A DNA stretch of 44,105 nucleotides. Source: Phenylobacterium sp. GTDB lineage: Bacteria > Pseudomonadota > Alphaproteobacteria > Caulobacterales > Caulobacteraceae. A model generated the notes under the pieces. The model was not told where the DNA came from and ran no database searches. It saw only the letters and a program-made list of their open reading frames with translations. The position numbers and the translations under genes were made by a program. Shown here in pieces: positions 1-44,105 of the stretch (positions are counted from its first letter, which is position 1; each line of letters begins with the position of its first letter). The DNA is taken from the NCBI RefSeq assembly GCF_016793285.1, contig NZ_JAEUMO010000065.1:1-44105 (forward strand), read 5' to 3'.

Positions 1-57
1 CCGCGCGAGCGCCCCGCGGCGAAGCCGGCGAACGGTGTCTGGAAGGCCGGCGCGGCG

Positions 58-131
58 TGGCTGGGGAACTAGGACTCGAACCTAGAATGACGGTACCAAA
101 AACCGCAGTGTTACCATTACACCATTCCCCA
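58..131 (-). tRNA. tRNA-Gln (anticodon TTG)
   Basis: Read on the minus strand, the 5' heptamer TGGGGAA pairs with TTCCCCA, followed by discriminator G and an encoded CCA. The anticodon stem GCGGT/ACCGT encloses the loop TTTTGGT, which gives anticodon TTG for glutamine. The T arm contains GGTTCGAGTCC. Total length is 74 nt including CCA. Confidence 0.95.
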
Positions 132-274
132 GCAGGAACGGCCGCCGCAGGGCCGGAGCCCGCGGGAGCGGGGGAAATAGCGTACCGGACCCGACGATGC
201 AACGCCCCTGAACAAGCGACCTTTTCGCCCGCTTGCGAGCCTGCGAACCCTCCTCTATAAGCGCGCCTCCAAGT

Positions 275-351
275 CGGAGTGTGGCTCAGTCTGGTAGAGC
301 ACTGCGTTCGGGACGCAGGGGTCGCAGGTTCAAATCCTGCCACTCCGACCA
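275..351 (+). tRNA. tRNA-Pro (anticodon CGG)
   Basis: The acceptor strands CGGAGTG and CACTCCG pair, followed by discriminator A and an encoded CCA. C1-G72 and A73 are the usual identity elements of bacterial tRNA-Pro. The anticodon stem CTGCG/CGCAG encloses the loop TTCGGGA, giving anticodon CGG. The T arm contains GGTTCAAATCC. tRNA genes like this are common island insertion points, but I see no second copy of its 3' end in the window. Confidence 0.95.
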
Positions 352-377
352 TCTACTCCCCCCGCTAACTGGGGGAG

Positions 378-414
378 ATACCCTTCCCGCTAATACCCGC
401 GAGAAGTCCGCCCC
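378..414 (+). repeat. Imperfect direct repeat, left copy
   Basis: This 37-bp stretch aligns without gaps to 4601-4637 with about 29 of 37 identical bases. The conserved core is CCCTTCCCGC[T/C]AATACCC. It begins 26 bp after tRNA-Pro. Together the copies bracket the phage-like, HNH and toxin genes. They could be diverged attachment ends or copies of a small dispersed repeat. The rest of 352-536 holds no gene I can support. Confidence 0.5.
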
Positions 415-536
415 TTAGGCGGATACGGCTGCGCGCGTGTGGCTCTCTGAGCCGCCCGAAGCCGCGCTTTCGCGCTCGATCTCTAAGGTCGTGAAGAGAG
501 CCCGCTGCGCCGCCCACTCGGACGGCTTCGTCAACC

Positions 537-1148
537 CTACGGCCGATCGCCGCGAGCCATGCGGATCATCCAGTTCTGCGACACCAAAGCGGTGCTGAGA
601 GCCTGCATCGCGGCCTTGAGATGGAAAAGGTCGATGTGGATTTCGTCCTCGATCGGCGAGCCGTCTCGCGTTCGTGGCGTTCGATAGTCGCCGTAGCGGA
701 AAGCCTCCGATCTAGGATCAACGGTGGCAAGCTCTTCGCAACGCTTCACAACCCAAGGCGGGACGATAGTGCCGGCCACCCGCTTGTGGTGAGCATAGCT
801 CTTGGCCAGATCCCCGAGGTGATGGATCGCCTTTCGAGCGCGAACCTTCACCGGCAATCCCGCCTTCAGCAGAAGCTCGAAGGAATGCCGGTAGAGGAAC
901 AGGGCTGCGTTCGCGACTTCGTAGTCGCCCACGCGGCCATCGATAATCGCGTCCACCAAGGCGTTGGCCGCTGCGAAGTACTGCTCCGCAAGCGCGCCAT
1001 CTCGCTCGGTCCGCGAGACCGGCGTCGCGAAGCCTCCGATCACAAACCCCAGCGGCCCGCTCCACGGATTCGGCCTCTCGTGCTCCGGGCCCAATGGCTC
1101 GAATAGCGGCCGGCTGATTGCCTCTTCTATGGGGACGCTGCGAGTCAT
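537..1148 (-). CDS. Uncharacterised protein, possible HEPN-like helical fold
   Basis: This is a 203-aa protein of unknown function. I start it at the ATG at 1148; the frame stays open to a GTG at 1202, but that would overlap a palindrome and adds a low-complexity arginine-rich leader. The middle has a helix with YRHSFELLLKAG followed by RKAIHHLGDL. Uncharacterised families with the layout RHxLELxLK...HxLxxL are common and some resemble HEPN domains; RKAIHH also fits the loose Rx4H HEPN pattern. That is weak evidence, so no nuclease function is assigned. There is no signal peptide or membrane segment. It is divergent from the phage-like gene at 1282 and isolated from other minus-strand genes. 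It could be cargo of the accessory patch. Confidence 0.6.
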   Translation of the reverse strand: MTRSVPIEEAISRPLFEPLGPEHERPNPWSGPLGFVIGGFATPVSRTERDGALAEQYFAAANALVDAIIDGRVGDYEVANAALFLYRHSFELLLKAGLPVKVRARKAIHHLGDLAKSYAHHKRVAGTIVPPWVVKRCEELATVDPRSEAFRYGDYRTPRTRDGSPIEDEIHIDLFHLKAAMQALSTALVSQNWMIRMARGDRP

Positions 1149-1188
1149 TATGAGGCGAAGGTAGTCGGCAAAACGTCGGCTCTCCACC

Positions 1189-1202
1189 GTGTGCCGGCAC
1201 AC
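1189..1202. promoter_or_regulatory. 14-bp perfect palindrome between divergent genes
   Basis: GTGTGCCGGCACAC is a perfect 14-bp inverted repeat in the intergenic space between the divergent genes starting at 1148 (minus) and 1282 (plus). Its placement suits an operator for a DNA-binding dimer, but nothing links it to a particular regulator, and GC-rich genomes produce such palindromes by chance. Confidence 0.3.
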
Positions 1203-1281
1203 CCCGTCGGAACAGCGTACTAAGGCCCTAACTTGGGACTCGCGCTACCGTCTGATAAGGGCGCGACTCGAGAGAAGCCGA

Positions 1282-1599
1282 GTGGACAACGAACAGTCGT
1301 CTCTGCAGCGGATTATCACGGGCGAACGCCTGTTAGCGATCGTGCGATGCCTCTGGAAGGCGCCCGATCATTGCGCCAACGAGGAGGTGATATCCGCCTA
1401 CCTTCGCCGCCTTGCCCTCTATGGGTGGTGGAGTACGACGCGCACGGCCCTGGACCATCTGGAGCGTCTACATGCTCTGACGATCACGATGCACCAAACC
1501 CTGATGATCGCCGAACTAACGCGGCGTGGCGCAGACGCCGCTGAGGGCCACGTCGAACTGGACGGCGTACCAAAGCCCGGCCCGGAGTGCGCCTACTAG
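1282..1599 (+). CDS. Small phage protein of the VpaChn25_0724 type
   Basis: This 105-aa protein matches from memory the pattern of the VpaChn25_0724 phage family found in Mu-like prophages. It has an N-terminal LQRIITGERLLAIVRCL helix, then APDHCANEEVI, a short winged-helix-like middle, and the hallmark ending LTRRGADAAEGHVELDGVPKP. The family is thought to be DNA-binding and is about 100 aa long. The GTG at 1282 is chosen because it gives family length and is preceded by a GAGAGAAG ribosome site; the frame extends upstream to 1189 without a credible leader. No other Mu-type genes (transposase, head, tail) are nearby, so this is either a lone phage relic or captured cargo. Confidence 0.65.
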   Translation: MDNEQSSLQRIITGERLLAIVRCLWKAPDHCANEEVISAYLRRLALYGWWSTTRTALDHLERLHALTITMHQTLMIAELTRRGADAAEGHVELDGVPKPGPECAY

Positions 1600-1716
1600 G
1601 CTCCCCCCTGCCACCCCTTGTCCTCGACCTCCCGCGCTACAGGCGGAAGTTGACGTCCTTTCTGCAGCGAGCACCCCAAGCAAGGTTGCGGATAGCCTCG
1701 AAGCGGATGTTGCTAA

Positions 1717-1745
1717 AGTCACCTCGAGTCACCGCTTGAGTCACC
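1717..1745 (+). repeat. Three iterated AGTCACC heptamers
   Basis: AGTCACC occurs at 1717-1723, 1727-1733 and 1739-1745, giving spacings of 10 and 12 bp (about one helical turn). It lies in the gap 1600-1776 between the phage-like gene and the 3' end of the HNH gene. The function is unknown. The phasing could suit cooperative binding of a protein on one face of the DNA. I see nothing else in this gap. Confidence 0.35.
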
Positions 1746-1776
1746 GGTGGAAATTGAGCAGCACACCGCCTGCCTC

Positions 1777-2697
1777 CTAAGCCGCCAAGAACCGCTCGCG
1801 ATGCCGCTCCACATAAGCCGGATGGGGCCACAAGGCCGAGTTCGCGGGCAGCTGGATTCGATCCAACTGCTTCTCAAACAACACCCGCAGCTCCGCCGGC
1901 ACCTTGTTGTGCGAGACGAGCAGCCGGTAGTCGTCGGTCAGTGAGATCAGGTGACGATCGAACAGCCAGTGGATCGTGCCCGAGAGCGCGATACCGTTTT
2001 GGACCACATCCGGACCGCCCTCGCCAACGCCCCAGATGTGCGCCGCCTGTACCTCTGAGCGCCCGCCGCCATTGATGATCCGCAGACCGGTGACGGCGCA
2101 GCGGTCCTCATAGGCTTCACAGACCTGGCGGCGGAAGTTCGCGTCGCGGATCTTGCGATTGACCAGCATCTGCTCGACGCGCCGGACCTGATCCAGGCCT
2201 GGCGCCGAGGCATAATCAAAGGGCGCGGCCGCCTCTTCGACGCCCACCAGATCCAGCCGCCGAGCGTTCTGCGGGGCCAGCGTCTCCTGCAGCCCCGCTG
2301 AGACGATGGCCGCGAAATCCGCATCCGAGATTGGTCGCATGGACTTGTTCTGCAGCGAGGCGCCCACCCGGCTCGGATCGGCGACGGCGCGCAGCGGCGT
2401 CTCCCAATAACCCTGCCCAAGGCCCGCAAACGGCACCGGGCGATCGAACGGCAGATATTCGCCCACGACGGCGTAGGCGTGGTTGGCGCGGAGCGGATCG
2501 GCCTCGACCCGCAGCACCCTGGCCACGGCGATGTAGGCGCGCCGGCCGCCGTTGCGCTGCGGTTCGCGATAGACGATCCAGTCGCCCACCGCGCCTTCCG
2601 CCGCCGCCAGGTAATTGCTCTGGGTCGGGAAGTGGTAGCGCTGGACGATCTCGTCGTCGTAGCCGGAGTTGGGCTTGGTGTCGAAGACCGCCTTCAC
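1777..2697 (-). CDS. HNH endonuclease (HNH_2-like)
   Basis: This 306-aa protein has a C-terminal HNH nuclease domain at about residues 190-255. The pattern is CEAYEDRCAVTG, then QAAHI (His220), NGIALS (Asn235) and IHWLFD (His243), all typical of the HNH_2 group of stand-alone restriction-type endonucleases. The N-terminal 150 residues start with FDTKPNSGYDD and contain a compact beta-rich domain often fused to these nucleases, possibly a target-recognition part. The start is GTG at 2697 with no strong ribosome site. There is no methyltransferase beside it, so if it restricts DNA it would do so without a modification partner here. It could be a defence nuclease or an island-borne selfish enzyme. 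The upstream gap 2698-2832 shows nothing recognisable. Confidence 0.8.
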   Translation of the reverse strand: MKAVFDTKPNSGYDDEIVQRYHFPTQSNYLAAAEGAVGDWIVYREPQRNGGRRAYIAVARVLRVEADPLRANHAYAVVGEYLPFDRPVPFAGLGQGYWETPLRAVADPSRVGASLQNKSMRPISDADFAAIVSAGLQETLAPQNARRLDLVGVEEAAAPFDYASAPGLDQVRRVEQMLVNRKIRDANFRRQVCEAYEDRCAVTGLRIINGGGRSEVQAAHIWGVGEGGPDVVQNGIALSGTIHWLFDRHLISLTDDYRLLVSHNKVPAELRVLFEKQLDRIQLPANSALWPHPAYVERHRERFLAA

Positions 2698-2832
2698 GGG
2701 TGCAGTGGAGCTTTAGCCGGCGGGCCGGTCAATGCCCTCACGCGCGCGACCCCGCTGTCACCCGATTTCGCATAACGCTACATAGTGGAAGAACCTGGAG
2801 CAGCCTTGGCGGCGACCCGATCAGAGCAAGTC

Positions 2833-3255
2833 TCAGGGATCGAAAGGCCCTGAAGCGCCCGCCACATCGCGATCCCGCCCGCCCTTGGGAAACCAGCGAA
2901 TACGGCTGAAGCGGTCGTCCGCTTCCAGGATGCCCTGAAGGTCCGACAGGAAGGACCGGAACAGCTCCGCGTCCGGCCAGAGGAAGAAGGTCATGTTCTG
3001 GGCGATCAGGTAGTTCTCGTCAGTGTCGCCCAGACTGATCTGCAGCCACAGGCGTTTGCGGCCGCGCCAGATATCGAGCTCCCAGCCCACATGTTGTGCG
3101 TCTACAGGGTCGGAGACACGGTATCCCTTCTCCTCCAGCGCATGCTTCAGCGCGTCAGCCACATTGCGGCCCGGCCACTGCACGAAGTCACCCTCGTCCT
3201 CGACGGAGTCGTCGGGAAAGGCGGAGCTGAACCTGATTTCCGGCCGCATCGTCAC
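2833..3255 (-). CDS. Putative immunity protein for the adjacent toxin-like protein
   Basis: This is a 140-aa acidic cytosolic protein with no family I can name. Its frame begins at a GTG whose bases overlap the stop of the upstream toxin-like gene (GTGA, 3252-3255); a second start, ATG at 3249, lies directly after that stop. Such overlap means translational coupling. A small acidic protein encoded directly after a large repeat-free C-terminal toxin candidate is the standard layout of toxin-immunity pairs. Visible features are WELDIWRGRKRLWLQISLGD and a WP-containing C-terminal half. The role is inferred from context only; it could equally be a chaperone or adaptor. Confidence 0.55.
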   Translation of the reverse strand: MTMRPEIRFSSAFPDDSVEDEGDFVQWPGRNVADALKHALEEKGYRVSDPVDAQHVGWELDIWRGRKRLWLQISLGDTDENYLIAQNMTFFLWPDAELFRSFLSDLQGILEADDRFSRIRWFPKGGRDRDVAGASGPFDP

Positions 3256-4412
3256 CAGTCACTCTCCTCTTCCGGCGAGTAAAGGGCGCCGCCGGCGCCT
3301 GCACCCAGGCCGCCGACGCGCGCCTTCAGGGGCGGCGGAGCACCGTGCCAGAGACGGCCTAGCTGATCGTATCTCTCAAGGTCAATTTTTCCGCCCTGCC
3401 AGACTCCGCCACCGACCTCCCGGGGCAGCCTCGCCACGTTGAACCTGGGGTCGACCTGATAATGCAGCTCGTACATATCCCCACGGCTGATGCCGGGGGG
3501 AGCCAGCCGGTTGAAGGGGCCGTCCATATAGCTCTTCGGCAACGGACCTCCGCCAAGTATCTCCGGCAACCTGGCGCGCCTCGGGACATAGTGACTGCCC
3601 ATACCGGATGCCGGATAGGGTTCGGCGAGGTAGGCGGCTGCCTTCGGCCCGAAGCCCTGCGCCAGATATTTGGCGTCGTTGCCGATACTTGCGACGCGCG
3701 ACAGACCCTTCACAGCCTTTGCGGCGGGTCCGCCCATGACCAGCGAGCCGACGTCGAAGGCGAGTTCGCCCTGGTTCTGGCCGATGTCGAAGTTGCGACG
3801 AAGCTCGCCTTCCAAGGTGGGCGCGACCGGGGTTGCAGATGGATCCAGTTCACGACGCCATTGCCCTGCAGCATTGGTCACATCCGTCACAACGCCTTGC
3901 GGATCGGCAACGCCCTTTCGCACATAGTCAACGCCCATGCGGCCCGTATTCACCACACCTCTGCCGAGCTGCTCTACAGCCGACTGGCCTGGAGCGCTCT
4001 TCAGACGGTCGAGGGGATCGACGAGCCGACCCAGAAATGTGGCGCCGTCGACCAGCCCTTCGACGGCGTGAACTCCACCCCTGACAACGCCAGCGACATT
4101 CCCCGCGGTTCGGGCGGTGTCGATAGCCACCGACCGTGCGACCGGATTCTGAGCCACTCCACGCAGCGCCGCGCGCGCCCGCGCTTTGGCCCCCTCCGCC
4201 TTGCGGGAAACCGCCCTGACAGCGCGGTCTTCGGCATCCTGCAGAAGCTGGGCCCCGTGGCGCATGACATCGCCCGGCGAACCCAGCTTCAGATCCTCCC
4301 CAAGCCTGATCGATTTTCTGTAGGCCTCGTGTGCGGCGGCTTCAGCCTCTCGGCCGAAGCGAGCGACCTTGCGGTTCTGACGATCCATGAATTCCGAGAT
4401 GCTTTCGCGCAT
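3252..4412 (-). CDS. Putative SOS-regulated polymorphic-toxin-like protein
   Basis: This 386-aa protein has three visible parts. Residues 1-90 are charged and helical (probable coiled coil). Residues 90-265 are glycine/alanine-rich with VAGVVRGGVHAVEGLVDG and VGSLVMGGPAAKAVKGL, the kind of low-complexity linker found before toxin domains. Residues about 270-370 form a compact C-terminal domain beginning SHYVPRRARLPE and containing FNRLAPPGISRGDMYELHY, VDPRFNVARLP and RLWHGAPPPLKARVGG. This architecture, with a variable compact C-terminus and an immunity-like gene overlapping the stop, fits a polymorphic toxin or bacteriocin. No PAAR, VgrG, RHS or signal peptide is present, so the delivery route is unclear; SOS-triggered release is suggested by the LexA box upstream. 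The toxin chemistry is not identified. Confidence 0.55.
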   Translation of the reverse strand: MRESISEFMDRQNRKVARFGREAEAAAHEAYRKSIRLGEDLKLGSPGDVMRHGAQLLQDAEDRAVRAVSRKAEGAKARARAALRGVAQNPVARSVAIDTARTAGNVAGVVRGGVHAVEGLVDGATFLGRLVDPLDRLKSAPGQSAVEQLGRGVVNTGRMGVDYVRKGVADPQGVVTDVTNAAGQWRRELDPSATPVAPTLEGELRRNFDIGQNQGELAFDVGSLVMGGPAAKAVKGLSRVASIGNDAKYLAQGFGPKAAAYLAEPYPASGMGSHYVPRRARLPEILGGGPLPKSYMDGPFNRLAPPGISRGDMYELHYQVDPRFNVARLPREVGGGVWQGGKIDLERYDQLGRLWHGAPPPLKARVGGLGAGAGGALYSPEEESDW

Positions 4413-4496
4413 GCCTCATCGCCGGCCGAGAGGCCGCCTTTCCTGACTTTTGACGGAATGCTGGAACGCGGCCGACATCGCGCCCAGCGAAGTGCG

Positions 4497-4540
4497 ATAT
4501 TGCCAGCTCACACGCGAGTTGTAAAGAACAAACAGAGAAC
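4497..4540 (-). promoter_or_regulatory. SOS (LexA) box and promoter for the toxin-like gene
   Basis: On the minus strand, GTTC-TCTGTTT-GTTC at 4526-4540 matches exactly the alphaproteobacterial LexA box GTTC-N7-GTTC. It is followed without a gap by a -35 TTTACA (4520-4525), a 17-bp spacer and a -10 CAATAT (4497-4502). Transcription would start near 4490 and run into the toxin-like gene at 4412 with a leader of about 80 nt. LexA bound here would block the promoter, so DNA damage should induce the pair. The remainder of the gap 4413-4728 holds the right copy of the 37-bp repeat and no gene. Confidence 0.75.
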
Positions 4541-4600
4541 ACTTTTCATTGTTTGCCGAGACCGATGGCCTCGTCGCTGCGCCCACGCTGACCCAGCGGA

Positions 4601-4637
4601 ATCCCCTTCCCGCCAATACCCAAGAAATGTTCGCGCC
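4601..4637 (+). repeat. Imperfect direct repeat, right copy
   Basis: This is the counterpart of 378-414, about 78% identical over 37 bp in the same orientation. The core CCCTTCCCGCCAATACCC differs from the left copy's core at one base. It lies between the SOS promoter and the SWIM-domain gene, so the pair encloses 4.2 kb of accessory genes. Confidence 0.5.
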
Positions 4638-4728
4638 ACGGCGGAGAAGAGCCTGCGCGGGAGCCACCCCCACGACGTCGTGGACGGCTCTGCTGGCCTC
4701 TCAGACCAGCCTGTGGAACGCTTCCAGG

Positions 4729-6468
4729 ATGAGTCGCCAGAGCGCCCGGCTCGGCCGGTATGATCTCACCGCCGTGAAGGACCAGGCGGGCCCGAAGGTC
4801 TTCGATCGCGGCTCGGCCTACCACCGTGAAGGGCGGGTCGAGATCATCGTCCTCGAACCACAGCGTGTTCTGGCGAAGGTCGAGGGAACCGAGGCGTACC
4901 GCGTCGAACTCGTGGGCCGCGGCCGGCTCGCAGGCCACTGCGAATGTCCGGCGTTCGACGACTGGGGTGTCTGCAAGCATATGGTCGCGACGGCGCTGTG
5001 CGTGAACGCCGCCGACGCACAGGGCTCCGCGGACGGCCCGGACCGAATGTCCCGCATACGGGCGCACCTGATCGCGCAGGGCGCCGAGGCCCTGGCCGGA
5101 CGGATCCTGGCCTGGGCGGAGCGCGATCTCGACCTGCTGGAGGACCTCGACGTCGAGGCCGGCGCGTCGAGCACCGACGGCGAGGCGCTCTATGCGCTGC
5201 ACCGGAAGCGCTTGATGGCGGCCACCCGGACCGGCGGATACGTCCAGTACGGCGAGGCCGGCGGCTGGGCTACGGGCGTCGGCGAAGCCCTCTCGCGGAT
5301 CGACCGGCTCACGGGTGCGCAACCTGAGATCGCTCGCCGGCTGGCGGACTTCGCCTGGGAGCGCGTCGAGGACGCCCTGGCGAGCATCGACGACTCGAAC
5401 GGCGAAGGCGGCGAGTTGCTCGCCCGGATCCGGGAGATCCACCTGGCCGCCTGCCGCGCCGGACGGGCGGACCCCCTCGCCCTCGCCGGCGACCTGTTCG
5501 ACAAGGAGATGGAGTCACAATGGGACGCGTTCGACGATGCGGCCCAGAGCTACGCCGACGTGCTGGGCGAGGTCGGCGTCGCCGAGTTCCGGCGGCTGGC
5601 GGAAGACGCCTGGGCGAAGCTCCCGCCTCTCAGGCGGCACGGAGGCGGTCCCGACCCCGCCTCCTCGGCGCGCTACCGGCTGAAGGCCATGCTGGATGGT
5701 TTCGCCGCGCGTGACGACGACCTGGAGAAGCGCATCGCCCTGCGCCGCAACACCCTGGATTCGGCCTTCGATTATGTCGACATGGCGCAGGTCTGCCTCG
5801 CGCATGGCCGCGCCGATCTCGCGCTGTCGTGGGCCAAGGAGGGCCTTTGGGTGTGCGAAGGCCGGCCCGACGCCCGGCTCACGACCCTGGCCGCCCGACT
5901 GCTGCGCGAAGCCGGGGAGGCGGCGCAGGCGGACGAAATGCTCTGGGCGGAGTTCCGGCGCGCTCCGACGCTCGAGCTCTTCCGGCACATCCGCAACACT
6001 GGGGACCTCTCCGCCACCGACCGCGCCGTCGAGATCCTGGAGACCCGGGTGGAGAGCGCCGCCGCTGAGGCCCCCTACGCGCGGGCGACGGCCGCGGACC
6101 TGAGGGTCCGCATCCTCACCGGGGAACGCAGATTCCTGGAAGCGTGGGCGGCCGTCGAGGGGCACGGCGCGGGGGAACAGGCGCTACGCGACCTCGCGCG
6201 GCGGAGCGAAGAGGACCTGCCCGACAACGCCCTCCGCGCCTACGAAGCGCTCGCACGGAGCGATGTCGCGCGCACCAGCCGCCATGGCTACGAGGCCGCC
6301 TGCGCGCTGCTCGACCGCATGGGGCAGATTCGCCTCCGCCTCGGACAGGCTGACCAGCACGCAGCGTTGCTCAAGGCGCTGGCCGCCGAACACAAGGCGA
6401 AACGCACCCTTGTCGGAATGCTGCGTGAGCGGCTCGGGCGGCCCGCTGTCGGACGGGAGACGACCTAG
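4729..6468 (+). CDS. SWIM zinc-finger family protein
   Basis: This 579-aa protein has the SWIM signature CxC-x8-CxH in an N-terminal domain: Cys71, Cys73, Cys82 and His84, within GHCECPAF and GVCKHMV. SWIM domains bind DNA or proteins and occur in Rad51-paralogue partners, MULE transposases and bacterial helicase neighbours. The rest, about 100-575, is helical and rich in alanine and arginine with TPR-like spacing (for example CLAHGRADLALSWAKEGL), suggesting a repeat scaffold. Start ATG 4729 is chosen because the SWIM domain follows at its normal distance; the frame is open back to 4549 but that leader looks non-coding. Stand-alone proteins of this sort are often annotated without a known role, so no process is assigned. 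Confidence 0.8.
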   Translation: MSRQSARLGRYDLTAVKDQAGPKVFDRGSAYHREGRVEIIVLEPQRVLAKVEGTEAYRVELVGRGRLAGHCECPAFDDWGVCKHMVATALCVNAADAQGSADGPDRMSRIRAHLIAQGAEALAGRILAWAERDLDLLEDLDVEAGASSTDGEALYALHRKRLMAATRTGGYVQYGEAGGWATGVGEALSRIDRLTGAQPEIARRLADFAWERVEDALASIDDSNGEGGELLARIREIHLAACRAGRADPLALAGDLFDKEMESQWDAFDDAAQSYADVLGEVGVAEFRRLAEDAWAKLPPLRRHGGGPDPASSARYRLKAMLDGFAARDDDLEKRIALRRNTLDSAFDYVDMAQVCLAHGRADLALSWAKEGLWVCEGRPDARLTTLAARLLREAGEAAQADEMLWAEFRRAPTLELFRHIRNTGDLSATDRAVEILETRVESAAAEAPYARATAADLRVRILTGERRFLEAWAAVEGHGAGEQALRDLARRSEEDLPDNALRAYEALARSDVARTSRHGYEAACALLDRMGQIRLRLGQADQHAALLKALAAEHKAKRTLVGMLRERLGRPAVGRETT

Positions 6469-6566
6469 GGCGCACGCGACGCCTGACCTCGTTGGGAGCC
6501 CCGACCGACGGTCGAGCTGGAGGATAGTCGTATCTCGCGGCCTGACGGCCCGAGCGGACGCCTCGT

Positions 6567-7598
6567 TCAGCGAAGCCGGTCCGTGAAGAACTTCGCGATC
6601 ACCGCGTAGGCCTCCCGCGCTTCGGGGACGCGCGAGTCATAGAAGAAGGCGTGGCGTCCGCCCTCCCAGACATGCAGGCGAGCGTCGACGCCGGAGGCTA
6701 CCAGGCGGCTGTGGAGGTTGACGGCGCTGCTCAGCGCGAAGTCGCGGGTCCCGACGATGACGAGCGTGGGCGGGAACCTGCGTAGAGTGGCTGCGTCGGC
6801 CGCCGGGAAGGCGCGCGGATCGCCGGCGGCGGCCGAGCGCATGTAGCCGAGGCGCGGACCGCCGGTCCCGCCGGACGCCGGCGCCTCGCCGTCGCCCAGC
6901 AGCATGCCCACGATGCGCGAGTCGCCGCCCATGCCGGGATCGCCGCCCGCGCAGAACACGCCCGCCGCCGCTGGAGCCGGCAGGCCCTCAGCCTGGAACC
7001 AGGCCAGCGACTGAGCCGTCAGCAGCCCTCCGGCGGAGCAGCCGTAGAGGCCGATCCGGGTCGCCGGGGTGGTCTTGAGCACCTCGCGGTAGACGGCGGC
7101 CACATCTTGGCTCGCCTCCGGGAACTGCGCCTTGGGCGCGAGGCGGTAGTCGATGCTGATCACCCGCAGGCCGGCGAGCGCCGCGATCGGGATCGACTCC
7201 AGGCCCCCGCACTCCACGAAGCAGCCGACGAACCCGCCGCCGTGGACGTTCAGCAGCACCGGCGCGTCGGGGGCTCCCTTGGGCGGCTCATAGATGCGCA
7301 CCGGGACGCCGCCGATGGTCGCGTCGCGGATCGTCACGGGGTAGGCCGCCTTCATCCGCTCCAGGCGCGGCCCGAACAGCGCGGCGTTGAACTCGGCGGT
7401 CGGGCGCCCGGACAGGCTGCGCTCGGTCAGGATGTGCTCGACGCGGGAGTCGTTGCCCTCGCGGCTCATCAGCGAGGACCCGGGAACGTCCATCGCCGGG
7501 ATGCTGGTGATTCCGGACGGGGTCACCGGCACGGGCGCCGCGGTGGCGACCGCCCCCGCGGCCCACGCCCACGCTGCGATCGACAGTGCGCACCTCAT
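6567..7598 (-). CDS. Secreted alpha/beta hydrolase (HSL/acetyl-esterase family)
   Basis: This 343-aa esterase-like protein belongs to alpha/beta hydrolase fold-3. A signal peptide (MRCALSIAAWAWAAGAVATAA) suggests the periplasm. It has the oxyanion motif HGGGF near residue 116, the nucleophile elbow GCSAG, the acid in GTRDFAL and the histidine in GGRHAFF near the end, so the triad is complete. The family hydrolyses short acyl esters, often on small carbohydrates or secondary metabolites. It is the last gene of the eight-gene operon; its ATG overlaps the stop of the symporter gene (ATGA, 7595-7598). In this context it probably removes an ester group from the imported or pre-imported substrate. 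The gap 6469-6566 to the convergent SWIM gene shows no clear terminator. Confidence 0.88.
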   Translation of the reverse strand: MRCALSIAAWAWAAGAVATAAPVPVTPSGITSIPAMDVPGSSLMSREGNDSRVEHILTERSLSGRPTAEFNAALFGPRLERMKAAYPVTIRDATIGGVPVRIYEPPKGAPDAPVLLNVHGGGFVGCFVECGGLESIPIAALAGLRVISIDYRLAPKAQFPEASQDVAAVYREVLKTTPATRIGLYGCSAGGLLTAQSLAWFQAEGLPAPAAAGVFCAGGDPGMGGDSRIVGMLLGDGEAPASGGTGGPRLGYMRSAAAGDPRAFPAADAATLRRFPPTLVIVGTRDFALSSAVNLHSRLVASGVDARLHVWEGGRHAFFYDSRVPEAREAYAVIAKFFTDRLR

Positions 7599-8998
7599 CG
7601 GGCGGCCTCCGTGGGCCTGGCGGCGCTGCTGCGCGCGCCGGGGATGAAGCGATCCGCCGCCAGGACCAGGGCCGGGACGACGGCGGCCACGTACATGTTG
7701 TCGATGCCGTAGGGATTGCCCAGCAGATACCAGGCGGTGGTGGCGACGCCGCTGGCGATCAGCGACGCGACGGCGGTCCGCGGCGAGCCGAGCCACGGCA
7801 GGTAGACGCCCAGGCAGGCGACGATCGCGATCGAGAGCCTGAGCGCGCGGGTGAAGAACGAGAGCTCCAGAATATGCGGCGTGAAGAACACGCACAGCAG
7901 CGGCAGCATGCCCACGGCCAGGGCGACGTAGCGGGTCGCCCTCAGCTCGCCGTCCGCATCGGGCTTGCGCCAGGGCACGTAGAAATCGCGCATCACCAGC
8001 GCCGTGGTGGCCAGCGCCACCGTGCTGACGCTCACCAGCACCGAGGCCACCAGCGAGACGGTGACCACCGAGGCCAGGGCCGGCGACATCTGCTCGATGA
8101 AGACCGGCAGCGCGTAGAGGCTGTCCTGCGTCGGATAGAGGTAGCGAGCCGCGACGCCGATGAAGCCGAGCGCGAAGCCCAGCGGGAGGCACAGCGCCGC
8201 GGCGATCAGCACCGAGGTGCGGGCCGCGCCCTCGTTGCGGTTCGAGGCGATGGCCTGGACGATGTACTGGGTCGAGAAGATCGCGCCCACGGTGCCGACG
8301 ATCCAGGCGAAGATCTTGTTCGGGCCGACCAGGCCGTCCCAACTGAAGTAGTCGGCGGGCAGGCCCTGGCGGATCGGCTCCAGCCCGCCGCTCAGCATCG
8401 CCGCGACGCCGACCAGGATGGCGATCCCCGTCAGCTTCACGATGCTGTGGAGCACGGTGACGTAGGCGATGCTCTTGAGCCCGCCGAACACGTAGTAGAC
8501 GGCGCTGAACGCGGCGATGATGAACGTGGAGACCGTGAGGTTGGTGTGGATCGCCGAACTGAGCGCGGCGGCCCCGCTGACGTAGTTGCCCACGTTCACC
8601 AGCAGCAGCGCGTAGATCATGATGATCGACACCACGATGCGTGCGCCGTTGCCGTAGCGCTGCTCCACCAGGCCGGAGATCGTGTGCTGCTGGGAGGTGT
8701 AGACCTTCCGCGCGAAGATCAGCCCCAGGAGCAGGAAGCCGATGGCGGCGGCATGGACCGACCACCCGGCCGCCATCCCCTTCTCGAAGGCCTCCTGGGC
8801 GGTGCCGACCGTCGACTTGGCGCCGATGAACTCGCTCATCAGCAGGATGCCGATGACGACCGCCGGCAGCGCCTTCGAGCCCACCATGAACTGGGCGCTG
8901 GTCCGGCTGCGCAGCGCGTAGGCCAGGATGCTGGTCAACACGATGTAGACGATCACCGAGCCGGCGATCAGCGCCTCGCGCGAGTGGAACAGGTCCAT
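7595..8998 (-). CDS. Sodium:solute symporter (SSS family)
   Basis: This 467-aa inner-membrane transporter has about 13 hydrophobic helices, beginning with the helix AGSVIVYIVLTSILAYAL. Family-typical features include GSKALPAVVIG, a helix 2 with LLMSEFIGAKSTVGTAQEAFEKGM, and KSIAYVTVLHSIVKL in the middle. SSS carriers use the sodium gradient to import sugars, amino acids or organic acids. The start ATG 8998 has a strong ribosome site (GGAGGGAGGGGAGG). It lies 46 bp after the tartrate-dehydratase-like gene and overlaps the following hydrolase gene. It probably brings the released acid or sugar acid across the inner membrane. The substrate cannot be read from sequence. Confidence 0.92.
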   Translation of the reverse strand: MDLFHSREALIAGSVIVYIVLTSILAYALRSRTSAQFMVGSKALPAVVIGILLMSEFIGAKSTVGTAQEAFEKGMAAGWSVHAAAIGFLLLGLIFARKVYTSQQHTISGLVEQRYGNGARIVVSIIMIYALLLVNVGNYVSGAAALSSAIHTNLTVSTFIIAAFSAVYYVFGGLKSIAYVTVLHSIVKLTGIAILVGVAAMLSGGLEPIRQGLPADYFSWDGLVGPNKIFAWIVGTVGAIFSTQYIVQAIASNRNEGAARTSVLIAAALCLPLGFALGFIGVAARYLYPTQDSLYALPVFIEQMSPALASVVTVSLVASVLVSVSTVALATTALVMRDFYVPWRKPDADGELRATRYVALAVGMLPLLCVFFTPHILELSFFTRALRLSIAIVACLGVYLPWLGSPRTAVASLIASGVATTAWYLLGNPYGIDNMYVAAVVPALVLAADRFIPGARSSAARPTEAAR

Positions 8999-9044
8999 GT
9001 CACCTCCCCTCCCTCCGGCAAGCGCCGAGGGGGTCTTGTTCTCG

Positions 9045-10247
9045 TTACTCGGCCAGCTCGCGCATGACCTCGATCAGGTCGGACTTGCCCTCGAACCCGA
9101 TGCCGGGAAGGTCGGGCATGACGATGTGCCCGGCCTCGACCTTCACGCCGTCGGGGAAGCCGCCGTAGGGCTGGAAGAGGTCCGGGTAGCTTTCGTTGCC
9201 GCCCAGGCCCAGGCCGGCAGCGATGTTCAGCGACATCTGGTGGCCGCCGTGCGGGATGCAGCGCGAGGGCGACCAGCCGGCGGTATCCAGCACCTCCAGC
9301 GTGCGCATGTACTCGACCAGGCCGTACGACAGCGCGCAGTCGAACTGCAGCCAGTCGCGGTCGGGCCGCATGCCGCCGTAGCGGATCAGGTTGCGGGCGT
9401 CCTGGTGGCTGAACAGGTTCTCGCCGGTCGCCATCGGGCCCGGGTAGAACTCGGCCAGCGCCGCCTGGAGCTGGTAGTCGAGCGGGTCGCCCGCCTCCTC
9501 GTACCAGAACAGCGGATAGTCCCGGAGCGCCTTGGCGTACTCGATGGCGGTGAGGGTGTCGAAGCGGCCGTTGGCGTCGACGGCGAGCTGGGCGTCGGAG
9601 CCGATCTCGGCCAGCGCCGACTCGATGCGGCGACGGTCTGCGGCCAGGCTCTCGCCGCCGATCTTCATCTTCACGACGTCGTAGCCGCGGTCGATGTAGC
9701 TGCGCATCTCGGCGCGCAGGGCCGCGTCGTCCTTGCCGGGATAGTAGTAGCCGCCCGCGGCGTAGACGAAGACCCGCGGGTCGGCCTCACGGCCGCTGCG
9801 CTCGGCCAGCAGCCGGAACAGCGGCTTGCCTGCGATCTTGGCCACCGCGTCCCAGACCGCCATGTCGATGGTGCCGACCGCCACCGAGCGCTCGCCGTGG
9901 CCGCCCGGCTTCTCGTTGGTCATCAGCGTCCGCCAGATGCGGTGCGGGTCCAGGTTCTCGCCCGTGTCGTCCAGCAGGCTGCCCGGCTCCGCGTCGCGCA
10001 GGCGATCGGCGAAGCGCTCGCGGATCAGCCCGCCCTGCCCGTAGCGGCCGTTCGAGTTGAAGCCGTAGCCGACGACGCGGCGGCCGTCGCGGACCACATT
10101 CGTCACCACCGCCACCAGGCTGGCGGTCATCTTCGAGAAGTCGATGTAGGCGTTGCGGATCGGCGAGGCGATCGGCTTGGTCACCTCGACGATGTCGACG
10201 ATGCGCGGCGCATCCGTGGAGACGCCGCGTTGCAGGATCAGGGTCAC
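9045..10247 (-). CDS. tarD: D-tartrate dehydratase homologue (enolase superfamily)
   Basis: This 400-aa protein strongly resembles, from memory, the characterised D(-)-tartrate dehydratase of Bradyrhizobium, which converts D-tartrate to oxaloacetate. Conserved stretches include SPIRNAYIDFSKM, YGFNSNGRYGQGGLIRERF, NEKPGGHGERSVAVGTIDMA and CIPHGGHQMSLNIAAGLG. The expected residues are all present with one constant offset of 11: Lys195 (KMK motif), Mg ligands Asp224, Glu250 and Glu276, and base His333. The start is GTG 10247, which overlaps the upstream SDR stop (GTGA) and follows a GGAGGAG ribosome site. The offset reflects an extra N-terminal leader. Activity on another close diacid or sugar acid cannot be excluded. 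Confidence 0.88.
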   Translation of the reverse strand: MTLILQRGVSTDAPRIVDIVEVTKPIASPIRNAYIDFSKMTASLVAVVTNVVRDGRRVVGYGFNSNGRYGQGGLIRERFADRLRDAEPGSLLDDTGENLDPHRIWRTLMTNEKPGGHGERSVAVGTIDMAVWDAVAKIAGKPLFRLLAERSGREADPRVFVYAAGGYYYPGKDDAALRAEMRSYIDRGYDVVKMKIGGESLAADRRRIESALAEIGSDAQLAVDANGRFDTLTAIEYAKALRDYPLFWYEEAGDPLDYQLQAALAEFYPGPMATGENLFSHQDARNLIRYGGMRPDRDWLQFDCALSYGLVEYMRTLEVLDTAGWSPSRCIPHGGHQMSLNIAAGLGLGGNESYPDLFQPYGGFPDGVKVEAGHIVMPDLPGIGFEGKSDLIEVMRELAE

Positions 10248-10930
10248 AGGGAAGCTCCTCCACAGACGAGAAGCTCCTGGCCGGTGATCGCCGCGGCGTC
10301 GGGCGAGAGCAGGAAGGCGACGTAGGCCGCGATCTCGTCGGGTTCGATGAACCGCCCGATGGGCGGGGTGACGGGGGCGACGGTGCGGTCGCCCTGGGTG
10401 AGCATGGGCGTCGCGGTGGCGGCCGGCGCCACCACGTTGCAGGTGATCCCACGCGGCGCGAGCTCGATGGCCCACGAGCGGACGAGCGCGACCACGGCGG
10501 CCTTGCAGGCGGCGTACTGGCTCTTGCCGGCGGCGCCGGCGCTGGTCCGGCTGCCGATGGCCACCAGCCGCCCGCCCGCGGCCATGCCCGGGAGAAGCGC
10601 CTGGCCCAGACGGGTCAGGGCCTGGACATGGATCGCCCACATCGCCGCGCCATCGGCGGGATCGAGATCGGCCAGGGCGCCGGTCCGCATGAAGCCGGCG
10701 GCGTGGACCAGCGCCTGGACCGGCGGGAGGTCCGCCACCAGCCGCTCGACCTGGGCAGCGTCGGTGAGGTCGGCCGTCCGCTGCGCCGCGAAGTGCGCCG
10801 CGCCGTGGTCGACGCCCAGGTCCACGCCGATCACCGACCAGCCGCCGGCGGCCAGCCGCCGGGCGACGGCCGCTCCGATCCCGGAGCGGCTGCCCGTCAC
10901 CAGGACGGTCGGGGGCGAGGCGGACGGCAT
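10244..10930 (-). CDS. Short-chain dehydrogenase/reductase (SDR)
   Basis: This 228-aa NAD(P)-dependent oxidoreductase has a classical SDR layout. The cofactor loop TGSRSGIG is at 12-19, the strand motif HAAG is near 77, the catalytic serine is in GSRTS (126-130), and Tyr139-x3-Lys143 is in YAACK. The C-terminal GQELLVCGGASL is typical of sugar and polyol SDRs. It starts 1 bp after the stop of the DapA-type gene and overlaps the tartrate-dehydratase-like gene, so it is translated with them. It probably oxidises or reduces a hydroxyl/keto group of the same intermediate. Cofactor preference is uncertain, although an acidic residue after strand 2 (GVDLG) hints at NAD. Confidence 0.9.
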   Translation of the reverse strand: MPSASPPTVLVTGSRSGIGAAVARRLAAGGWSVIGVDLGVDHGAAHFAAQRTADLTDAAQVERLVADLPPVQALVHAAGFMRTGALADLDPADGAAMWAIHVQALTRLGQALLPGMAAGGRLVAIGSRTSAGAAGKSQYAACKAAVVALVRSWAIELAPRGITCNVVAPAATATPMLTQGDRTVAPVTPPIGRFIEPDEIAAYVAFLLSPDAAAITGQELLVCGGASL

Positions 10931-10931
10931 G

Positions 10932-11876
10932 TCAGGCGGCGGGCCGCTGCGAGAGGCCGGCGCCTTCGACGGCGGCCTTGATGCGGGCCAGTTCCTCAGG
11001 CGACGGCGCGACCGTCGGCGGGCGCACCGTCCCGCGGTCGAAGATGCCGGCGGCGGCCATGGCGGCCTTCATGCAGGCGTGCGCCTCCCCCGTGGGCTCG
11101 CCGTCGCCGTAGACAGACTGCTTCAGCGGATCGATCACGCCCTGGATCTGCATCGCGCGCTTGAGGTCGCCGGCCGCAACGGCGTCCAGCAGGTCCTGGA
11201 TGAGGCCCGGGATCAGCGAGGCGAAGCCGACCAGGGCGCCGTCGACACCCTGGACCATGGAGGCCAGCAGGTACTCGTCGTGGCAGGTCAGCAGCGCCTT
11301 GTCGGGCGCGGCGGCGCGGATCGCCTTCAGGTCGCGCGCGTACTTGTTCATCTCCCGCGTGCCGATCTTGAAGGCATGCACGTGGTCGAGGCGGGCCAGC
11401 TCGGCCAGCAGCTCCGACGAGAAGGAGGCCTTGGTCCAGGCGGGATAGACATGCACCACCAGCGGCAGGCCGCAGGCGTCGCCGATGGCATTGAAGTAGT
11501 CGAGGACGTGCGACGGCCGGAAGCCGAACCGCAGCCAGTGGTGCGGCGGCATGATGTCCAGCGCCGAGGCGCCCGCGGCCTTGGCGGCCTTCGCCTGCTC
11601 GGCGGCGTCCAGCGTGCCCTCGCAGACGATCGAGGAGATGACCGGCACGCGGCCGTCGACGGCCTGCACGGTGATCCGGGTGACTTCGGTGCGCTCGGCC
11701 GGCGTCAGCGAGAACACCTCGCCCGTGTGGCCGTTGGTCATCAGCGCCTTGATCCCGCGCTGGCCGCTGAGCCAGCGCGCAAAACGGGTGAGCCCGGCCG
11801 CATCGATACTGAAGTCTTCATGGAACGGGACGGCGATCGCGGGGATCAGTCCCTTGAGGTCGAGCGAATGCGGCAC
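10932..11876 (-). CDS. DapA-family aldolase/dehydratase
   Basis: This 314-aa class I (Schiff-base) TIM-barrel enzyme is of the dihydrodipicolinate synthase family. The family glycine motif appears as NGHTGE (48-53), Tyr144 is in HVYPAW and the Schiff-base Lys170 is in HAFKIGTRE. The substrate loops are unlike biosynthetic DapA (for example PPHHWLRFGF), so it is more likely a catabolic member that cleaves or dehydrates a 2-keto-3-deoxy acid to pyruvate or a related product. The start is GTG 11876 with CTGGAG upstream. Placed between an SDR, a dehydratase and an IclR gene, it probably acts downstream of the dehydration step. The exact reaction is not known. Confidence 0.9.
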   Translation of the reverse strand: MPHSLDLKGLIPAIAVPFHEDFSIDAAGLTRFARWLSGQRGIKALMTNGHTGEVFSLTPAERTEVTRITVQAVDGRVPVISSIVCEGTLDAAEQAKAAKAAGASALDIMPPHHWLRFGFRPSHVLDYFNAIGDACGLPLVVHVYPAWTKASFSSELLAELARLDHVHAFKIGTREMNKYARDLKAIRAAAPDKALLTCHDEYLLASMVQGVDGALVGFASLIPGLIQDLLDAVAAGDLKRAMQIQGVIDPLKQSVYGDGEPTGEAHACMKAAMAAAGIFDRGTVRPPTVAPSPEELARIKAAVEGAGLSQRPAA

Positions 11877-11894
11877 GGGATCGGAACTCCAGAT

Positions 11895-12698
11895 TCAGGG
11901 TGAGTGTCGGTGAGCCGCCATGCCGCCAGCGGCGCGCACGGCTTCGGAAAGGCGGGTCGCCGCGTCGACCGTCAGGTCACGCGCATCGGCCAGGAACTCC
12001 AGCTCGGTCCGGCCGAAGGCCGGCGCCGCGGCGCTGACCGCCGCGACGGGCACGCCGTCCACGTCGGTGATGGGCGCGGCGAGGACGCGCAGGCCGGTGA
12101 CGGTCTCCTGATCGGAGAAGGCGTAGCCGAGGCGGCTCGTCTCGGCGATCTGGGCGAGGATCGTGTCGACGTCGATGATGGTGCGATCGGTCAGCCGCCG
12201 CGGCGGGGCGGCTTCGAGGATCGTGCGTTGCGCCTCGACGGGCATGCGCGAGAGGATCGCGCGGCCGATGGCCGACGAATACGCCGGGACGCGGTTGCCG
12301 ACGCGGATGTCGACCGCCAGCCGCTCGAGCCCCGCCTGGATGCGTTCGATGTAGACCACCTCGTGGCCGTCGAGCACGCCGATCGAGGCCGCCTCGATCC
12401 GCTCGCCCACGATGGCGCGAAGCAGCGGTCGGGCCAGGCTGCGGATGTCCGACCGGGCGATGGCGTTGAAGCCCAGCTCCAGGCACTTGAACGTCAGCCG
12501 GAAGCGCCGCGTGTCCGGGACGCGCTCCACGTAGCCCAGCATCACGAGGGTGTTGAGCAGCCGGAAGGCGCCGGCGTTGTCGAGGCCCGCCGCGCGCGCC
12601 ACGTCCGCCAGCACCATCTCGGTCGCATCCGGCCCGAACGCCTGAAGCACGGCGAAGGCCTTCGCCACCGACTTCACGATGTTCTTGTCGTCGCTCAT
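11895..12698 (-). CDS. IclR-family transcriptional regulator
   Basis: This 267-aa regulator has an N-terminal winged helix-turn-helix (about 10-70: VKSVAKAFAVLQAF, then LADVARAAGLDNAGAFRLLNTL) and a C-terminal IclR effector domain ending ITDVDGVPVAAVSAAAP. IclR proteins bind palindromic operators as dimers or tetramers and sense small acids. I start it at ATG 12698; ATG 12719 is also possible and would add seven residues. It is embedded in the operon between the esterase and aldolase genes. The palindrome GTTCG-N5-CGAAC at 17215-17229 is the natural candidate for its operator, which would make the operon autoregulated. Whether it represses or activates cannot be told. Confidence 0.93.
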   Translation of the reverse strand: MSDDKNIVKSVAKAFAVLQAFGPDATEMVLADVARAAGLDNAGAFRLLNTLVMLGYVERVPDTRRFRLTFKCLELGFNAIARSDIRSLARPLLRAIVGERIEAASIGVLDGHEVVYIERIQAGLERLAVDIRVGNRVPAYSSAIGRAILSRMPVEAQRTILEAAPPRRLTDRTIIDVDTILAQIAETSRLGYAFSDQETVTGLRVLAAPITDVDGVPVAAVSAAAPAFGRTELEFLADARDLTVDAATRLSEAVRAAGGMAAHRHSP

Positions 12699-12729
12699 CT
12701 CGCGCCCCTGCATGGTCATCTCGCTGGGG

Positions 12730-14298
12730 CTATTTGGCGTGCTTTTCGAAGAACGTGAAAATCGCCGGCAACTCGATCTCGAACGCGCTGGCGTGCGTGC
12801 CGCCGGGAACCTCCACATATTCCGGCGTGACGCCCCCGGCCTTCAGGGTGGCGATCGTCTCTCGGACGCGGTCCAGCATGAGGTCGTCACGCTCGCCCAC
12901 GACCACGCGGATCGGCAGGTTCGACAGCGCCGGGACGTCCTCGGGAATGACGCCGCCGTAGGCGCCGGGGGCGATCGCGGCCCACATCTGCGGATGACGG
13001 CCGCCGATCCACCACGTCCCGCCGCCGCCCATCGAGTTGCCGGTCAGGAACCGGCGGGCGGGGTCGACGCCGTATTCCTTCTCCACGAGAGCCGCGACCT
13101 GCAGCACGTCCTGCTCGCTGCGCTTCACGCGGGTCATGTCGCGTCCCGCCAGGCCGGCCAGCCCCCGCTCGGAGCCGTAGGCGCTGTTCAGGCGGTAGCC
13201 CAGCGGGGTCACCACGACGAAGCCGTGCTCTTCGGCCAGCTTCTGCATCCGGCCGCCGTCGCGGCCCAGCATGTTGGTCTCGTCGAGGTTCGCGCCGTGC
13301 AGGGCGACGACCAGCGGCCAGCGCTTCGCCGGTGTCCAGCCCGTGGGCACGTAGACCTGATAGGGGATCAGCTCACCCGTTTCGGAGAAGCGGTAGGCGC
13401 GGTTCTGCAGGCCAGTGGCCTGGCGCACGGGATCGCGGCCCGCCTTCAGCGCCGCCACGATGTCGGCCGATCGCTTCATCGCCGAGGGGAAGTCGTAGGA
13501 GACCACCTCGCGGCGTCCGGCCTTCATCGCCTGGGCCAGAGCGAAGGGATACTCGGCCAGCGCCTTGGCCTCCTCATGGCTCGGCACGCCCGCCAGCTCA
13601 CGCTTCAGGGCCGCATAGCGCGCATCCAGGTCCCGCACGAGGTAGACCGGCTGGACGATCTCGGTCGTCGCCGCGCCGGCGGTGACCTTGGCCAGCAGCA
13701 GGTAGGCGCCGTCCGGAAGGCCGGAGAGTTCAACCCCGATCGGCGCCGGATAGGCGTCGAGCCGGCCGCGGACCACCGGGCGGATCAGGGCGCCCTTCTT
13801 CGGAGTCGCCGACGTCGTGGGCTGGCTGGCGTAGAGGTCGAGCGCATAGGTCACCCGACCGCTCGCCGGGTAGAGCATCTCGGCGGTGAGGACGTCGCCG
13901 ACTCCGGTCCAGATCTGGCTGGGCGTGCGCAGCGCCAGGGCGCCCACCCGCTCCTGTTCCGGCGTCCAGGCCAGCCCGCCCATCAGGCTGACCGCGCGCC
14001 AGAGCGTGCGGCGGGCCTCGGGCTCGGACTGCCTGGCGGCTTCCGCGACCAGCGCATCCACCTGAGCCTGGACGGGCGCAGGCGCACCCGTCCGCAGTTG
14101 CCCGACCGTCTGTGTCAGCACCTGCATCCCCGGCCGGAACGCCAGGCGCCAGGCCGCATCCTGCTGCACTGGCGTCGCTTTCGCCGCCGGCTCGTAATCG
14201 ACGAGCTGCGCCTTCGCCTCGGCGCCGGCGATCGAAGAGATCGCGGCGCCGAGGACCATGGCGGCCCGCGCGGGGAGGAAGGCGGCGCGGGCCATCAT
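12730..14298 (-). CDS. Secreted alpha/beta hydrolase, PHB-depolymerase/LpqC-like esterase
   Basis: This 522-aa protein has an N-terminal signal peptide (ending near AGAEAKA), a roughly 280-residue N-terminal domain without a known fold, and a C-terminal alpha/beta hydrolase. The catalytic part shows ALHGANLDE (oxyanion region), GNSMGGGG (nucleophile elbow), VVGERDDLM (acid) and PGGTHASAF (histidine). This resembles feruloyl-esterase, PHB-depolymerase and LpqC esterases that act outside the inner membrane. It begins on the last base of the TonB-receptor stop (TGATG), so it is translated with the receptor. It probably cleaves the imported conjugate in the periplasm. The long N-terminal domain may bind substrate. 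Confidence 0.85.
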   Translation of the reverse strand: MMARAAFLPARAAMVLGAAISSIAGAEAKAQLVDYEPAAKATPVQQDAAWRLAFRPGMQVLTQTVGQLRTGAPAPVQAQVDALVAEAARQSEPEARRTLWRAVSLMGGLAWTPEQERVGALALRTPSQIWTGVGDVLTAEMLYPASGRVTYALDLYASQPTTSATPKKGALIRPVVRGRLDAYPAPIGVELSGLPDGAYLLLAKVTAGAATTEIVQPVYLVRDLDARYAALKRELAGVPSHEEAKALAEYPFALAQAMKAGRREVVSYDFPSAMKRSADIVAALKAGRDPVRQATGLQNRAYRFSETGELIPYQVYVPTGWTPAKRWPLVVALHGANLDETNMLGRDGGRMQKLAEEHGFVVVTPLGYRLNSAYGSERGLAGLAGRDMTRVKRSEQDVLQVAALVEKEYGVDPARRFLTGNSMGGGGTWWIGGRHPQMWAAIAPGAYGGVIPEDVPALSNLPIRVVVGERDDLMLDRVRETIATLKAGGVTPEYVEVPGGTHASAFEIELPAIFTFFEKHAK

Positions 14299-17186
14299 CA
14301 GAAGCCGAACCGCAGGCCGACCTTGAAGGTGCGGCCAACGTAGTCGTACGGGTTGCCGCCCAGGTTGATCGCCGCGATCGCGAGCGCCGGCGGATCCTTG
14401 TCGAACAGGTTGTTGACGTTGGCGAAGGCCTGGAACTTTCGCCCGAAGCGCTCGAAGTCGTAGCTGCCGTTGAGGTTGAAATAGACCAGCGACGGGAAGA
14501 CGTTCTTGTTGATGCTGGTCGAGAGCGTCGGGTTGTAGCCGTCTTCCTCAGGCCCGAAGAACAGGGCCGAGTAGCGGATCTTGGAGAAGGCCCGCATCTG
14601 CAGCCCGACGGTGATCGGGTCGAACCGGTAGTTGATGAAGGCCGAGCCGACCCACTTCGACTGGCCCGCCTGCACGCCGGCGTTGTCGACCGTGATGCCC
14701 AGGGGACCGGTCCGGTCGGTGGTCTTCAGGTGCGACAGGTGGGTCGCGAAGGCGTTGATGTCGATGGAGCCCGGCAGGCCGACGCCGTCCAGGTCCGTCC
14801 GGTAGCCGACCTCGAAGTCCTGGCCCTCGGCCAGCAGCACCGACTGGTTGAAGGGCTGGGTCAGCACCTTGGAGATGCCGAAAGCCGAGTTGTCGAAGGT
14901 GATGGCCGAGCAGTAGATCGTGACGTTCTGGAAGCAGCGCTGGAGGATGTCCGTCGCGCCGACCGAGGCGATCACGTCGCGCACCTTGATGCGGAAGTAG
15001 TCGACCGAGACGCGAAGGCCCGAGAGCGGGCCGGCGGGCGCCCGCCAGGTGCCCCCGACCGAGAAGGTGTCGGCGCGCTCGGGCACGAGGTTGGAGTTCC
15101 CCAGGGTCTGCACGGGCAGGCGGGCCGACTGGCCGTTGAACGGATTGACGAACGAGCCCGTCGCCGAGATGCCGCCCACCAGGAACAGCTCCGACAGCGA
15201 CGGAGCACGGATGTCGCGCGAACGGGTCATCCGCAGCAGCAGGCCGTCGAGTGGCTCCCAGGTCCCGCCGACCTTCCAGGTCGTGACCGCGCCGCTGATC
15301 TTGTAGTCGGTCCGGCGCACGGCGCCGTTGACGCCGAGCGCGTTGAAGAACGGCACGTCCTTCAGGAGCGGGACCTCGACCTCGGCGTAGCCTTCGCGCA
15401 CGGTCTCCTTGCCGGAGTACGACTTGTTGTTGCCGGACGAGTAGAGGCCCAGGATCTGCAGCGGGTCTGCGGTCTGGTCGAGGGTGTCGCGGCGGTACTC
15501 CAGGCCGGTGGCGAAGGCGATCGGGCCCGCGGGCAGTTCGAACAGCGAGCCGGAGACGTTCAGCGCCACGTCGTGACGGACCATCACGTCCCTGGTGAAC
15601 TCGAGGCCCGCCACATAGTCGCGCGCCGCCTGCGAGGAATTGCCGATCCCGAACGGGTTCAGCGGCACGCAGCCGGGCTGCACCAGGCCGGGCTGGATCG
15701 TGTTCGTCAGCCGCGCGGCCGCGAAGTTCGGGTTGGTCGCGACCGGCCCGCACACGATGTTGCCGCTGGCGTCGAGCACCGCGTACTCGGCCGCCGCCAG
15801 GTTGGCCTCGCGGGTGCCATAGACCTTCGAGTCGATGACCGAGCGGCCGTAGTTGTACGAAAGGTCCCACGAGAACCGGTCGAGGACCTTGCCCTTGATG
15901 CCGGTCGAAACCTCGAAGGTCTTGTAGGTGTTGTCGGCCGAGGTGCCGAGCCACTCGGTGTCGACCCGCCCCATGTCGAACGAAGCGATGTTGTTGGCCT
16001 GCATCAGCGCGCGGGTCGCGGCCGGCAGGTAGGGGTTGGTCGCCAGGATCGTGACGGTCGGTGTCTGGTGGTACTGCGAGAGCGTGAAGACGTTGCTCCA
16101 GGCGTAGCCGGCCTGCACGAAGATGCTGGTGTCCTCGCTGACGTCGTAGACCGCCTTGCCCATCGTCGAGAGCGCTTCGAGCGGCTGCTTCAGGTTCCAC
16201 TGGGCGATCGGGGTCGCCACGTGGTTGCTCGACGAGTTGATCATCAGGTTGCCGAACACCGGGCCGCGCTCGAGCCGGTAGAGGCCGCCGTTCGGCGCGA
16301 AGGCGAGCTGATTCAGCAGCGACACGGTCGCGCCGGTCGGGGTCCTGGCGGTGTTGATCACGCCGCCCGGGGTCTGGGTGGCGTACTCAACGCCGGTCGC
16401 CCAGCCGAAAGCGGGCGTCCCCGCGGGACGCGTGGCGCCGAACGCCAGCGGCGTGCCCGAGTTGCCGGCCTCCACCGAGGCCCAGCCCCGCTTGTAGATG
16501 TTCCCGACGCCCTTGTTGTCGTTGTAGTCGGCCCCGACCACGACGTGCAGCCGGTCGTCCATCAGCGAGAAGCCGTCCGCCAGGCTGACGCCCCACTCCT
16601 CGTTGTCGCCACGCTGCGAGCGGCCGGCGATGACCTGGCCTTCGAGGTGGTCGATGCGGTCCTTCAGCACGAAGTTCACGACGCCGGCCACGGCGTCGGA
16701 GCCGTAGGCGGCCGAAGCGCCGCCGGTCACCACCTCCACGCGCTTGATCAGACCGACCGGGATGATGCTGGTGCTGGTCGTCCCCTGCGCATTGGTCGGC
16801 GCCGGCCGCTGCCCGTCGATCAGCGTCAGGGTCCGCTGCGCGCCGAGGCCGCGCAGGTTGGCGAGGCTCTGGCCGGTCGAGATCGAGCCGGCGTTGCGCT
16901 GCACCTGGTTCACGCCCGAGTTCGAACGGAACGCCGGCAACTGCGTGATGATGTCGTCGACCGAGGAAGGCGTCGTGCGCTTGAACTGCTCGGCGCCGAG
17001 CACGGTCAGCGGCGTCGGCGAGGTCATGCCGGGATTCTGGATGCGGCTTCCGGTGACGACGACCTCGTCGACCGCAGCTTCGCCGCCTTCGGCAGCCGCC
17101 TGCGCACACGCTTGAGATGGGATCACCATCATCGCGAGCAGGCTCGCGCCGCTCCACAACACCCTTGAGAGTCCCGACCGACCCAT
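14298..17186 (-). CDS. TonB-dependent outer-membrane receptor
   Basis: This 962-aa receptor has a signal peptide (to about residue 28, SQACAQ), a TonB box-like DEVVVTGSRI, and a plug domain (about 50-170) with LTLIDGQRPAP and VEVVTGGASAAYGSDAVAGVVNF. A long beta-barrel ends with the terminal aromatic residue (KVGLRFGF). Receptors of the VVVTGSRI type are abundant in Caulobacterales and Sphingomonadales and import oligosaccharides, plant compounds and other large nutrients. It is the first gene of the operon. The start ATG 17186 follows GGAAGGA at proper spacing. The substrate is inferred only from the partner genes (two esterases, a dehydratase and a sodium symporter). Confidence 0.93.
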   Translation of the reverse strand: MGRSGLSRVLWSGASLLAMMVIPSQACAQAAAEGGEAAVDEVVVTGSRIQNPGMTSPTPLTVLGAEQFKRTTPSSVDDIITQLPAFRSNSGVNQVQRNAGSISTGQSLANLRGLGAQRTLTLIDGQRPAPTNAQGTTSTSIIPVGLIKRVEVVTGGASAAYGSDAVAGVVNFVLKDRIDHLEGQVIAGRSQRGDNEEWGVSLADGFSLMDDRLHVVVGADYNDNKGVGNIYKRGWASVEAGNSGTPLAFGATRPAGTPAFGWATGVEYATQTPGGVINTARTPTGATVSLLNQLAFAPNGGLYRLERGPVFGNLMINSSSNHVATPIAQWNLKQPLEALSTMGKAVYDVSEDTSIFVQAGYAWSNVFTLSQYHQTPTVTILATNPYLPAATRALMQANNIASFDMGRVDTEWLGTSADNTYKTFEVSTGIKGKVLDRFSWDLSYNYGRSVIDSKVYGTREANLAAAEYAVLDASGNIVCGPVATNPNFAAARLTNTIQPGLVQPGCVPLNPFGIGNSSQAARDYVAGLEFTRDVMVRHDVALNVSGSLFELPAGPIAFATGLEYRRDTLDQTADPLQILGLYSSGNNKSYSGKETVREGYAEVEVPLLKDVPFFNALGVNGAVRRTDYKISGAVTTWKVGGTWEPLDGLLLRMTRSRDIRAPSLSELFLVGGISATGSFVNPFNGQSARLPVQTLGNSNLVPERADTFSVGGTWRAPAGPLSGLRVSVDYFRIKVRDVIASVGATDILQRCFQNVTIYCSAITFDNSAFGISKVLTQPFNQSVLLAEGQDFEVGYRTDLDGVGLPGSIDINAFATHLSHLKTTDRTGPLGITVDNAGVQAGQSKWVGSAFINYRFDPITVGLQMRAFSKIRYSALFFGPEEDGYNPTLSTSINKNVFPSLVYFNLNGSYDFERFGRKFQAFANVNNLFDKDPPALAIAAINLGGNPYDYVGRTFKVGLRFGF

Positions 17187-17214
17187 CCGCGTATCCTTCC
17201 CTCGATTTCTAGTT

Positions 17215-17229
17215 GTTCGGATTACGAAC
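17215..17229. promoter_or_regulatory. Palindrome GTTCG-N5-CGAAC, candidate IclR operator
   Basis: GTTCG-GATTA-CGAAC is a perfect inverted repeat 29 bp upstream of the TonB-receptor start. It lies in the 186-bp divergent intergenic region (17187-17372) shared with the GH20 gene. It closely resembles the published recognition pattern of PcaR/PobR-type IclR regulators (GTTCG-N5-CG-AC). The IclR gene at 11895-12698 in the same operon is the likely binder. Confidence 0.6.
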
Positions 17230-17372
17230 TTTTATTCGCATATTGAGTACGACGACATCGGCGCTGTTGGCAAGCCTCCGTTTCGCGGGACGTTGACGCC
17301 TACGCGGAAGCGCCTATCGGCTTGGTCGATTGGAGCGCCGACAGGCGTCCTGCCAAGAGGCCGCCCTTGACG

Positions 17373-19532
17373 ATGCTCCGACGTTTCACCGCCGTCCTCG
17401 TCCTCACCATTGCCGTCGCCTTGGCTGCCTCCGGCGCTTCCGCGGCCGTTGCCCTCATGCCGCGGCCTCAATCGGTGACGGAGCAGGCGGGCGCCCTGGC
17501 CATCCCCGGCCGCCTCGCCATCGTCTGGACAGGCTGCCACGAACTCCGGCTCGACCGGGCCGCGGAGCGCTTCCAGCGCGATCTCGGGCGACTGACGGGC
17601 ATCGAGACGTTCGCCGCCGCCGGGCCGCGCCTGGATATCGCCTGCCGCGCCGCCGAACCCGGCGCCCTCGCCCTCGGCGCGCGCGAAGCCTATCGCCTGC
17701 AGGTGGACGAGCGGGGCGTCCGCCTCGAGGCGGACGGACCGATCGGCGTGCTGCGGGGGCTGGCCACCTTGCGCCAGTTGCTGGAAACCGCGCCCGACGG
17801 GTCCGCCGCCCTGCCCTTCGTGGAGATCGACGACAAGCCGCGCTTCGCCTGGCGCGGCGTGATGATCGACACGGCCCGGCACTTCATGACCGTGGGGACC
17901 CTGAAGCGCCAGATCGACGCCATGGAGCAGGTGAAGCTAAACGTCCTGCATCTGCACCTGAGCGACAACGAGGCGTTCCGGGTCGAGAGCCGGCGCTACC
18001 CCCGGCTGCACGGGATCGCGGCCCAGGGCCAGTTCTACACACAGGCGCAGATCCGCCACCTCGTGGCCTACGCCGCCGATCGCGGCGTGCGCGTGGTCCC
18101 GGAGTTCGACGTGCCCGGCCACACTCGCGCGATCATCCTGGCCTACCCCCAACTGGCGTCGCACCCGGTCGGCCCCGGGGCGGCCGGCGCCCAGGTGCTG
18201 AACCCGGCGTCAGAGGAGACCTATCGCTTCGTCACGCGGCTGTTCGACGAGATGGCCGGCCTGTTCCCCGACGACTACTTTCATATCGGCGGCGACGAGG
18301 TCGGCGACGACGCCTGGGCGGGCGACCCGGCGGTCGAGGCGCTCAAGGCCGCGCGGGGCCTGAAGACCAAGGCGGAGGTCGAGGCCCACTTCCATCGCCG
18401 GATCCATCAGGCTCTGACCCGGCGCGGCAAGATCGTCGTCGGGTGGGAGGAAGTCATCGACACCGGGACGCTGCCGCGCGACGTGGTCGTGCAGGCTTGG
18501 CGCACGTCCAACGCGACGGCGCGCGCCACGGCCCAGGGCCACCGCACGATCGTATCCGCCGGCTACTACCTCGACCTGCTGAACACGGCGGCGTTCCACT
18601 ACGGCTTCGACCCGCTCGACACCTCGACGGCCGGCATGTCCCCGGCCGACGCCGAGGCCGCCCGCAAGCTGCACCCGCTCGTCGCCCACTTCGTGACCGA
18701 CGGGATCGTCGTCCGGCCGGCGCCGCCTCTGTCACCGGCCCAGGAGGCTCTGGTGCTGGGGGGCGAAGCGCCGATCTGGGCGGAACTGGTCAGCGACGAG
18801 ATGCTGGACTCGCGACTCTGGCCGCGCGCGGCCGCGCTGGCCGAACGCTTCTGGTCGCCGCGGGACGTGCGCGACGTCGACGACATGTACGCCCGCCTTG
18901 CCGTCCAGCAGGACCGCCTGCGCCGCCTGGGTCTGAACGACCGTGAGCTTCGCGCGCGCATGGCCTCGCGCCTCGCGCCCGGCGACACCGGACCGCTGCT
19001 CGCCTTCCTCGACCTCGTCGGCCCGGTCCGCAACATGGCGCACGACAAGCGCGTCCCTGCGGCGTTGCGGGGCGAGAAGGCGGTCCAGCACCTAACCGCG
19101 GCGGCCGACGCGGCCCCGGTCGACAGCCTGGTCGCGCGAGGATTCGCGGCGCGAGCGCGGCGGCTGGTTGCCGGCGACCGAGGGCTCGCGCCCCAGGTCC
19201 GCGCGGAGCTTCAGGCCTGGATCGTCAACGATGCGCGGCTGCAGGCCCAGGCCGCCGCGAATCCCTCGATCCGAGAGGTGCTGCCCGTCTCGGCGGAGAT
19301 CGCGGGACTCGCGACCGCCGGACTCGCTGCGCTCGACGCTCTGGAAGCCGGCAAGCCCCTGGCCGCCGACGCGGCCGAGCGCGGCCGGTCGGCGATCGCC
19401 CGGGCCGAGGCGTCCGAGGCGGCGTCCGCGCGGCCGATTTTCGCGTTCTTCGGCAAGCGCCCGCCCGGGGACCTGATCATCACGGTCACCCCGGGTCTGC
19501 GCGCGCTCATCGAGGCGGCCGCCTCGCCGTGA
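17373..19532 (+). CDS. Beta-N-acetylhexosaminidase, GH20 family
   Basis: This 719-aa secreted enzyme removes terminal N-acetylglucosamine or N-acetylgalactosamine from chitin fragments, glycans or muropeptides. It has a signal peptide (to about GASA), the N-terminal GH20b domain (about 30-145) and the catalytic TIM barrel from FAWRGVMIDTARHF. The Asp308-Glu309 pair is in HIGGDEV, with VVPEFDVPGH and VGWEEVID as further family motifs. A roughly 170-residue helical tail follows the barrel. ATG 17373 is chosen because it begins the signal peptide. The gene is divergent from the TonB operon and shares its intergenic region, but nothing shows co-regulation. It ends 52 bp from a convergent gene; a CCGGCATGCCGG palindrome lies between, without a T-tract. 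Confidence 0.93.
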   Translation: MLRRFTAVLVLTIAVALAASGASAAVALMPRPQSVTEQAGALAIPGRLAIVWTGCHELRLDRAAERFQRDLGRLTGIETFAAAGPRLDIACRAAEPGALALGAREAYRLQVDERGVRLEADGPIGVLRGLATLRQLLETAPDGSAALPFVEIDDKPRFAWRGVMIDTARHFMTVGTLKRQIDAMEQVKLNVLHLHLSDNEAFRVESRRYPRLHGIAAQGQFYTQAQIRHLVAYAADRGVRVVPEFDVPGHTRAIILAYPQLASHPVGPGAAGAQVLNPASEETYRFVTRLFDEMAGLFPDDYFHIGGDEVGDDAWAGDPAVEALKAARGLKTKAEVEAHFHRRIHQALTRRGKIVVGWEEVIDTGTLPRDVVVQAWRTSNATARATAQGHRTIVSAGYYLDLLNTAAFHYGFDPLDTSTAGMSPADAEAARKLHPLVAHFVTDGIVVRPAPPLSPAQEALVLGGEAPIWAELVSDEMLDSRLWPRAAALAERFWSPRDVRDVDDMYARLAVQQDRLRRLGLNDRELRARMASRLAPGDTGPLLAFLDLVGPVRNMAHDKRVPAALRGEKAVQHLTAAADAAPVDSLVARGFAARARRLVAGDRGLAPQVRAELQAWIVNDARLQAQAAANPSIREVLPVSAEIAGLATAGLAALDALEAGKPLAADAAERGRSAIARAEASEAASARPIFAFFGKRPPGDLIITVTPGLRALIEAAASP

Positions 19533-19584
19533 GTGACGCGTCGTGCCCGGCATGCCGGCCCGCTCCGGCAAGGTCGCTGACCAT

Positions 19585-20937
19585 CTACGCGCGGACCAGC
19601 ACAGCGGGGTTGTCGATGACCTGGGGGCGGATCGCGCCGCGGGTCACGGCCGGCATCTCCAGCCGCATCACGCCATCCGCCACCTGAGCCAGACCGCCCC
19701 ACCACGCGCCCTCGGCCAGCCGCGGCGTGTTCGAGCGCGCGATCGTCAGGTCCAGCCGGAACGGCCCTTCGCCGGCCTCCCGTGGGGGCGCGGCCGACCA
19801 TGCGCCCTCCACCCGGATGTCCTCGCCCTCATGGACCTGGATCCTCCACCGGCCGTCCCCGGCCATGTCCAGCGTGAACGCCTTCAACCCGATGCCGCCC
19901 AGCGCGCCCGGCGCGGTCGAGCGCCAGACGCCCGTGAGGTCCGGGGGCCAGCCGCCCGGCGCGGCGCGTCGGAACAGGGCCGGCAGGCGGAACCGACGCG
20001 GGCGCGGCCCGCTAGGCTCGCCCCGGACGAGGCCCAGCGTCTCGCCGTCCAGGGTCAGCCGGTAGAGTCCGAGGATCTGCTCGTCGCCGAGGCGCAGGTC
20101 GACCCTGTGGTTGGGCGGCGATGGGGCGGCGACGAACACCCCTTCGGCACGGCGTCCCTGGAAGCTCTGCGTGACCACGCCCCGATCGTCGAACGAGAGC
20201 ACCAGGTCCTGGAACTCCGGCTCGCAGGCCAGCCAGGTCCCGACCGGGCTCTCGGGCGGCGACGGCGCGTGCCGGCCGAGGTCGCAGAGCTCGGCGCGGT
20301 CCTCCAGGAAAGCCGCCATCAGCGCGAAGCTGTCGTCCGCCTCCCGGATCGCCCAGTGGCCGAGACCCGGCAACACGCGGTTGTCGGCGCCGGCCAGTTG
20401 CGGCCCCTCCTCGAACAGCAGGTACTGCGCATCGTCCGGGCTGGAGATCGTGAGGCTGCGCACGTTCGGCGGCGGGCCCCGAGCGTCGAGGTCCTCCAGG
20501 AAGGCCGATCCGCCGGTGTGGATCTCGGGCGCCTGGCGGAAGATCCGACCCTGCGGATCGCGCAGCAGCATGACATCGCAGGCCGGCGCCCCCGACACGC
20601 AGCCTGCGATGTAGATCGCATGGGAGACGGTCGAGGCCCCGCCCAGCACCGACAGGTAATAGCGGACGACCGGCGCCCCCAGGCTGTGGGCGATCAGGGC
20701 GAAGGGCGCGCCGGCGCCGATGTGCGGCTGCACATCCTGCGCCACGTAGTCGGCGAGCTGACGCGCGTAATCGACGCACGAACCGTGGCCCGGCGGGTCC
20801 AGGTCCACGGCGAACAACCGCGCGTAGCCCAGGCCGCGGAAGCGGGCAGCGAGGGACGACCAGGCCGCCCCCGTCTCGCCGTTGCCATGCACGAAGACGA
20901 TCGGCAGGCGCGCTCCGTCCGCCGCGCCGCCCGTCAC
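19585..20937 (-). CDS. Alpha/beta hydrolase with extra C-terminal beta domain
   Basis: This 450-aa protein has an N-terminal alpha/beta hydrolase (about 10-215): oxyanion FVHGNGETGAAW, nucleophile elbow AHSLGAP and catalytic histidine in LPGLGHWAI. The C-terminal 230 residues look like two similar beta-rich segments, around VGTWLACEPEFQDLVLSF and LTGVWRSTAPGALGGIGLKAF. These resemble lipocalin-like ligand domains attached to esterases. There is no signal peptide. Its GTG start overlaps the stop of the M55 peptidase gene (GTGA, 20934-20937). It is the third gene of the unit driven from the operator at 22754-22771. It could be a lipase, esterase or amidase of the pathway. Confidence 0.8.
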   Translation of the reverse strand: MTGGAADGARLPIVFVHGNGETGAAWSSLAARFRGLGYARLFAVDLDPPGHGSCVDYARQLADYVAQDVQPHIGAGAPFALIAHSLGAPVVRYYLSVLGGASTVSHAIYIAGCVSGAPACDVMLLRDPQGRIFRQAPEIHTGGSAFLEDLDARGPPPNVRSLTISSPDDAQYLLFEEGPQLAGADNRVLPGLGHWAIREADDSFALMAAFLEDRAELCDLGRHAPSPPESPVGTWLACEPEFQDLVLSFDDRGVVTQSFQGRRAEGVFVAAPSPPNHRVDLRLGDEQILGLYRLTLDGETLGLVRGEPSGPRPRRFRLPALFRRAAPGGWPPDLTGVWRSTAPGALGGIGLKAFTLDMAGDGRWRIQVHEGEDIRVEGAWSAAPPREAGEGPFRLDLTIARSNTPRLAEGAWWGGLAQVADGVMRLEMPAVTRGAIRPQVIDNPAVLVRA

Positions 20938-21755
20938 TTCAGCGACACCATCTGGTTGAGGAAATTGAGGATCTCCGACATCTCGCGGGCCGACTTCGGC
21001 CGGCTGCGGACCGTGTAGCCGTTGAGCCGCTCGAACTGCGGCAGCATGGCCATGAGCTCCGCCATCCGGTTGCCCTTGAACGCGATGTCGAGATCCATCG
21101 GCCAGGGCCGGTCATAGGGCCGGAAGTCGGCCCGCCGCTTCACCGCCTTCGCCGTCGCCTCGCGGATCAGCCCGCAGCAGACCTCCGGGGTGAGCGTGTC
21201 GGCCGCCGTATGGCTGAGCGCCGTCTTGGTGACCACGGTCTCCACCTCCCCCAGGACGGCGGCCGCGTGACGCGCATAGGCGTCGTCGCCCGTGGCGAGC
21301 AGCACCGGCACCCCGAGCTCACCCGCGGTCAGCGCGCTGATGTGGGTTTCGGAGATCGAGGCGCCGTCCAGTCGCATGTCGCTGAAGACCCCGCCGTTGA
21401 CGGTGTGAGGGCACAGGCCTTCCGCCGACGCCGCGCCGACGTGGTAGCCGAGCAGCACAGCGCCTACGACGCCGGCCTCCTGCACGCCCTCCATCATCAG
21501 CAGCGGGCGCGGCCAGCAGCGGATCAGGCGGGCATAGGGCGGCAGGCGATCCACGAGGATGTTGCGACCATTGTAGTGGGAGTCCGAGACGATCACCTCC
21601 TCGCACCCGGCCTCGCGGGCGCCCTCGCAGGCGGCGACCACCTCGTTGGTCATCCACAGGCGGGCTTCGCCATAGTCGAACTGGCCCGCGGTCCCGCTGT
21701 CGAAGTGGGCGATGCCCCCGACGCCTTCGATGTCCGCTGAAATGTAGAGCTTCAT
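20934..21755 (-). CDS. M55-family D-aminopeptidase (DppA-like)
   Basis: This 273-aa metallopeptidase is homologous to DppA of Bacillus, a zinc D-aminopeptidase that removes N-terminal D-alanine or glycine. The metal and active-site residues are visible: Asp8 and Glu10 in SADIEGVGG, His60 in SDSHYNGRN, His105 in GYHVGA, the nucleophile-region His117 in CPHT and Glu136 in SETHIS. These positions match DppA within a few residues. The length is normal. The ATG start has GAGGGGA upstream. It is cytosolic, and is placed between a ThuA/DUF4350-like secreted protein and a hydrolase in one operon. It suggests that the cluster handles peptides with D-amino acids, although M55 enzymes with other amide substrates exist. 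Confidence 0.92.
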   Translation of the reverse strand: MKLYISADIEGVGGIAHFDSGTAGQFDYGEARLWMTNEVVAACEGAREAGCEEVIVSDSHYNGRNILVDRLPPYARLIRCWPRPLLMMEGVQEAGVVGAVLLGYHVGAASAEGLCPHTVNGGVFSDMRLDGASISETHISALTAGELGVPVLLATGDDAYARHAAAVLGEVETVVTKTALSHTAADTLTPEVCCGLIREATAKAVKRRADFRPYDRPWPMDLDIAFKGNRMAELMAMLPQFERLNGYTVRSRPKSAREMSEILNFLNQMVSLK

Positions 21756-21780
21756 GCCACTGTCCCCTCGACTCCTACCG

Positions 21781-22746
21781 TCAGCCGGCCGCCGCCAGCC
21801 ATGCGATCACATTGCGTAGGAAGCGCACGTTCTGTTCGGCGCCCGGTGCGTCCAGGCCCATCTTCTGCCCGTTGGCGGCGACCTGGGCGGTGAACATCGC
21901 CGCTTCGCCGAACACGGCCACGCGTCCGCGGCCGACCTTTCGCGTCGCGCCCTGCAGCCAGCCGCGGACCGCCTGGCGCGGCGTGGCCGCATCGAACGCC
22001 CACGGCCGCGCGGGATCGAGCGAGACGAACCCTTCGGGCAGCACCAGCAGCGGCTGCGCGCCGGGGTCGGCGCGGAACGCCTGGCCGATGAAGGTGGCCA
22101 CCTGGGTCACGGGCGGGCCGCCGAGACGGCCGTCTGTGATCGGATGCCGACGCAGCGCGCCGGCGTCGGCGGTGAACAGGTCCGGCATGCGCGGGACGAT
22201 CGCGCCCGGCGGCGCATCGGCCGGCAGGGCCAGGGCGTAGCCGTCGGTGAAGTGGAAGCCAAACGCCTCGGCGAGGCTGGCTGCGGCGCCCGCGAGCGGC
22301 CGGTGGTCGGCGATCAGCAGAAGCCGCCCACCGCCCGCCACCCAGCGACGCACGGTCCCGACCTCCTCGGCGGTGAACGCCGGCGGCGTCGGCCGCGGAT
22401 AGTCCTCCCACGGTCCGTCCGACGGCAGGGCGTTGGCGATCACCAGGACGTCGCAGCGCCGCAGCGCGGCGGGCCGGAGGGCGGCGTCCAGGCGCGAGAG
22501 GCGGTAGCCGTCCGCGCGCAGCACGGCCGCGAACGCCGCGAAACGTCCGTCCAGGCGGTGGAAGTTGTGGTGCGCCTCGTCGTTGCAGATGCGCGCCCCG
22601 GCGCCCGGCGCGTGCCGTGGATCGGCGATGGTTGGACGGTAGGCTGCCTCGGCGCCCTGACGCTCGCCGTTCTCGGCGCGCGCCGGCCCGGCCGCGAGCG
22701 CGGCGAAGGCGAACAGGCAGAGCGTGCGGCGTTTCACGGCGAGCAC
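21781..22746 (-). CDS. Secreted DUF4350-like protein (glutamine-amidotransferase fold)
   Basis: This 321-aa protein has a signal peptide (RRTLCLFAFAALAAGPARA) and a class I glutamine-amidotransferase-like fold of the DUF4350/ThuA kind. It contains CDVLVIANALPSD, a VRRWVAGGGRLLLIADHRPL core strand-turn and GRGRVAVFGEAAMFT. No catalytic Cys-His pair is evident, so it may bind rather than cut a substrate. The start is uncertain: GTG 22746 or GTG 22737, neither with a good ribosome site. It is the first gene of the unit 22746-19585, directly after the operator at 22754-22771. Its role is unknown; a periplasmic function in handling the cluster's substrate is inferred. Confidence 0.7.
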   Translation of the reverse strand: MLAVKRRTLCLFAFAALAAGPARAENGERQGAEAAYRPTIADPRHAPGAGARICNDEAHHNFHRLDGRFAAFAAVLRADGYRLSRLDAALRPAALRRCDVLVIANALPSDGPWEDYPRPTPPAFTAEEVGTVRRWVAGGGRLLLIADHRPLAGAAASLAEAFGFHFTDGYALALPADAPPGAIVPRMPDLFTADAGALRRHPITDGRLGGPPVTQVATFIGQAFRADPGAQPLLVLPEGFVSLDPARPWAFDAATPRQAVRGWLQGATRKVGRGRVAVFGEAAMFTAQVAANGQKMGLDAPGAEQNVRFLRNVIAWLAAAG

Positions 22747-22753
22747 TGAACCA

Positions 22754-22771
22754 TATGACTAGAAGGTCACA
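22754..22771. promoter_or_regulatory. TATGAC-N6-GTCATA operator, copy 1
   Basis: TATGAC-TAGAAG-GTCACA has 11 of 12 half-site positions matching the cluster consensus. It overlaps the last codons of the tautomerase gene and lies 8 bp upstream of the DUF4350-like gene, so it is placed to control the unit 22746-19585. The -35/-10 elements are not clear here. Confidence 0.65.
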
Positions 22772-22979
22772 AAGAGTCGTCGTGAAGGCCCGCAGACGGT
22801 GGCCCCAGCGGTGCGCCGCCCACGAACCAGTTCTCCGGCGGCACCTGGGCGACGATCACGCGAATCGAGGACGCCGGGGCGCCCAGCGCCTCGCTCGCCG
22901 CGCGGGTGACCCCGGCCGCGAGTTCGTGCAGCTGCCGCGCCGAGCGGCCGGTCCGAAGCGAGATCTGGATCAGAGGCAT
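22767..22979 (-). CDS. 4-oxalocrotonate tautomerase family protein
   Basis: This 70-aa protein belongs to the tautomerase superfamily. The catalytic proline follows the initiator methionine (MPLIQISL) and becomes the N-terminus after processing. GRSARQLHELAAGVTRAASEALG is the family's first helix, and VIVAQVPPENWFVGG fits the second strand and the hexamer interface. Members convert enol to keto forms or handle related alpha-keto acids. It starts 5 bp after the enolase-family gene and so is in its operon, where it could tautomerise the enol produced by dehydration. Length and spacing are normal. Confidence 0.85.
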   Translation of the reverse strand: MPLIQISLRTGRSARQLHELAAGVTRAASEALGAPASSIRVIVAQVPPENWFVGGAPLGPPSAGLHDDSL

Positions 22980-22984
22980 GGCGC

Positions 22985-24181
22985 TCAAGCCGCCTTGGGC
23001 ACGTAGTCGCCGATGTAGCGCGTCTGGCCCCGTCCGAAGATCACGTCGCAGTAGTTGCCGTCCGGCATGCTGAAGGGGTCGACGCGAAGCTCTCGCACGA
23101 GATCTTCGTCGAGTGTGATCCCGAGGCCGGGTCGGTCGCCCAGTTCGAGCATGCCGTCGCGGATCGGCAGCGGGCCGACCAACTCCTCGATGAAGCGGTT
23201 GCCGGTCTGGTCGACCTCGCAGGTCAGGCCATTCGGCGAGGCGGCGACGACGTGGGCGTTGGCCACCACGGCGACGGCGTCGCACCAGGTGTGCGGCGCC
23301 AGCAGCGCGCCGTGCGCGGCGGCCATGCGGCCCACCTCCATGACCTCGGTGATCCCGCCTGCCCGGCTGGCGTCGGCCTGGGCGATGTCGATGGCGCCTG
23401 CGCGCAGCAGTTCGCGAAAGCCGTGGAGGCCGAACTCGTTCTCTCCCGTGGCCAGCCGCACGCCGTAGGGCTTCAGGCGCTCGCGCAGCGCCACGTAGCT
23501 GTCCAGGTCATCGGGCCCGAACGGCTCCTCGAACCAGAAGGCGTTCACCTCGGCCAGCACAGGCGCCAGGTCGAGGGCGCGCTCGACCGTGAAGCGCTGA
23601 GTGCCGTCGATCATCAGGTCGTGGTCCGGGCCCATGGCGGCGCGCGCCGCGCGCATGGCGGCCACATCGTAGTCGTAGGTCCATCCCACCCGCATCTTGA
23701 CGCGCCGGAAGCCACGCGCCAGCGCGCGGCGCACGCCGTCCGCGACCGCCTCGGGGCTCGAGTAGAGGTTGCCGGAAGCGTAGGCCGGCGCGCGCCCCTC
23801 GCGGCCGCCCAGCAGCTTCCAGACGGGCTGGCCCAGGCGCTTGCCGTTCAGGTCCCACAGCGCAGTGTCGATCCCGCTGATCGCGGCCAGCGCGCCGCCC
23901 TTGCGGCCGTACCAGCGGCTGACGCCGTTGAGCCGGTCGGCCAGCCGGCCCACGTCGTCCGGCGCGAGCCCGATCAGGAACGGCGCCATGTGGTCGACCG
24001 AGGCCTGCACGACCCCGGGATGGGCGTAGGCGGAGCCGATGCCTTCCAGGCCGTCGTCGGTGCGCATGCGCACCAGGCTCGCGAAGCGTCCGTGGACCGG
24101 ACCGGCGGGCGTGCGGAATGTCTTGGCCATGTCGTACTCGAAGCGCAGGTGGACGCATTCGACTTCGGCGATACGGCTCAT
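22985..24181 (-). CDS. Enolase-superfamily dehydratase (mandelate racemase-like)
   Basis: This 398-aa member of the mandelate racemase/muconate lactonising enzyme family abstracts a proton alpha to a carboxylate. It has the KxR-type motif VKMRVGW, metal ligands Asp (MIDGTQRF), Glu (WFEEPF) and Glu (ATGENEF), Asp in QADASRAGG, and His in APHTW. The Lys-x-Arg variant differs from the Lys-x-Lys of the two other enolase enzymes here, so it is a different subgroup with another substrate or stereochemistry. The start is ATG 24181 with GGAGG 8 bp upstream; a longer open frame to 24226 has no such site. It is the first gene of a two-gene unit with the tautomerase, behind operator copy 2. Sugar-acid dehydration is likely but unproven. 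Confidence 0.88.
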   Translation of the reverse strand: MSRIAEVECVHLRFEYDMAKTFRTPAGPVHGRFASLVRMRTDDGLEGIGSAYAHPGVVQASVDHMAPFLIGLAPDDVGRLADRLNGVSRWYGRKGGALAAISGIDTALWDLNGKRLGQPVWKLLGGREGRAPAYASGNLYSSPEAVADGVRRALARGFRRVKMRVGWTYDYDVAAMRAARAAMGPDHDLMIDGTQRFTVERALDLAPVLAEVNAFWFEEPFGPDDLDSYVALRERLKPYGVRLATGENEFGLHGFRELLRAGAIDIAQADASRAGGITEVMEVGRMAAAHGALLAPHTWCDAVAVVANAHVVAASPNGLTCEVDQTGNRFIEELVGPLPIRDGMLELGDRPGLGITLDEDLVRELRVDPFSMPDGNYCDVIFGRGQTRYIGDYVPKAA

Positions 24182-24228
24182 GTGAGGTCCTCCGGCGCGG
24201 CCCGGCGGCCCGCACAACCTGATCAAGA

Positions 24229-24246
24229 CGTGACCCGTGAGTCATA
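24229..24246. promoter_or_regulatory. TATGAC-N6-GTCATA operator, copy 2
   Basis: CGTGAC-CCGTGA-GTCATA has 10 of 12 half-site positions matching consensus, 47 bp upstream of the enolase-family start. On the minus strand a TTGACT lies 3 bp before the palindrome and could serve as -35, but no good -10 is seen. The remaining gap 24247-24387 to the aminotransferase 3' end shows nothing else. Confidence 0.7.
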
Positions 24247-24387
24247 TTTAGTCAAGAGCCGCGGGCCGGGGCGGGAACGAATCGACACTCAGGGCAGCCG
24301 AGGCGTGACAGCGGAAGGCGGATGAGGGCCAGGTCGCGGGCTCGTACGCGCCCCCGCCTCTGGCCGGGCCGACGAGGTCGCTGGGAC

Positions 24388-25719
24388 CTAGGCGGCCGTT
24401 TGTCCCGCGAACGCGGCGAGCGCGCGGCCGCAGCGGTCGAGAGTCTCCTCGATGTCGGCGTCGGTCATGGCGGCCGAGCCGATCATCATTCCGCGGGTGG
24501 CCATCAGCACGCCCTCGCTCAGGAAGCTCCGGTGGAGCGACTGCATCCGCTGGAGATAGTCAGGGCCCGACCGGGTGTAGAACTCGCGATAGTCGCGCGC
24601 CGGCTCGGCGAAGAACTGCAGACTCGTCATCGAGGCGAGACCGTTCGCCCGCATGACGAGGCCCTCTCGGCGGAACTGCGCCGTCAGCCCGCTTCGCAGT
24701 CGATCCCCCTGGCGTTCGAGCCGCTGGAACACCTCCGGCGTGAGGTGCTTCAACGCCGCGATGCCCGCCGCCATCGAGACGGGATTGGCCGTGAAGGTCC
24801 CGCTGTGGCTCATGCGCAGGGGGCCGGCCAGGTTGTCGAACACCGCCATGGCCTCGCGCGTCCCGCCCACCGCGCCGATCGGGAAGCCGCCGCCGATGAT
24901 CTTGCCCATGACGGTCAGGTCGGGCGTGACCCCGGCGCGGCCCTGGGCGCCGTGGTAGCCTGCGCGGTTGCAGAACACCTCGTCGAAGATCAGCACGACG
25001 CCGCGGCGCCGGCAGAAGGCCTTCAGCGCGTCCAGATAGGCGCGGTCGGCCGGGGAGAACCCCAGCCGCGCCGGATAGGGGTCGATCACCACCGCGGCGA
25101 GGTCGGCGGCGCTCTCTTCGAGCAGCGCCTCGGTCGTCGGCCAGTCGTTGAACGGATAGACGACCACCTGATCCGTCAGCGACCTCGGCGTCCCGACGCC
25201 CAGCGGCGGCGCGGCAGGCCGATCCGCCGGCCCCCAGTTCGCCGGCGTCGGCAGGAAGCTCGCCTCCATCAGGTCGTACTGGCCGTGATAGCCGCCCTCG
25301 GCCTTGGCGACCTTGCTGCGGCCGGTAAGGGCGCGCGCGGCCTTGATCGCCACCATCATCGCCTCGGTGCCGGAGTTCGTGAACCGGACCTGGTCGACCC
25401 CCGGCATGCGCTCGACGATCATCTCGGAGAGCTCGATCTCGGACTCGTCCGGGAGGATGCAGCAGATCGTCCGCTCGATCTGGGCGCGCACCGCCTCCAG
25501 GATCGGGGCGAAGGCGTAGCCGTGGATCTGGGTCGAGAAGTTGTTGATCCAGTCGATGTAGACGTTGCCGTCGACGTCCGTCAGCCGGCACCCCTCGCCG
25601 CGGTCGGCGTAAACGATGTACGGGGCGAACGTGATCATGTGTCGGGTGTTGGCCCCGGGCTGCACGCGCCGGGCGCGCTCGAAGAGCTGCGCTGATCTGG
25701 ACTGGGGATCGGGGAACAC
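24388..25719 (-). CDS. Class III aminotransferase, glutamate-semialdehyde-aminomutase/beta-amino-acid type
   Basis: This 443-aa PLP enzyme has NSGTEA (115-120) for phosphate binding, Asp246 in LIFDEVF for the pyridine ring, and Lys273 in MGKIIGGGFPIGA for the Schiff base. The sequence (for example QPGANTRH and DGNVYIDW) is of the subgroup containing glutamate-1-semialdehyde aminomutase and the beta-phenylalanine and other beta-amino-acid aminotransferases. A heme role is unlikely in this catabolic operon; beta-amino acid to beta-keto acid fits the nearby BKACE. The start is GTG 25719, where the TAG of the upstream SMP-30 gene is part of its TAGGAG ribosome site. It shares the promoter at 26714-26742. 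The exact substrate is open. Confidence 0.88.
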   Translation of the reverse strand: MFPDPQSRSAQLFERARRVQPGANTRHMITFAPYIVYADRGEGCRLTDVDGNVYIDWINNFSTQIHGYAFAPILEAVRAQIERTICCILPDESEIELSEMIVERMPGVDQVRFTNSGTEAMMVAIKAARALTGRSKVAKAEGGYHGQYDLMEASFLPTPANWGPADRPAAPPLGVGTPRSLTDQVVVYPFNDWPTTEALLEESAADLAAVVIDPYPARLGFSPADRAYLDALKAFCRRRGVVLIFDEVFCNRAGYHGAQGRAGVTPDLTVMGKIIGGGFPIGAVGGTREAMAVFDNLAGPLRMSHSGTFTANPVSMAAGIAALKHLTPEVFQRLERQGDRLRSGLTAQFRREGLVMRANGLASMTSLQFFAEPARDYREFYTRSGPDYLQRMQSLHRSFLSEGVLMATRGMMIGSAAMTDADIEETLDRCGRALAAFAGQTAA

Positions 25720-25729
25720 GAGCGGTCTC

Positions 25730-26692
25730 CTACGAGGCGGCGGCCGCCGCCGCGGGCCGGTTGAGGAAGTTGAGAGGCTGGCCGGGTCGCGGCCACTGGA
25801 ACGCCACCAGGCGTCCGGTCGACGAGAGCGTGACGAACGCCGTGCGCAGGTCATCGCCGCCGAACGCGATGTTGGTCGCGTAGTAGTCGTCGAAGCCCAC
25901 GAAGCGGCGCGACGCCCCGTCGGGCGAGATCTCCCAGATCCCGCAGTTGTCGAACGACGCGACGCAGATGTTGCCGGCGGCGTCCAACGCCAGCGAATCA
26001 AGCAGGTTGTTGTCGGGCAGCCCCGCCACGAGACGCCCCCCGTTGGGCGACGGCCAAGGCTGAGCCGCGATCCGGCCCGGCGCGACGAGGTCGAACGCCC
26101 AGATGCGGCGCGTCAGCGTTTCGGCGACGAACAGCGTGCGCTCGTCCGCGGACAGTCCGACCCCATTGGCCGATACCAGGCCCGTGACCGCCTCGACGAC
26201 GCCCGAGCCGTCCGGCTCTGCGTAGAATACGCTGCCCATCCCCATCTGGCGGGGCCTGCGCTTGGTATGGTCGGTGAAGTAGAAGCCGCCGCGGCTGTCG
26301 AACACGAGGTCGTTCGGCGATTGAAGCTCCAGGTCGCCGCAGCGCTCGTACAGGCGCTCGACACGGCCCGAGGCCAGATGGACGCGCTCGATCCAGCCGG
26401 GCCGGTCGGCCTGTCCGGTCGGCCGCCGCCAGCCGTTGGCCTCGGTCGTGTACAGCCAGCCGCCGCTGTTGCAGACGTAGCACCACCCGTCCGGGCCCAG
26501 GGCCGCGCCGTTGGGACCGCCGTCCAGTTCTGCCACGACCTCGACCGTCCCGTCCGGCCAGACGCGCGACAACGCAGGACCTGCAATCTCGACCACCAGC
26601 ACCGAGCCGTCCGGCAGCGCCACCGGCCCCTCGGGGAACCGCAGCGCGTCCGTGACGACGCGCAGGTCCGCAGGTTCGTCGCGACCACCCAT
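25730..26692 (-). CDS. SMP-30/gluconolactonase-like lactonase
   Basis: This 320-aa six-bladed propeller of the SMP-30/gluconolactonase/LRE family hydrolyses lactones, often sugar lactones. The family metal and substrate residues are visible: Glu21 in RFPEGPV, Asn127 in QSPNDLVFD, Asn176 in SANGVG and Asp232 in NLLDSLAL. The start ATG 26692 has GGGAGG 6 bp upstream and lies about 15 nt after the expected start of transcription. It is the first gene of a two-gene unit with the aminotransferase. It probably opens a lactone produced or imported by this pathway. An alanine-rich C-terminus is unremarkable. Confidence 0.9.
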   Translation of the reverse strand: MGGRDEPADLRVVTDALRFPEGPVALPDGSVLVVEIAGPALSRVWPDGTVEVVAELDGGPNGAALGPDGWCYVCNSGGWLYTTEANGWRRPTGQADRPGWIERVHLASGRVERLYERCGDLELQSPNDLVFDSRGGFYFTDHTKRRPRQMGMGSVFYAEPDGSGVVEAVTGLVSANGVGLSADERTLFVAETLTRRIWAFDLVAPGRIAAQPWPSPNGGRLVAGLPDNNLLDSLALDAAGNICVASFDNCGIWEISPDGASRRFVGFDDYYATNIAFGGDDLRTAFVTLSSTGRLVAFQWPRPGQPLNFLNRPAAAAAAS

Positions 26693-26713
26693 CGGCGCCT
26701 CCCTTACATCCGC

Positions 26714-26742
26714 ACATTATGACCCATGAGTCATATAAGCAA
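26714..26742 (-). promoter_or_regulatory. Promoter with TATGAC-N6-GTCATA operator, copy 3
   Basis: The palindrome TATGAC-CCATGA-GTCATA at 26718-26735 matches consensus in both halves. On the minus strand a -35 TTGCTT (26737-26742) and a -10 TAATGT (26714-26719) are separated by 17 bp, and the palindrome fills the spacer. The -10 begins inside the final TA of the palindrome. A repressor bound here would block polymerase. Confidence 0.8.
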
Positions 26743-26792
26743 GCCGTCCGGACGCTGTCCGAGACGGCGACCTGGCGGTCACGACCCGCGGT

Positions 26793-27515
26793 CTAGGTTT
26801 CGAAGAGCTGGCGCAGCGGGCTGCCGGGGCTGAGTTCTTCCAGCGGCGGATTGCGGCCGTACAGGGCGCGGAAGTTGAGCAGCGCGTGCAGTTCGACGAG
26901 CACCTCGAAGCTCGCCGTCTCGTTGAGGCCCGGCCCGGGCTGGACGCCGTAGCGCTCGAACAGGCTCTGGTCCAGCATGCCCCCCGCGGTCCGCATCACC
27001 CAGCGTTGCAGCGTCGGATCCCTGGAAGGATTGTGCTTCTCCCAACCGGCCATGGCGCGGTCGACGATCCGCCCGTTCCGGCCGTGCCAGAGTTCGCGCA
27101 TGATCTCGTCGGCGGCGCCCATCTGCACGATGCAGCGCAGCACGCCCGCATTCGCCTCGAACGTCTTCTCGTACCAGGCGATCCACCTGCGGCTGTTGGT
27201 GAACTGGCTGTCGCGGCTGGAGAGCCGCGGGTAGGTCTGGAACTCGAAGGCGACATAGCGTCGGCCCAGTTCGCGCAGGAACTCGTCCTTCGTCTTGAAG
27301 TAGATGTAGAACGTGCCCTTGGCGACGCCGGCCTCCTGCGAGACCTGCTCGACCATCATCTCGCGGTAGTCGGTCGAATCGAGCAACCGCGCCCCCGCCG
27401 CCATCAGCTTCAGGCGAGAGCGCTCGCCGCTGCGCGTCTTCTTGATCTCCTGGGCCGCGGCCTCGAGGTAGGTCGCGTAGCGGATCACCCCCAGGCTGGT
27501 CGAATCGTCGGTCAA
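26793..27515 (-). CDS. TetR-family regulator 1
   Basis: This 240-aa regulator has a TetR helix-turn-helix at about 33-80, with RLKLMAAGARLLDS, VEQVSQEAGVAKGTFYIYF and KTKDEFLREL. The C-terminal ligand domain is shared with regulator 2 (WY...F.AN.G..R, then D.SLF.RYGV, then ELHALLNFRALYGRNPP). A roughly 25-residue N-terminal extension precedes the DNA-binding domain. It is divergent from the enolase operon at 27681, with operator copy 4 in the shared gap, so it is a good candidate for binding the repeated palindrome and sensing the pathway substrate. ATG 27515 is used; no strong alternative is seen. Confidence 0.93.
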   Translation of the reverse strand: MTDDSTSLGVIRYATYLEAAAQEIKKTRSGERSRLKLMAAGARLLDSTDYREMMVEQVSQEAGVAKGTFYIYFKTKDEFLRELGRRYVAFEFQTYPRLSSRDSQFTNSRRWIAWYEKTFEANAGVLRCIVQMGAADEIMRELWHGRNGRIVDRAMAGWEKHNPSRDPTLQRWVMRTAGGMLDQSLFERYGVQPGPGLNETASFEVLVELHALLNFRALYGRNPPLEELSPGSPLRQLFET

Positions 27516-27626
27516 ATGAGCCCTCGAAAGCTGAACGCCTGCTGACCGGCGGGTTGGAAGACGGGCCAGCCGCTCGGAACATCACCCCTGGCAATTGCAG
27601 CGTCAACCGCCCGCCGGCGTTGGGGC

Positions 27627-27655
27627 TTGAATATATGACTCATGGGTCATATTAA
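27627..27655 (+). promoter_or_regulatory. Promoter with TATGAC-N6-GTCATA operator, copy 4
   Basis: TATGAC-TCATGG-GTCATA at 27634-27651 is a full match in both half-sites. A -35 TTGAAT (27627-27632) and a -10 TATTAA (27650-27655) are separated by 17 bp, in the same register as copies 3 and 6. Transcription would begin near 27662, about 19 nt before the ATG at 27681. The site also lies upstream of the divergent TetR gene. Confidence 0.85.
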
Positions 27656-27680
27656 TCGATATGCAGACGGCAGGAGCTCC

Positions 27681-28814
27681 ATGCGGATCGACACCATCGA
27701 AACCTTCGTGGCCGGACACTGGCTCTTCGTGGCGGTGACGACCGATACGGGCGTCACCGGGGTCGGCGAGTCGACGTACTTCACCCATCCCCTCGCAGCG
27801 CGGGCTGTCTTGGATGACCTCGAGGCGGACCTCATCGGGGCCGACGCCTTCCGGCCCGAGTTCCATTTCAACCGCCTGTTCAAGCACCACTGCCTGCGGG
27901 ACAGCGCGCTGATGGGCGCCCTCAGCGCGATCGACCAGGCGCTCTGGGACATCAAGGGCAAGGCGCTGGGCGTGCCCGTCTACGAACTTCTCGGCGGGCG
28001 GGTTCGCGACAAGGTCCGCGCCATCCTTCTGATCGAGGCCACGTCGGAGGACGAGATGATCCGCAAGGCGGTGGAAGCGCGCGCCGAGGGTTTCACCGCC
28101 ATCAAGATCAAGCCGTTCCTGGGGGACTGGGCGACGCGCACCACGGTCGGCCTGCTGGGCGGGGTCGTGGCTTCCGTCGGGCGGGTGCGAGAGGCCATCG
28201 GCTGGGACATGGACATGGCCGTGGAGATCCATCGCAATCTCACCCCCGACCTGGCCGAGGTGTTCGCCGCCGATGTGCGACCGCTGCGGCCCTACTTCCT
28301 CGAGGACCCGATCCTGCCGTTCAGCCTGGAGAGCAACGGCCACGCCGCCGCGCGCATGGGCGGGGTGGTCGCGCTGGCCGAACGCAACACCAACATCTGG
28401 GAGTTCCGCGAGTTCTCGGACCGCCACGCGGTCTCGATCCTGCGTCCCGACGTGGGTCTGGCCGGCGGCTTCACCCAGGTCCGAAAGATCGCGGCCATCG
28501 CCGAGAGCCGGCATCAACGGATCGTCCCGCACAACTTCACCAGCCCGGTCGTGACCGCCTGCCATATCCAGCTCGCCGCCTGCACCACCAACTGGGACGT
28601 GCAGGGCTACGTGCGTGAAGCGCGGGAGCCGTGGAACCGGGTGGTCAAACAGATCAACCGGCTTGAGGAGGGCTTCCTGGCCATTCCCGACACGCCGGGC
28701 ATCGGCGTCGAACTCGACGTCGACTACCTGCGGCAGGCGACCTACGAACCGTTCGGCAACAAGTTCGCCCATGGCGCGGCCCGCGCCATGGACGGCGCGG
28801 TCCGGCACCAGTAG
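27681..28814 (+). CDS. Enolase-superfamily dehydratase (galactonate dehydratase-like)
   Basis: This 377-aa enzyme resembles the galactonate/mannonate dehydratase branch. The Lys-x-Lys motif is in AIKIKPF, the first metal ligand is in AVEIHRN (Glu where Asp is more usual), then Glu in FLEDPI and Glu in ALAERNTN. The acid/base pair is Asp in RPDVGLAGG and His in VPHNF. It dehydrates an aldonic-type acid to a 2-keto-3-deoxy acid by family analogy. The start ATG 27681 follows AGGAG by 4 bp; the frame is open upstream but crosses the promoter. It is the first gene of a three-gene plus-strand operon. Glu at the first ligand position merits checking. Confidence 0.88.
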   Translation: MRIDTIETFVAGHWLFVAVTTDTGVTGVGESTYFTHPLAARAVLDDLEADLIGADAFRPEFHFNRLFKHHCLRDSALMGALSAIDQALWDIKGKALGVPVYELLGGRVRDKVRAILLIEATSEDEMIRKAVEARAEGFTAIKIKPFLGDWATRTTVGLLGGVVASVGRVREAIGWDMDMAVEIHRNLTPDLAEVFAADVRPLRPYFLEDPILPFSLESNGHAAARMGGVVALAERNTNIWEFREFSDRHAVSILRPDVGLAGGFTQVRKIAAIAESRHQRIVPHNFTSPVVTACHIQLAACTTNWDVQGYVREAREPWNRVVKQINRLEEGFLAIPDTPGIGVELDVDYLRQATYEPFGNKFAHGAARAMDGAVRHQ

Positions 28815-28819
28815 CCGTC

Positions 28820-29605
28820 ATGGTCGCAGACACCGAAAGCGTCCCGGCCGCCCTCGGCCTTCTGGCCGAAGGCTTCCGCGGCGCCCGCGCCCTGATCGTC
28901 GGCGGCGCCGGCGGCATCGGCGCCGAGACGACCATACAGTTGCGCGCGCTGGGCGCGCGCGTCGTGATCGCCTCACGCCGCGGGCCCGAGCCCGCGGCGG
29001 TCCGCCCGCCGGCCGCCGACGGCGAACTGGCCGCGATCGGCGTCGACCTCACCCGGCCCGAGTCGATCCGCGCGCTGGCCGCGTGGGTCGAGCGCGAGCT
29101 GGGCGGCCTGGACATCCTGGTCAACACCGCGGGCGTGACCCGCACGGTGCCGCTGCGGGCGATCGAACAGCTCGACGACGCCACGATCGACGAGGTCATG
29201 GCCTCCAACGCGGCCGGCGTGCTGCGGATCATCCGCGACCTGACGCCGGCCCTGCGCCGCGGACAGGCGCCCTGCGTGGTGAACGTCTCGTCGGTCGCCG
29301 CGCGCACCGGGGTCGGCAGCAACGTGGCCTATGTGGGCGCCAAGGCGGCGATGGACGCCATGACGGTCGCGCTGGCCAAGGCGCTCGCCCCGGAGATCCG
29401 TCTGGTCAACGTGGCCCCCAGCGCGCTCGACACCGATTTCGCCAAGGGCCGCGGCCCCGAGTTCATCGCCCGCACCATCGCTGCGACGCCCCTCGGGCGA
29501 TTGGCCACGCCGCGCGAGGTCGCCAACGCCGTGCTGGCCGGCGCGCGCCTCCTGACCATGACCACCGGCAGCACGATCTACGTGGACGGCGGCCGCCACC
29601 TCTGA
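28820..29605 (+). CDS. Short-chain dehydrogenase/reductase (SDR)
   Basis: This 261-aa classical SDR has cofactor loop GGAGGIG (28-34), NTAG near 102, catalytic serine in NVSSVAAR, Tyr171 and Lys175 in YVGAK, and the C-terminal TGSTIYVDGGRHL of the FabG-like group. It starts 5 bp after the enolase-family stop and is followed 21 bp later by the BKACE gene. It probably oxidises a beta- or alpha-hydroxy acid to the keto acid that BKACE then cleaves. That sequence of steps is inferred from order only. It is cytosolic and of normal length. Confidence 0.9.
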   Translation: MVADTESVPAALGLLAEGFRGARALIVGGAGGIGAETTIQLRALGARVVIASRRGPEPAAVRPPAADGELAAIGVDLTRPESIRALAAWVERELGGLDILVNTAGVTRTVPLRAIEQLDDATIDEVMASNAAGVLRIIRDLTPALRRGQAPCVVNVSSVAARTGVGSNVAYVGAKAAMDAMTVALAKALAPEIRLVNVAPSALDTDFAKGRGPEFIARTIAATPLGRLATPREVANAVLAGARLLTMTTGSTIYVDGGRHL

Positions 29606-29626
29606 CCCCAGCCCGGAGGATCGCCC

Positions 29627-30508
29627 GTGCGCGACATCGTCCTGACCTGCGCCATCACCGGCAACATCACCCGGCCGGAGCAGACGCCCCATCTGCCGAT
29701 CACACCCGAGCAGATCGCCCGGTCGGCGCTGGAGGCCGCCGACGCCGGGGCTTCCGTCGCGCACATCCATGTACGCCATCCCGACGGCCGGCCGTCGATG
29801 GAGACCGAGCACTACGTCGAGGTGGTGGAGCGCATCCGGGCCCGCAACACCTCGCTGATCCTGAATCTCACCACCGGCCCCGGCGGTCGCTACATCCCCG
29901 ATCCGGACAATCCGCGCCTCGCTGCGCCGGGCACGTCGTTGCTGCCGCCCCTGGCGCGCATCCCGCACATCCAGGCGCTGCCGCCGGAAGTCTGCACCCT
30001 GGACCTCAACACCATGAACTCGGGCGACCAGGTGGTGATGAACACGCCGCGCAACACCGGGATCATGGCCGCGGCGATGCTAGACGGCGGTTGGAGGCCC
30101 GAGATCGAGATCTTCAATCCCGGCGACCTGGTGCTTGCACGCGACATGCTGGCCCGCATGCCGTTCCCGGCGCCCGCCCTGTTCTCGTTCGTGCTGGGCG
30201 TGAAGTACGGGTGGCCCGCCAGTCTGGAGTCGATCCAGCTCGGGCGCAGCCTGCTGCCTGAAGGGGCGGTGTGGACGGCGTTCGGCGTGGGGCCCTCGGA
30301 GTTCCCGATGGTGGGCCTGTCGGTCCTGCTCGGGGGCCACGCCCGGGTCGGGCTCGAGGACAATATCTACCTCGAGAAAGGCGTGCTGGCGCGCAGCAAC
30401 GCCGAGTTGTGCGAGCGCGCGGTCCGCATCGTCGAGGACCTGGGCTTCCGCATCGCGTCGCCCGCTCGGGCGCGGGAGATCTTCGGATTGGCGCCGGCCG
30501 GCGCCTGA
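29627..30508 (+). CDS. Beta-keto-acid cleavage enzyme (BKACE, DUF849)
   Basis: This 293-aa TIM-barrel zinc enzyme is of the 3-keto-5-aminohexanoate cleavage (Kce) family. BKACEs condense a beta-keto acid with acetyl-CoA and release acetoacetate plus a new CoA ester. The zinc histidines His46 and His48 are in AHIHVR, NLTTGPGG and LDLNTMN follow, and GLEDNIYLEKG carries the acidic C-terminal motif. The start is GTG 29627 after CGGAGGA. It is the last gene of the plus-strand operon and ends 1 bp before the convergent 170-aa gene. Its presence implies a beta-keto acid intermediate, which could come from the aminotransferase or the SDR. Confidence 0.92.
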   Translation: MRDIVLTCAITGNITRPEQTPHLPITPEQIARSALEAADAGASVAHIHVRHPDGRPSMETEHYVEVVERIRARNTSLILNLTTGPGGRYIPDPDNPRLAAPGTSLLPPLARIPHIQALPPEVCTLDLNTMNSGDQVVMNTPRNTGIMAAAMLDGGWRPEIEIFNPGDLVLARDMLARMPFPAPALFSFVLGVKYGWPASLESIQLGRSLLPEGAVWTAFGVGPSEFPMVGLSVLLGGHARVGLEDNIYLEKGVLARSNAELCERAVRIVEDLGFRIASPARAREIFGLAPAGA

Positions 30509-30509
30509 G

Positions 30510-31022
30510 TCAGATCGGCGCCATCGCCCAGGCGGCCTGGAGGGCGGCGAGTCCCTCGGCGGCGTCGAGGACGCGGGCGTCGATGGGCTCGCGGCGCAGA
30601 GCCATGCTGATCCAGGGGCAGACCACGAGCAGCGCCTCGGCGCGGGGCGGCGCGAGCGCGGCCGCCAGCGCGCGCGGATCGGCCGCGGCGTCCGCGGGCC
30701 GTCGTGCGATCGCCGCGCGACGGAGGGCGGCCACGCGGGCAAACTCGTCGGGCATGAGCCGCGCGACGTCGAGCCCCCTCGCCTCCAGGTGCAGGGCGTA
30801 GAGCGCCTCCTCGTGAGCGTCGCGCGCGCCCACGACGGCGATCCGGGCGCCGGCGCCCAACGGCGCGCAGAGGGGCGCGATGACGGCATCGACACCACCC
30901 AGGAACATCCGGTCCGCGCGCGCCCGCATGCCGTCACGCCAAGCCGCGAGGCGACGCTTCAGGCGAGCCCGCAAGGTCAAAGGAGATCTGGACGGCACTC
31001 GATTTTCCGCCTCGCTCGACAC
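30510..31022 (-). CDS. Unknown 170-aa protein, possible half of an Asp/Glu racemase-like fold
   Basis: I do not recognise a family with confidence. From about residue 58 the order is ARIAVVGARDAHEEALYALHL, an alanine-rich middle, EALLVVCPWISMALRR, and a terminal helix with LAALQAAWAMAPI. This resembles the C-terminal half of maleate isomerase/Asp-Glu racemase proteins, where a catalytic cysteine follows a hydrophobic strand and SNQAxxW-like residues follow. Such enzymes are normally about 240 aa, so a first domain would be missing. The first 55 residues are basic. The start is GTG 31022 with a weak ribosome site. It is divergent from the DUF2817 gene across operator copy 5. Coding is supported by operator placement and the close convergent end with BKACE. 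Confidence 0.6.
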   Translation of the reverse strand: MSSEAENRVPSRSPLTLRARLKRRLAAWRDGMRARADRMFLGGVDAVIAPLCAPLGAGARIAVVGARDAHEEALYALHLEARGLDVARLMPDEFARVAALRRAAIARRPADAAADPRALAAALAPPRAEALLVVCPWISMALRREPIDARVLDAAEGLAALQAAWAMAPI

Positions 31023-31034
31023 GGGCTCATTTTA

Positions 31035-31052
31035 CATGACTTATGAGTCATG
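31035..31052. promoter_or_regulatory. TATGAC-N6-GTCATA operator, copy 5
   Basis: CATGAC-TTATGA-GTCATG is perfectly symmetric in its half-sites and one base per half from consensus. It sits in the 64-bp gap between the divergent 170-aa gene and the DUF2817 gene and can control both. Towards the minus-strand gene, GTGACA-N16-TAAAAT is a fair promoter across it; towards the plus-strand gene TTTACA could be a -35 without a clear -10. Confidence 0.75.
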
Positions 31053-31086
31053 TCACTCTCGGCGCGTCGTCGCGACGAGGTTTCGC

Positions 31087-32175
31087 ATGGATGCCGCCGC
31101 CTTCTTCTCGGACGACCTGGCGACCGCCTCCGCCAGGTTCGCGACGGCGGCCATGGCGCGCGGGGCCGCCGTGGAGGCGATCATCCATCCGTTGCGCGGC
31201 CCCGGCGGCGAGTCCCTCCAGACGATGGTCTGCGGGTTCGGCCCGCCCACCGCGGAGACGGTGCTGGTGCTGAACAGCGGCGTCCACGGAACCGAGGCCT
31301 TCGTCGGCTCCGGCCTGCAGGTCGGCGTGCTGCGCGACGCGGACTTCCTGGCCCCCGCGCCAGACGTCCGCGTGGTGGCGATACACGCGATCAACCCCTA
31401 CGGCGCCGCGTGGGGCCGGTACGTCAACGAGGACAACGTCGACCTGATGAAGAACCTCACCTACGGGGACTTCGTCTCGCCGACCGACCCGGTGTTCCTG
31501 GAGATCGACGACGCCATCGACCTTCCGACGCTGAGGACCGCCGACGCCTGGCGCAGCGCGCAGGCGCGGCGCGCGGCCATCGTGGCGGCCCACGGCGCCG
31601 GGCCGGTCATGGCCGCGCTCAAGCGGGGACAGACCGCACGTCCCGCGAGCCTCTGCTTCAACGGCGTTCGGGCCTCATGGTCGAAGCGCACCCTCGACGG
31701 CATCCTTCGCCGGAGGCTCCAGGGCGCGCGGCGGGCCTGCTTCCTGGATCTGCATTCCGGCGTGGGCGAATGGGGCGAGGCTTTCGTCATGGCGGCCGGC
31801 GATCCGCCGTCGTGCGCCAGGGTCCGCGCCTGGCTGGGCTCGCTCGCGCACGACCTCGACCTGCCGATGGAGCCGGCGGCCTACTCCACGCTCGGGCGTG
31901 CAGCGCCCGGCGTGGCGATGACGGCGGCCGTCCTGGAGATCGGGACGGTCGCCTTCGACGACGCCTTCCGCGAGACCATGGCCTTCGAGATGCACGACCA
32001 TCTGTACGGCGCTCGCAGCGCCGAGGCGGCGCGCGAGACGAAACGGCGCTTCCGGAGCTACTACGATCCCGCCGCCGCCGACTGGCGTCGTGAGGGCTGG
32101 CGCAACGCCCGGGCCATGTTCGCGCGCTTCCTCGACGGATTGCAGGCCTGGGACGAGGAAGCCCGTGAGCGTTGA
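31087..32175 (+). CDS. DUF2817 metallocarboxypeptidase-like protein
   Basis: This 362-aa protein is of the DUF2817 family, related to M14 zinc carboxypeptidases and succinylglutamate desuccinylases. The zinc-site pattern is visible as GVHGTEAFVGS, with a second ligand in DLHSGVG and the glutamate in LEIGTV. It also contains HAINPYGAAWGRYVNEDNVDLMKN, typical of the family. It has no signal peptide, so it would act in the cytosol on a peptide or amide. The start ATG 31087 follows GAGG 7 bp upstream. It is a single-gene unit behind operator copy 5, and converges 13 bp from regulator 2. The substrate is unknown. Confidence 0.87.
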   Translation: MDAAAFFSDDLATASARFATAAMARGAAVEAIIHPLRGPGGESLQTMVCGFGPPTAETVLVLNSGVHGTEAFVGSGLQVGVLRDADFLAPAPDVRVVAIHAINPYGAAWGRYVNEDNVDLMKNLTYGDFVSPTDPVFLEIDDAIDLPTLRTADAWRSAQARRAAIVAAHGAGPVMAALKRGQTARPASLCFNGVRASWSKRTLDGILRRRLQGARRACFLDLHSGVGEWGEAFVMAAGDPPSCARVRAWLGSLAHDLDLPMEPAAYSTLGRAAPGVAMTAAVLEIGTVAFDDAFRETMAFEMHDHLYGARSAEAARETKRRFRSYYDPAAADWRREGWRNARAMFARFLDGLQAWDEEARER

Positions 32176-32188
32176 GACTGCCCCTCGC

Positions 32189-32968
32189 CTATCGCAGCTT
32201 GGCGGCCAGACCGACGAACCGGGCCGAACGGTCCAGGAACTCCGCCGGCGGATCGACGCCGAAGATCGCGCGGTAGGACAACGTGGCGTGCAGCTCGATC
32301 AGCAGGTCCTCGTCCCGCTCCTCGCTGGTCTCCGACGCGCCGTGGACGCCATAGCGGGCGAACAGGCTATGGTCGGACATCGAGCCTACGGCGTGGTGAG
32401 CGATCCTGAGCAGGTTCAGGTCCTCGGGCGTCACGTCGTAGCGCTGCCGGTAGTAGTCGAGGAAGCGGTCGATGATCATCTTCCCGCGCCGCCGCCAGAT
32501 CTCCGCCACCTCGGGCACGCTGTCGCTCAGCAGCACCATGTTACGCATCAGCCCGACGTTCGCCCGGAAGCTCTGCTGATACCAGCGGACCATGGCGAGG
32601 CGCACCTCGAACGGGTGGCGCTCCTTGTCGATGTCGGGAAGCGTGCGCAGTTCGTACTCGACGAAGCTGGAAAGCACCTCGACGGCGATGTCCTGGGCCG
32701 AGCTGAAGTAGAGATAGAAGGTCCCGTGCGAGGTGTTGGCCAGACGCACGACGTCTCGGACCGTCATGGTCGCGAAGCTGCCGGTCTCGGAAAAGCGTAC
32801 CGCGGCGGCCAGCAGCAGCGGCCGCGTCTTCTCCGGGTCGCGCTGCTTCGTCGAGCGGCGCACCAGCGCGTCGAGATAGTCGGCGAAACTCATCAGCGGC
32901 AGGGTGGGACGCGGCCGCGCGGGCGCCGCGGACGACGCCTTCCGAGCGGACCCTCTCGTTGCGGGCAT
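32189..32968 (-). CDS. TetR-family regulator 2
   Basis: This 259-aa regulator has an alanine/arginine-rich N-terminal leader (about 30 aa), then a TetR helix-turn-helix at about 45-95 (LLLAAAVRFSETGSF, VRDVVRLANTSHGTFYLYF). Its ligand domain is clearly paralogous to regulator 1: WYQQSFRANVGLMRN, SDHSLFARYGV and ELHATLSYRAIFGVDPP align position by position. ATG 32968 lies 4 bp after the serine hydrolase stop; ATG 32893 would remove the leader and is possible. It is the last gene of the TonB-MFS-S9-hydrolase operon. It may share the palindrome with regulator 1 or sense a different intermediate. Confidence 0.92.
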   Translation of the reverse strand: MPATRGSARKASSAAPARPRPTLPLMSFADYLDALVRRSTKQRDPEKTRPLLLAAAVRFSETGSFATMTVRDVVRLANTSHGTFYLYFSSAQDIAVEVLSSFVEYELRTLPDIDKERHPFEVRLAMVRWYQQSFRANVGLMRNMVLLSDSVPEVAEIWRRRGKMIIDRFLDYYRQRYDVTPEDLNLLRIAHHAVGSMSDHSLFARYGVHGASETSEERDEDLLIELHATLSYRAIFGVDPPAEFLDRSARFVGLAAKLR

Positions 32969-32972
32969 GAAC

Positions 32973-34163
32973 CTACCTTGCCAGGTGTTCGAGACTGTCG
33001 GCCACGTCCAGCACCCAGTTGCGAAGACTGGGATCCGCCATCGGCCGGTTGAAGGTTCCGGTGATAGTGGCATCGAGCTCCGCGCAATAGAAGGCCTGCA
33101 CCGACCAGGCGCCCGCGTGTCCCTCGAGCACCCGTCCCCCCGGGCTGACGAGGCGGCGCACGCCGAGGCCGAGGCCCACGCAGTAAGGCGGCATGCCGTC
33201 GAGAGGCGCGTAGGTGCGCAGCGCCGCCGTCGAGCGCAGCAGCCGGCCACCGAACAGGCCGCGCAGGAAGCGCTCCAGATCGTCCGCCGTGCTGACCTGG
33301 CCGCCGCCGCCCCAGTCCCAGGACGCCCCGCCGCCCGAGCTGAACAGCGGACGACCGCCGTACAGGAAGTCGGACACCTCTGACTCCCATCCCGCGGGCG
33401 CTTCGGCCCCATAGGCCAGGAAGGTGTTCGTCATGCCGAGCGGGGCGAAGATCCGGTCGCGCAGCGACGCGCCGTACGAGCGGCCGCTCAACCGCTCGAC
33501 GAGCAGGCCCAGGACCACATACGCCGTGTCGCTGTAGTGGAAGGCCTCACCGGGCGCGAACACCGGCGCGTCGCCCGCGCCCGACGCCAGGAACCAGTTC
33601 AGCACTCCGGCGTCGGCCACATCAGGCGCGTCAGGGTCCCACGGGCGCCAGAGGCGTCCGCGATCGGGATCCGCCCGCAGCCGCGCCCCCAGCGACCCCG
33701 GAGCCGGCGCGCCGCCGTTCTGGGCCGCAGTGCGGGACGCATCGTCGCTGAACGCGTCCCGCAGGCCCGAGGTGTGGGTCAGCATCCGCCGGAGCGTGAC
33801 GCGGCGGTCGGACAGCACCTGCGAGCGGGAAACGACGTCGCCGAGTTCGTCGATGTCCGCCACGGAGCGGTCCACGCCCTGCGGCCCCAGAAGGCCGGCC
33901 TCGACCGCCTGCAGCAGCAGCGTTGCCGTCATCGCCTTGCCCACCGAGGCGACGTGGAACCCGGTGTCGGCCCGCATCGGCCCGGCCCGGTCCGCGCGCG
34001 CTTCCCCGGCCAGGAATGTGTGCTCGACACCCAGGGCGGGGCTCGACACCCGCACCTGGGCGCCGGGCCGGAACGTGAGCTCCGGCGTCAGCGCATGAAT
34101 CTCGGCGAGACGCGCGTCGAGAGCCTCGGCCCAGGCTCGACGGTCGCCGCCCTTCGCCCGCAC
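32973..34163 (-). CDS. Serine hydrolase of the class C beta-lactamase/DD-peptidase type
   Basis: This 396-aa protein has SxxK at Ser73-Lys76 (ASVGK), the YxN-equivalent tyrosine in FHYSDTAY, LTHTSGL, and a C-terminal HAG in EGHAGAWS. This family includes D-aminopeptidases, esterases and MlrB-type peptide linearised-toxin hydrolases. No signal peptide is seen, so it is probably cytosolic. The start is GTG 34163; a TTG at 34169 that overlaps the upstream stop is an alternative. It is translated right after the S9 peptidase, so the two probably act in sequence on one substrate. Confidence 0.88.
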   Translation of the reverse strand: MRAKGGDRRAWAEALDARLAEIHALTPELTFRPGAQVRVSSPALGVEHTFLAGEARADRAGPMRADTGFHVASVGKAMTATLLLQAVEAGLLGPQGVDRSVADIDELGDVVSRSQVLSDRRVTLRRMLTHTSGLRDAFSDDASRTAAQNGGAPAPGSLGARLRADPDRGRLWRPWDPDAPDVADAGVLNWFLASGAGDAPVFAPGEAFHYSDTAYVVLGLLVERLSGRSYGASLRDRIFAPLGMTNTFLAYGAEAPAGWESEVSDFLYGGRPLFSSGGGASWDWGGGGQVSTADDLERFLRGLFGGRLLRSTAALRTYAPLDGMPPYCVGLGLGVRRLVSPGGRVLEGHAGAWSVQAFYCAELDATITGTFNRPMADPSLRNWVLDVADSLEHLAR

Positions 34164-34165
34164 CG

Positions 34166-36127
34166 TCAAACGGCTCCCGCGGCAGCCGCCGGCCGGTCCA
34201 CGTTTTCGATCACGATCGGCGGCAGCACGTCGGCGGGCCTGAAGCCGAACAGCCGCGCATAGAACGCCAGTTCGGCCTTCAGGCAGGCCAGGTTGGTGTC
34301 CGCGCGCCGGAAGCCGTGCCCCTCGCCTTCGAACAGCATGTACATGACGGGCACGCCGCGCTTGCGCAGGCTCTCGAGGATCAGCTCGGACTGGTTCTTG
34401 GGCGTGATCCTGTCCCGTTCGCCCTGGAACATGGCCAGAGGCGCCGTGATCCGGTCGGCGCTGTGGAGCGGCGAACGCTCCCGATAGAGCGCCTCCGACG
34501 TGTCGCGCGGGCCGACGAGGTAGTCCGCGTACCGCGACTCGAACTTGTGGGTCTGGCTCGCGAAGTAGGCCACGTCGCTGATGCCGAAATACGAAGCGCC
34601 AGCGTGGAAGGTGTCTGCGAAGGCCAGCGCCGCGAAGGTGTTGTAGCCGCCGGCGCTCCAGCCACGGACCGCCAGGCGCTCCGGATCGACCAGACCCTCG
34701 GCCACCAGGTGGCGCGCCGCGGCCACATGGTCCTCGACGTCCACCACGCCCCAGCCCCCGCGCAGGAGATGCCGGAAGTCGCGGCCGTAGCCGGTGCTGC
34801 CGGCGTAGTTGACGTCGAAGACCGCGAAGCCGCGGCTGGTCCAGAACTGGATGCCCGGGTTGAAGCAGGTGTTGGTGCAGCCTGTGGGCCCGCCGTGGCT
34901 GACGACGAGCAGCGGCGGTCGTTCGTCCTCGGGTCCGCGACAATCGGCGTTGGTCGGCGGATAGAAGAAGCCGAAGCCCGTCCGGCCCTTTGCGCTCGGA
35001 AAGTGGATGTGCTGCGCCCGCGAGATCGCGCCCGCCATCGGCTCGGCCGACATCACCTGGCGCAGGATCGTGTGCTCGCCGGTCTCCAGCTCGATCCGGA
35101 CGATGGCGGCCGGGATGGTCGACGAGGAGGCCAGGGCGTAGGCCACGCCGTCGCGCGCCTCCAGCCGGGCGAAGTAGGTGAACGGCAGCTCGAGGGTCGA
35201 CAGCTCGCCCGTCGGCAGGTGCAGTCGCCCCAGCCGGTTCATGCCCTCCTCGGTGTAGACGCAGAGCAGGTTGTCGTCGTCGAGCACGCGGCAGTCGCTG
35301 GTCCCCATCTGCCAGAGGGGCCGGGCGAAATCGCGTTCCAGGTCGCAGAGCGGCTCGATCTCGCCGCCCCGCCAGCGGCAGGGCCGCCACCATCCCGAGC
35401 GGTCGGTCATGAAGATCAGGTCGCCCGAGGGTGTGAAGCGTGGATCGCAGGCCACCTCGGCCTCTTCGGCGACGACCGTCTCCACGGCGGCGAGGCTCCC
35501 AGCCGCGTCGAGCTGCGCGACCCGCAGCGCGGTGACGTCCCACGGCACGTTCGGGTGGTTCCAGGAGACCCAGGCCAGCCGACCGGCGTCGTGGCTGAGC
35601 ACCGGCCAGGCGTAGAAGTCGTCGCCGGCCACCAGCACGGTCCCGAAGGTGTCGCCGCGCACATCGATCGCCACGATCGTGCTCTTCGGCTCGCCGGCGT
35701 CCTGGAACTCTTCGCGGATGCAGACGATGCGCCCGCGCCGCGCGTCGAGGACCGGCGCGCCATACCGATAAGGCCCTTCGGCCGTGATCGGTTCGGGCGC
35801 CGAACCAGGGCGATGCCGATACCAGCGCTGGTCCTCGTTGATGAAGAAGAACTCGCCGTCCCGCACGAGGAAGGCGCTGCCGCCGTACTCGTAGATCGTG
35901 GTGCGCAGGTTGAACCCGTCCGGCGTGATCGTCGTGGCCGCGCCCGGCGCGACGCGTTCGACGACGCTGCGCCCGCCCTCCTCCGGCCGGCGGATCAGCG
36001 CGTAGACCGCCCCGTCGCGATCCACCTCGAGCTGGCCGGTCCAGTAGACGGGAAAGGCCGACGCGGTCGACACCAGCTCGGGTGTCCACGGTGACGGCCA
36101 GGCGCCGTAGGAAACTTCATGAACCAT
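34166..36127 (-). CDS. S9-family prolyl-oligopeptidase-like peptidase
   Basis: This 653-aa cytosolic peptidase has an N-terminal beta-propeller (about 1-390, repeating blades such as SHDAGRLAWVSWNHPN) and a C-terminal alpha/beta hydrolase. The triad is Ser491 in RGWSAGGYN, Asp in FQGERDRITP and His in GEGHGFR. This layout matches acylaminoacyl-peptidase and dipeptidyl-peptidase-like S9C enzymes, which clip blocked or short peptides. The start ATG 36127 has CAGGAG 10 bp upstream; the frame extends to 36196 but through the end of the transporter gene, which it overlaps by 11 bp. It lies between the transporter and the serine hydrolase, suggesting import followed by cleavage. Confidence 0.92.
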   Translation of the reverse strand: MVHEVSYGAWPSPWTPELVSTASAFPVYWTGQLEVDRDGAVYALIRRPEEGGRSVVERVAPGAATTITPDGFNLRTTIYEYGGSAFLVRDGEFFFINEDQRWYRHRPGSAPEPITAEGPYRYGAPVLDARRGRIVCIREEFQDAGEPKSTIVAIDVRGDTFGTVLVAGDDFYAWPVLSHDAGRLAWVSWNHPNVPWDVTALRVAQLDAAGSLAAVETVVAEEAEVACDPRFTPSGDLIFMTDRSGWWRPCRWRGGEIEPLCDLERDFARPLWQMGTSDCRVLDDDNLLCVYTEEGMNRLGRLHLPTGELSTLELPFTYFARLEARDGVAYALASSSTIPAAIVRIELETGEHTILRQVMSAEPMAGAISRAQHIHFPSAKGRTGFGFFYPPTNADCRGPEDERPPLLVVSHGGPTGCTNTCFNPGIQFWTSRGFAVFDVNYAGSTGYGRDFRHLLRGGWGVVDVEDHVAAARHLVAEGLVDPERLAVRGWSAGGYNTFAALAFADTFHAGASYFGISDVAYFASQTHKFESRYADYLVGPRDTSEALYRERSPLHSADRITAPLAMFQGERDRITPKNQSELILESLRKRGVPVMYMLFEGEGHGFRRADTNLACLKAELAFYARLFGFRPADVLPPIVIENVDRPAAAAGAV

Positions 36128-37532
36128 GCGGGGACGCTCCTGACACCAGGGACATTTCGCTGGCCGCCCGGCGCTCCAGCCGGCGACGGATGACACGTTG
36201 CCGGTCGCGGTCCAGCGGGAACAGCCACAGGATCACGCCGGCGGCCGTAAACAGGATCAGCGGCGCGCCCGTATGCACCAGCGCCAGTCCGTTCAGGCTG
36301 GCGCGCGAATGGATGGCGGCCCTGGCGTCGAACTCCATCAGGCTCAGCGCCAGGAACGCCGCGCCCCCGCCCGCCGCCAGGGTGGCCTTCAGCACGAACT
36401 GCTGGATCGCGTAGTACGAGCCCGCGCGGTTCGCGCGGGTGCGCAGCGTGTCGTAGTCGATGCAGTCGGCGAGCACCGCCATCTGCGGCACCTGCGACGC
36501 GGCGTTCGCGAAGCTCGCGATGGTCGCGAGCGCCAACAGCCACGGGAAGCCGGCCTGGCCTGGGGGTACGAAGACGCGCAGGGTGAGCAGCAGCCCGAAG
36601 CTGGCGATCCCCAACGCCCAGATATGTTTGCGCTCGTATGTCTGCGACAGGCGCGTCCACAGCGGGATCGACACCATCTGCGCGATGGCGGCCGTGGCGT
36701 AGATCACCGGGAACTTGTCGGCCATGCCCAGGTAGGCGTCGATGAAGATGTACGACGTCCCATAGTAGACGCCGTAGGCCAGGCCGGTCAGGGCGTAGGC
36801 CCCGGCGAAGGTCCAGAAGGGCCGGTTGATGCGCAACGACCGGGCCACGCCGCGCAGGGTCACCGCCCCGGACTCGTCGGCGTTCGTCCCGATGGGCGCG
36901 AAGATCACCGCCGCGCCGATACAGAGCGGAATCAGCGCGAGGATCAGCCAGCCCAGCAGCTTCAGCATCGGCGGCGTGATTTCGGCGGTCGCGAACAGCG
37001 GCAGCAGCGGCGACGACAGCAGCAGCGGCAGGCCCATGAACAGCAGCAGGCCCACCACGCTGGCGAAGGTGAGAACGCCCGAGATCATCGAGCGTTCGCG
37101 GTAGGCGCGCGACAGCTCGCTGCCCCAGGCCGAGTGCGGCACCGCCAGCATGCTGTAGGCGGTGTAGAAGATCAGCAGGACGGGAAGCAGATAGCTGCCC
37201 GAGGCGGCGGCCGGGGGATTGAACAGCAGGTAGACGGCGCCGGTCGCCAGCACGCCGCCGCCGATGATCCAGGGCTTGCGCCGGCCCAGCGGGCCCCGGG
37301 TGCGGTCCGAGAGGTAGCCGACGGCCGGATCGGCGACGGCGTCGTAGAGCCGCGCCGCCATCAGGATGATGCCGATCGTCGCCAGGTCGATGGCGGTGTT
37401 CTTCGCATAGAACGCCGGAATGAGGGCGTTCAGCGGTATCATCATCATGCTGCTGATGATGGAGACGAGGCTCCAGGCGAGCAGATGCTTCGCCTGGAGC
37501 CCGCCCGTGTGAGCGATGTGGGGTTTCGGCAT
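36117..37532 (-). CDS. MFS transporter, GPH (glycoside-pentoside-hexuronide) type
   Basis: This 471-aa inner-membrane transporter has 12 predicted helices. GPH-family marks are ARLYDAVADPAVGYLSDRTRG with GPLGRRKPWI in the first half, and MAVLADCIDYDTLRTR in the second. GPH carriers are cation symporters of sugars and glycosides; some relatives serve peptides or drugs. ATG 37532 is preferred over the adjacent GTG 37535 because the GAGGAG site is then at normal distance. It follows the TonB receptor by 63 bp and precedes the S9 peptidase, forming outer- and inner-membrane uptake steps in one operon. Confidence 0.92.
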   Translation of the reverse strand: MPKPHIAHTGGLQAKHLLAWSLVSIISSMMMIPLNALIPAFYAKNTAIDLATIGIILMAARLYDAVADPAVGYLSDRTRGPLGRRKPWIIGGGVLATGAVYLLFNPPAAASGSYLLPVLLIFYTAYSMLAVPHSAWGSELSRAYRERSMISGVLTFASVVGLLLFMGLPLLLSSPLLPLFATAEITPPMLKLLGWLILALIPLCIGAAVIFAPIGTNADESGAVTLRGVARSLRINRPFWTFAGAYALTGLAYGVYYGTSYIFIDAYLGMADKFPVIYATAAIAQMVSIPLWTRLSQTYERKHIWALGIASFGLLLTLRVFVPPGQAGFPWLLALATIASFANAASQVPQMAVLADCIDYDTLRTRANRAGSYYAIQQFVLKATLAAGGGAAFLALSLMEFDARAAIHSRASLNGLALVHTGAPLILFTAAGVILWLFPLDRDRQRVIRRRLERRAASEMSLVSGASPHGS

Positions 37533-37595
37533 CACACGCTCCTCGGATCCGGGCAGAGGCCGCGCGTCGGGGAGGTGAGGCGCAGCCGGCGCAAC

Positions 37596-39725
37596 CTAGT
37601 ACCGAAGGTTCACGGCGACCCCATAGGTCCGTGGAGCGCCGTAGGTGCCGACGCGGTCCGTGCCCAATGTGTCGGCATAGTTCAGGTAGTCCTTGTCGGC
37701 GAGGTTGCGACCCCACAGGTAGACACCCCAGCGTTCGTCCTGCCGCGCGATGCCGATGCGGGCGTTCAGCAGGCTGTACGAGGGCGTCAGCGACGCCGGC
37801 GTATTGGCCGGGTTGCCGTACTGGTTGCCGCGGTACTGCCACTCGCCGCGCACCATGAAGTCGAGGTCGTCCCCGATCGGCCGGGTGTACTGGACACGCA
37901 GATTCCCGTTCCACTTGGGCGCGAAGGTCAGGCGGTTGCCGCTGTTGTTGACGGTCGCGGATGCCCGGTAGTTCTTGTACTCGCTGTCGAGGTAGCCGAC
38001 GCCGCCCGCGATCTCCAGGCCGTCCACCGGCACCAGGGTGAAGTCGAGTTCGGCGCCCTTGATCACCGCCTTCGCCGCACTGTCGACGTTGAAGCCCACC
38101 CCGTTGGCGAGGCCGCCGAAGGTGGTCACCGCGAGGTTCCGGTAGTCCATGTAGAACACGGCGACGTTCGTCCGCGCCCGGCCCTCGAGGAAGTCGGCCT
38201 TGAAGCCGGCCTCGTAGTTGTCGACCCGCTCGGCCTTGTAGGGCTCCGCCCCGCGGAAGCTGAGGCCGGCGTTCCAGCCGCCGCTCTTGTTGCCCCGCGA
38301 CCACTTGGCGTAGGCCATCACGTCGCCCGAGGGCTTGTACTGGATGCCGACCATCGGCGAGACGTCGTGGTCCAGGATCTTGTCCGTGATCGGCCCGAAC
38401 GCCGGGAAGGCGCCGCCGAAGAAGCCGCCGTTCTGGTTGAACCGGAAGAACTCCAGCCGCTTGGTCTCGTAGCCGTAGCGGAGGCCGACATTCAGCGTCC
38501 ACTGGTCGTTGAGGTGGTAGTTGGCGTTGCCGTAGGCGGCGTAGCTGTTGGTGAACACCGTGCGGTTGGCGCCCGTGAGCCCGGGGAAGAACGGGCTGGC
38601 CACGCCGTTCTGCACGAAGCCCCCGCTCTGGTCTGAATAGACGTCGAGGTAGAACAGGCCGAACACGTAGTCGAGCCGCCCGCCGCTCGGCGAGGTCAGC
38701 CGCACCTCGTTGCTGAACTGATGATTGTGATCGAGGATCCGCGTGCGCTGGTCGTCCAGCGGACCGGTGTCCTCGTCGACCTGGAAGTCCACATACGACT
38801 TGCGATAGGCCGTGATCGTCGTGAGCGTGTAGTCGCCGAAGGTGGTGTCCGTGGTCAGATGCACGCCCTGCAGCGTGCGGTCGTTCACGTTCGCTCGATC
38901 GAACGACACCGTGCGCGGACCGGGAATGAAGGTCAGCGGATTGGCGCCGGAGATGATCTCGCGCATGACCCGCGTGGGGGTCTCGGTCATGTAGTCGTAG
39001 CTCAGGTTCGCCTCGAAGTTCTCGAACGGCCTGGCGCGCAGTTGCAGCCGGCCGCCCCACCGGTCTTCGCTGTCGACGCGGGTGTTATTGAACACGTTGC
39101 GCGTGAAGCCGTCGCGCCGGAAGCGCGTGATCGAGACGCGGCTGTAGAGCTTGTCGGCGATCAGCGGCATGTCGACGATGCCGACGGCGCGGAGCGCGCT
39201 GTGGTTGCCCGCCTCGACGTCGACGGAGGCGCCGAACGTGTCCTGCGGCCGCTTGGTCACCATGTTCACGGCGCCGGCGATGGTGTTCTTGCCGAACAGC
39301 GTCCCCTGCGGACCGCGCAGCACCTCGATCCGCTCGAGGCCCTGGATGTCGGGGTTCCAGTCCGTTGGCCGGGCCAGGAACACGCCGTCGACGTAGAAGC
39401 CGATCGAGCCGTCCTCGCCCGGGCTGCGGGCCGTCGAGGTGATGCCCCGCAGCGACACGTCGGGCCGCCGGTTGAAGTCGTTGCTGGAGTAGTTGAAGTT
39501 CGGCACCGAGTACTGCAGGTCGCGCAGGGACACCGCGCCTCGACGCTGCAGCTCCTGAGCCGTGAACGCGGTCACCGAGACCGGCACCGCTTGCAGGTTC
39601 TCCTCCCGCTTCGTCGCGGTGACGATCACCTCTTCGACCGCGGTCTGGGCGCTGGCCGCGCCGGCCCCCACGCAGCCGGCGGCGGCGACCGCCAACGCAA
39701 TCCATGACGTACTGCAACGACGCAT
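37596..39725 (-). CDS. TonB-dependent outer-membrane receptor
   Basis: This 709-aa receptor has a signal peptide ending near GAASAQ, a TonB box-like VEEVIVTATKREENLQ, a plug (about 45-160) with YVDGVFLARP and IEVLRGPQGTLFGKNTIAGAVN, and a beta-barrel ending LRY. The VTATKREE type, often called FecA/CirA-like, is abundant in sphingomonads and caulobacters. ATG 39725 is chosen because it begins the signal peptide and follows GAGGGGG; the frame is open to 39791 through the operator. It heads the operon TonB-MFS-S9-serine hydrolase-TetR and has the degenerate operator upstream. The substrate is unknown but is probably that of the cluster. Confidence 0.93.
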   Translation of the reverse strand: MRRCSTSWIALAVAAAGCVGAGAASAQTAVEEVIVTATKREENLQAVPVSVTAFTAQELQRRGAVSLRDLQYSVPNFNYSSNDFNRRPDVSLRGITSTARSPGEDGSIGFYVDGVFLARPTDWNPDIQGLERIEVLRGPQGTLFGKNTIAGAVNMVTKRPQDTFGASVDVEAGNHSALRAVGIVDMPLIADKLYSRVSITRFRRDGFTRNVFNNTRVDSEDRWGGRLQLRARPFENFEANLSYDYMTETPTRVMREIISGANPLTFIPGPRTVSFDRANVNDRTLQGVHLTTDTTFGDYTLTTITAYRKSYVDFQVDEDTGPLDDQRTRILDHNHQFSNEVRLTSPSGGRLDYVFGLFYLDVYSDQSGGFVQNGVASPFFPGLTGANRTVFTNSYAAYGNANYHLNDQWTLNVGLRYGYETKRLEFFRFNQNGGFFGGAFPAFGPITDKILDHDVSPMVGIQYKPSGDVMAYAKWSRGNKSGGWNAGLSFRGAEPYKAERVDNYEAGFKADFLEGRARTNVAVFYMDYRNLAVTTFGGLANGVGFNVDSAAKAVIKGAELDFTLVPVDGLEIAGGVGYLDSEYKNYRASATVNNSGNRLTFAPKWNGNLRVQYTRPIGDDLDFMVRGEWQYRGNQYGNPANTPASLTPSYSLLNARIGIARQDERWGVYLWGRNLADKDYLNYADTLGTDRVGTYGAPRTYGVAVNLRY

Positions 39726-39774
39726 GTGAGCCCCCTCGTTTCCCGCTGCCTGCTCGTCGGCTAGGCGTTCGCTA

Positions 39775-39792
39775 TATGACATTCTTATCATT
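39775..39792. promoter_or_regulatory. Degenerate TATGAC-N6-GTCATA operator, copy 7
   Basis: TATGAC-ATTCTT-ATCATT has one perfect half-site and one with 4 of 6 matches, 49 bp upstream of the TonB-receptor start. On the minus strand the perfect half reads GTCATA and flows into TATAGC, a plausible -10 in the same register as copies 3, 4 and 6. No good -35 is seen, so the receptor promoter may be weaker or need help. Confidence 0.5.
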
Positions 39793-39959
39793 AAATTGAA
39801 ACAGCTATTTCAGGATCATCTGCGAGGGTTTGATTTCTGCTATCATATTGTTTCTTCGTCATTTTCTTGTCGATCCGATTTCTGATACCCCGCGCGAACA
39901 AGATCTACCTCATCTAATATGACTGACTAGTTCGGTTATTTGTTCGGTCGGCCGCCGGG
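39793..39959. other. AT-rich intergenic stretch
   Basis: With 39726-39792 this forms a 234-bp gap. It is clearly more AT-rich than anything else here, with poly-T runs, a lone TATGAC half-site at 39918-39923 and a tandem TTCGG (GTTCGG-TTATTT-GTTCGG, about 39929-39947). I see no gene and no textbook terminator. It probably combines the 3' region of the acyl-CoA dehydrogenase operon with upstream regulatory DNA of the TonB receptor. Confidence 0.4.
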
Positions 39960-41126
39960 TCAGTAGGCGCGTGGGAGGGCGAGGTCGTGCTCGGCGACGT
40001 AGTTGAGGACCATTTCCTGGGAGATCGGCGCGAGGCGCATCACCCGCGCTTCGCGCCAGTAGCGTTCGACGTGGTACTCGCGCGCGTAGCCGAAGCCGCC
40101 GTGGGTCTGCACCGCGGCGTCCGCCGCCGCATACCCCGCTTCGGCCGCGAGCCATTTGGCGCGGTTCGCCTGCGACCCGCAGTCGAGGCCGCGATCCAGG
40201 CGCCATGACGCCTCGCGGATCGCGAGCTCCGCCGCATCGAGGCGCATCCGCGCCTCGGCGAGCGGGAACGCCACCGCCTGATTCTGGCCGACCGGCCGAC
40301 CGAAGACCACCCGCTCGCGCGCATAGTCGGTCGCCCGGCGCAGGGCCGCGCAGCCGATGCCCAGGGCCTCGGCCGCGACGAGGATGCGCTCCGCGTTCAG
40401 ACCGGCCAGCAGGTAGCGGAACCCCGCGCCCTCATCCCCGACACGGTCCTCCTCGCTGACGAACAGGCCGTCATAGGCCACCTCGCAACTCGCCACCGCA
40501 TTGCGCCCAGCCTTGGGGATCGGCCGGATGTCCACCTCGGCCCGGCGCAGTTCCGCGAAGAGCAGGGTGAGGCCATCGGTCCGCCGCGCGCACGCTTCGA
40601 CCGGGGTGGTGCGCACGAGCAGCAGGACCCGCTCCGACTCCAGGGCTTTCGAGGTCCACACCTTCCGGCCCCGCACCCGGTATCCGCCATCGACCTTGCT
40701 GGCGAACGTGGCGATCCGGGTCGTCTCGCTGCCCGCGTCGGGCTCGGTGACGCCGAAGGCGACATGCAGGTCGCCGGTGGCGACGCGCGGCAGGAATCGC
40801 CGGCGCAGCGACTCGGAGCCGAACCGCACGATGGGGTGCATCCCGAAGATCGACATGTGGAGGGCGCTGGCGCCGTTCATCGCCGCGCCAGACGCCGCCA
40901 CCTCTTCCAGCAGGATGGACGCCTCGGTGATCCCCTGGCCCGCGCCGCCGTAGGTTTCCGGCGTCGCGATACCGAGCCAGCCGCCTTCGGCCATCGCCTG
41001 GTAGAAGGCCCACGGGAAGCGGTGCTGCTCGTCGCATTCCGACCAGTAGCTGTCGGGGAAGGCGCGACAGACCTGGCGCACCCCCTCGCGGATCAGCGCG
41101 TGCGCCTCGGGCCGGGTGAAGTCCAT
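39960..41126 (-). CDS. Acyl-CoA dehydrogenase family protein
   Basis: This 388-aa flavoprotein has the family layout: helical N-terminus, FAD/acyl binding TEPDAGSETTRI and KVWTSKA in the middle domain, RVVFGRPVGQNQAV, and QTHGGFGYAREYHVERYWREARV at the C-terminal domain. The catalytic glutamate usually found a few residues later, in an EGT motif, is replaced here by RLAPISQEM, as in a known subgroup. It may therefore use another base or act on an unusual acyl-CoA. It follows the ThDP enzyme by 4 bp, in one operon behind operator copy 6, with a CoA-transferase gene upstream of that unit. It probably oxidises the CoA ester made by the pathway. Confidence 0.9.
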   Translation of the reverse strand: MDFTRPEAHALIREGVRQVCRAFPDSYWSECDEQHRFPWAFYQAMAEGGWLGIATPETYGGAGQGITEASILLEEVAASGAAMNGASALHMSIFGMHPIVRFGSESLRRRFLPRVATGDLHVAFGVTEPDAGSETTRIATFASKVDGGYRVRGRKVWTSKALESERVLLLVRTTPVEACARRTDGLTLLFAELRRAEVDIRPIPKAGRNAVASCEVAYDGLFVSEEDRVGDEGAGFRYLLAGLNAERILVAAEALGIGCAALRRATDYARERVVFGRPVGQNQAVAFPLAEARMRLDAAELAIREASWRLDRGLDCGSQANRAKWLAAEAGYAAADAAVQTHGGFGYAREYHVERYWREARVMRLAPISQEMVLNYVAEHDLALPRAY

Positions 41127-41130
41127 CCGA

Positions 41131-42768
41131 CTAGGCCCCCACCCGCTGTGGCGGCGGCGACATCACCGCCTCGATCAGGCGCGGTCCCCGGCGCCCCATG
41201 GCGGACGCGAACGCGGCGTCGAACGCCTCGGCGGTCTCGCAGCGCGTCGCCGGCACGCCCAGGCTCTCGGCCAGGGTCGTCCAGGCGATGGTGGGCCGCC
41301 CGAGGTCCAGCAGCCGCCGCGCGGCGGGGCCCGGCCGACCCGAGCCGGTCCGCCCGAACTCGACGTTGAGGATCTTGTAGGCGCCGTTGGCGAACACCAC
41401 GACGGTGACGTCGAGTTGCTCGCGCGCGATCGTCCAGAGGCCCTGCACCGTATACATCGCCGCGCCGTCGCCGTTCAGCGAGACGACCTTCCGGTCAGGA
41501 CAGGCCACGGCCGCGCCGATGGCGAGCGGGATCCCCTGCCCGATGGCGCCTCCCGTCAGCATCAGCCAGTCGTGGGGCGCTGCCGACGCGGTCTGCAGGA
41601 AGATGGGCATCCCCGCAGTGACCGCGTCGTCCGAGATGATGGCGTCGTGCGGCAGGTGGCGCGCGATCGCCGCGCCCGCGGACTGCGGAAACAGGTCGCC
41701 CTGTGGCGCAGGCGGCGCAGCCGCGCACGCCACGGGACCGGCCGGCGGCGCCTCGAGCAGGTCGGCAAGCATCTCGAGCGCGACATCGCCGGCCTCGTCC
41801 ACGCCGGCCAGCATCTCGATGCGGCAGCCCTCCGGCCACAGCGCGCTGGGCTTGTCGGGATAGGCGAAGAAGGCGGCGGGCGCCTGCGCCTCCACCAGGA
41901 CCAGCGTGTCGAGGTCCGCCAGTTCGTCGTGCGCCACCTCGCCGAAGTATGCCAGCCGCGCCGGCGCGAAGATCCCGGCTCCACGCCGCTGGCGCGCGAC
42001 GAAGGTCTCCGTCCAGACGCGCACGCCCGCCGCCGCCAGGCGCGCGGCGGCCGCCAGGCCGCGGGCCCGACAAGCGCGACCGCCGATCAGCAGGCCGGCG
42101 GCCTTTGCGCCCCGCAAGCCGGCCGCGACCTCGGCGATGCGCTCTGCATCCGGCGCCACGGGGGACGATGGGGCGAGCGCACGGCCGCGCACCGCCGTCG
42201 CGTTCCAGGCGCTGTCGGCGGGCAGAATCAGTGTGGCGCAGCCTCCGGGAGGGCCGAGACTCGCGGTGACCGCTTCGGCCGCCAGCGGCCCCACCCGGTC
42301 GGCATGGTCGGCGCTGCGGACCCAGGCCGAGTTCGGCGCTGCCCAGCCGGCTATGTCGCTCGAAAGCGGCGTATCGTAGGCCCGATGATAGGTGGCATGG
42401 TCGCCCACGACGTTCACCACCGGCGTCCGCGCCCGGCGTGCGTTGTGCAGGTTCGCGCCGCCGTTGGCGTAGCCCGCTCCCAGGTGGAGCAGGGTCGCCG
42501 CCGGGCGGTCCGCCATTCTGCCGTAGCCGTCCGCCGCTCCCGTGGCGACGCCTTCGAACAGGCACAGCACCGCCGACATCCGCGGCTCGCGGTCCAGCGC
42601 CGCGACGAACTGCATCTCGCTGGTCCCGGGATTGGCGAAGCAGGCCGTCACGCCGTTGTCGGCCAGGGTGCGGATGAGCGCGTCGGCCCCGTTGGACGCG
42701 GCGCGGGCTTCGCTCGGCGCCGCGGCCGTCGTCTCCCCCCGCGCCGCTGTGCTCAGGTCGTTGGACAT
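41131..42768 (-). CDS. ThDP-dependent enzyme (acetolactate synthase/benzoylformate decarboxylase-like)
   Basis: This 545-aa enzyme has the three-domain ThDP layout. The N-terminal pyrimidine-binding domain has NPGTSEMQF and catalytic Glu72 in FEGVATGAADGYGRM, the central domain starts around 215, and the pyrophosphate domain carries NGDGAAMYTVQG...FANGAYKIL (the GDG-x-N magnesium site). Such enzymes decarboxylate 2-keto acids or form carboligation products. The start ATG 42768 has GGAGAGGG just upstream, and a leader of about 15 nt is predicted. It is the first gene of the unit with the acyl-CoA dehydrogenase. Which 2-keto acid it uses cannot be read from sequence; the closest group is annotated only broadly. 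Confidence 0.9.
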   Translation of the reverse strand: MSNDLSTAARGETTAAAPSEARAASNGADALIRTLADNGVTACFANPGTSEMQFVAALDREPRMSAVLCLFEGVATGAADGYGRMADRPAATLLHLGAGYANGGANLHNARRARTPVVNVVGDHATYHRAYDTPLSSDIAGWAAPNSAWVRSADHADRVGPLAAEAVTASLGPPGGCATLILPADSAWNATAVRGRALAPSSPVAPDAERIAEVAAGLRGAKAAGLLIGGRACRARGLAAAARLAAAGVRVWTETFVARQRRGAGIFAPARLAYFGEVAHDELADLDTLVLVEAQAPAAFFAYPDKPSALWPEGCRIEMLAGVDEAGDVALEMLADLLEAPPAGPVACAAAPPAPQGDLFPQSAGAAIARHLPHDAIISDDAVTAGMPIFLQTASAAPHDWLMLTGGAIGQGIPLAIGAAVACPDRKVVSLNGDGAAMYTVQGLWTIAREQLDVTVVVFANGAYKILNVEFGRTGSGRPGPAARRLLDLGRPTIAWTTLAESLGVPATRCETAEAFDAAFASAMGRRGPRLIEAVMSPPPQRVGA

Positions 42769-42788
42769 ATCTCGCCCTCTCCGCGCGC

Positions 42789-42817
42789 TTTATATGACCC
42801 ATGGGTCATGTTTTCAA
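42789..42817 (-). promoter_or_regulatory. Promoter with TATGAC-N6-GTCATA operator, copy 6
   Basis: TATGAC-CCATGG-GTCATG at 42793-42810 has 11 of 12 matches. On the minus strand a near-consensus -35 TTGAAA (42812-42817) and -10 TATAAA (42789-42794) are 17 bp apart, with the palindrome filling the spacer. This is the best sigma-70-like promoter of the cluster. It drives the ThDP enzyme and acyl-CoA dehydrogenase genes. Confidence 0.85.
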
Positions 42818-42862
42818 GTCATGCCTGCTGCCGCGCCCCGCATCGGCGACGCAGACGTGGCG

Positions 42863-44065
42863 TCAGGCGGCAGGCGCCGCCTGGGTGCGGACGACGCCGT
42901 CGCGCAGCAGCCGCTCGGCCCGTTCGCCGCCCATGCCGATCTCTTCGAGGATCGCGAGCGAGTCGCCGCCCAGGGCGGGCGCGACACGCGGGGCCGGAGG
43001 CCGGAACCCCGCGAAGCGCGCCGCCGGCCGCGCCATCTGCATAGGGCCATACTCGGGGTGTTCGAGACGCACGATCGAGCCGTCGCTCACGACCTGCGGG
43101 TCGCCGGCCACCTCGCCGCGCCGCGCGACGCGGCCCGCGGGAACCCCCTCGGCGTGGAACCGGCGAAGAGCTTCTTCGGTGTCCAGCGCAGCGATCCGCG
43201 CCTCCCAGAGGGGCCGCAGTTCCAGCCAGCGCAGGCGGCTGTCCGCCTCGGTCTCGAACGTCTCGCCCGCCACCTCGGGCGGGGCGCTCAACGCCCGGCA
43301 CCAGTCCTGGAAGGCGCTGCCGCTGATGAACACGATGGCGATGTGGCCGTCACGCGTGGGCCAGAGCCGATAGGTGTCGGCGATCGTCAGGCCCGGCCGG
43401 AAGTCCTCAGAGAGGAACGTCTCGTTCCACATCACGTCGGGCCAGTTGAACGCGAGCGTGGCCTCCAGCATCGATATGAAGATCTGCTGGCCGCCGCCGC
43501 CCTGCGCCCGGGCGTAGAGCGCCGCGGTGACCGCCTGGGCCGCGGCCAGGCCGGCGACCTTGTCGCAGATTATGCTGTTCACGAGCTGGGGCGGTTCTCG
43601 CCCCCCAGCCTGCATGTCGGCCAGGCCCGAACCGGCCTGGACGATGGAGTCGTAGGTCCGACGGCCGGCATAGGGGCCCTGGGGCCCATAGCCGGAGATG
43701 GACGCGTAGATCACCTGCGGGTTCCGCTCGCGCACCGCTCGATAGCCGATGCCCAGCCGTTCAGCGACGCCCGGGCGGAAGTTCTCCAGCACCACGTCGG
43801 CGCGCGCCGCGAGCGCCAGGGCCACCTCGACGCCCTCCGGCTTCGCGAGGTCCAGGGCGATCGAGCGCTTGTTGCGGTTGCAGGTGGCGAACAGCGCGCT
43901 GTAGCCGAGGAAACCCGCGCCCACGTAACGGCCCTGGTCCCCGCCGACGGGGGGCTCCACCTTGATCACGTCCGCGCCCTGGTCCGCCAGCCACATCGCG
44001 CCAAATGGCCCCGAGACCACGCCGGTAAGGTCGAGGACCCGGACATCGTGCAACGGACCGAACAT
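42863..44065 (-). CDS. Family III CoA-transferase (CaiB/BaiF type)
   Basis: This 400-aa enzyme transfers CoA between carboxylic acids through an aspartyl intermediate. Family marks are VLDLTGVVSGPFGAMWLADQGADVIKVE, NRNKRSIALDLAKPEG, ENFRPGV and the catalytic Asp139 in RRTYDSIVQA. Length is normal. The start ATG 44065 is near the right edge and its own promoter is beyond it. It ends 52 bp before operator copy 6, so it is a separate or overlapping unit reading the same way. It would activate a carboxylic acid for the acyl-CoA dehydrogenase. Succinyl-CoA or another donor cannot be distinguished. Nothing is seen in 44066-44105 apart from upstream DNA. Confidence 0.93.
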   Translation of the reverse strand: MFGPLHDVRVLDLTGVVSGPFGAMWLADQGADVIKVEPPVGGDQGRYVGAGFLGYSALFATCNRNKRSIALDLAKPEGVEVALALAARADVVLENFRPGVAERLGIGYRAVRERNPQVIYASISGYGPQGPYAGRRTYDSIVQAGSGLADMQAGGREPPQLVNSIICDKVAGLAAAQAVTAALYARAQGGGGQQIFISMLEATLAFNWPDVMWNETFLSEDFRPGLTIADTYRLWPTRDGHIAIVFISGSAFQDWCRALSAPPEVAGETFETEADSRLRWLELRPLWEARIAALDTEEALRRFHAEGVPAGRVARRGEVAGDPQVVSDGSIVRLEHPEYGPMQMARPAARFAGFRPPAPRVAPALGGDSLAILEEIGMGGERAERLLRDGVVRTQAAPAA

Positions 44066-44105
44066 CGTCCCCCCTGAACTCGGCAGACACTTCCACGCCG
44101 ACTCC

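Follow-up and report, generated by a model that had tools for sequence, protein, structure and literature searches.

An 18-bp palindrome recurs between the genes of a catabolic cluster in a 44,105-nucleotide stretch of Phenylobacterium sp. DNA (hereafter the window), which raises the questions of whether it is an operator, which regulator reads it and what the genes behind it are for. On the sequence comparisons described below, we put at roughly 0.88 the probability that the palindrome serves as operator for TetR1, a TetR-family regulator encoded mid-cluster at 26793..27515 (-). It would then define a local TetR regulon, one for which we found no earlier description.

Palindromes at the heads of transcription units

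The sequence-only reading had proposed seven copies of TATGAC-N6-GTCATA, one of them degenerate, and sequence of this type is found at all seven positions in the window. The match is exact at only two of the seven (26718 and 27634), with one mismatch at 22754 and 42793 and two at 24229, 31035 and 39775. Allowing up to 3 mismatches, the window contains 11 matches, compared with a shuffle mean of 2.98, and 11 was reached in 0 of 100 shuffles. For scoring we used a matrix trained on 26 sites from four other genomes, selected as being at most 1 mismatch away from the same pattern, with both the window and genome G313 held out; G313 (also entered as L023 and G768, all one genome) nearly duplicates the window (TetR1 at about 90%), and for this reason was left out of matrix training, of the promoter-geometry count and of the leave-one-out analysis. 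The held-out matrix recovered exactly six of the listed sites, with scores of 30.4, 30.4, 28.7, 23.2, 21.7 and 19.1, while the best score across 60 Markov-shuffled windows, which averaged 0.52 sites scoring 8 or higher, was 16.5. The six sites at 22754, 24229, 26718, 27634, 31035 and 42793 outscore all 60 shuffles and are thus real and well above chance; the supposed degenerate copy at 39775 has the sequence, but its score of 8.1 is at chance level. The improved operator consensus is TATGACY-N4-RGTCATA.

The proposed location also held, as the midpoints of all six strong sites are intergenic by our own gene calls, in a window of which 8.8% is intergenic, and the top intragenic site scored 6.9. 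The site centers lie 16-56 bp from the closest called start codon, the starts being predictions from a simple gene caller made for this analysis.

The operator at 22754..22771 (-) (TATGACTAGAAGGTCACA, score 21.7) heads a unit encoding a DUF4350-like protein (21781..22746, -; under the Pfam cut-off), an M55 D-aminopeptidase (20934..21755, -; PF04951, E 4.6e-82) and an alpha/beta hydrolase (19585..20937, -; PF01674, E 9.7e-05, barely over the cut-off), and the orthologous unit is site-headed in G313, in G326 and in G769, there 318 bp from the called start. At 24229..24246 (-), the operator CGTGACCCGTGAGTCATA (score 19.1) heads enolase-superfamily enzyme 1 (22985..24181, -; MR_MLE domains) and a 4-OT-type tautomerase (22767..22979, -; PF01361, E 6.8e-17 for a longer frame); this site is kept in G313, and in G326 a site heads the orthologue (80%) at a distance of 218 bp upstream. 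The operator at 26718..26735 (-) (TATGACCCATGAGTCATA, score 30.4) heads an SMP-30/gluconolactonase-like protein (25730..26692, -; PF08450, E 1.7e-41) and a class-III aminotransferase (24388..25719, -), and its counterparts head the orthologous lactonase/aminotransferase units of G326 and G769. Between TetR1 and a divergent unit lies the unstranded operator TATGACTCATGGGTCATA at 27634..27651 (score 30.4), flanked by TTGAAT and TATTAA at 17-bp spacing; the divergent unit encodes enolase-superfamily enzyme 2 (27681..28814, +; MR_MLE domains, no match in a solved-structure search at E 1e-60), a short-chain dehydrogenase (28820..29605, +; PF13561, E 5.6e-42) and a beta-keto acid cleavage enzyme, or BKACE (29627..30508, +; PF05853, E 9.2e-89), and the orthologous position is occupied in G313, G326, G769 and G147. 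The operator at 31035..31052 (unstranded; CATGACTTATGAGTCATG, score 23.2) heads a DUF2817 protein (31087..32175, +; PF10994, E 4.1e-61) and a divergent gene at 30510-30908, and sites likewise head the DUF2817 gene in both G326 and G769. Finally, the operator at 42793..42810 (-) (TATGACCCATGGGTCATG, score 28.7) heads a ThDP-dependent, acetolactate-synthase-like enzyme (41131..42768, -; NF005760, 729 bits vs a cut-off of 363) and an acyl-CoA dehydrogenase (39960..41126, -; PF00441, E 2.2e-34). In G326 the orthologous ThDP unit is headed by paired sites, as is, in G769, the unit that includes the ThDP gene.

The earlier claim that every unit of the cluster is marked stands for most units, the exceptions being two. 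The unit of the TonB-dependent receptor (37596..39695, -; PF00593, E 1.1e-43), with a GPH-type symporter (36117..37532, -; PF13347, E 2.7e-63) and an S9 peptidase (34166..36073, -; PF00326, E 1e-47) downstream, is preceded by the marginal operator-like site alone (39775..39792, -; TATGACATTCTTATCATT), which is its sole candidate operator. This block is identical in G313 although the flanks differ, and strong sites accompany the TonB receptor in G769 (65%) as well as in G326 (38%). The head of the family III CoA-transferase gene (42863..44065, -; PF02515, E 2.9e-104) falls at the contig end, and its orthologues in G326 and G769 follow the aminotransferase inside a site-headed unit.

Restriction to the cluster and conservation in relatives

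The sequence-only reading had looked to confinement within this cluster and conservation in orthologous clusters as support for a regulon. In the 4.49-Mb genome, TATGACY-N4-RGTCATA at up to 2 mismatches gives 7 matches, 6 of them in the cluster, and the reversed-pattern control gives 2. The original TATGAC-N6-GTCATA is less clean (26 matches at 2 mismatches, of which 7 fall in the cluster, its reversed control having 15) and too loose genome-wide, so that our statement on restriction relies on the improved consensus. A control as high as 15 against 26, like the chance-level score at 39775, would fit AT-rich palindromic words that fall in intergenic DNA by chance or composition; such an origin is scarcely credible given that six held-out scores exceed the maximum of the shuffles and that the sites sit at orthologous unit heads in relatives.

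Conservation was found as predicted, with 10 strong sites in G326, 11 in G769 and 5 in G147, mostly at unit heads, two of the G769 sites being more than 400 bp from a called start. The operator stands ahead of orthologous operons in Phenylobacterium and Caulobacter, and also in a different family of the order. At 2 mismatches, matches of TATGACCNNNNGGTCATA in the cluster out of the genome total (reversed control in parentheses) were 11/15 (4) in G769, 9/12 (4) in G326, 5/6 (3) in G147, 4/6 (8) in G313, 1/4 (8) in G320, 1/8 (2) in G772, 0/5 (3) in G771 and 0/1 (3) in G773, and for G313, G320 and G772 restriction is invisible from these counts alone. A leave-one-out analysis of five loci gave 33 sites, 31 of which have an intergenic midpoint, compared with 3.8 expected. 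Two G313 sites (36731 and 38139, joined coordinates) lie inside genes as we called them.

TetR1 as the candidate binder and its possible mode of action

The cluster encodes two TetR-family proteins, and the sequence-only reading had left the binder between them. TetR1 has the N-terminal DNA-binding domain of the family (PF00440, E 2.3e-10); TetR2 (32189..32893, -; PF00440, E 7e-07) is its distant paralogue, at 32% identity. Within the genus, TetR1 was found in 4 of 101 genomes, with no more than 27 candidates scored for each, and at least 2 sites within 20 kb were found in 3 of these 4 and in 0 of the 97 others. An order-level search found TetR1 in 2 of 299 genomes, a class-level search in 1 of 385, which is the window's own, and a plasmid search returned no match. 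The compared loci were selected by TetR1 similarity, and TetR1 is thus present at all of them by construction; of the 7 examined loci other than those of the window and G313, 6 have an operator-type core no more than 150 bp from TetR1, and in G147 the distance is 922 bp.

This core travels with the TetR1 orthologue into Gemmatimonadetes, where the neighboring genes differ. Three loci of that phylum (L026-L028) hold 10 exact TGACC-N4-GGTCA cores over 44 kb, of which 9 are no further than 150 bp from TetR1, compared with 0.03 expected; they keep the inner 14 bp alone, and the full matrix exceeds its threshold at 1 of the 3. In G320 (the same genome as L025 and G770), the TetR1 orthologue keeps an operator-type core while the payload has changed to a CAAX-type protease, an S12-type hydrolase and an enolase. 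G320 and G772 have 1 strong site each, and G771 and G773 the inner core only. At the level of sequence, the comparison thereby shows the sites, their position and their restriction to the cluster, along with a linkage to TetR1 that spans genera and phyla.

TetR2, alone or together with TetR1, might read the same palindrome, since it belongs to the same cluster, is related to TetR1 and has counterparts in G313 (94%) and G769 (71%), so that sites could be shared in the three genomes having both proteins. G313 and G769 supply its only close orthologues among the eight other genomes searched: none was found in G326, G147, G320, G771, G772 or G773. G326 with its 10 strong sites, G147 with 5, and G320 and G772 with 1 each therefore have TetR1 only, as do G771 and G773 with their inner cores, which makes a role for TetR2 unlikely, above all as sole binder, and TetR1 the most likely one. 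G771 also has a 28% relative, on another contig.

Another regulator with a similar core is RutR of Escherichia coli, also of the TetR family, with the core TGACCA-NN-TGGTCA, which the inner TGACC-N4-GGTCA of our sites resembles. The window operator differs in its outer TAT/ATA and degenerate center, and the cluster genes are not pyrimidine genes. The sites are very improbable as RutR boxes: they are gathered in one cluster, 11 of 52 half-sites have the A expected at position 8, and none of the seven site-carrying genomes searched encodes a protein that scores above the RutR equivalog cut-off, on which ground we rejected RutR as the binder. One report (PMC10891134) gives the RutR site as a palindrome of about 16 bp. 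The top-scoring NCBIfam models for TetR1 include regulators of the AcuR, CurR and ScbR types, which have the DNA-binding domain in common with it, but TetR1 is far under all their cut-offs (35.2 bits vs 247 for AcuR).

Promoter geometry bears on how TetR1 may act. Of 33 oriented sites, 10 have a TTG exactly 7 bp upstream of the operator, and 0 of 33 have one on the opposite side; the remaining 23 lack a TTG at exactly -7. This count leaves out a pair of G769 sites remote from any start (36326 and 36413), and each divergent site was entered once, towards the nearer start, its direction being a prediction. A TTG at -7 would place the operator in the spacer between predicted -35 and -10 elements, which suggests that a bound regulator blocks RNA polymerase and so represses. 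Most members of the TetR family are repressors, and an operator inside the spacer, which is typical of a repressor, is the commonest single geometry here (10/33). A few sites far from a called start, as well as paired sites in G769 (31295/31359 and 36326/36413), would fit palindromes that bind an activator or play a dual role, a reading that we hold improbable in view of that geometry. We infer that TetR1 binds and represses rather than activates, and that it responds to an inducer: a TetR1 dimer would occupy TATGACY-N4-RGTCATA in the -35/-10 spacer of the cluster promoters and block RNA polymerase, until a compound of the pathway releases it and turns on six to eight operons together, for outer- and inner-membrane uptake, hydrolases, transaminase, BKACE and CoA-linked steps.

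The proposed regulon and its possible substrate

Local TetR-family repressor regulons that control catabolic gene clusters are a general kind, and this one would resemble them in having its regulator within the cluster, a divergent neighbor, a palindromic promoter operator and several operons per site type. It differs in having six strong sites in one cluster, and in an operator and gene set that we did not find described: none of the matches listed in a keyword search of the open-access literature was, by title, a regulon with this operator, and the exact operator strings gave no match in that literature.

The grouping of the cluster genes into one local regulon is supported by an operator that is restricted to the cluster and conserved in orthologous clusters, the binder now being narrowed to, likely, TetR1. 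As the comparison suggests that one of the cluster's own repressors lands on this site, a single nutrient probably induces the genes jointly, and because control is shared it is fair to suppose that they all serve one substrate. Judged by its payload, the cluster would import and hydrolyze something peptide-like, and the product of a possible beta-amino-acid transaminase may pass on to BKACE; the payload also includes a serine hydrolase of the beta-lactamase/D-peptidase type (32973..34163, -; PF00144, E 4.4e-41; alkaline D-peptidase 4y7p, E 9e-28).

The likeliest pathway logic, though at somewhat less than even odds, is that the compound contains a beta-amino-acid unit, which the transaminase would convert to a beta-keto acid for cleavage by BKACE with acetyl-CoA. 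Among solved structures, the best match of the window aminotransferase is the beta-amino-acid omega-transaminase of Sphaerobacter thermophilus (6K8H, E 2.4e-112), whose Arg36 might bind the substrate carboxyl group according to one account (PMC10589169) and aligns with an arginine in the window protein. ForI has that arginine too, and both ForI (2.7e-85) and glutamate-1-semialdehyde aminomutase (9e-71), which is also the top NCBIfam model, under its cut-off, outrank the beta-phenylalanine aminotransferase of Variovorax (4AO9, 6.2e-69), which weakens this logic. Across lineages, the commonest companions of TetR1 are an aminotransferase resembling beta-amino-acid enzymes and BKACE.

The mlr clusters for microcystin degradation offer an analogy only. 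MlrA is Rce1-type. MlrB is described as being of the penicillin-recognising type. The serine hydrolase of the window is of the latter type, a beta-amino-acid logic may be common to both, and the operator-headed unit of G320 includes a CAAX-type membrane protease, for which RCE1 is the sole PDB match. No CAAX/Rce1 match was found among the window proteins scanned, compared with one in G320, and a plasmid search with the G320 protease gave 34 records, 0 covering 80% of it.

More speculatively, TetR1 and its operator could form a portable module that Caulobacterales and Gemmatimonadetes share and that is joined to different payloads. Its signal would be an intermediate of the beta-amino-acid or beta-keto-acid kind, and it would govern a so far undescribed degradation of beta-amino-acid-containing, probably D-residue-bearing peptide natural products through TonB uptake, S12-type, S9, M55 and DUF2817 hydrolases, beta-transaminase and BKACE; we regard this wider reading as unlikely on present comparisons.

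The shared operator turns about 13 to 20 loosely annotated genes (about 17 in the sequence-only reading) into one testable unit, in which any compound that releases TetR1 from its operator would point directly to the pathway substrate. Once that ligand is known, the 18-bp site and TetR1 would make a ready sensor part. The aminotransferase and BKACE that accompany TetR1 suggest a beta-amino-acid route, which would give BKACE enzymes a physiological context.

Operator sites and their restriction to the cluster

The sequence-only reading had placed a palindrome, TATGAC-N6-GTCATA, at the head of every transcription unit of the second catabolic cluster. In the window, one complete contig (44,105 bp) of a 4.49-Mb draft genome, we found such a word at all seven positions proposed (22754, 24229, 26718, 27634, 31035, 39775 and 42793), but the strict pattern is exact at only two of them, the remainder carrying one or two mismatches, and TATGACY-N4-RGTCATA is a better consensus. 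We scored the window with a weight matrix built from 26 training sites in four other genomes, leaving out the window and its near-copy G313, a genome of the same genus; because these sites were those within one mismatch of the strict pattern, the matrix is independent in sequence but not in pattern. The six highest scores (19.1 to 30.4) fall on six of the seven sites, all intergenic, and exceed the maximum among 60 shuffled windows (16.5). The seventh, at 39775, scores 8.1, a level that shuffles reach (scores of at least 8 arise about 0.5 times per shuffled window), so that six of the seven copies stand out from chance. A second weak operator-like word (TATGACTGACTAGTTCGG, 39918-39935) lies farther upstream of the TonB receptor gene, and a similar word occupies the same place in G313.

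Matches to TATGACY-N4-RGTCATA with up to two mismatches are confined almost entirely to the cluster, an outcome that the sequence-only reading had named as support: six of seven in the whole genome, compared with two matches for the reversed control. With the looser strict pattern there were 26 matches, seven of them inside the cluster, and its control produced 15; the 19 that fall outside are thus near background. When one mismatch was allowed, TATGACCNNNNGGTCATA matched 32 times across 101 genomes belonging to the genus. In the 97 genomes lacking a match to TetR1 (26793-27515, minus strand), there were 18 matches versus 19 for the control, and no two of these matches fall within 20 kb of each other. 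The other 14 matches belong to the four TetR1-bearing genomes, and in three of those they are clustered. In the relatives, the in-cluster share at two mismatches is 11/15 in G769, whose record is titled Caulobacter, 9/12 in G326 and 5/6 in G147; it is less clear in G313 (4/6), and no majority lies in the cluster in G320 (1/4) or in three Gemmatimonadetes (1/8, 0/5 and 0/1), the controls for these counts giving 2 to 8 matches. The matrix scan of the window found no strong site in a separate catabolic cluster at 7595-17162 (SSF transporter, enolase, SDR, DHDPS-like protein, IclR regulator, esterase and TonB receptor), which is perhaps under its own IclR.

Conserved unit heads and predicted promoter geometry

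The orthologous clusters contain 10 (G326), 11 (G769) and 5 (G147, from another family of the order) strong sites, and these occupy orthologous unit heads, the second outcome that the sequence-only reading had named as support. The enolase 2/SDR/BKACE unit is site-headed in all three genomes; the SMP-30/aminotransferase, ThDP-containing and DUF4350-like/M55 units, the DUF2817 gene and the TonB receptor are so in G326 and G769, with only 38% identity for the G326 receptor. A site also heads an AMP-binding ligase in G769. Two operator-headed genes of G147 extend the payload, encoding an acyl-CoA:6-aminopenicillanate acyltransferase-like (AAT-type) hydrolase (L019:7726-8853) and a transketolase/PDH-E1-like protein (L020:8962-11334). 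In a leave-one-out scan of five loci, 31 of 33 sites have an intergenic midpoint, versus 3.8 expected from the intergenic fraction, and the other two overlap a predicted gene boundary: 28406 in G326 coincides with a called start, and 23328 in G147 with the 3′ end of a gene. Sequence comparison shows the palindrome to be real and conserved.

When the 33 sites are oriented to the nearer called start codon, 10 of them have a TTG that starts exactly 7 bp before the operator; any other offset is seen at most three times, and the same distance on the opposite side at none. The layout that results at 27634 is TTGAAT, 17 bp, TATTAA. This suggests that the operator lies inside the spacer of the promoter, so that a dimer bound to it would keep RNA polymerase out. 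The exact TTG is absent at 23/33 sites, so that promoters vary or the orientation and start calls are partly wrong. Since 27634 also lies 128 bp ahead of the called start of TetR1, autoregulation through this site is possible.

The probable regulator

The cluster encodes two TetR proteins, 32% identical to each other. We compared nine loci, the window included, which were collected by similarity to TetR1 (50-91% identity in the other eight); as all of them hold TetR1 by construction, the independent evidence is what adjoins it. Of nine genomes searched, only that of the window, G313 and G769 contain TetR2 (32189-32893, minus strand in the window), a distant paralogue of TetR1. The operator core accompanies TetR1 where the neighboring genes differ. 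In G320, one site lies between the TetR1 orthologue and a unit encoding a CAAX-type (Rce1-like) protease, an S12-type serine hydrolase and an enolase (L057:133-1170), a different payload under the same regulator. Three Gemmatimonadetes loci contain 10 exact TGACC-N4-GGTCA cores, against about 0.03 expected in total: each (L026, L028 and L061, the same place as L027) has two cores exactly 23 bp apart directly upstream of TetR1, suggesting cooperative autoregulation there, and one core 22-24 bp past its 3′ end, the tenth lying 2.9 kb off within a called gene of L027. Only the inner core is kept in these loci, the full matrix passing threshold at one of three. No protein exceeded the RutR cut-off in seven genomes searched. 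From these associations, the palindrome is most likely the operator of TetR1.

A candidate substrate for the regulon

The closest solved protein to the aminotransferase (24388-25719) is 6K8H (E 2.4e-112), which PMC10589169 presents as a transaminase with activity towards beta-amino acids, whose Arg36 might bind the carboxyl group. The matching arginine is retained in the window protein. Counting against a beta-amino-acid reading, ForI and glutamate-1-semialdehyde aminomutases outrank the beta-phenylalanine aminotransferase 4ao9 among its matches. BKACE enzymes, of which the cluster encodes one at 29627-30508, act, by family definition, on beta-keto acids. Relatives of the aminotransferase accompany TetR1 at seven of nine loci and those of BKACE at six, both being found in five; at the sixth BKACE locus, L027, a 43% identical aminotransferase relative lies about 7 kb from TetR1. 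The cluster further encodes a TonB receptor, a symporter, S9, S12-type, M55 and DUF2817 hydrolases, and CoA-linked enzymes. A short racemase-like gene of the window (30510-30908), with a weak CuyB match, recurs at just one of the other loci compared, that of the near relative G313. An amino-sugar acid substrate is instead favored by the two enolase-superfamily enzymes, the SMP-30 lactonase and the GPH-type symporter. A peptide containing a beta-amino acid fits best, and we hold the corresponding pathway logic tentatively, at somewhat below even odds.

Local TetR regulons are a well-known kind. Among the titles listed in text searches of open-access papers, and in searches for exact operator strings, we found no description of a regulon with this operator. 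Taken together, these results describe a cluster whose operator we did not find reported and which most likely constitutes a local TetR regulon of a known kind.
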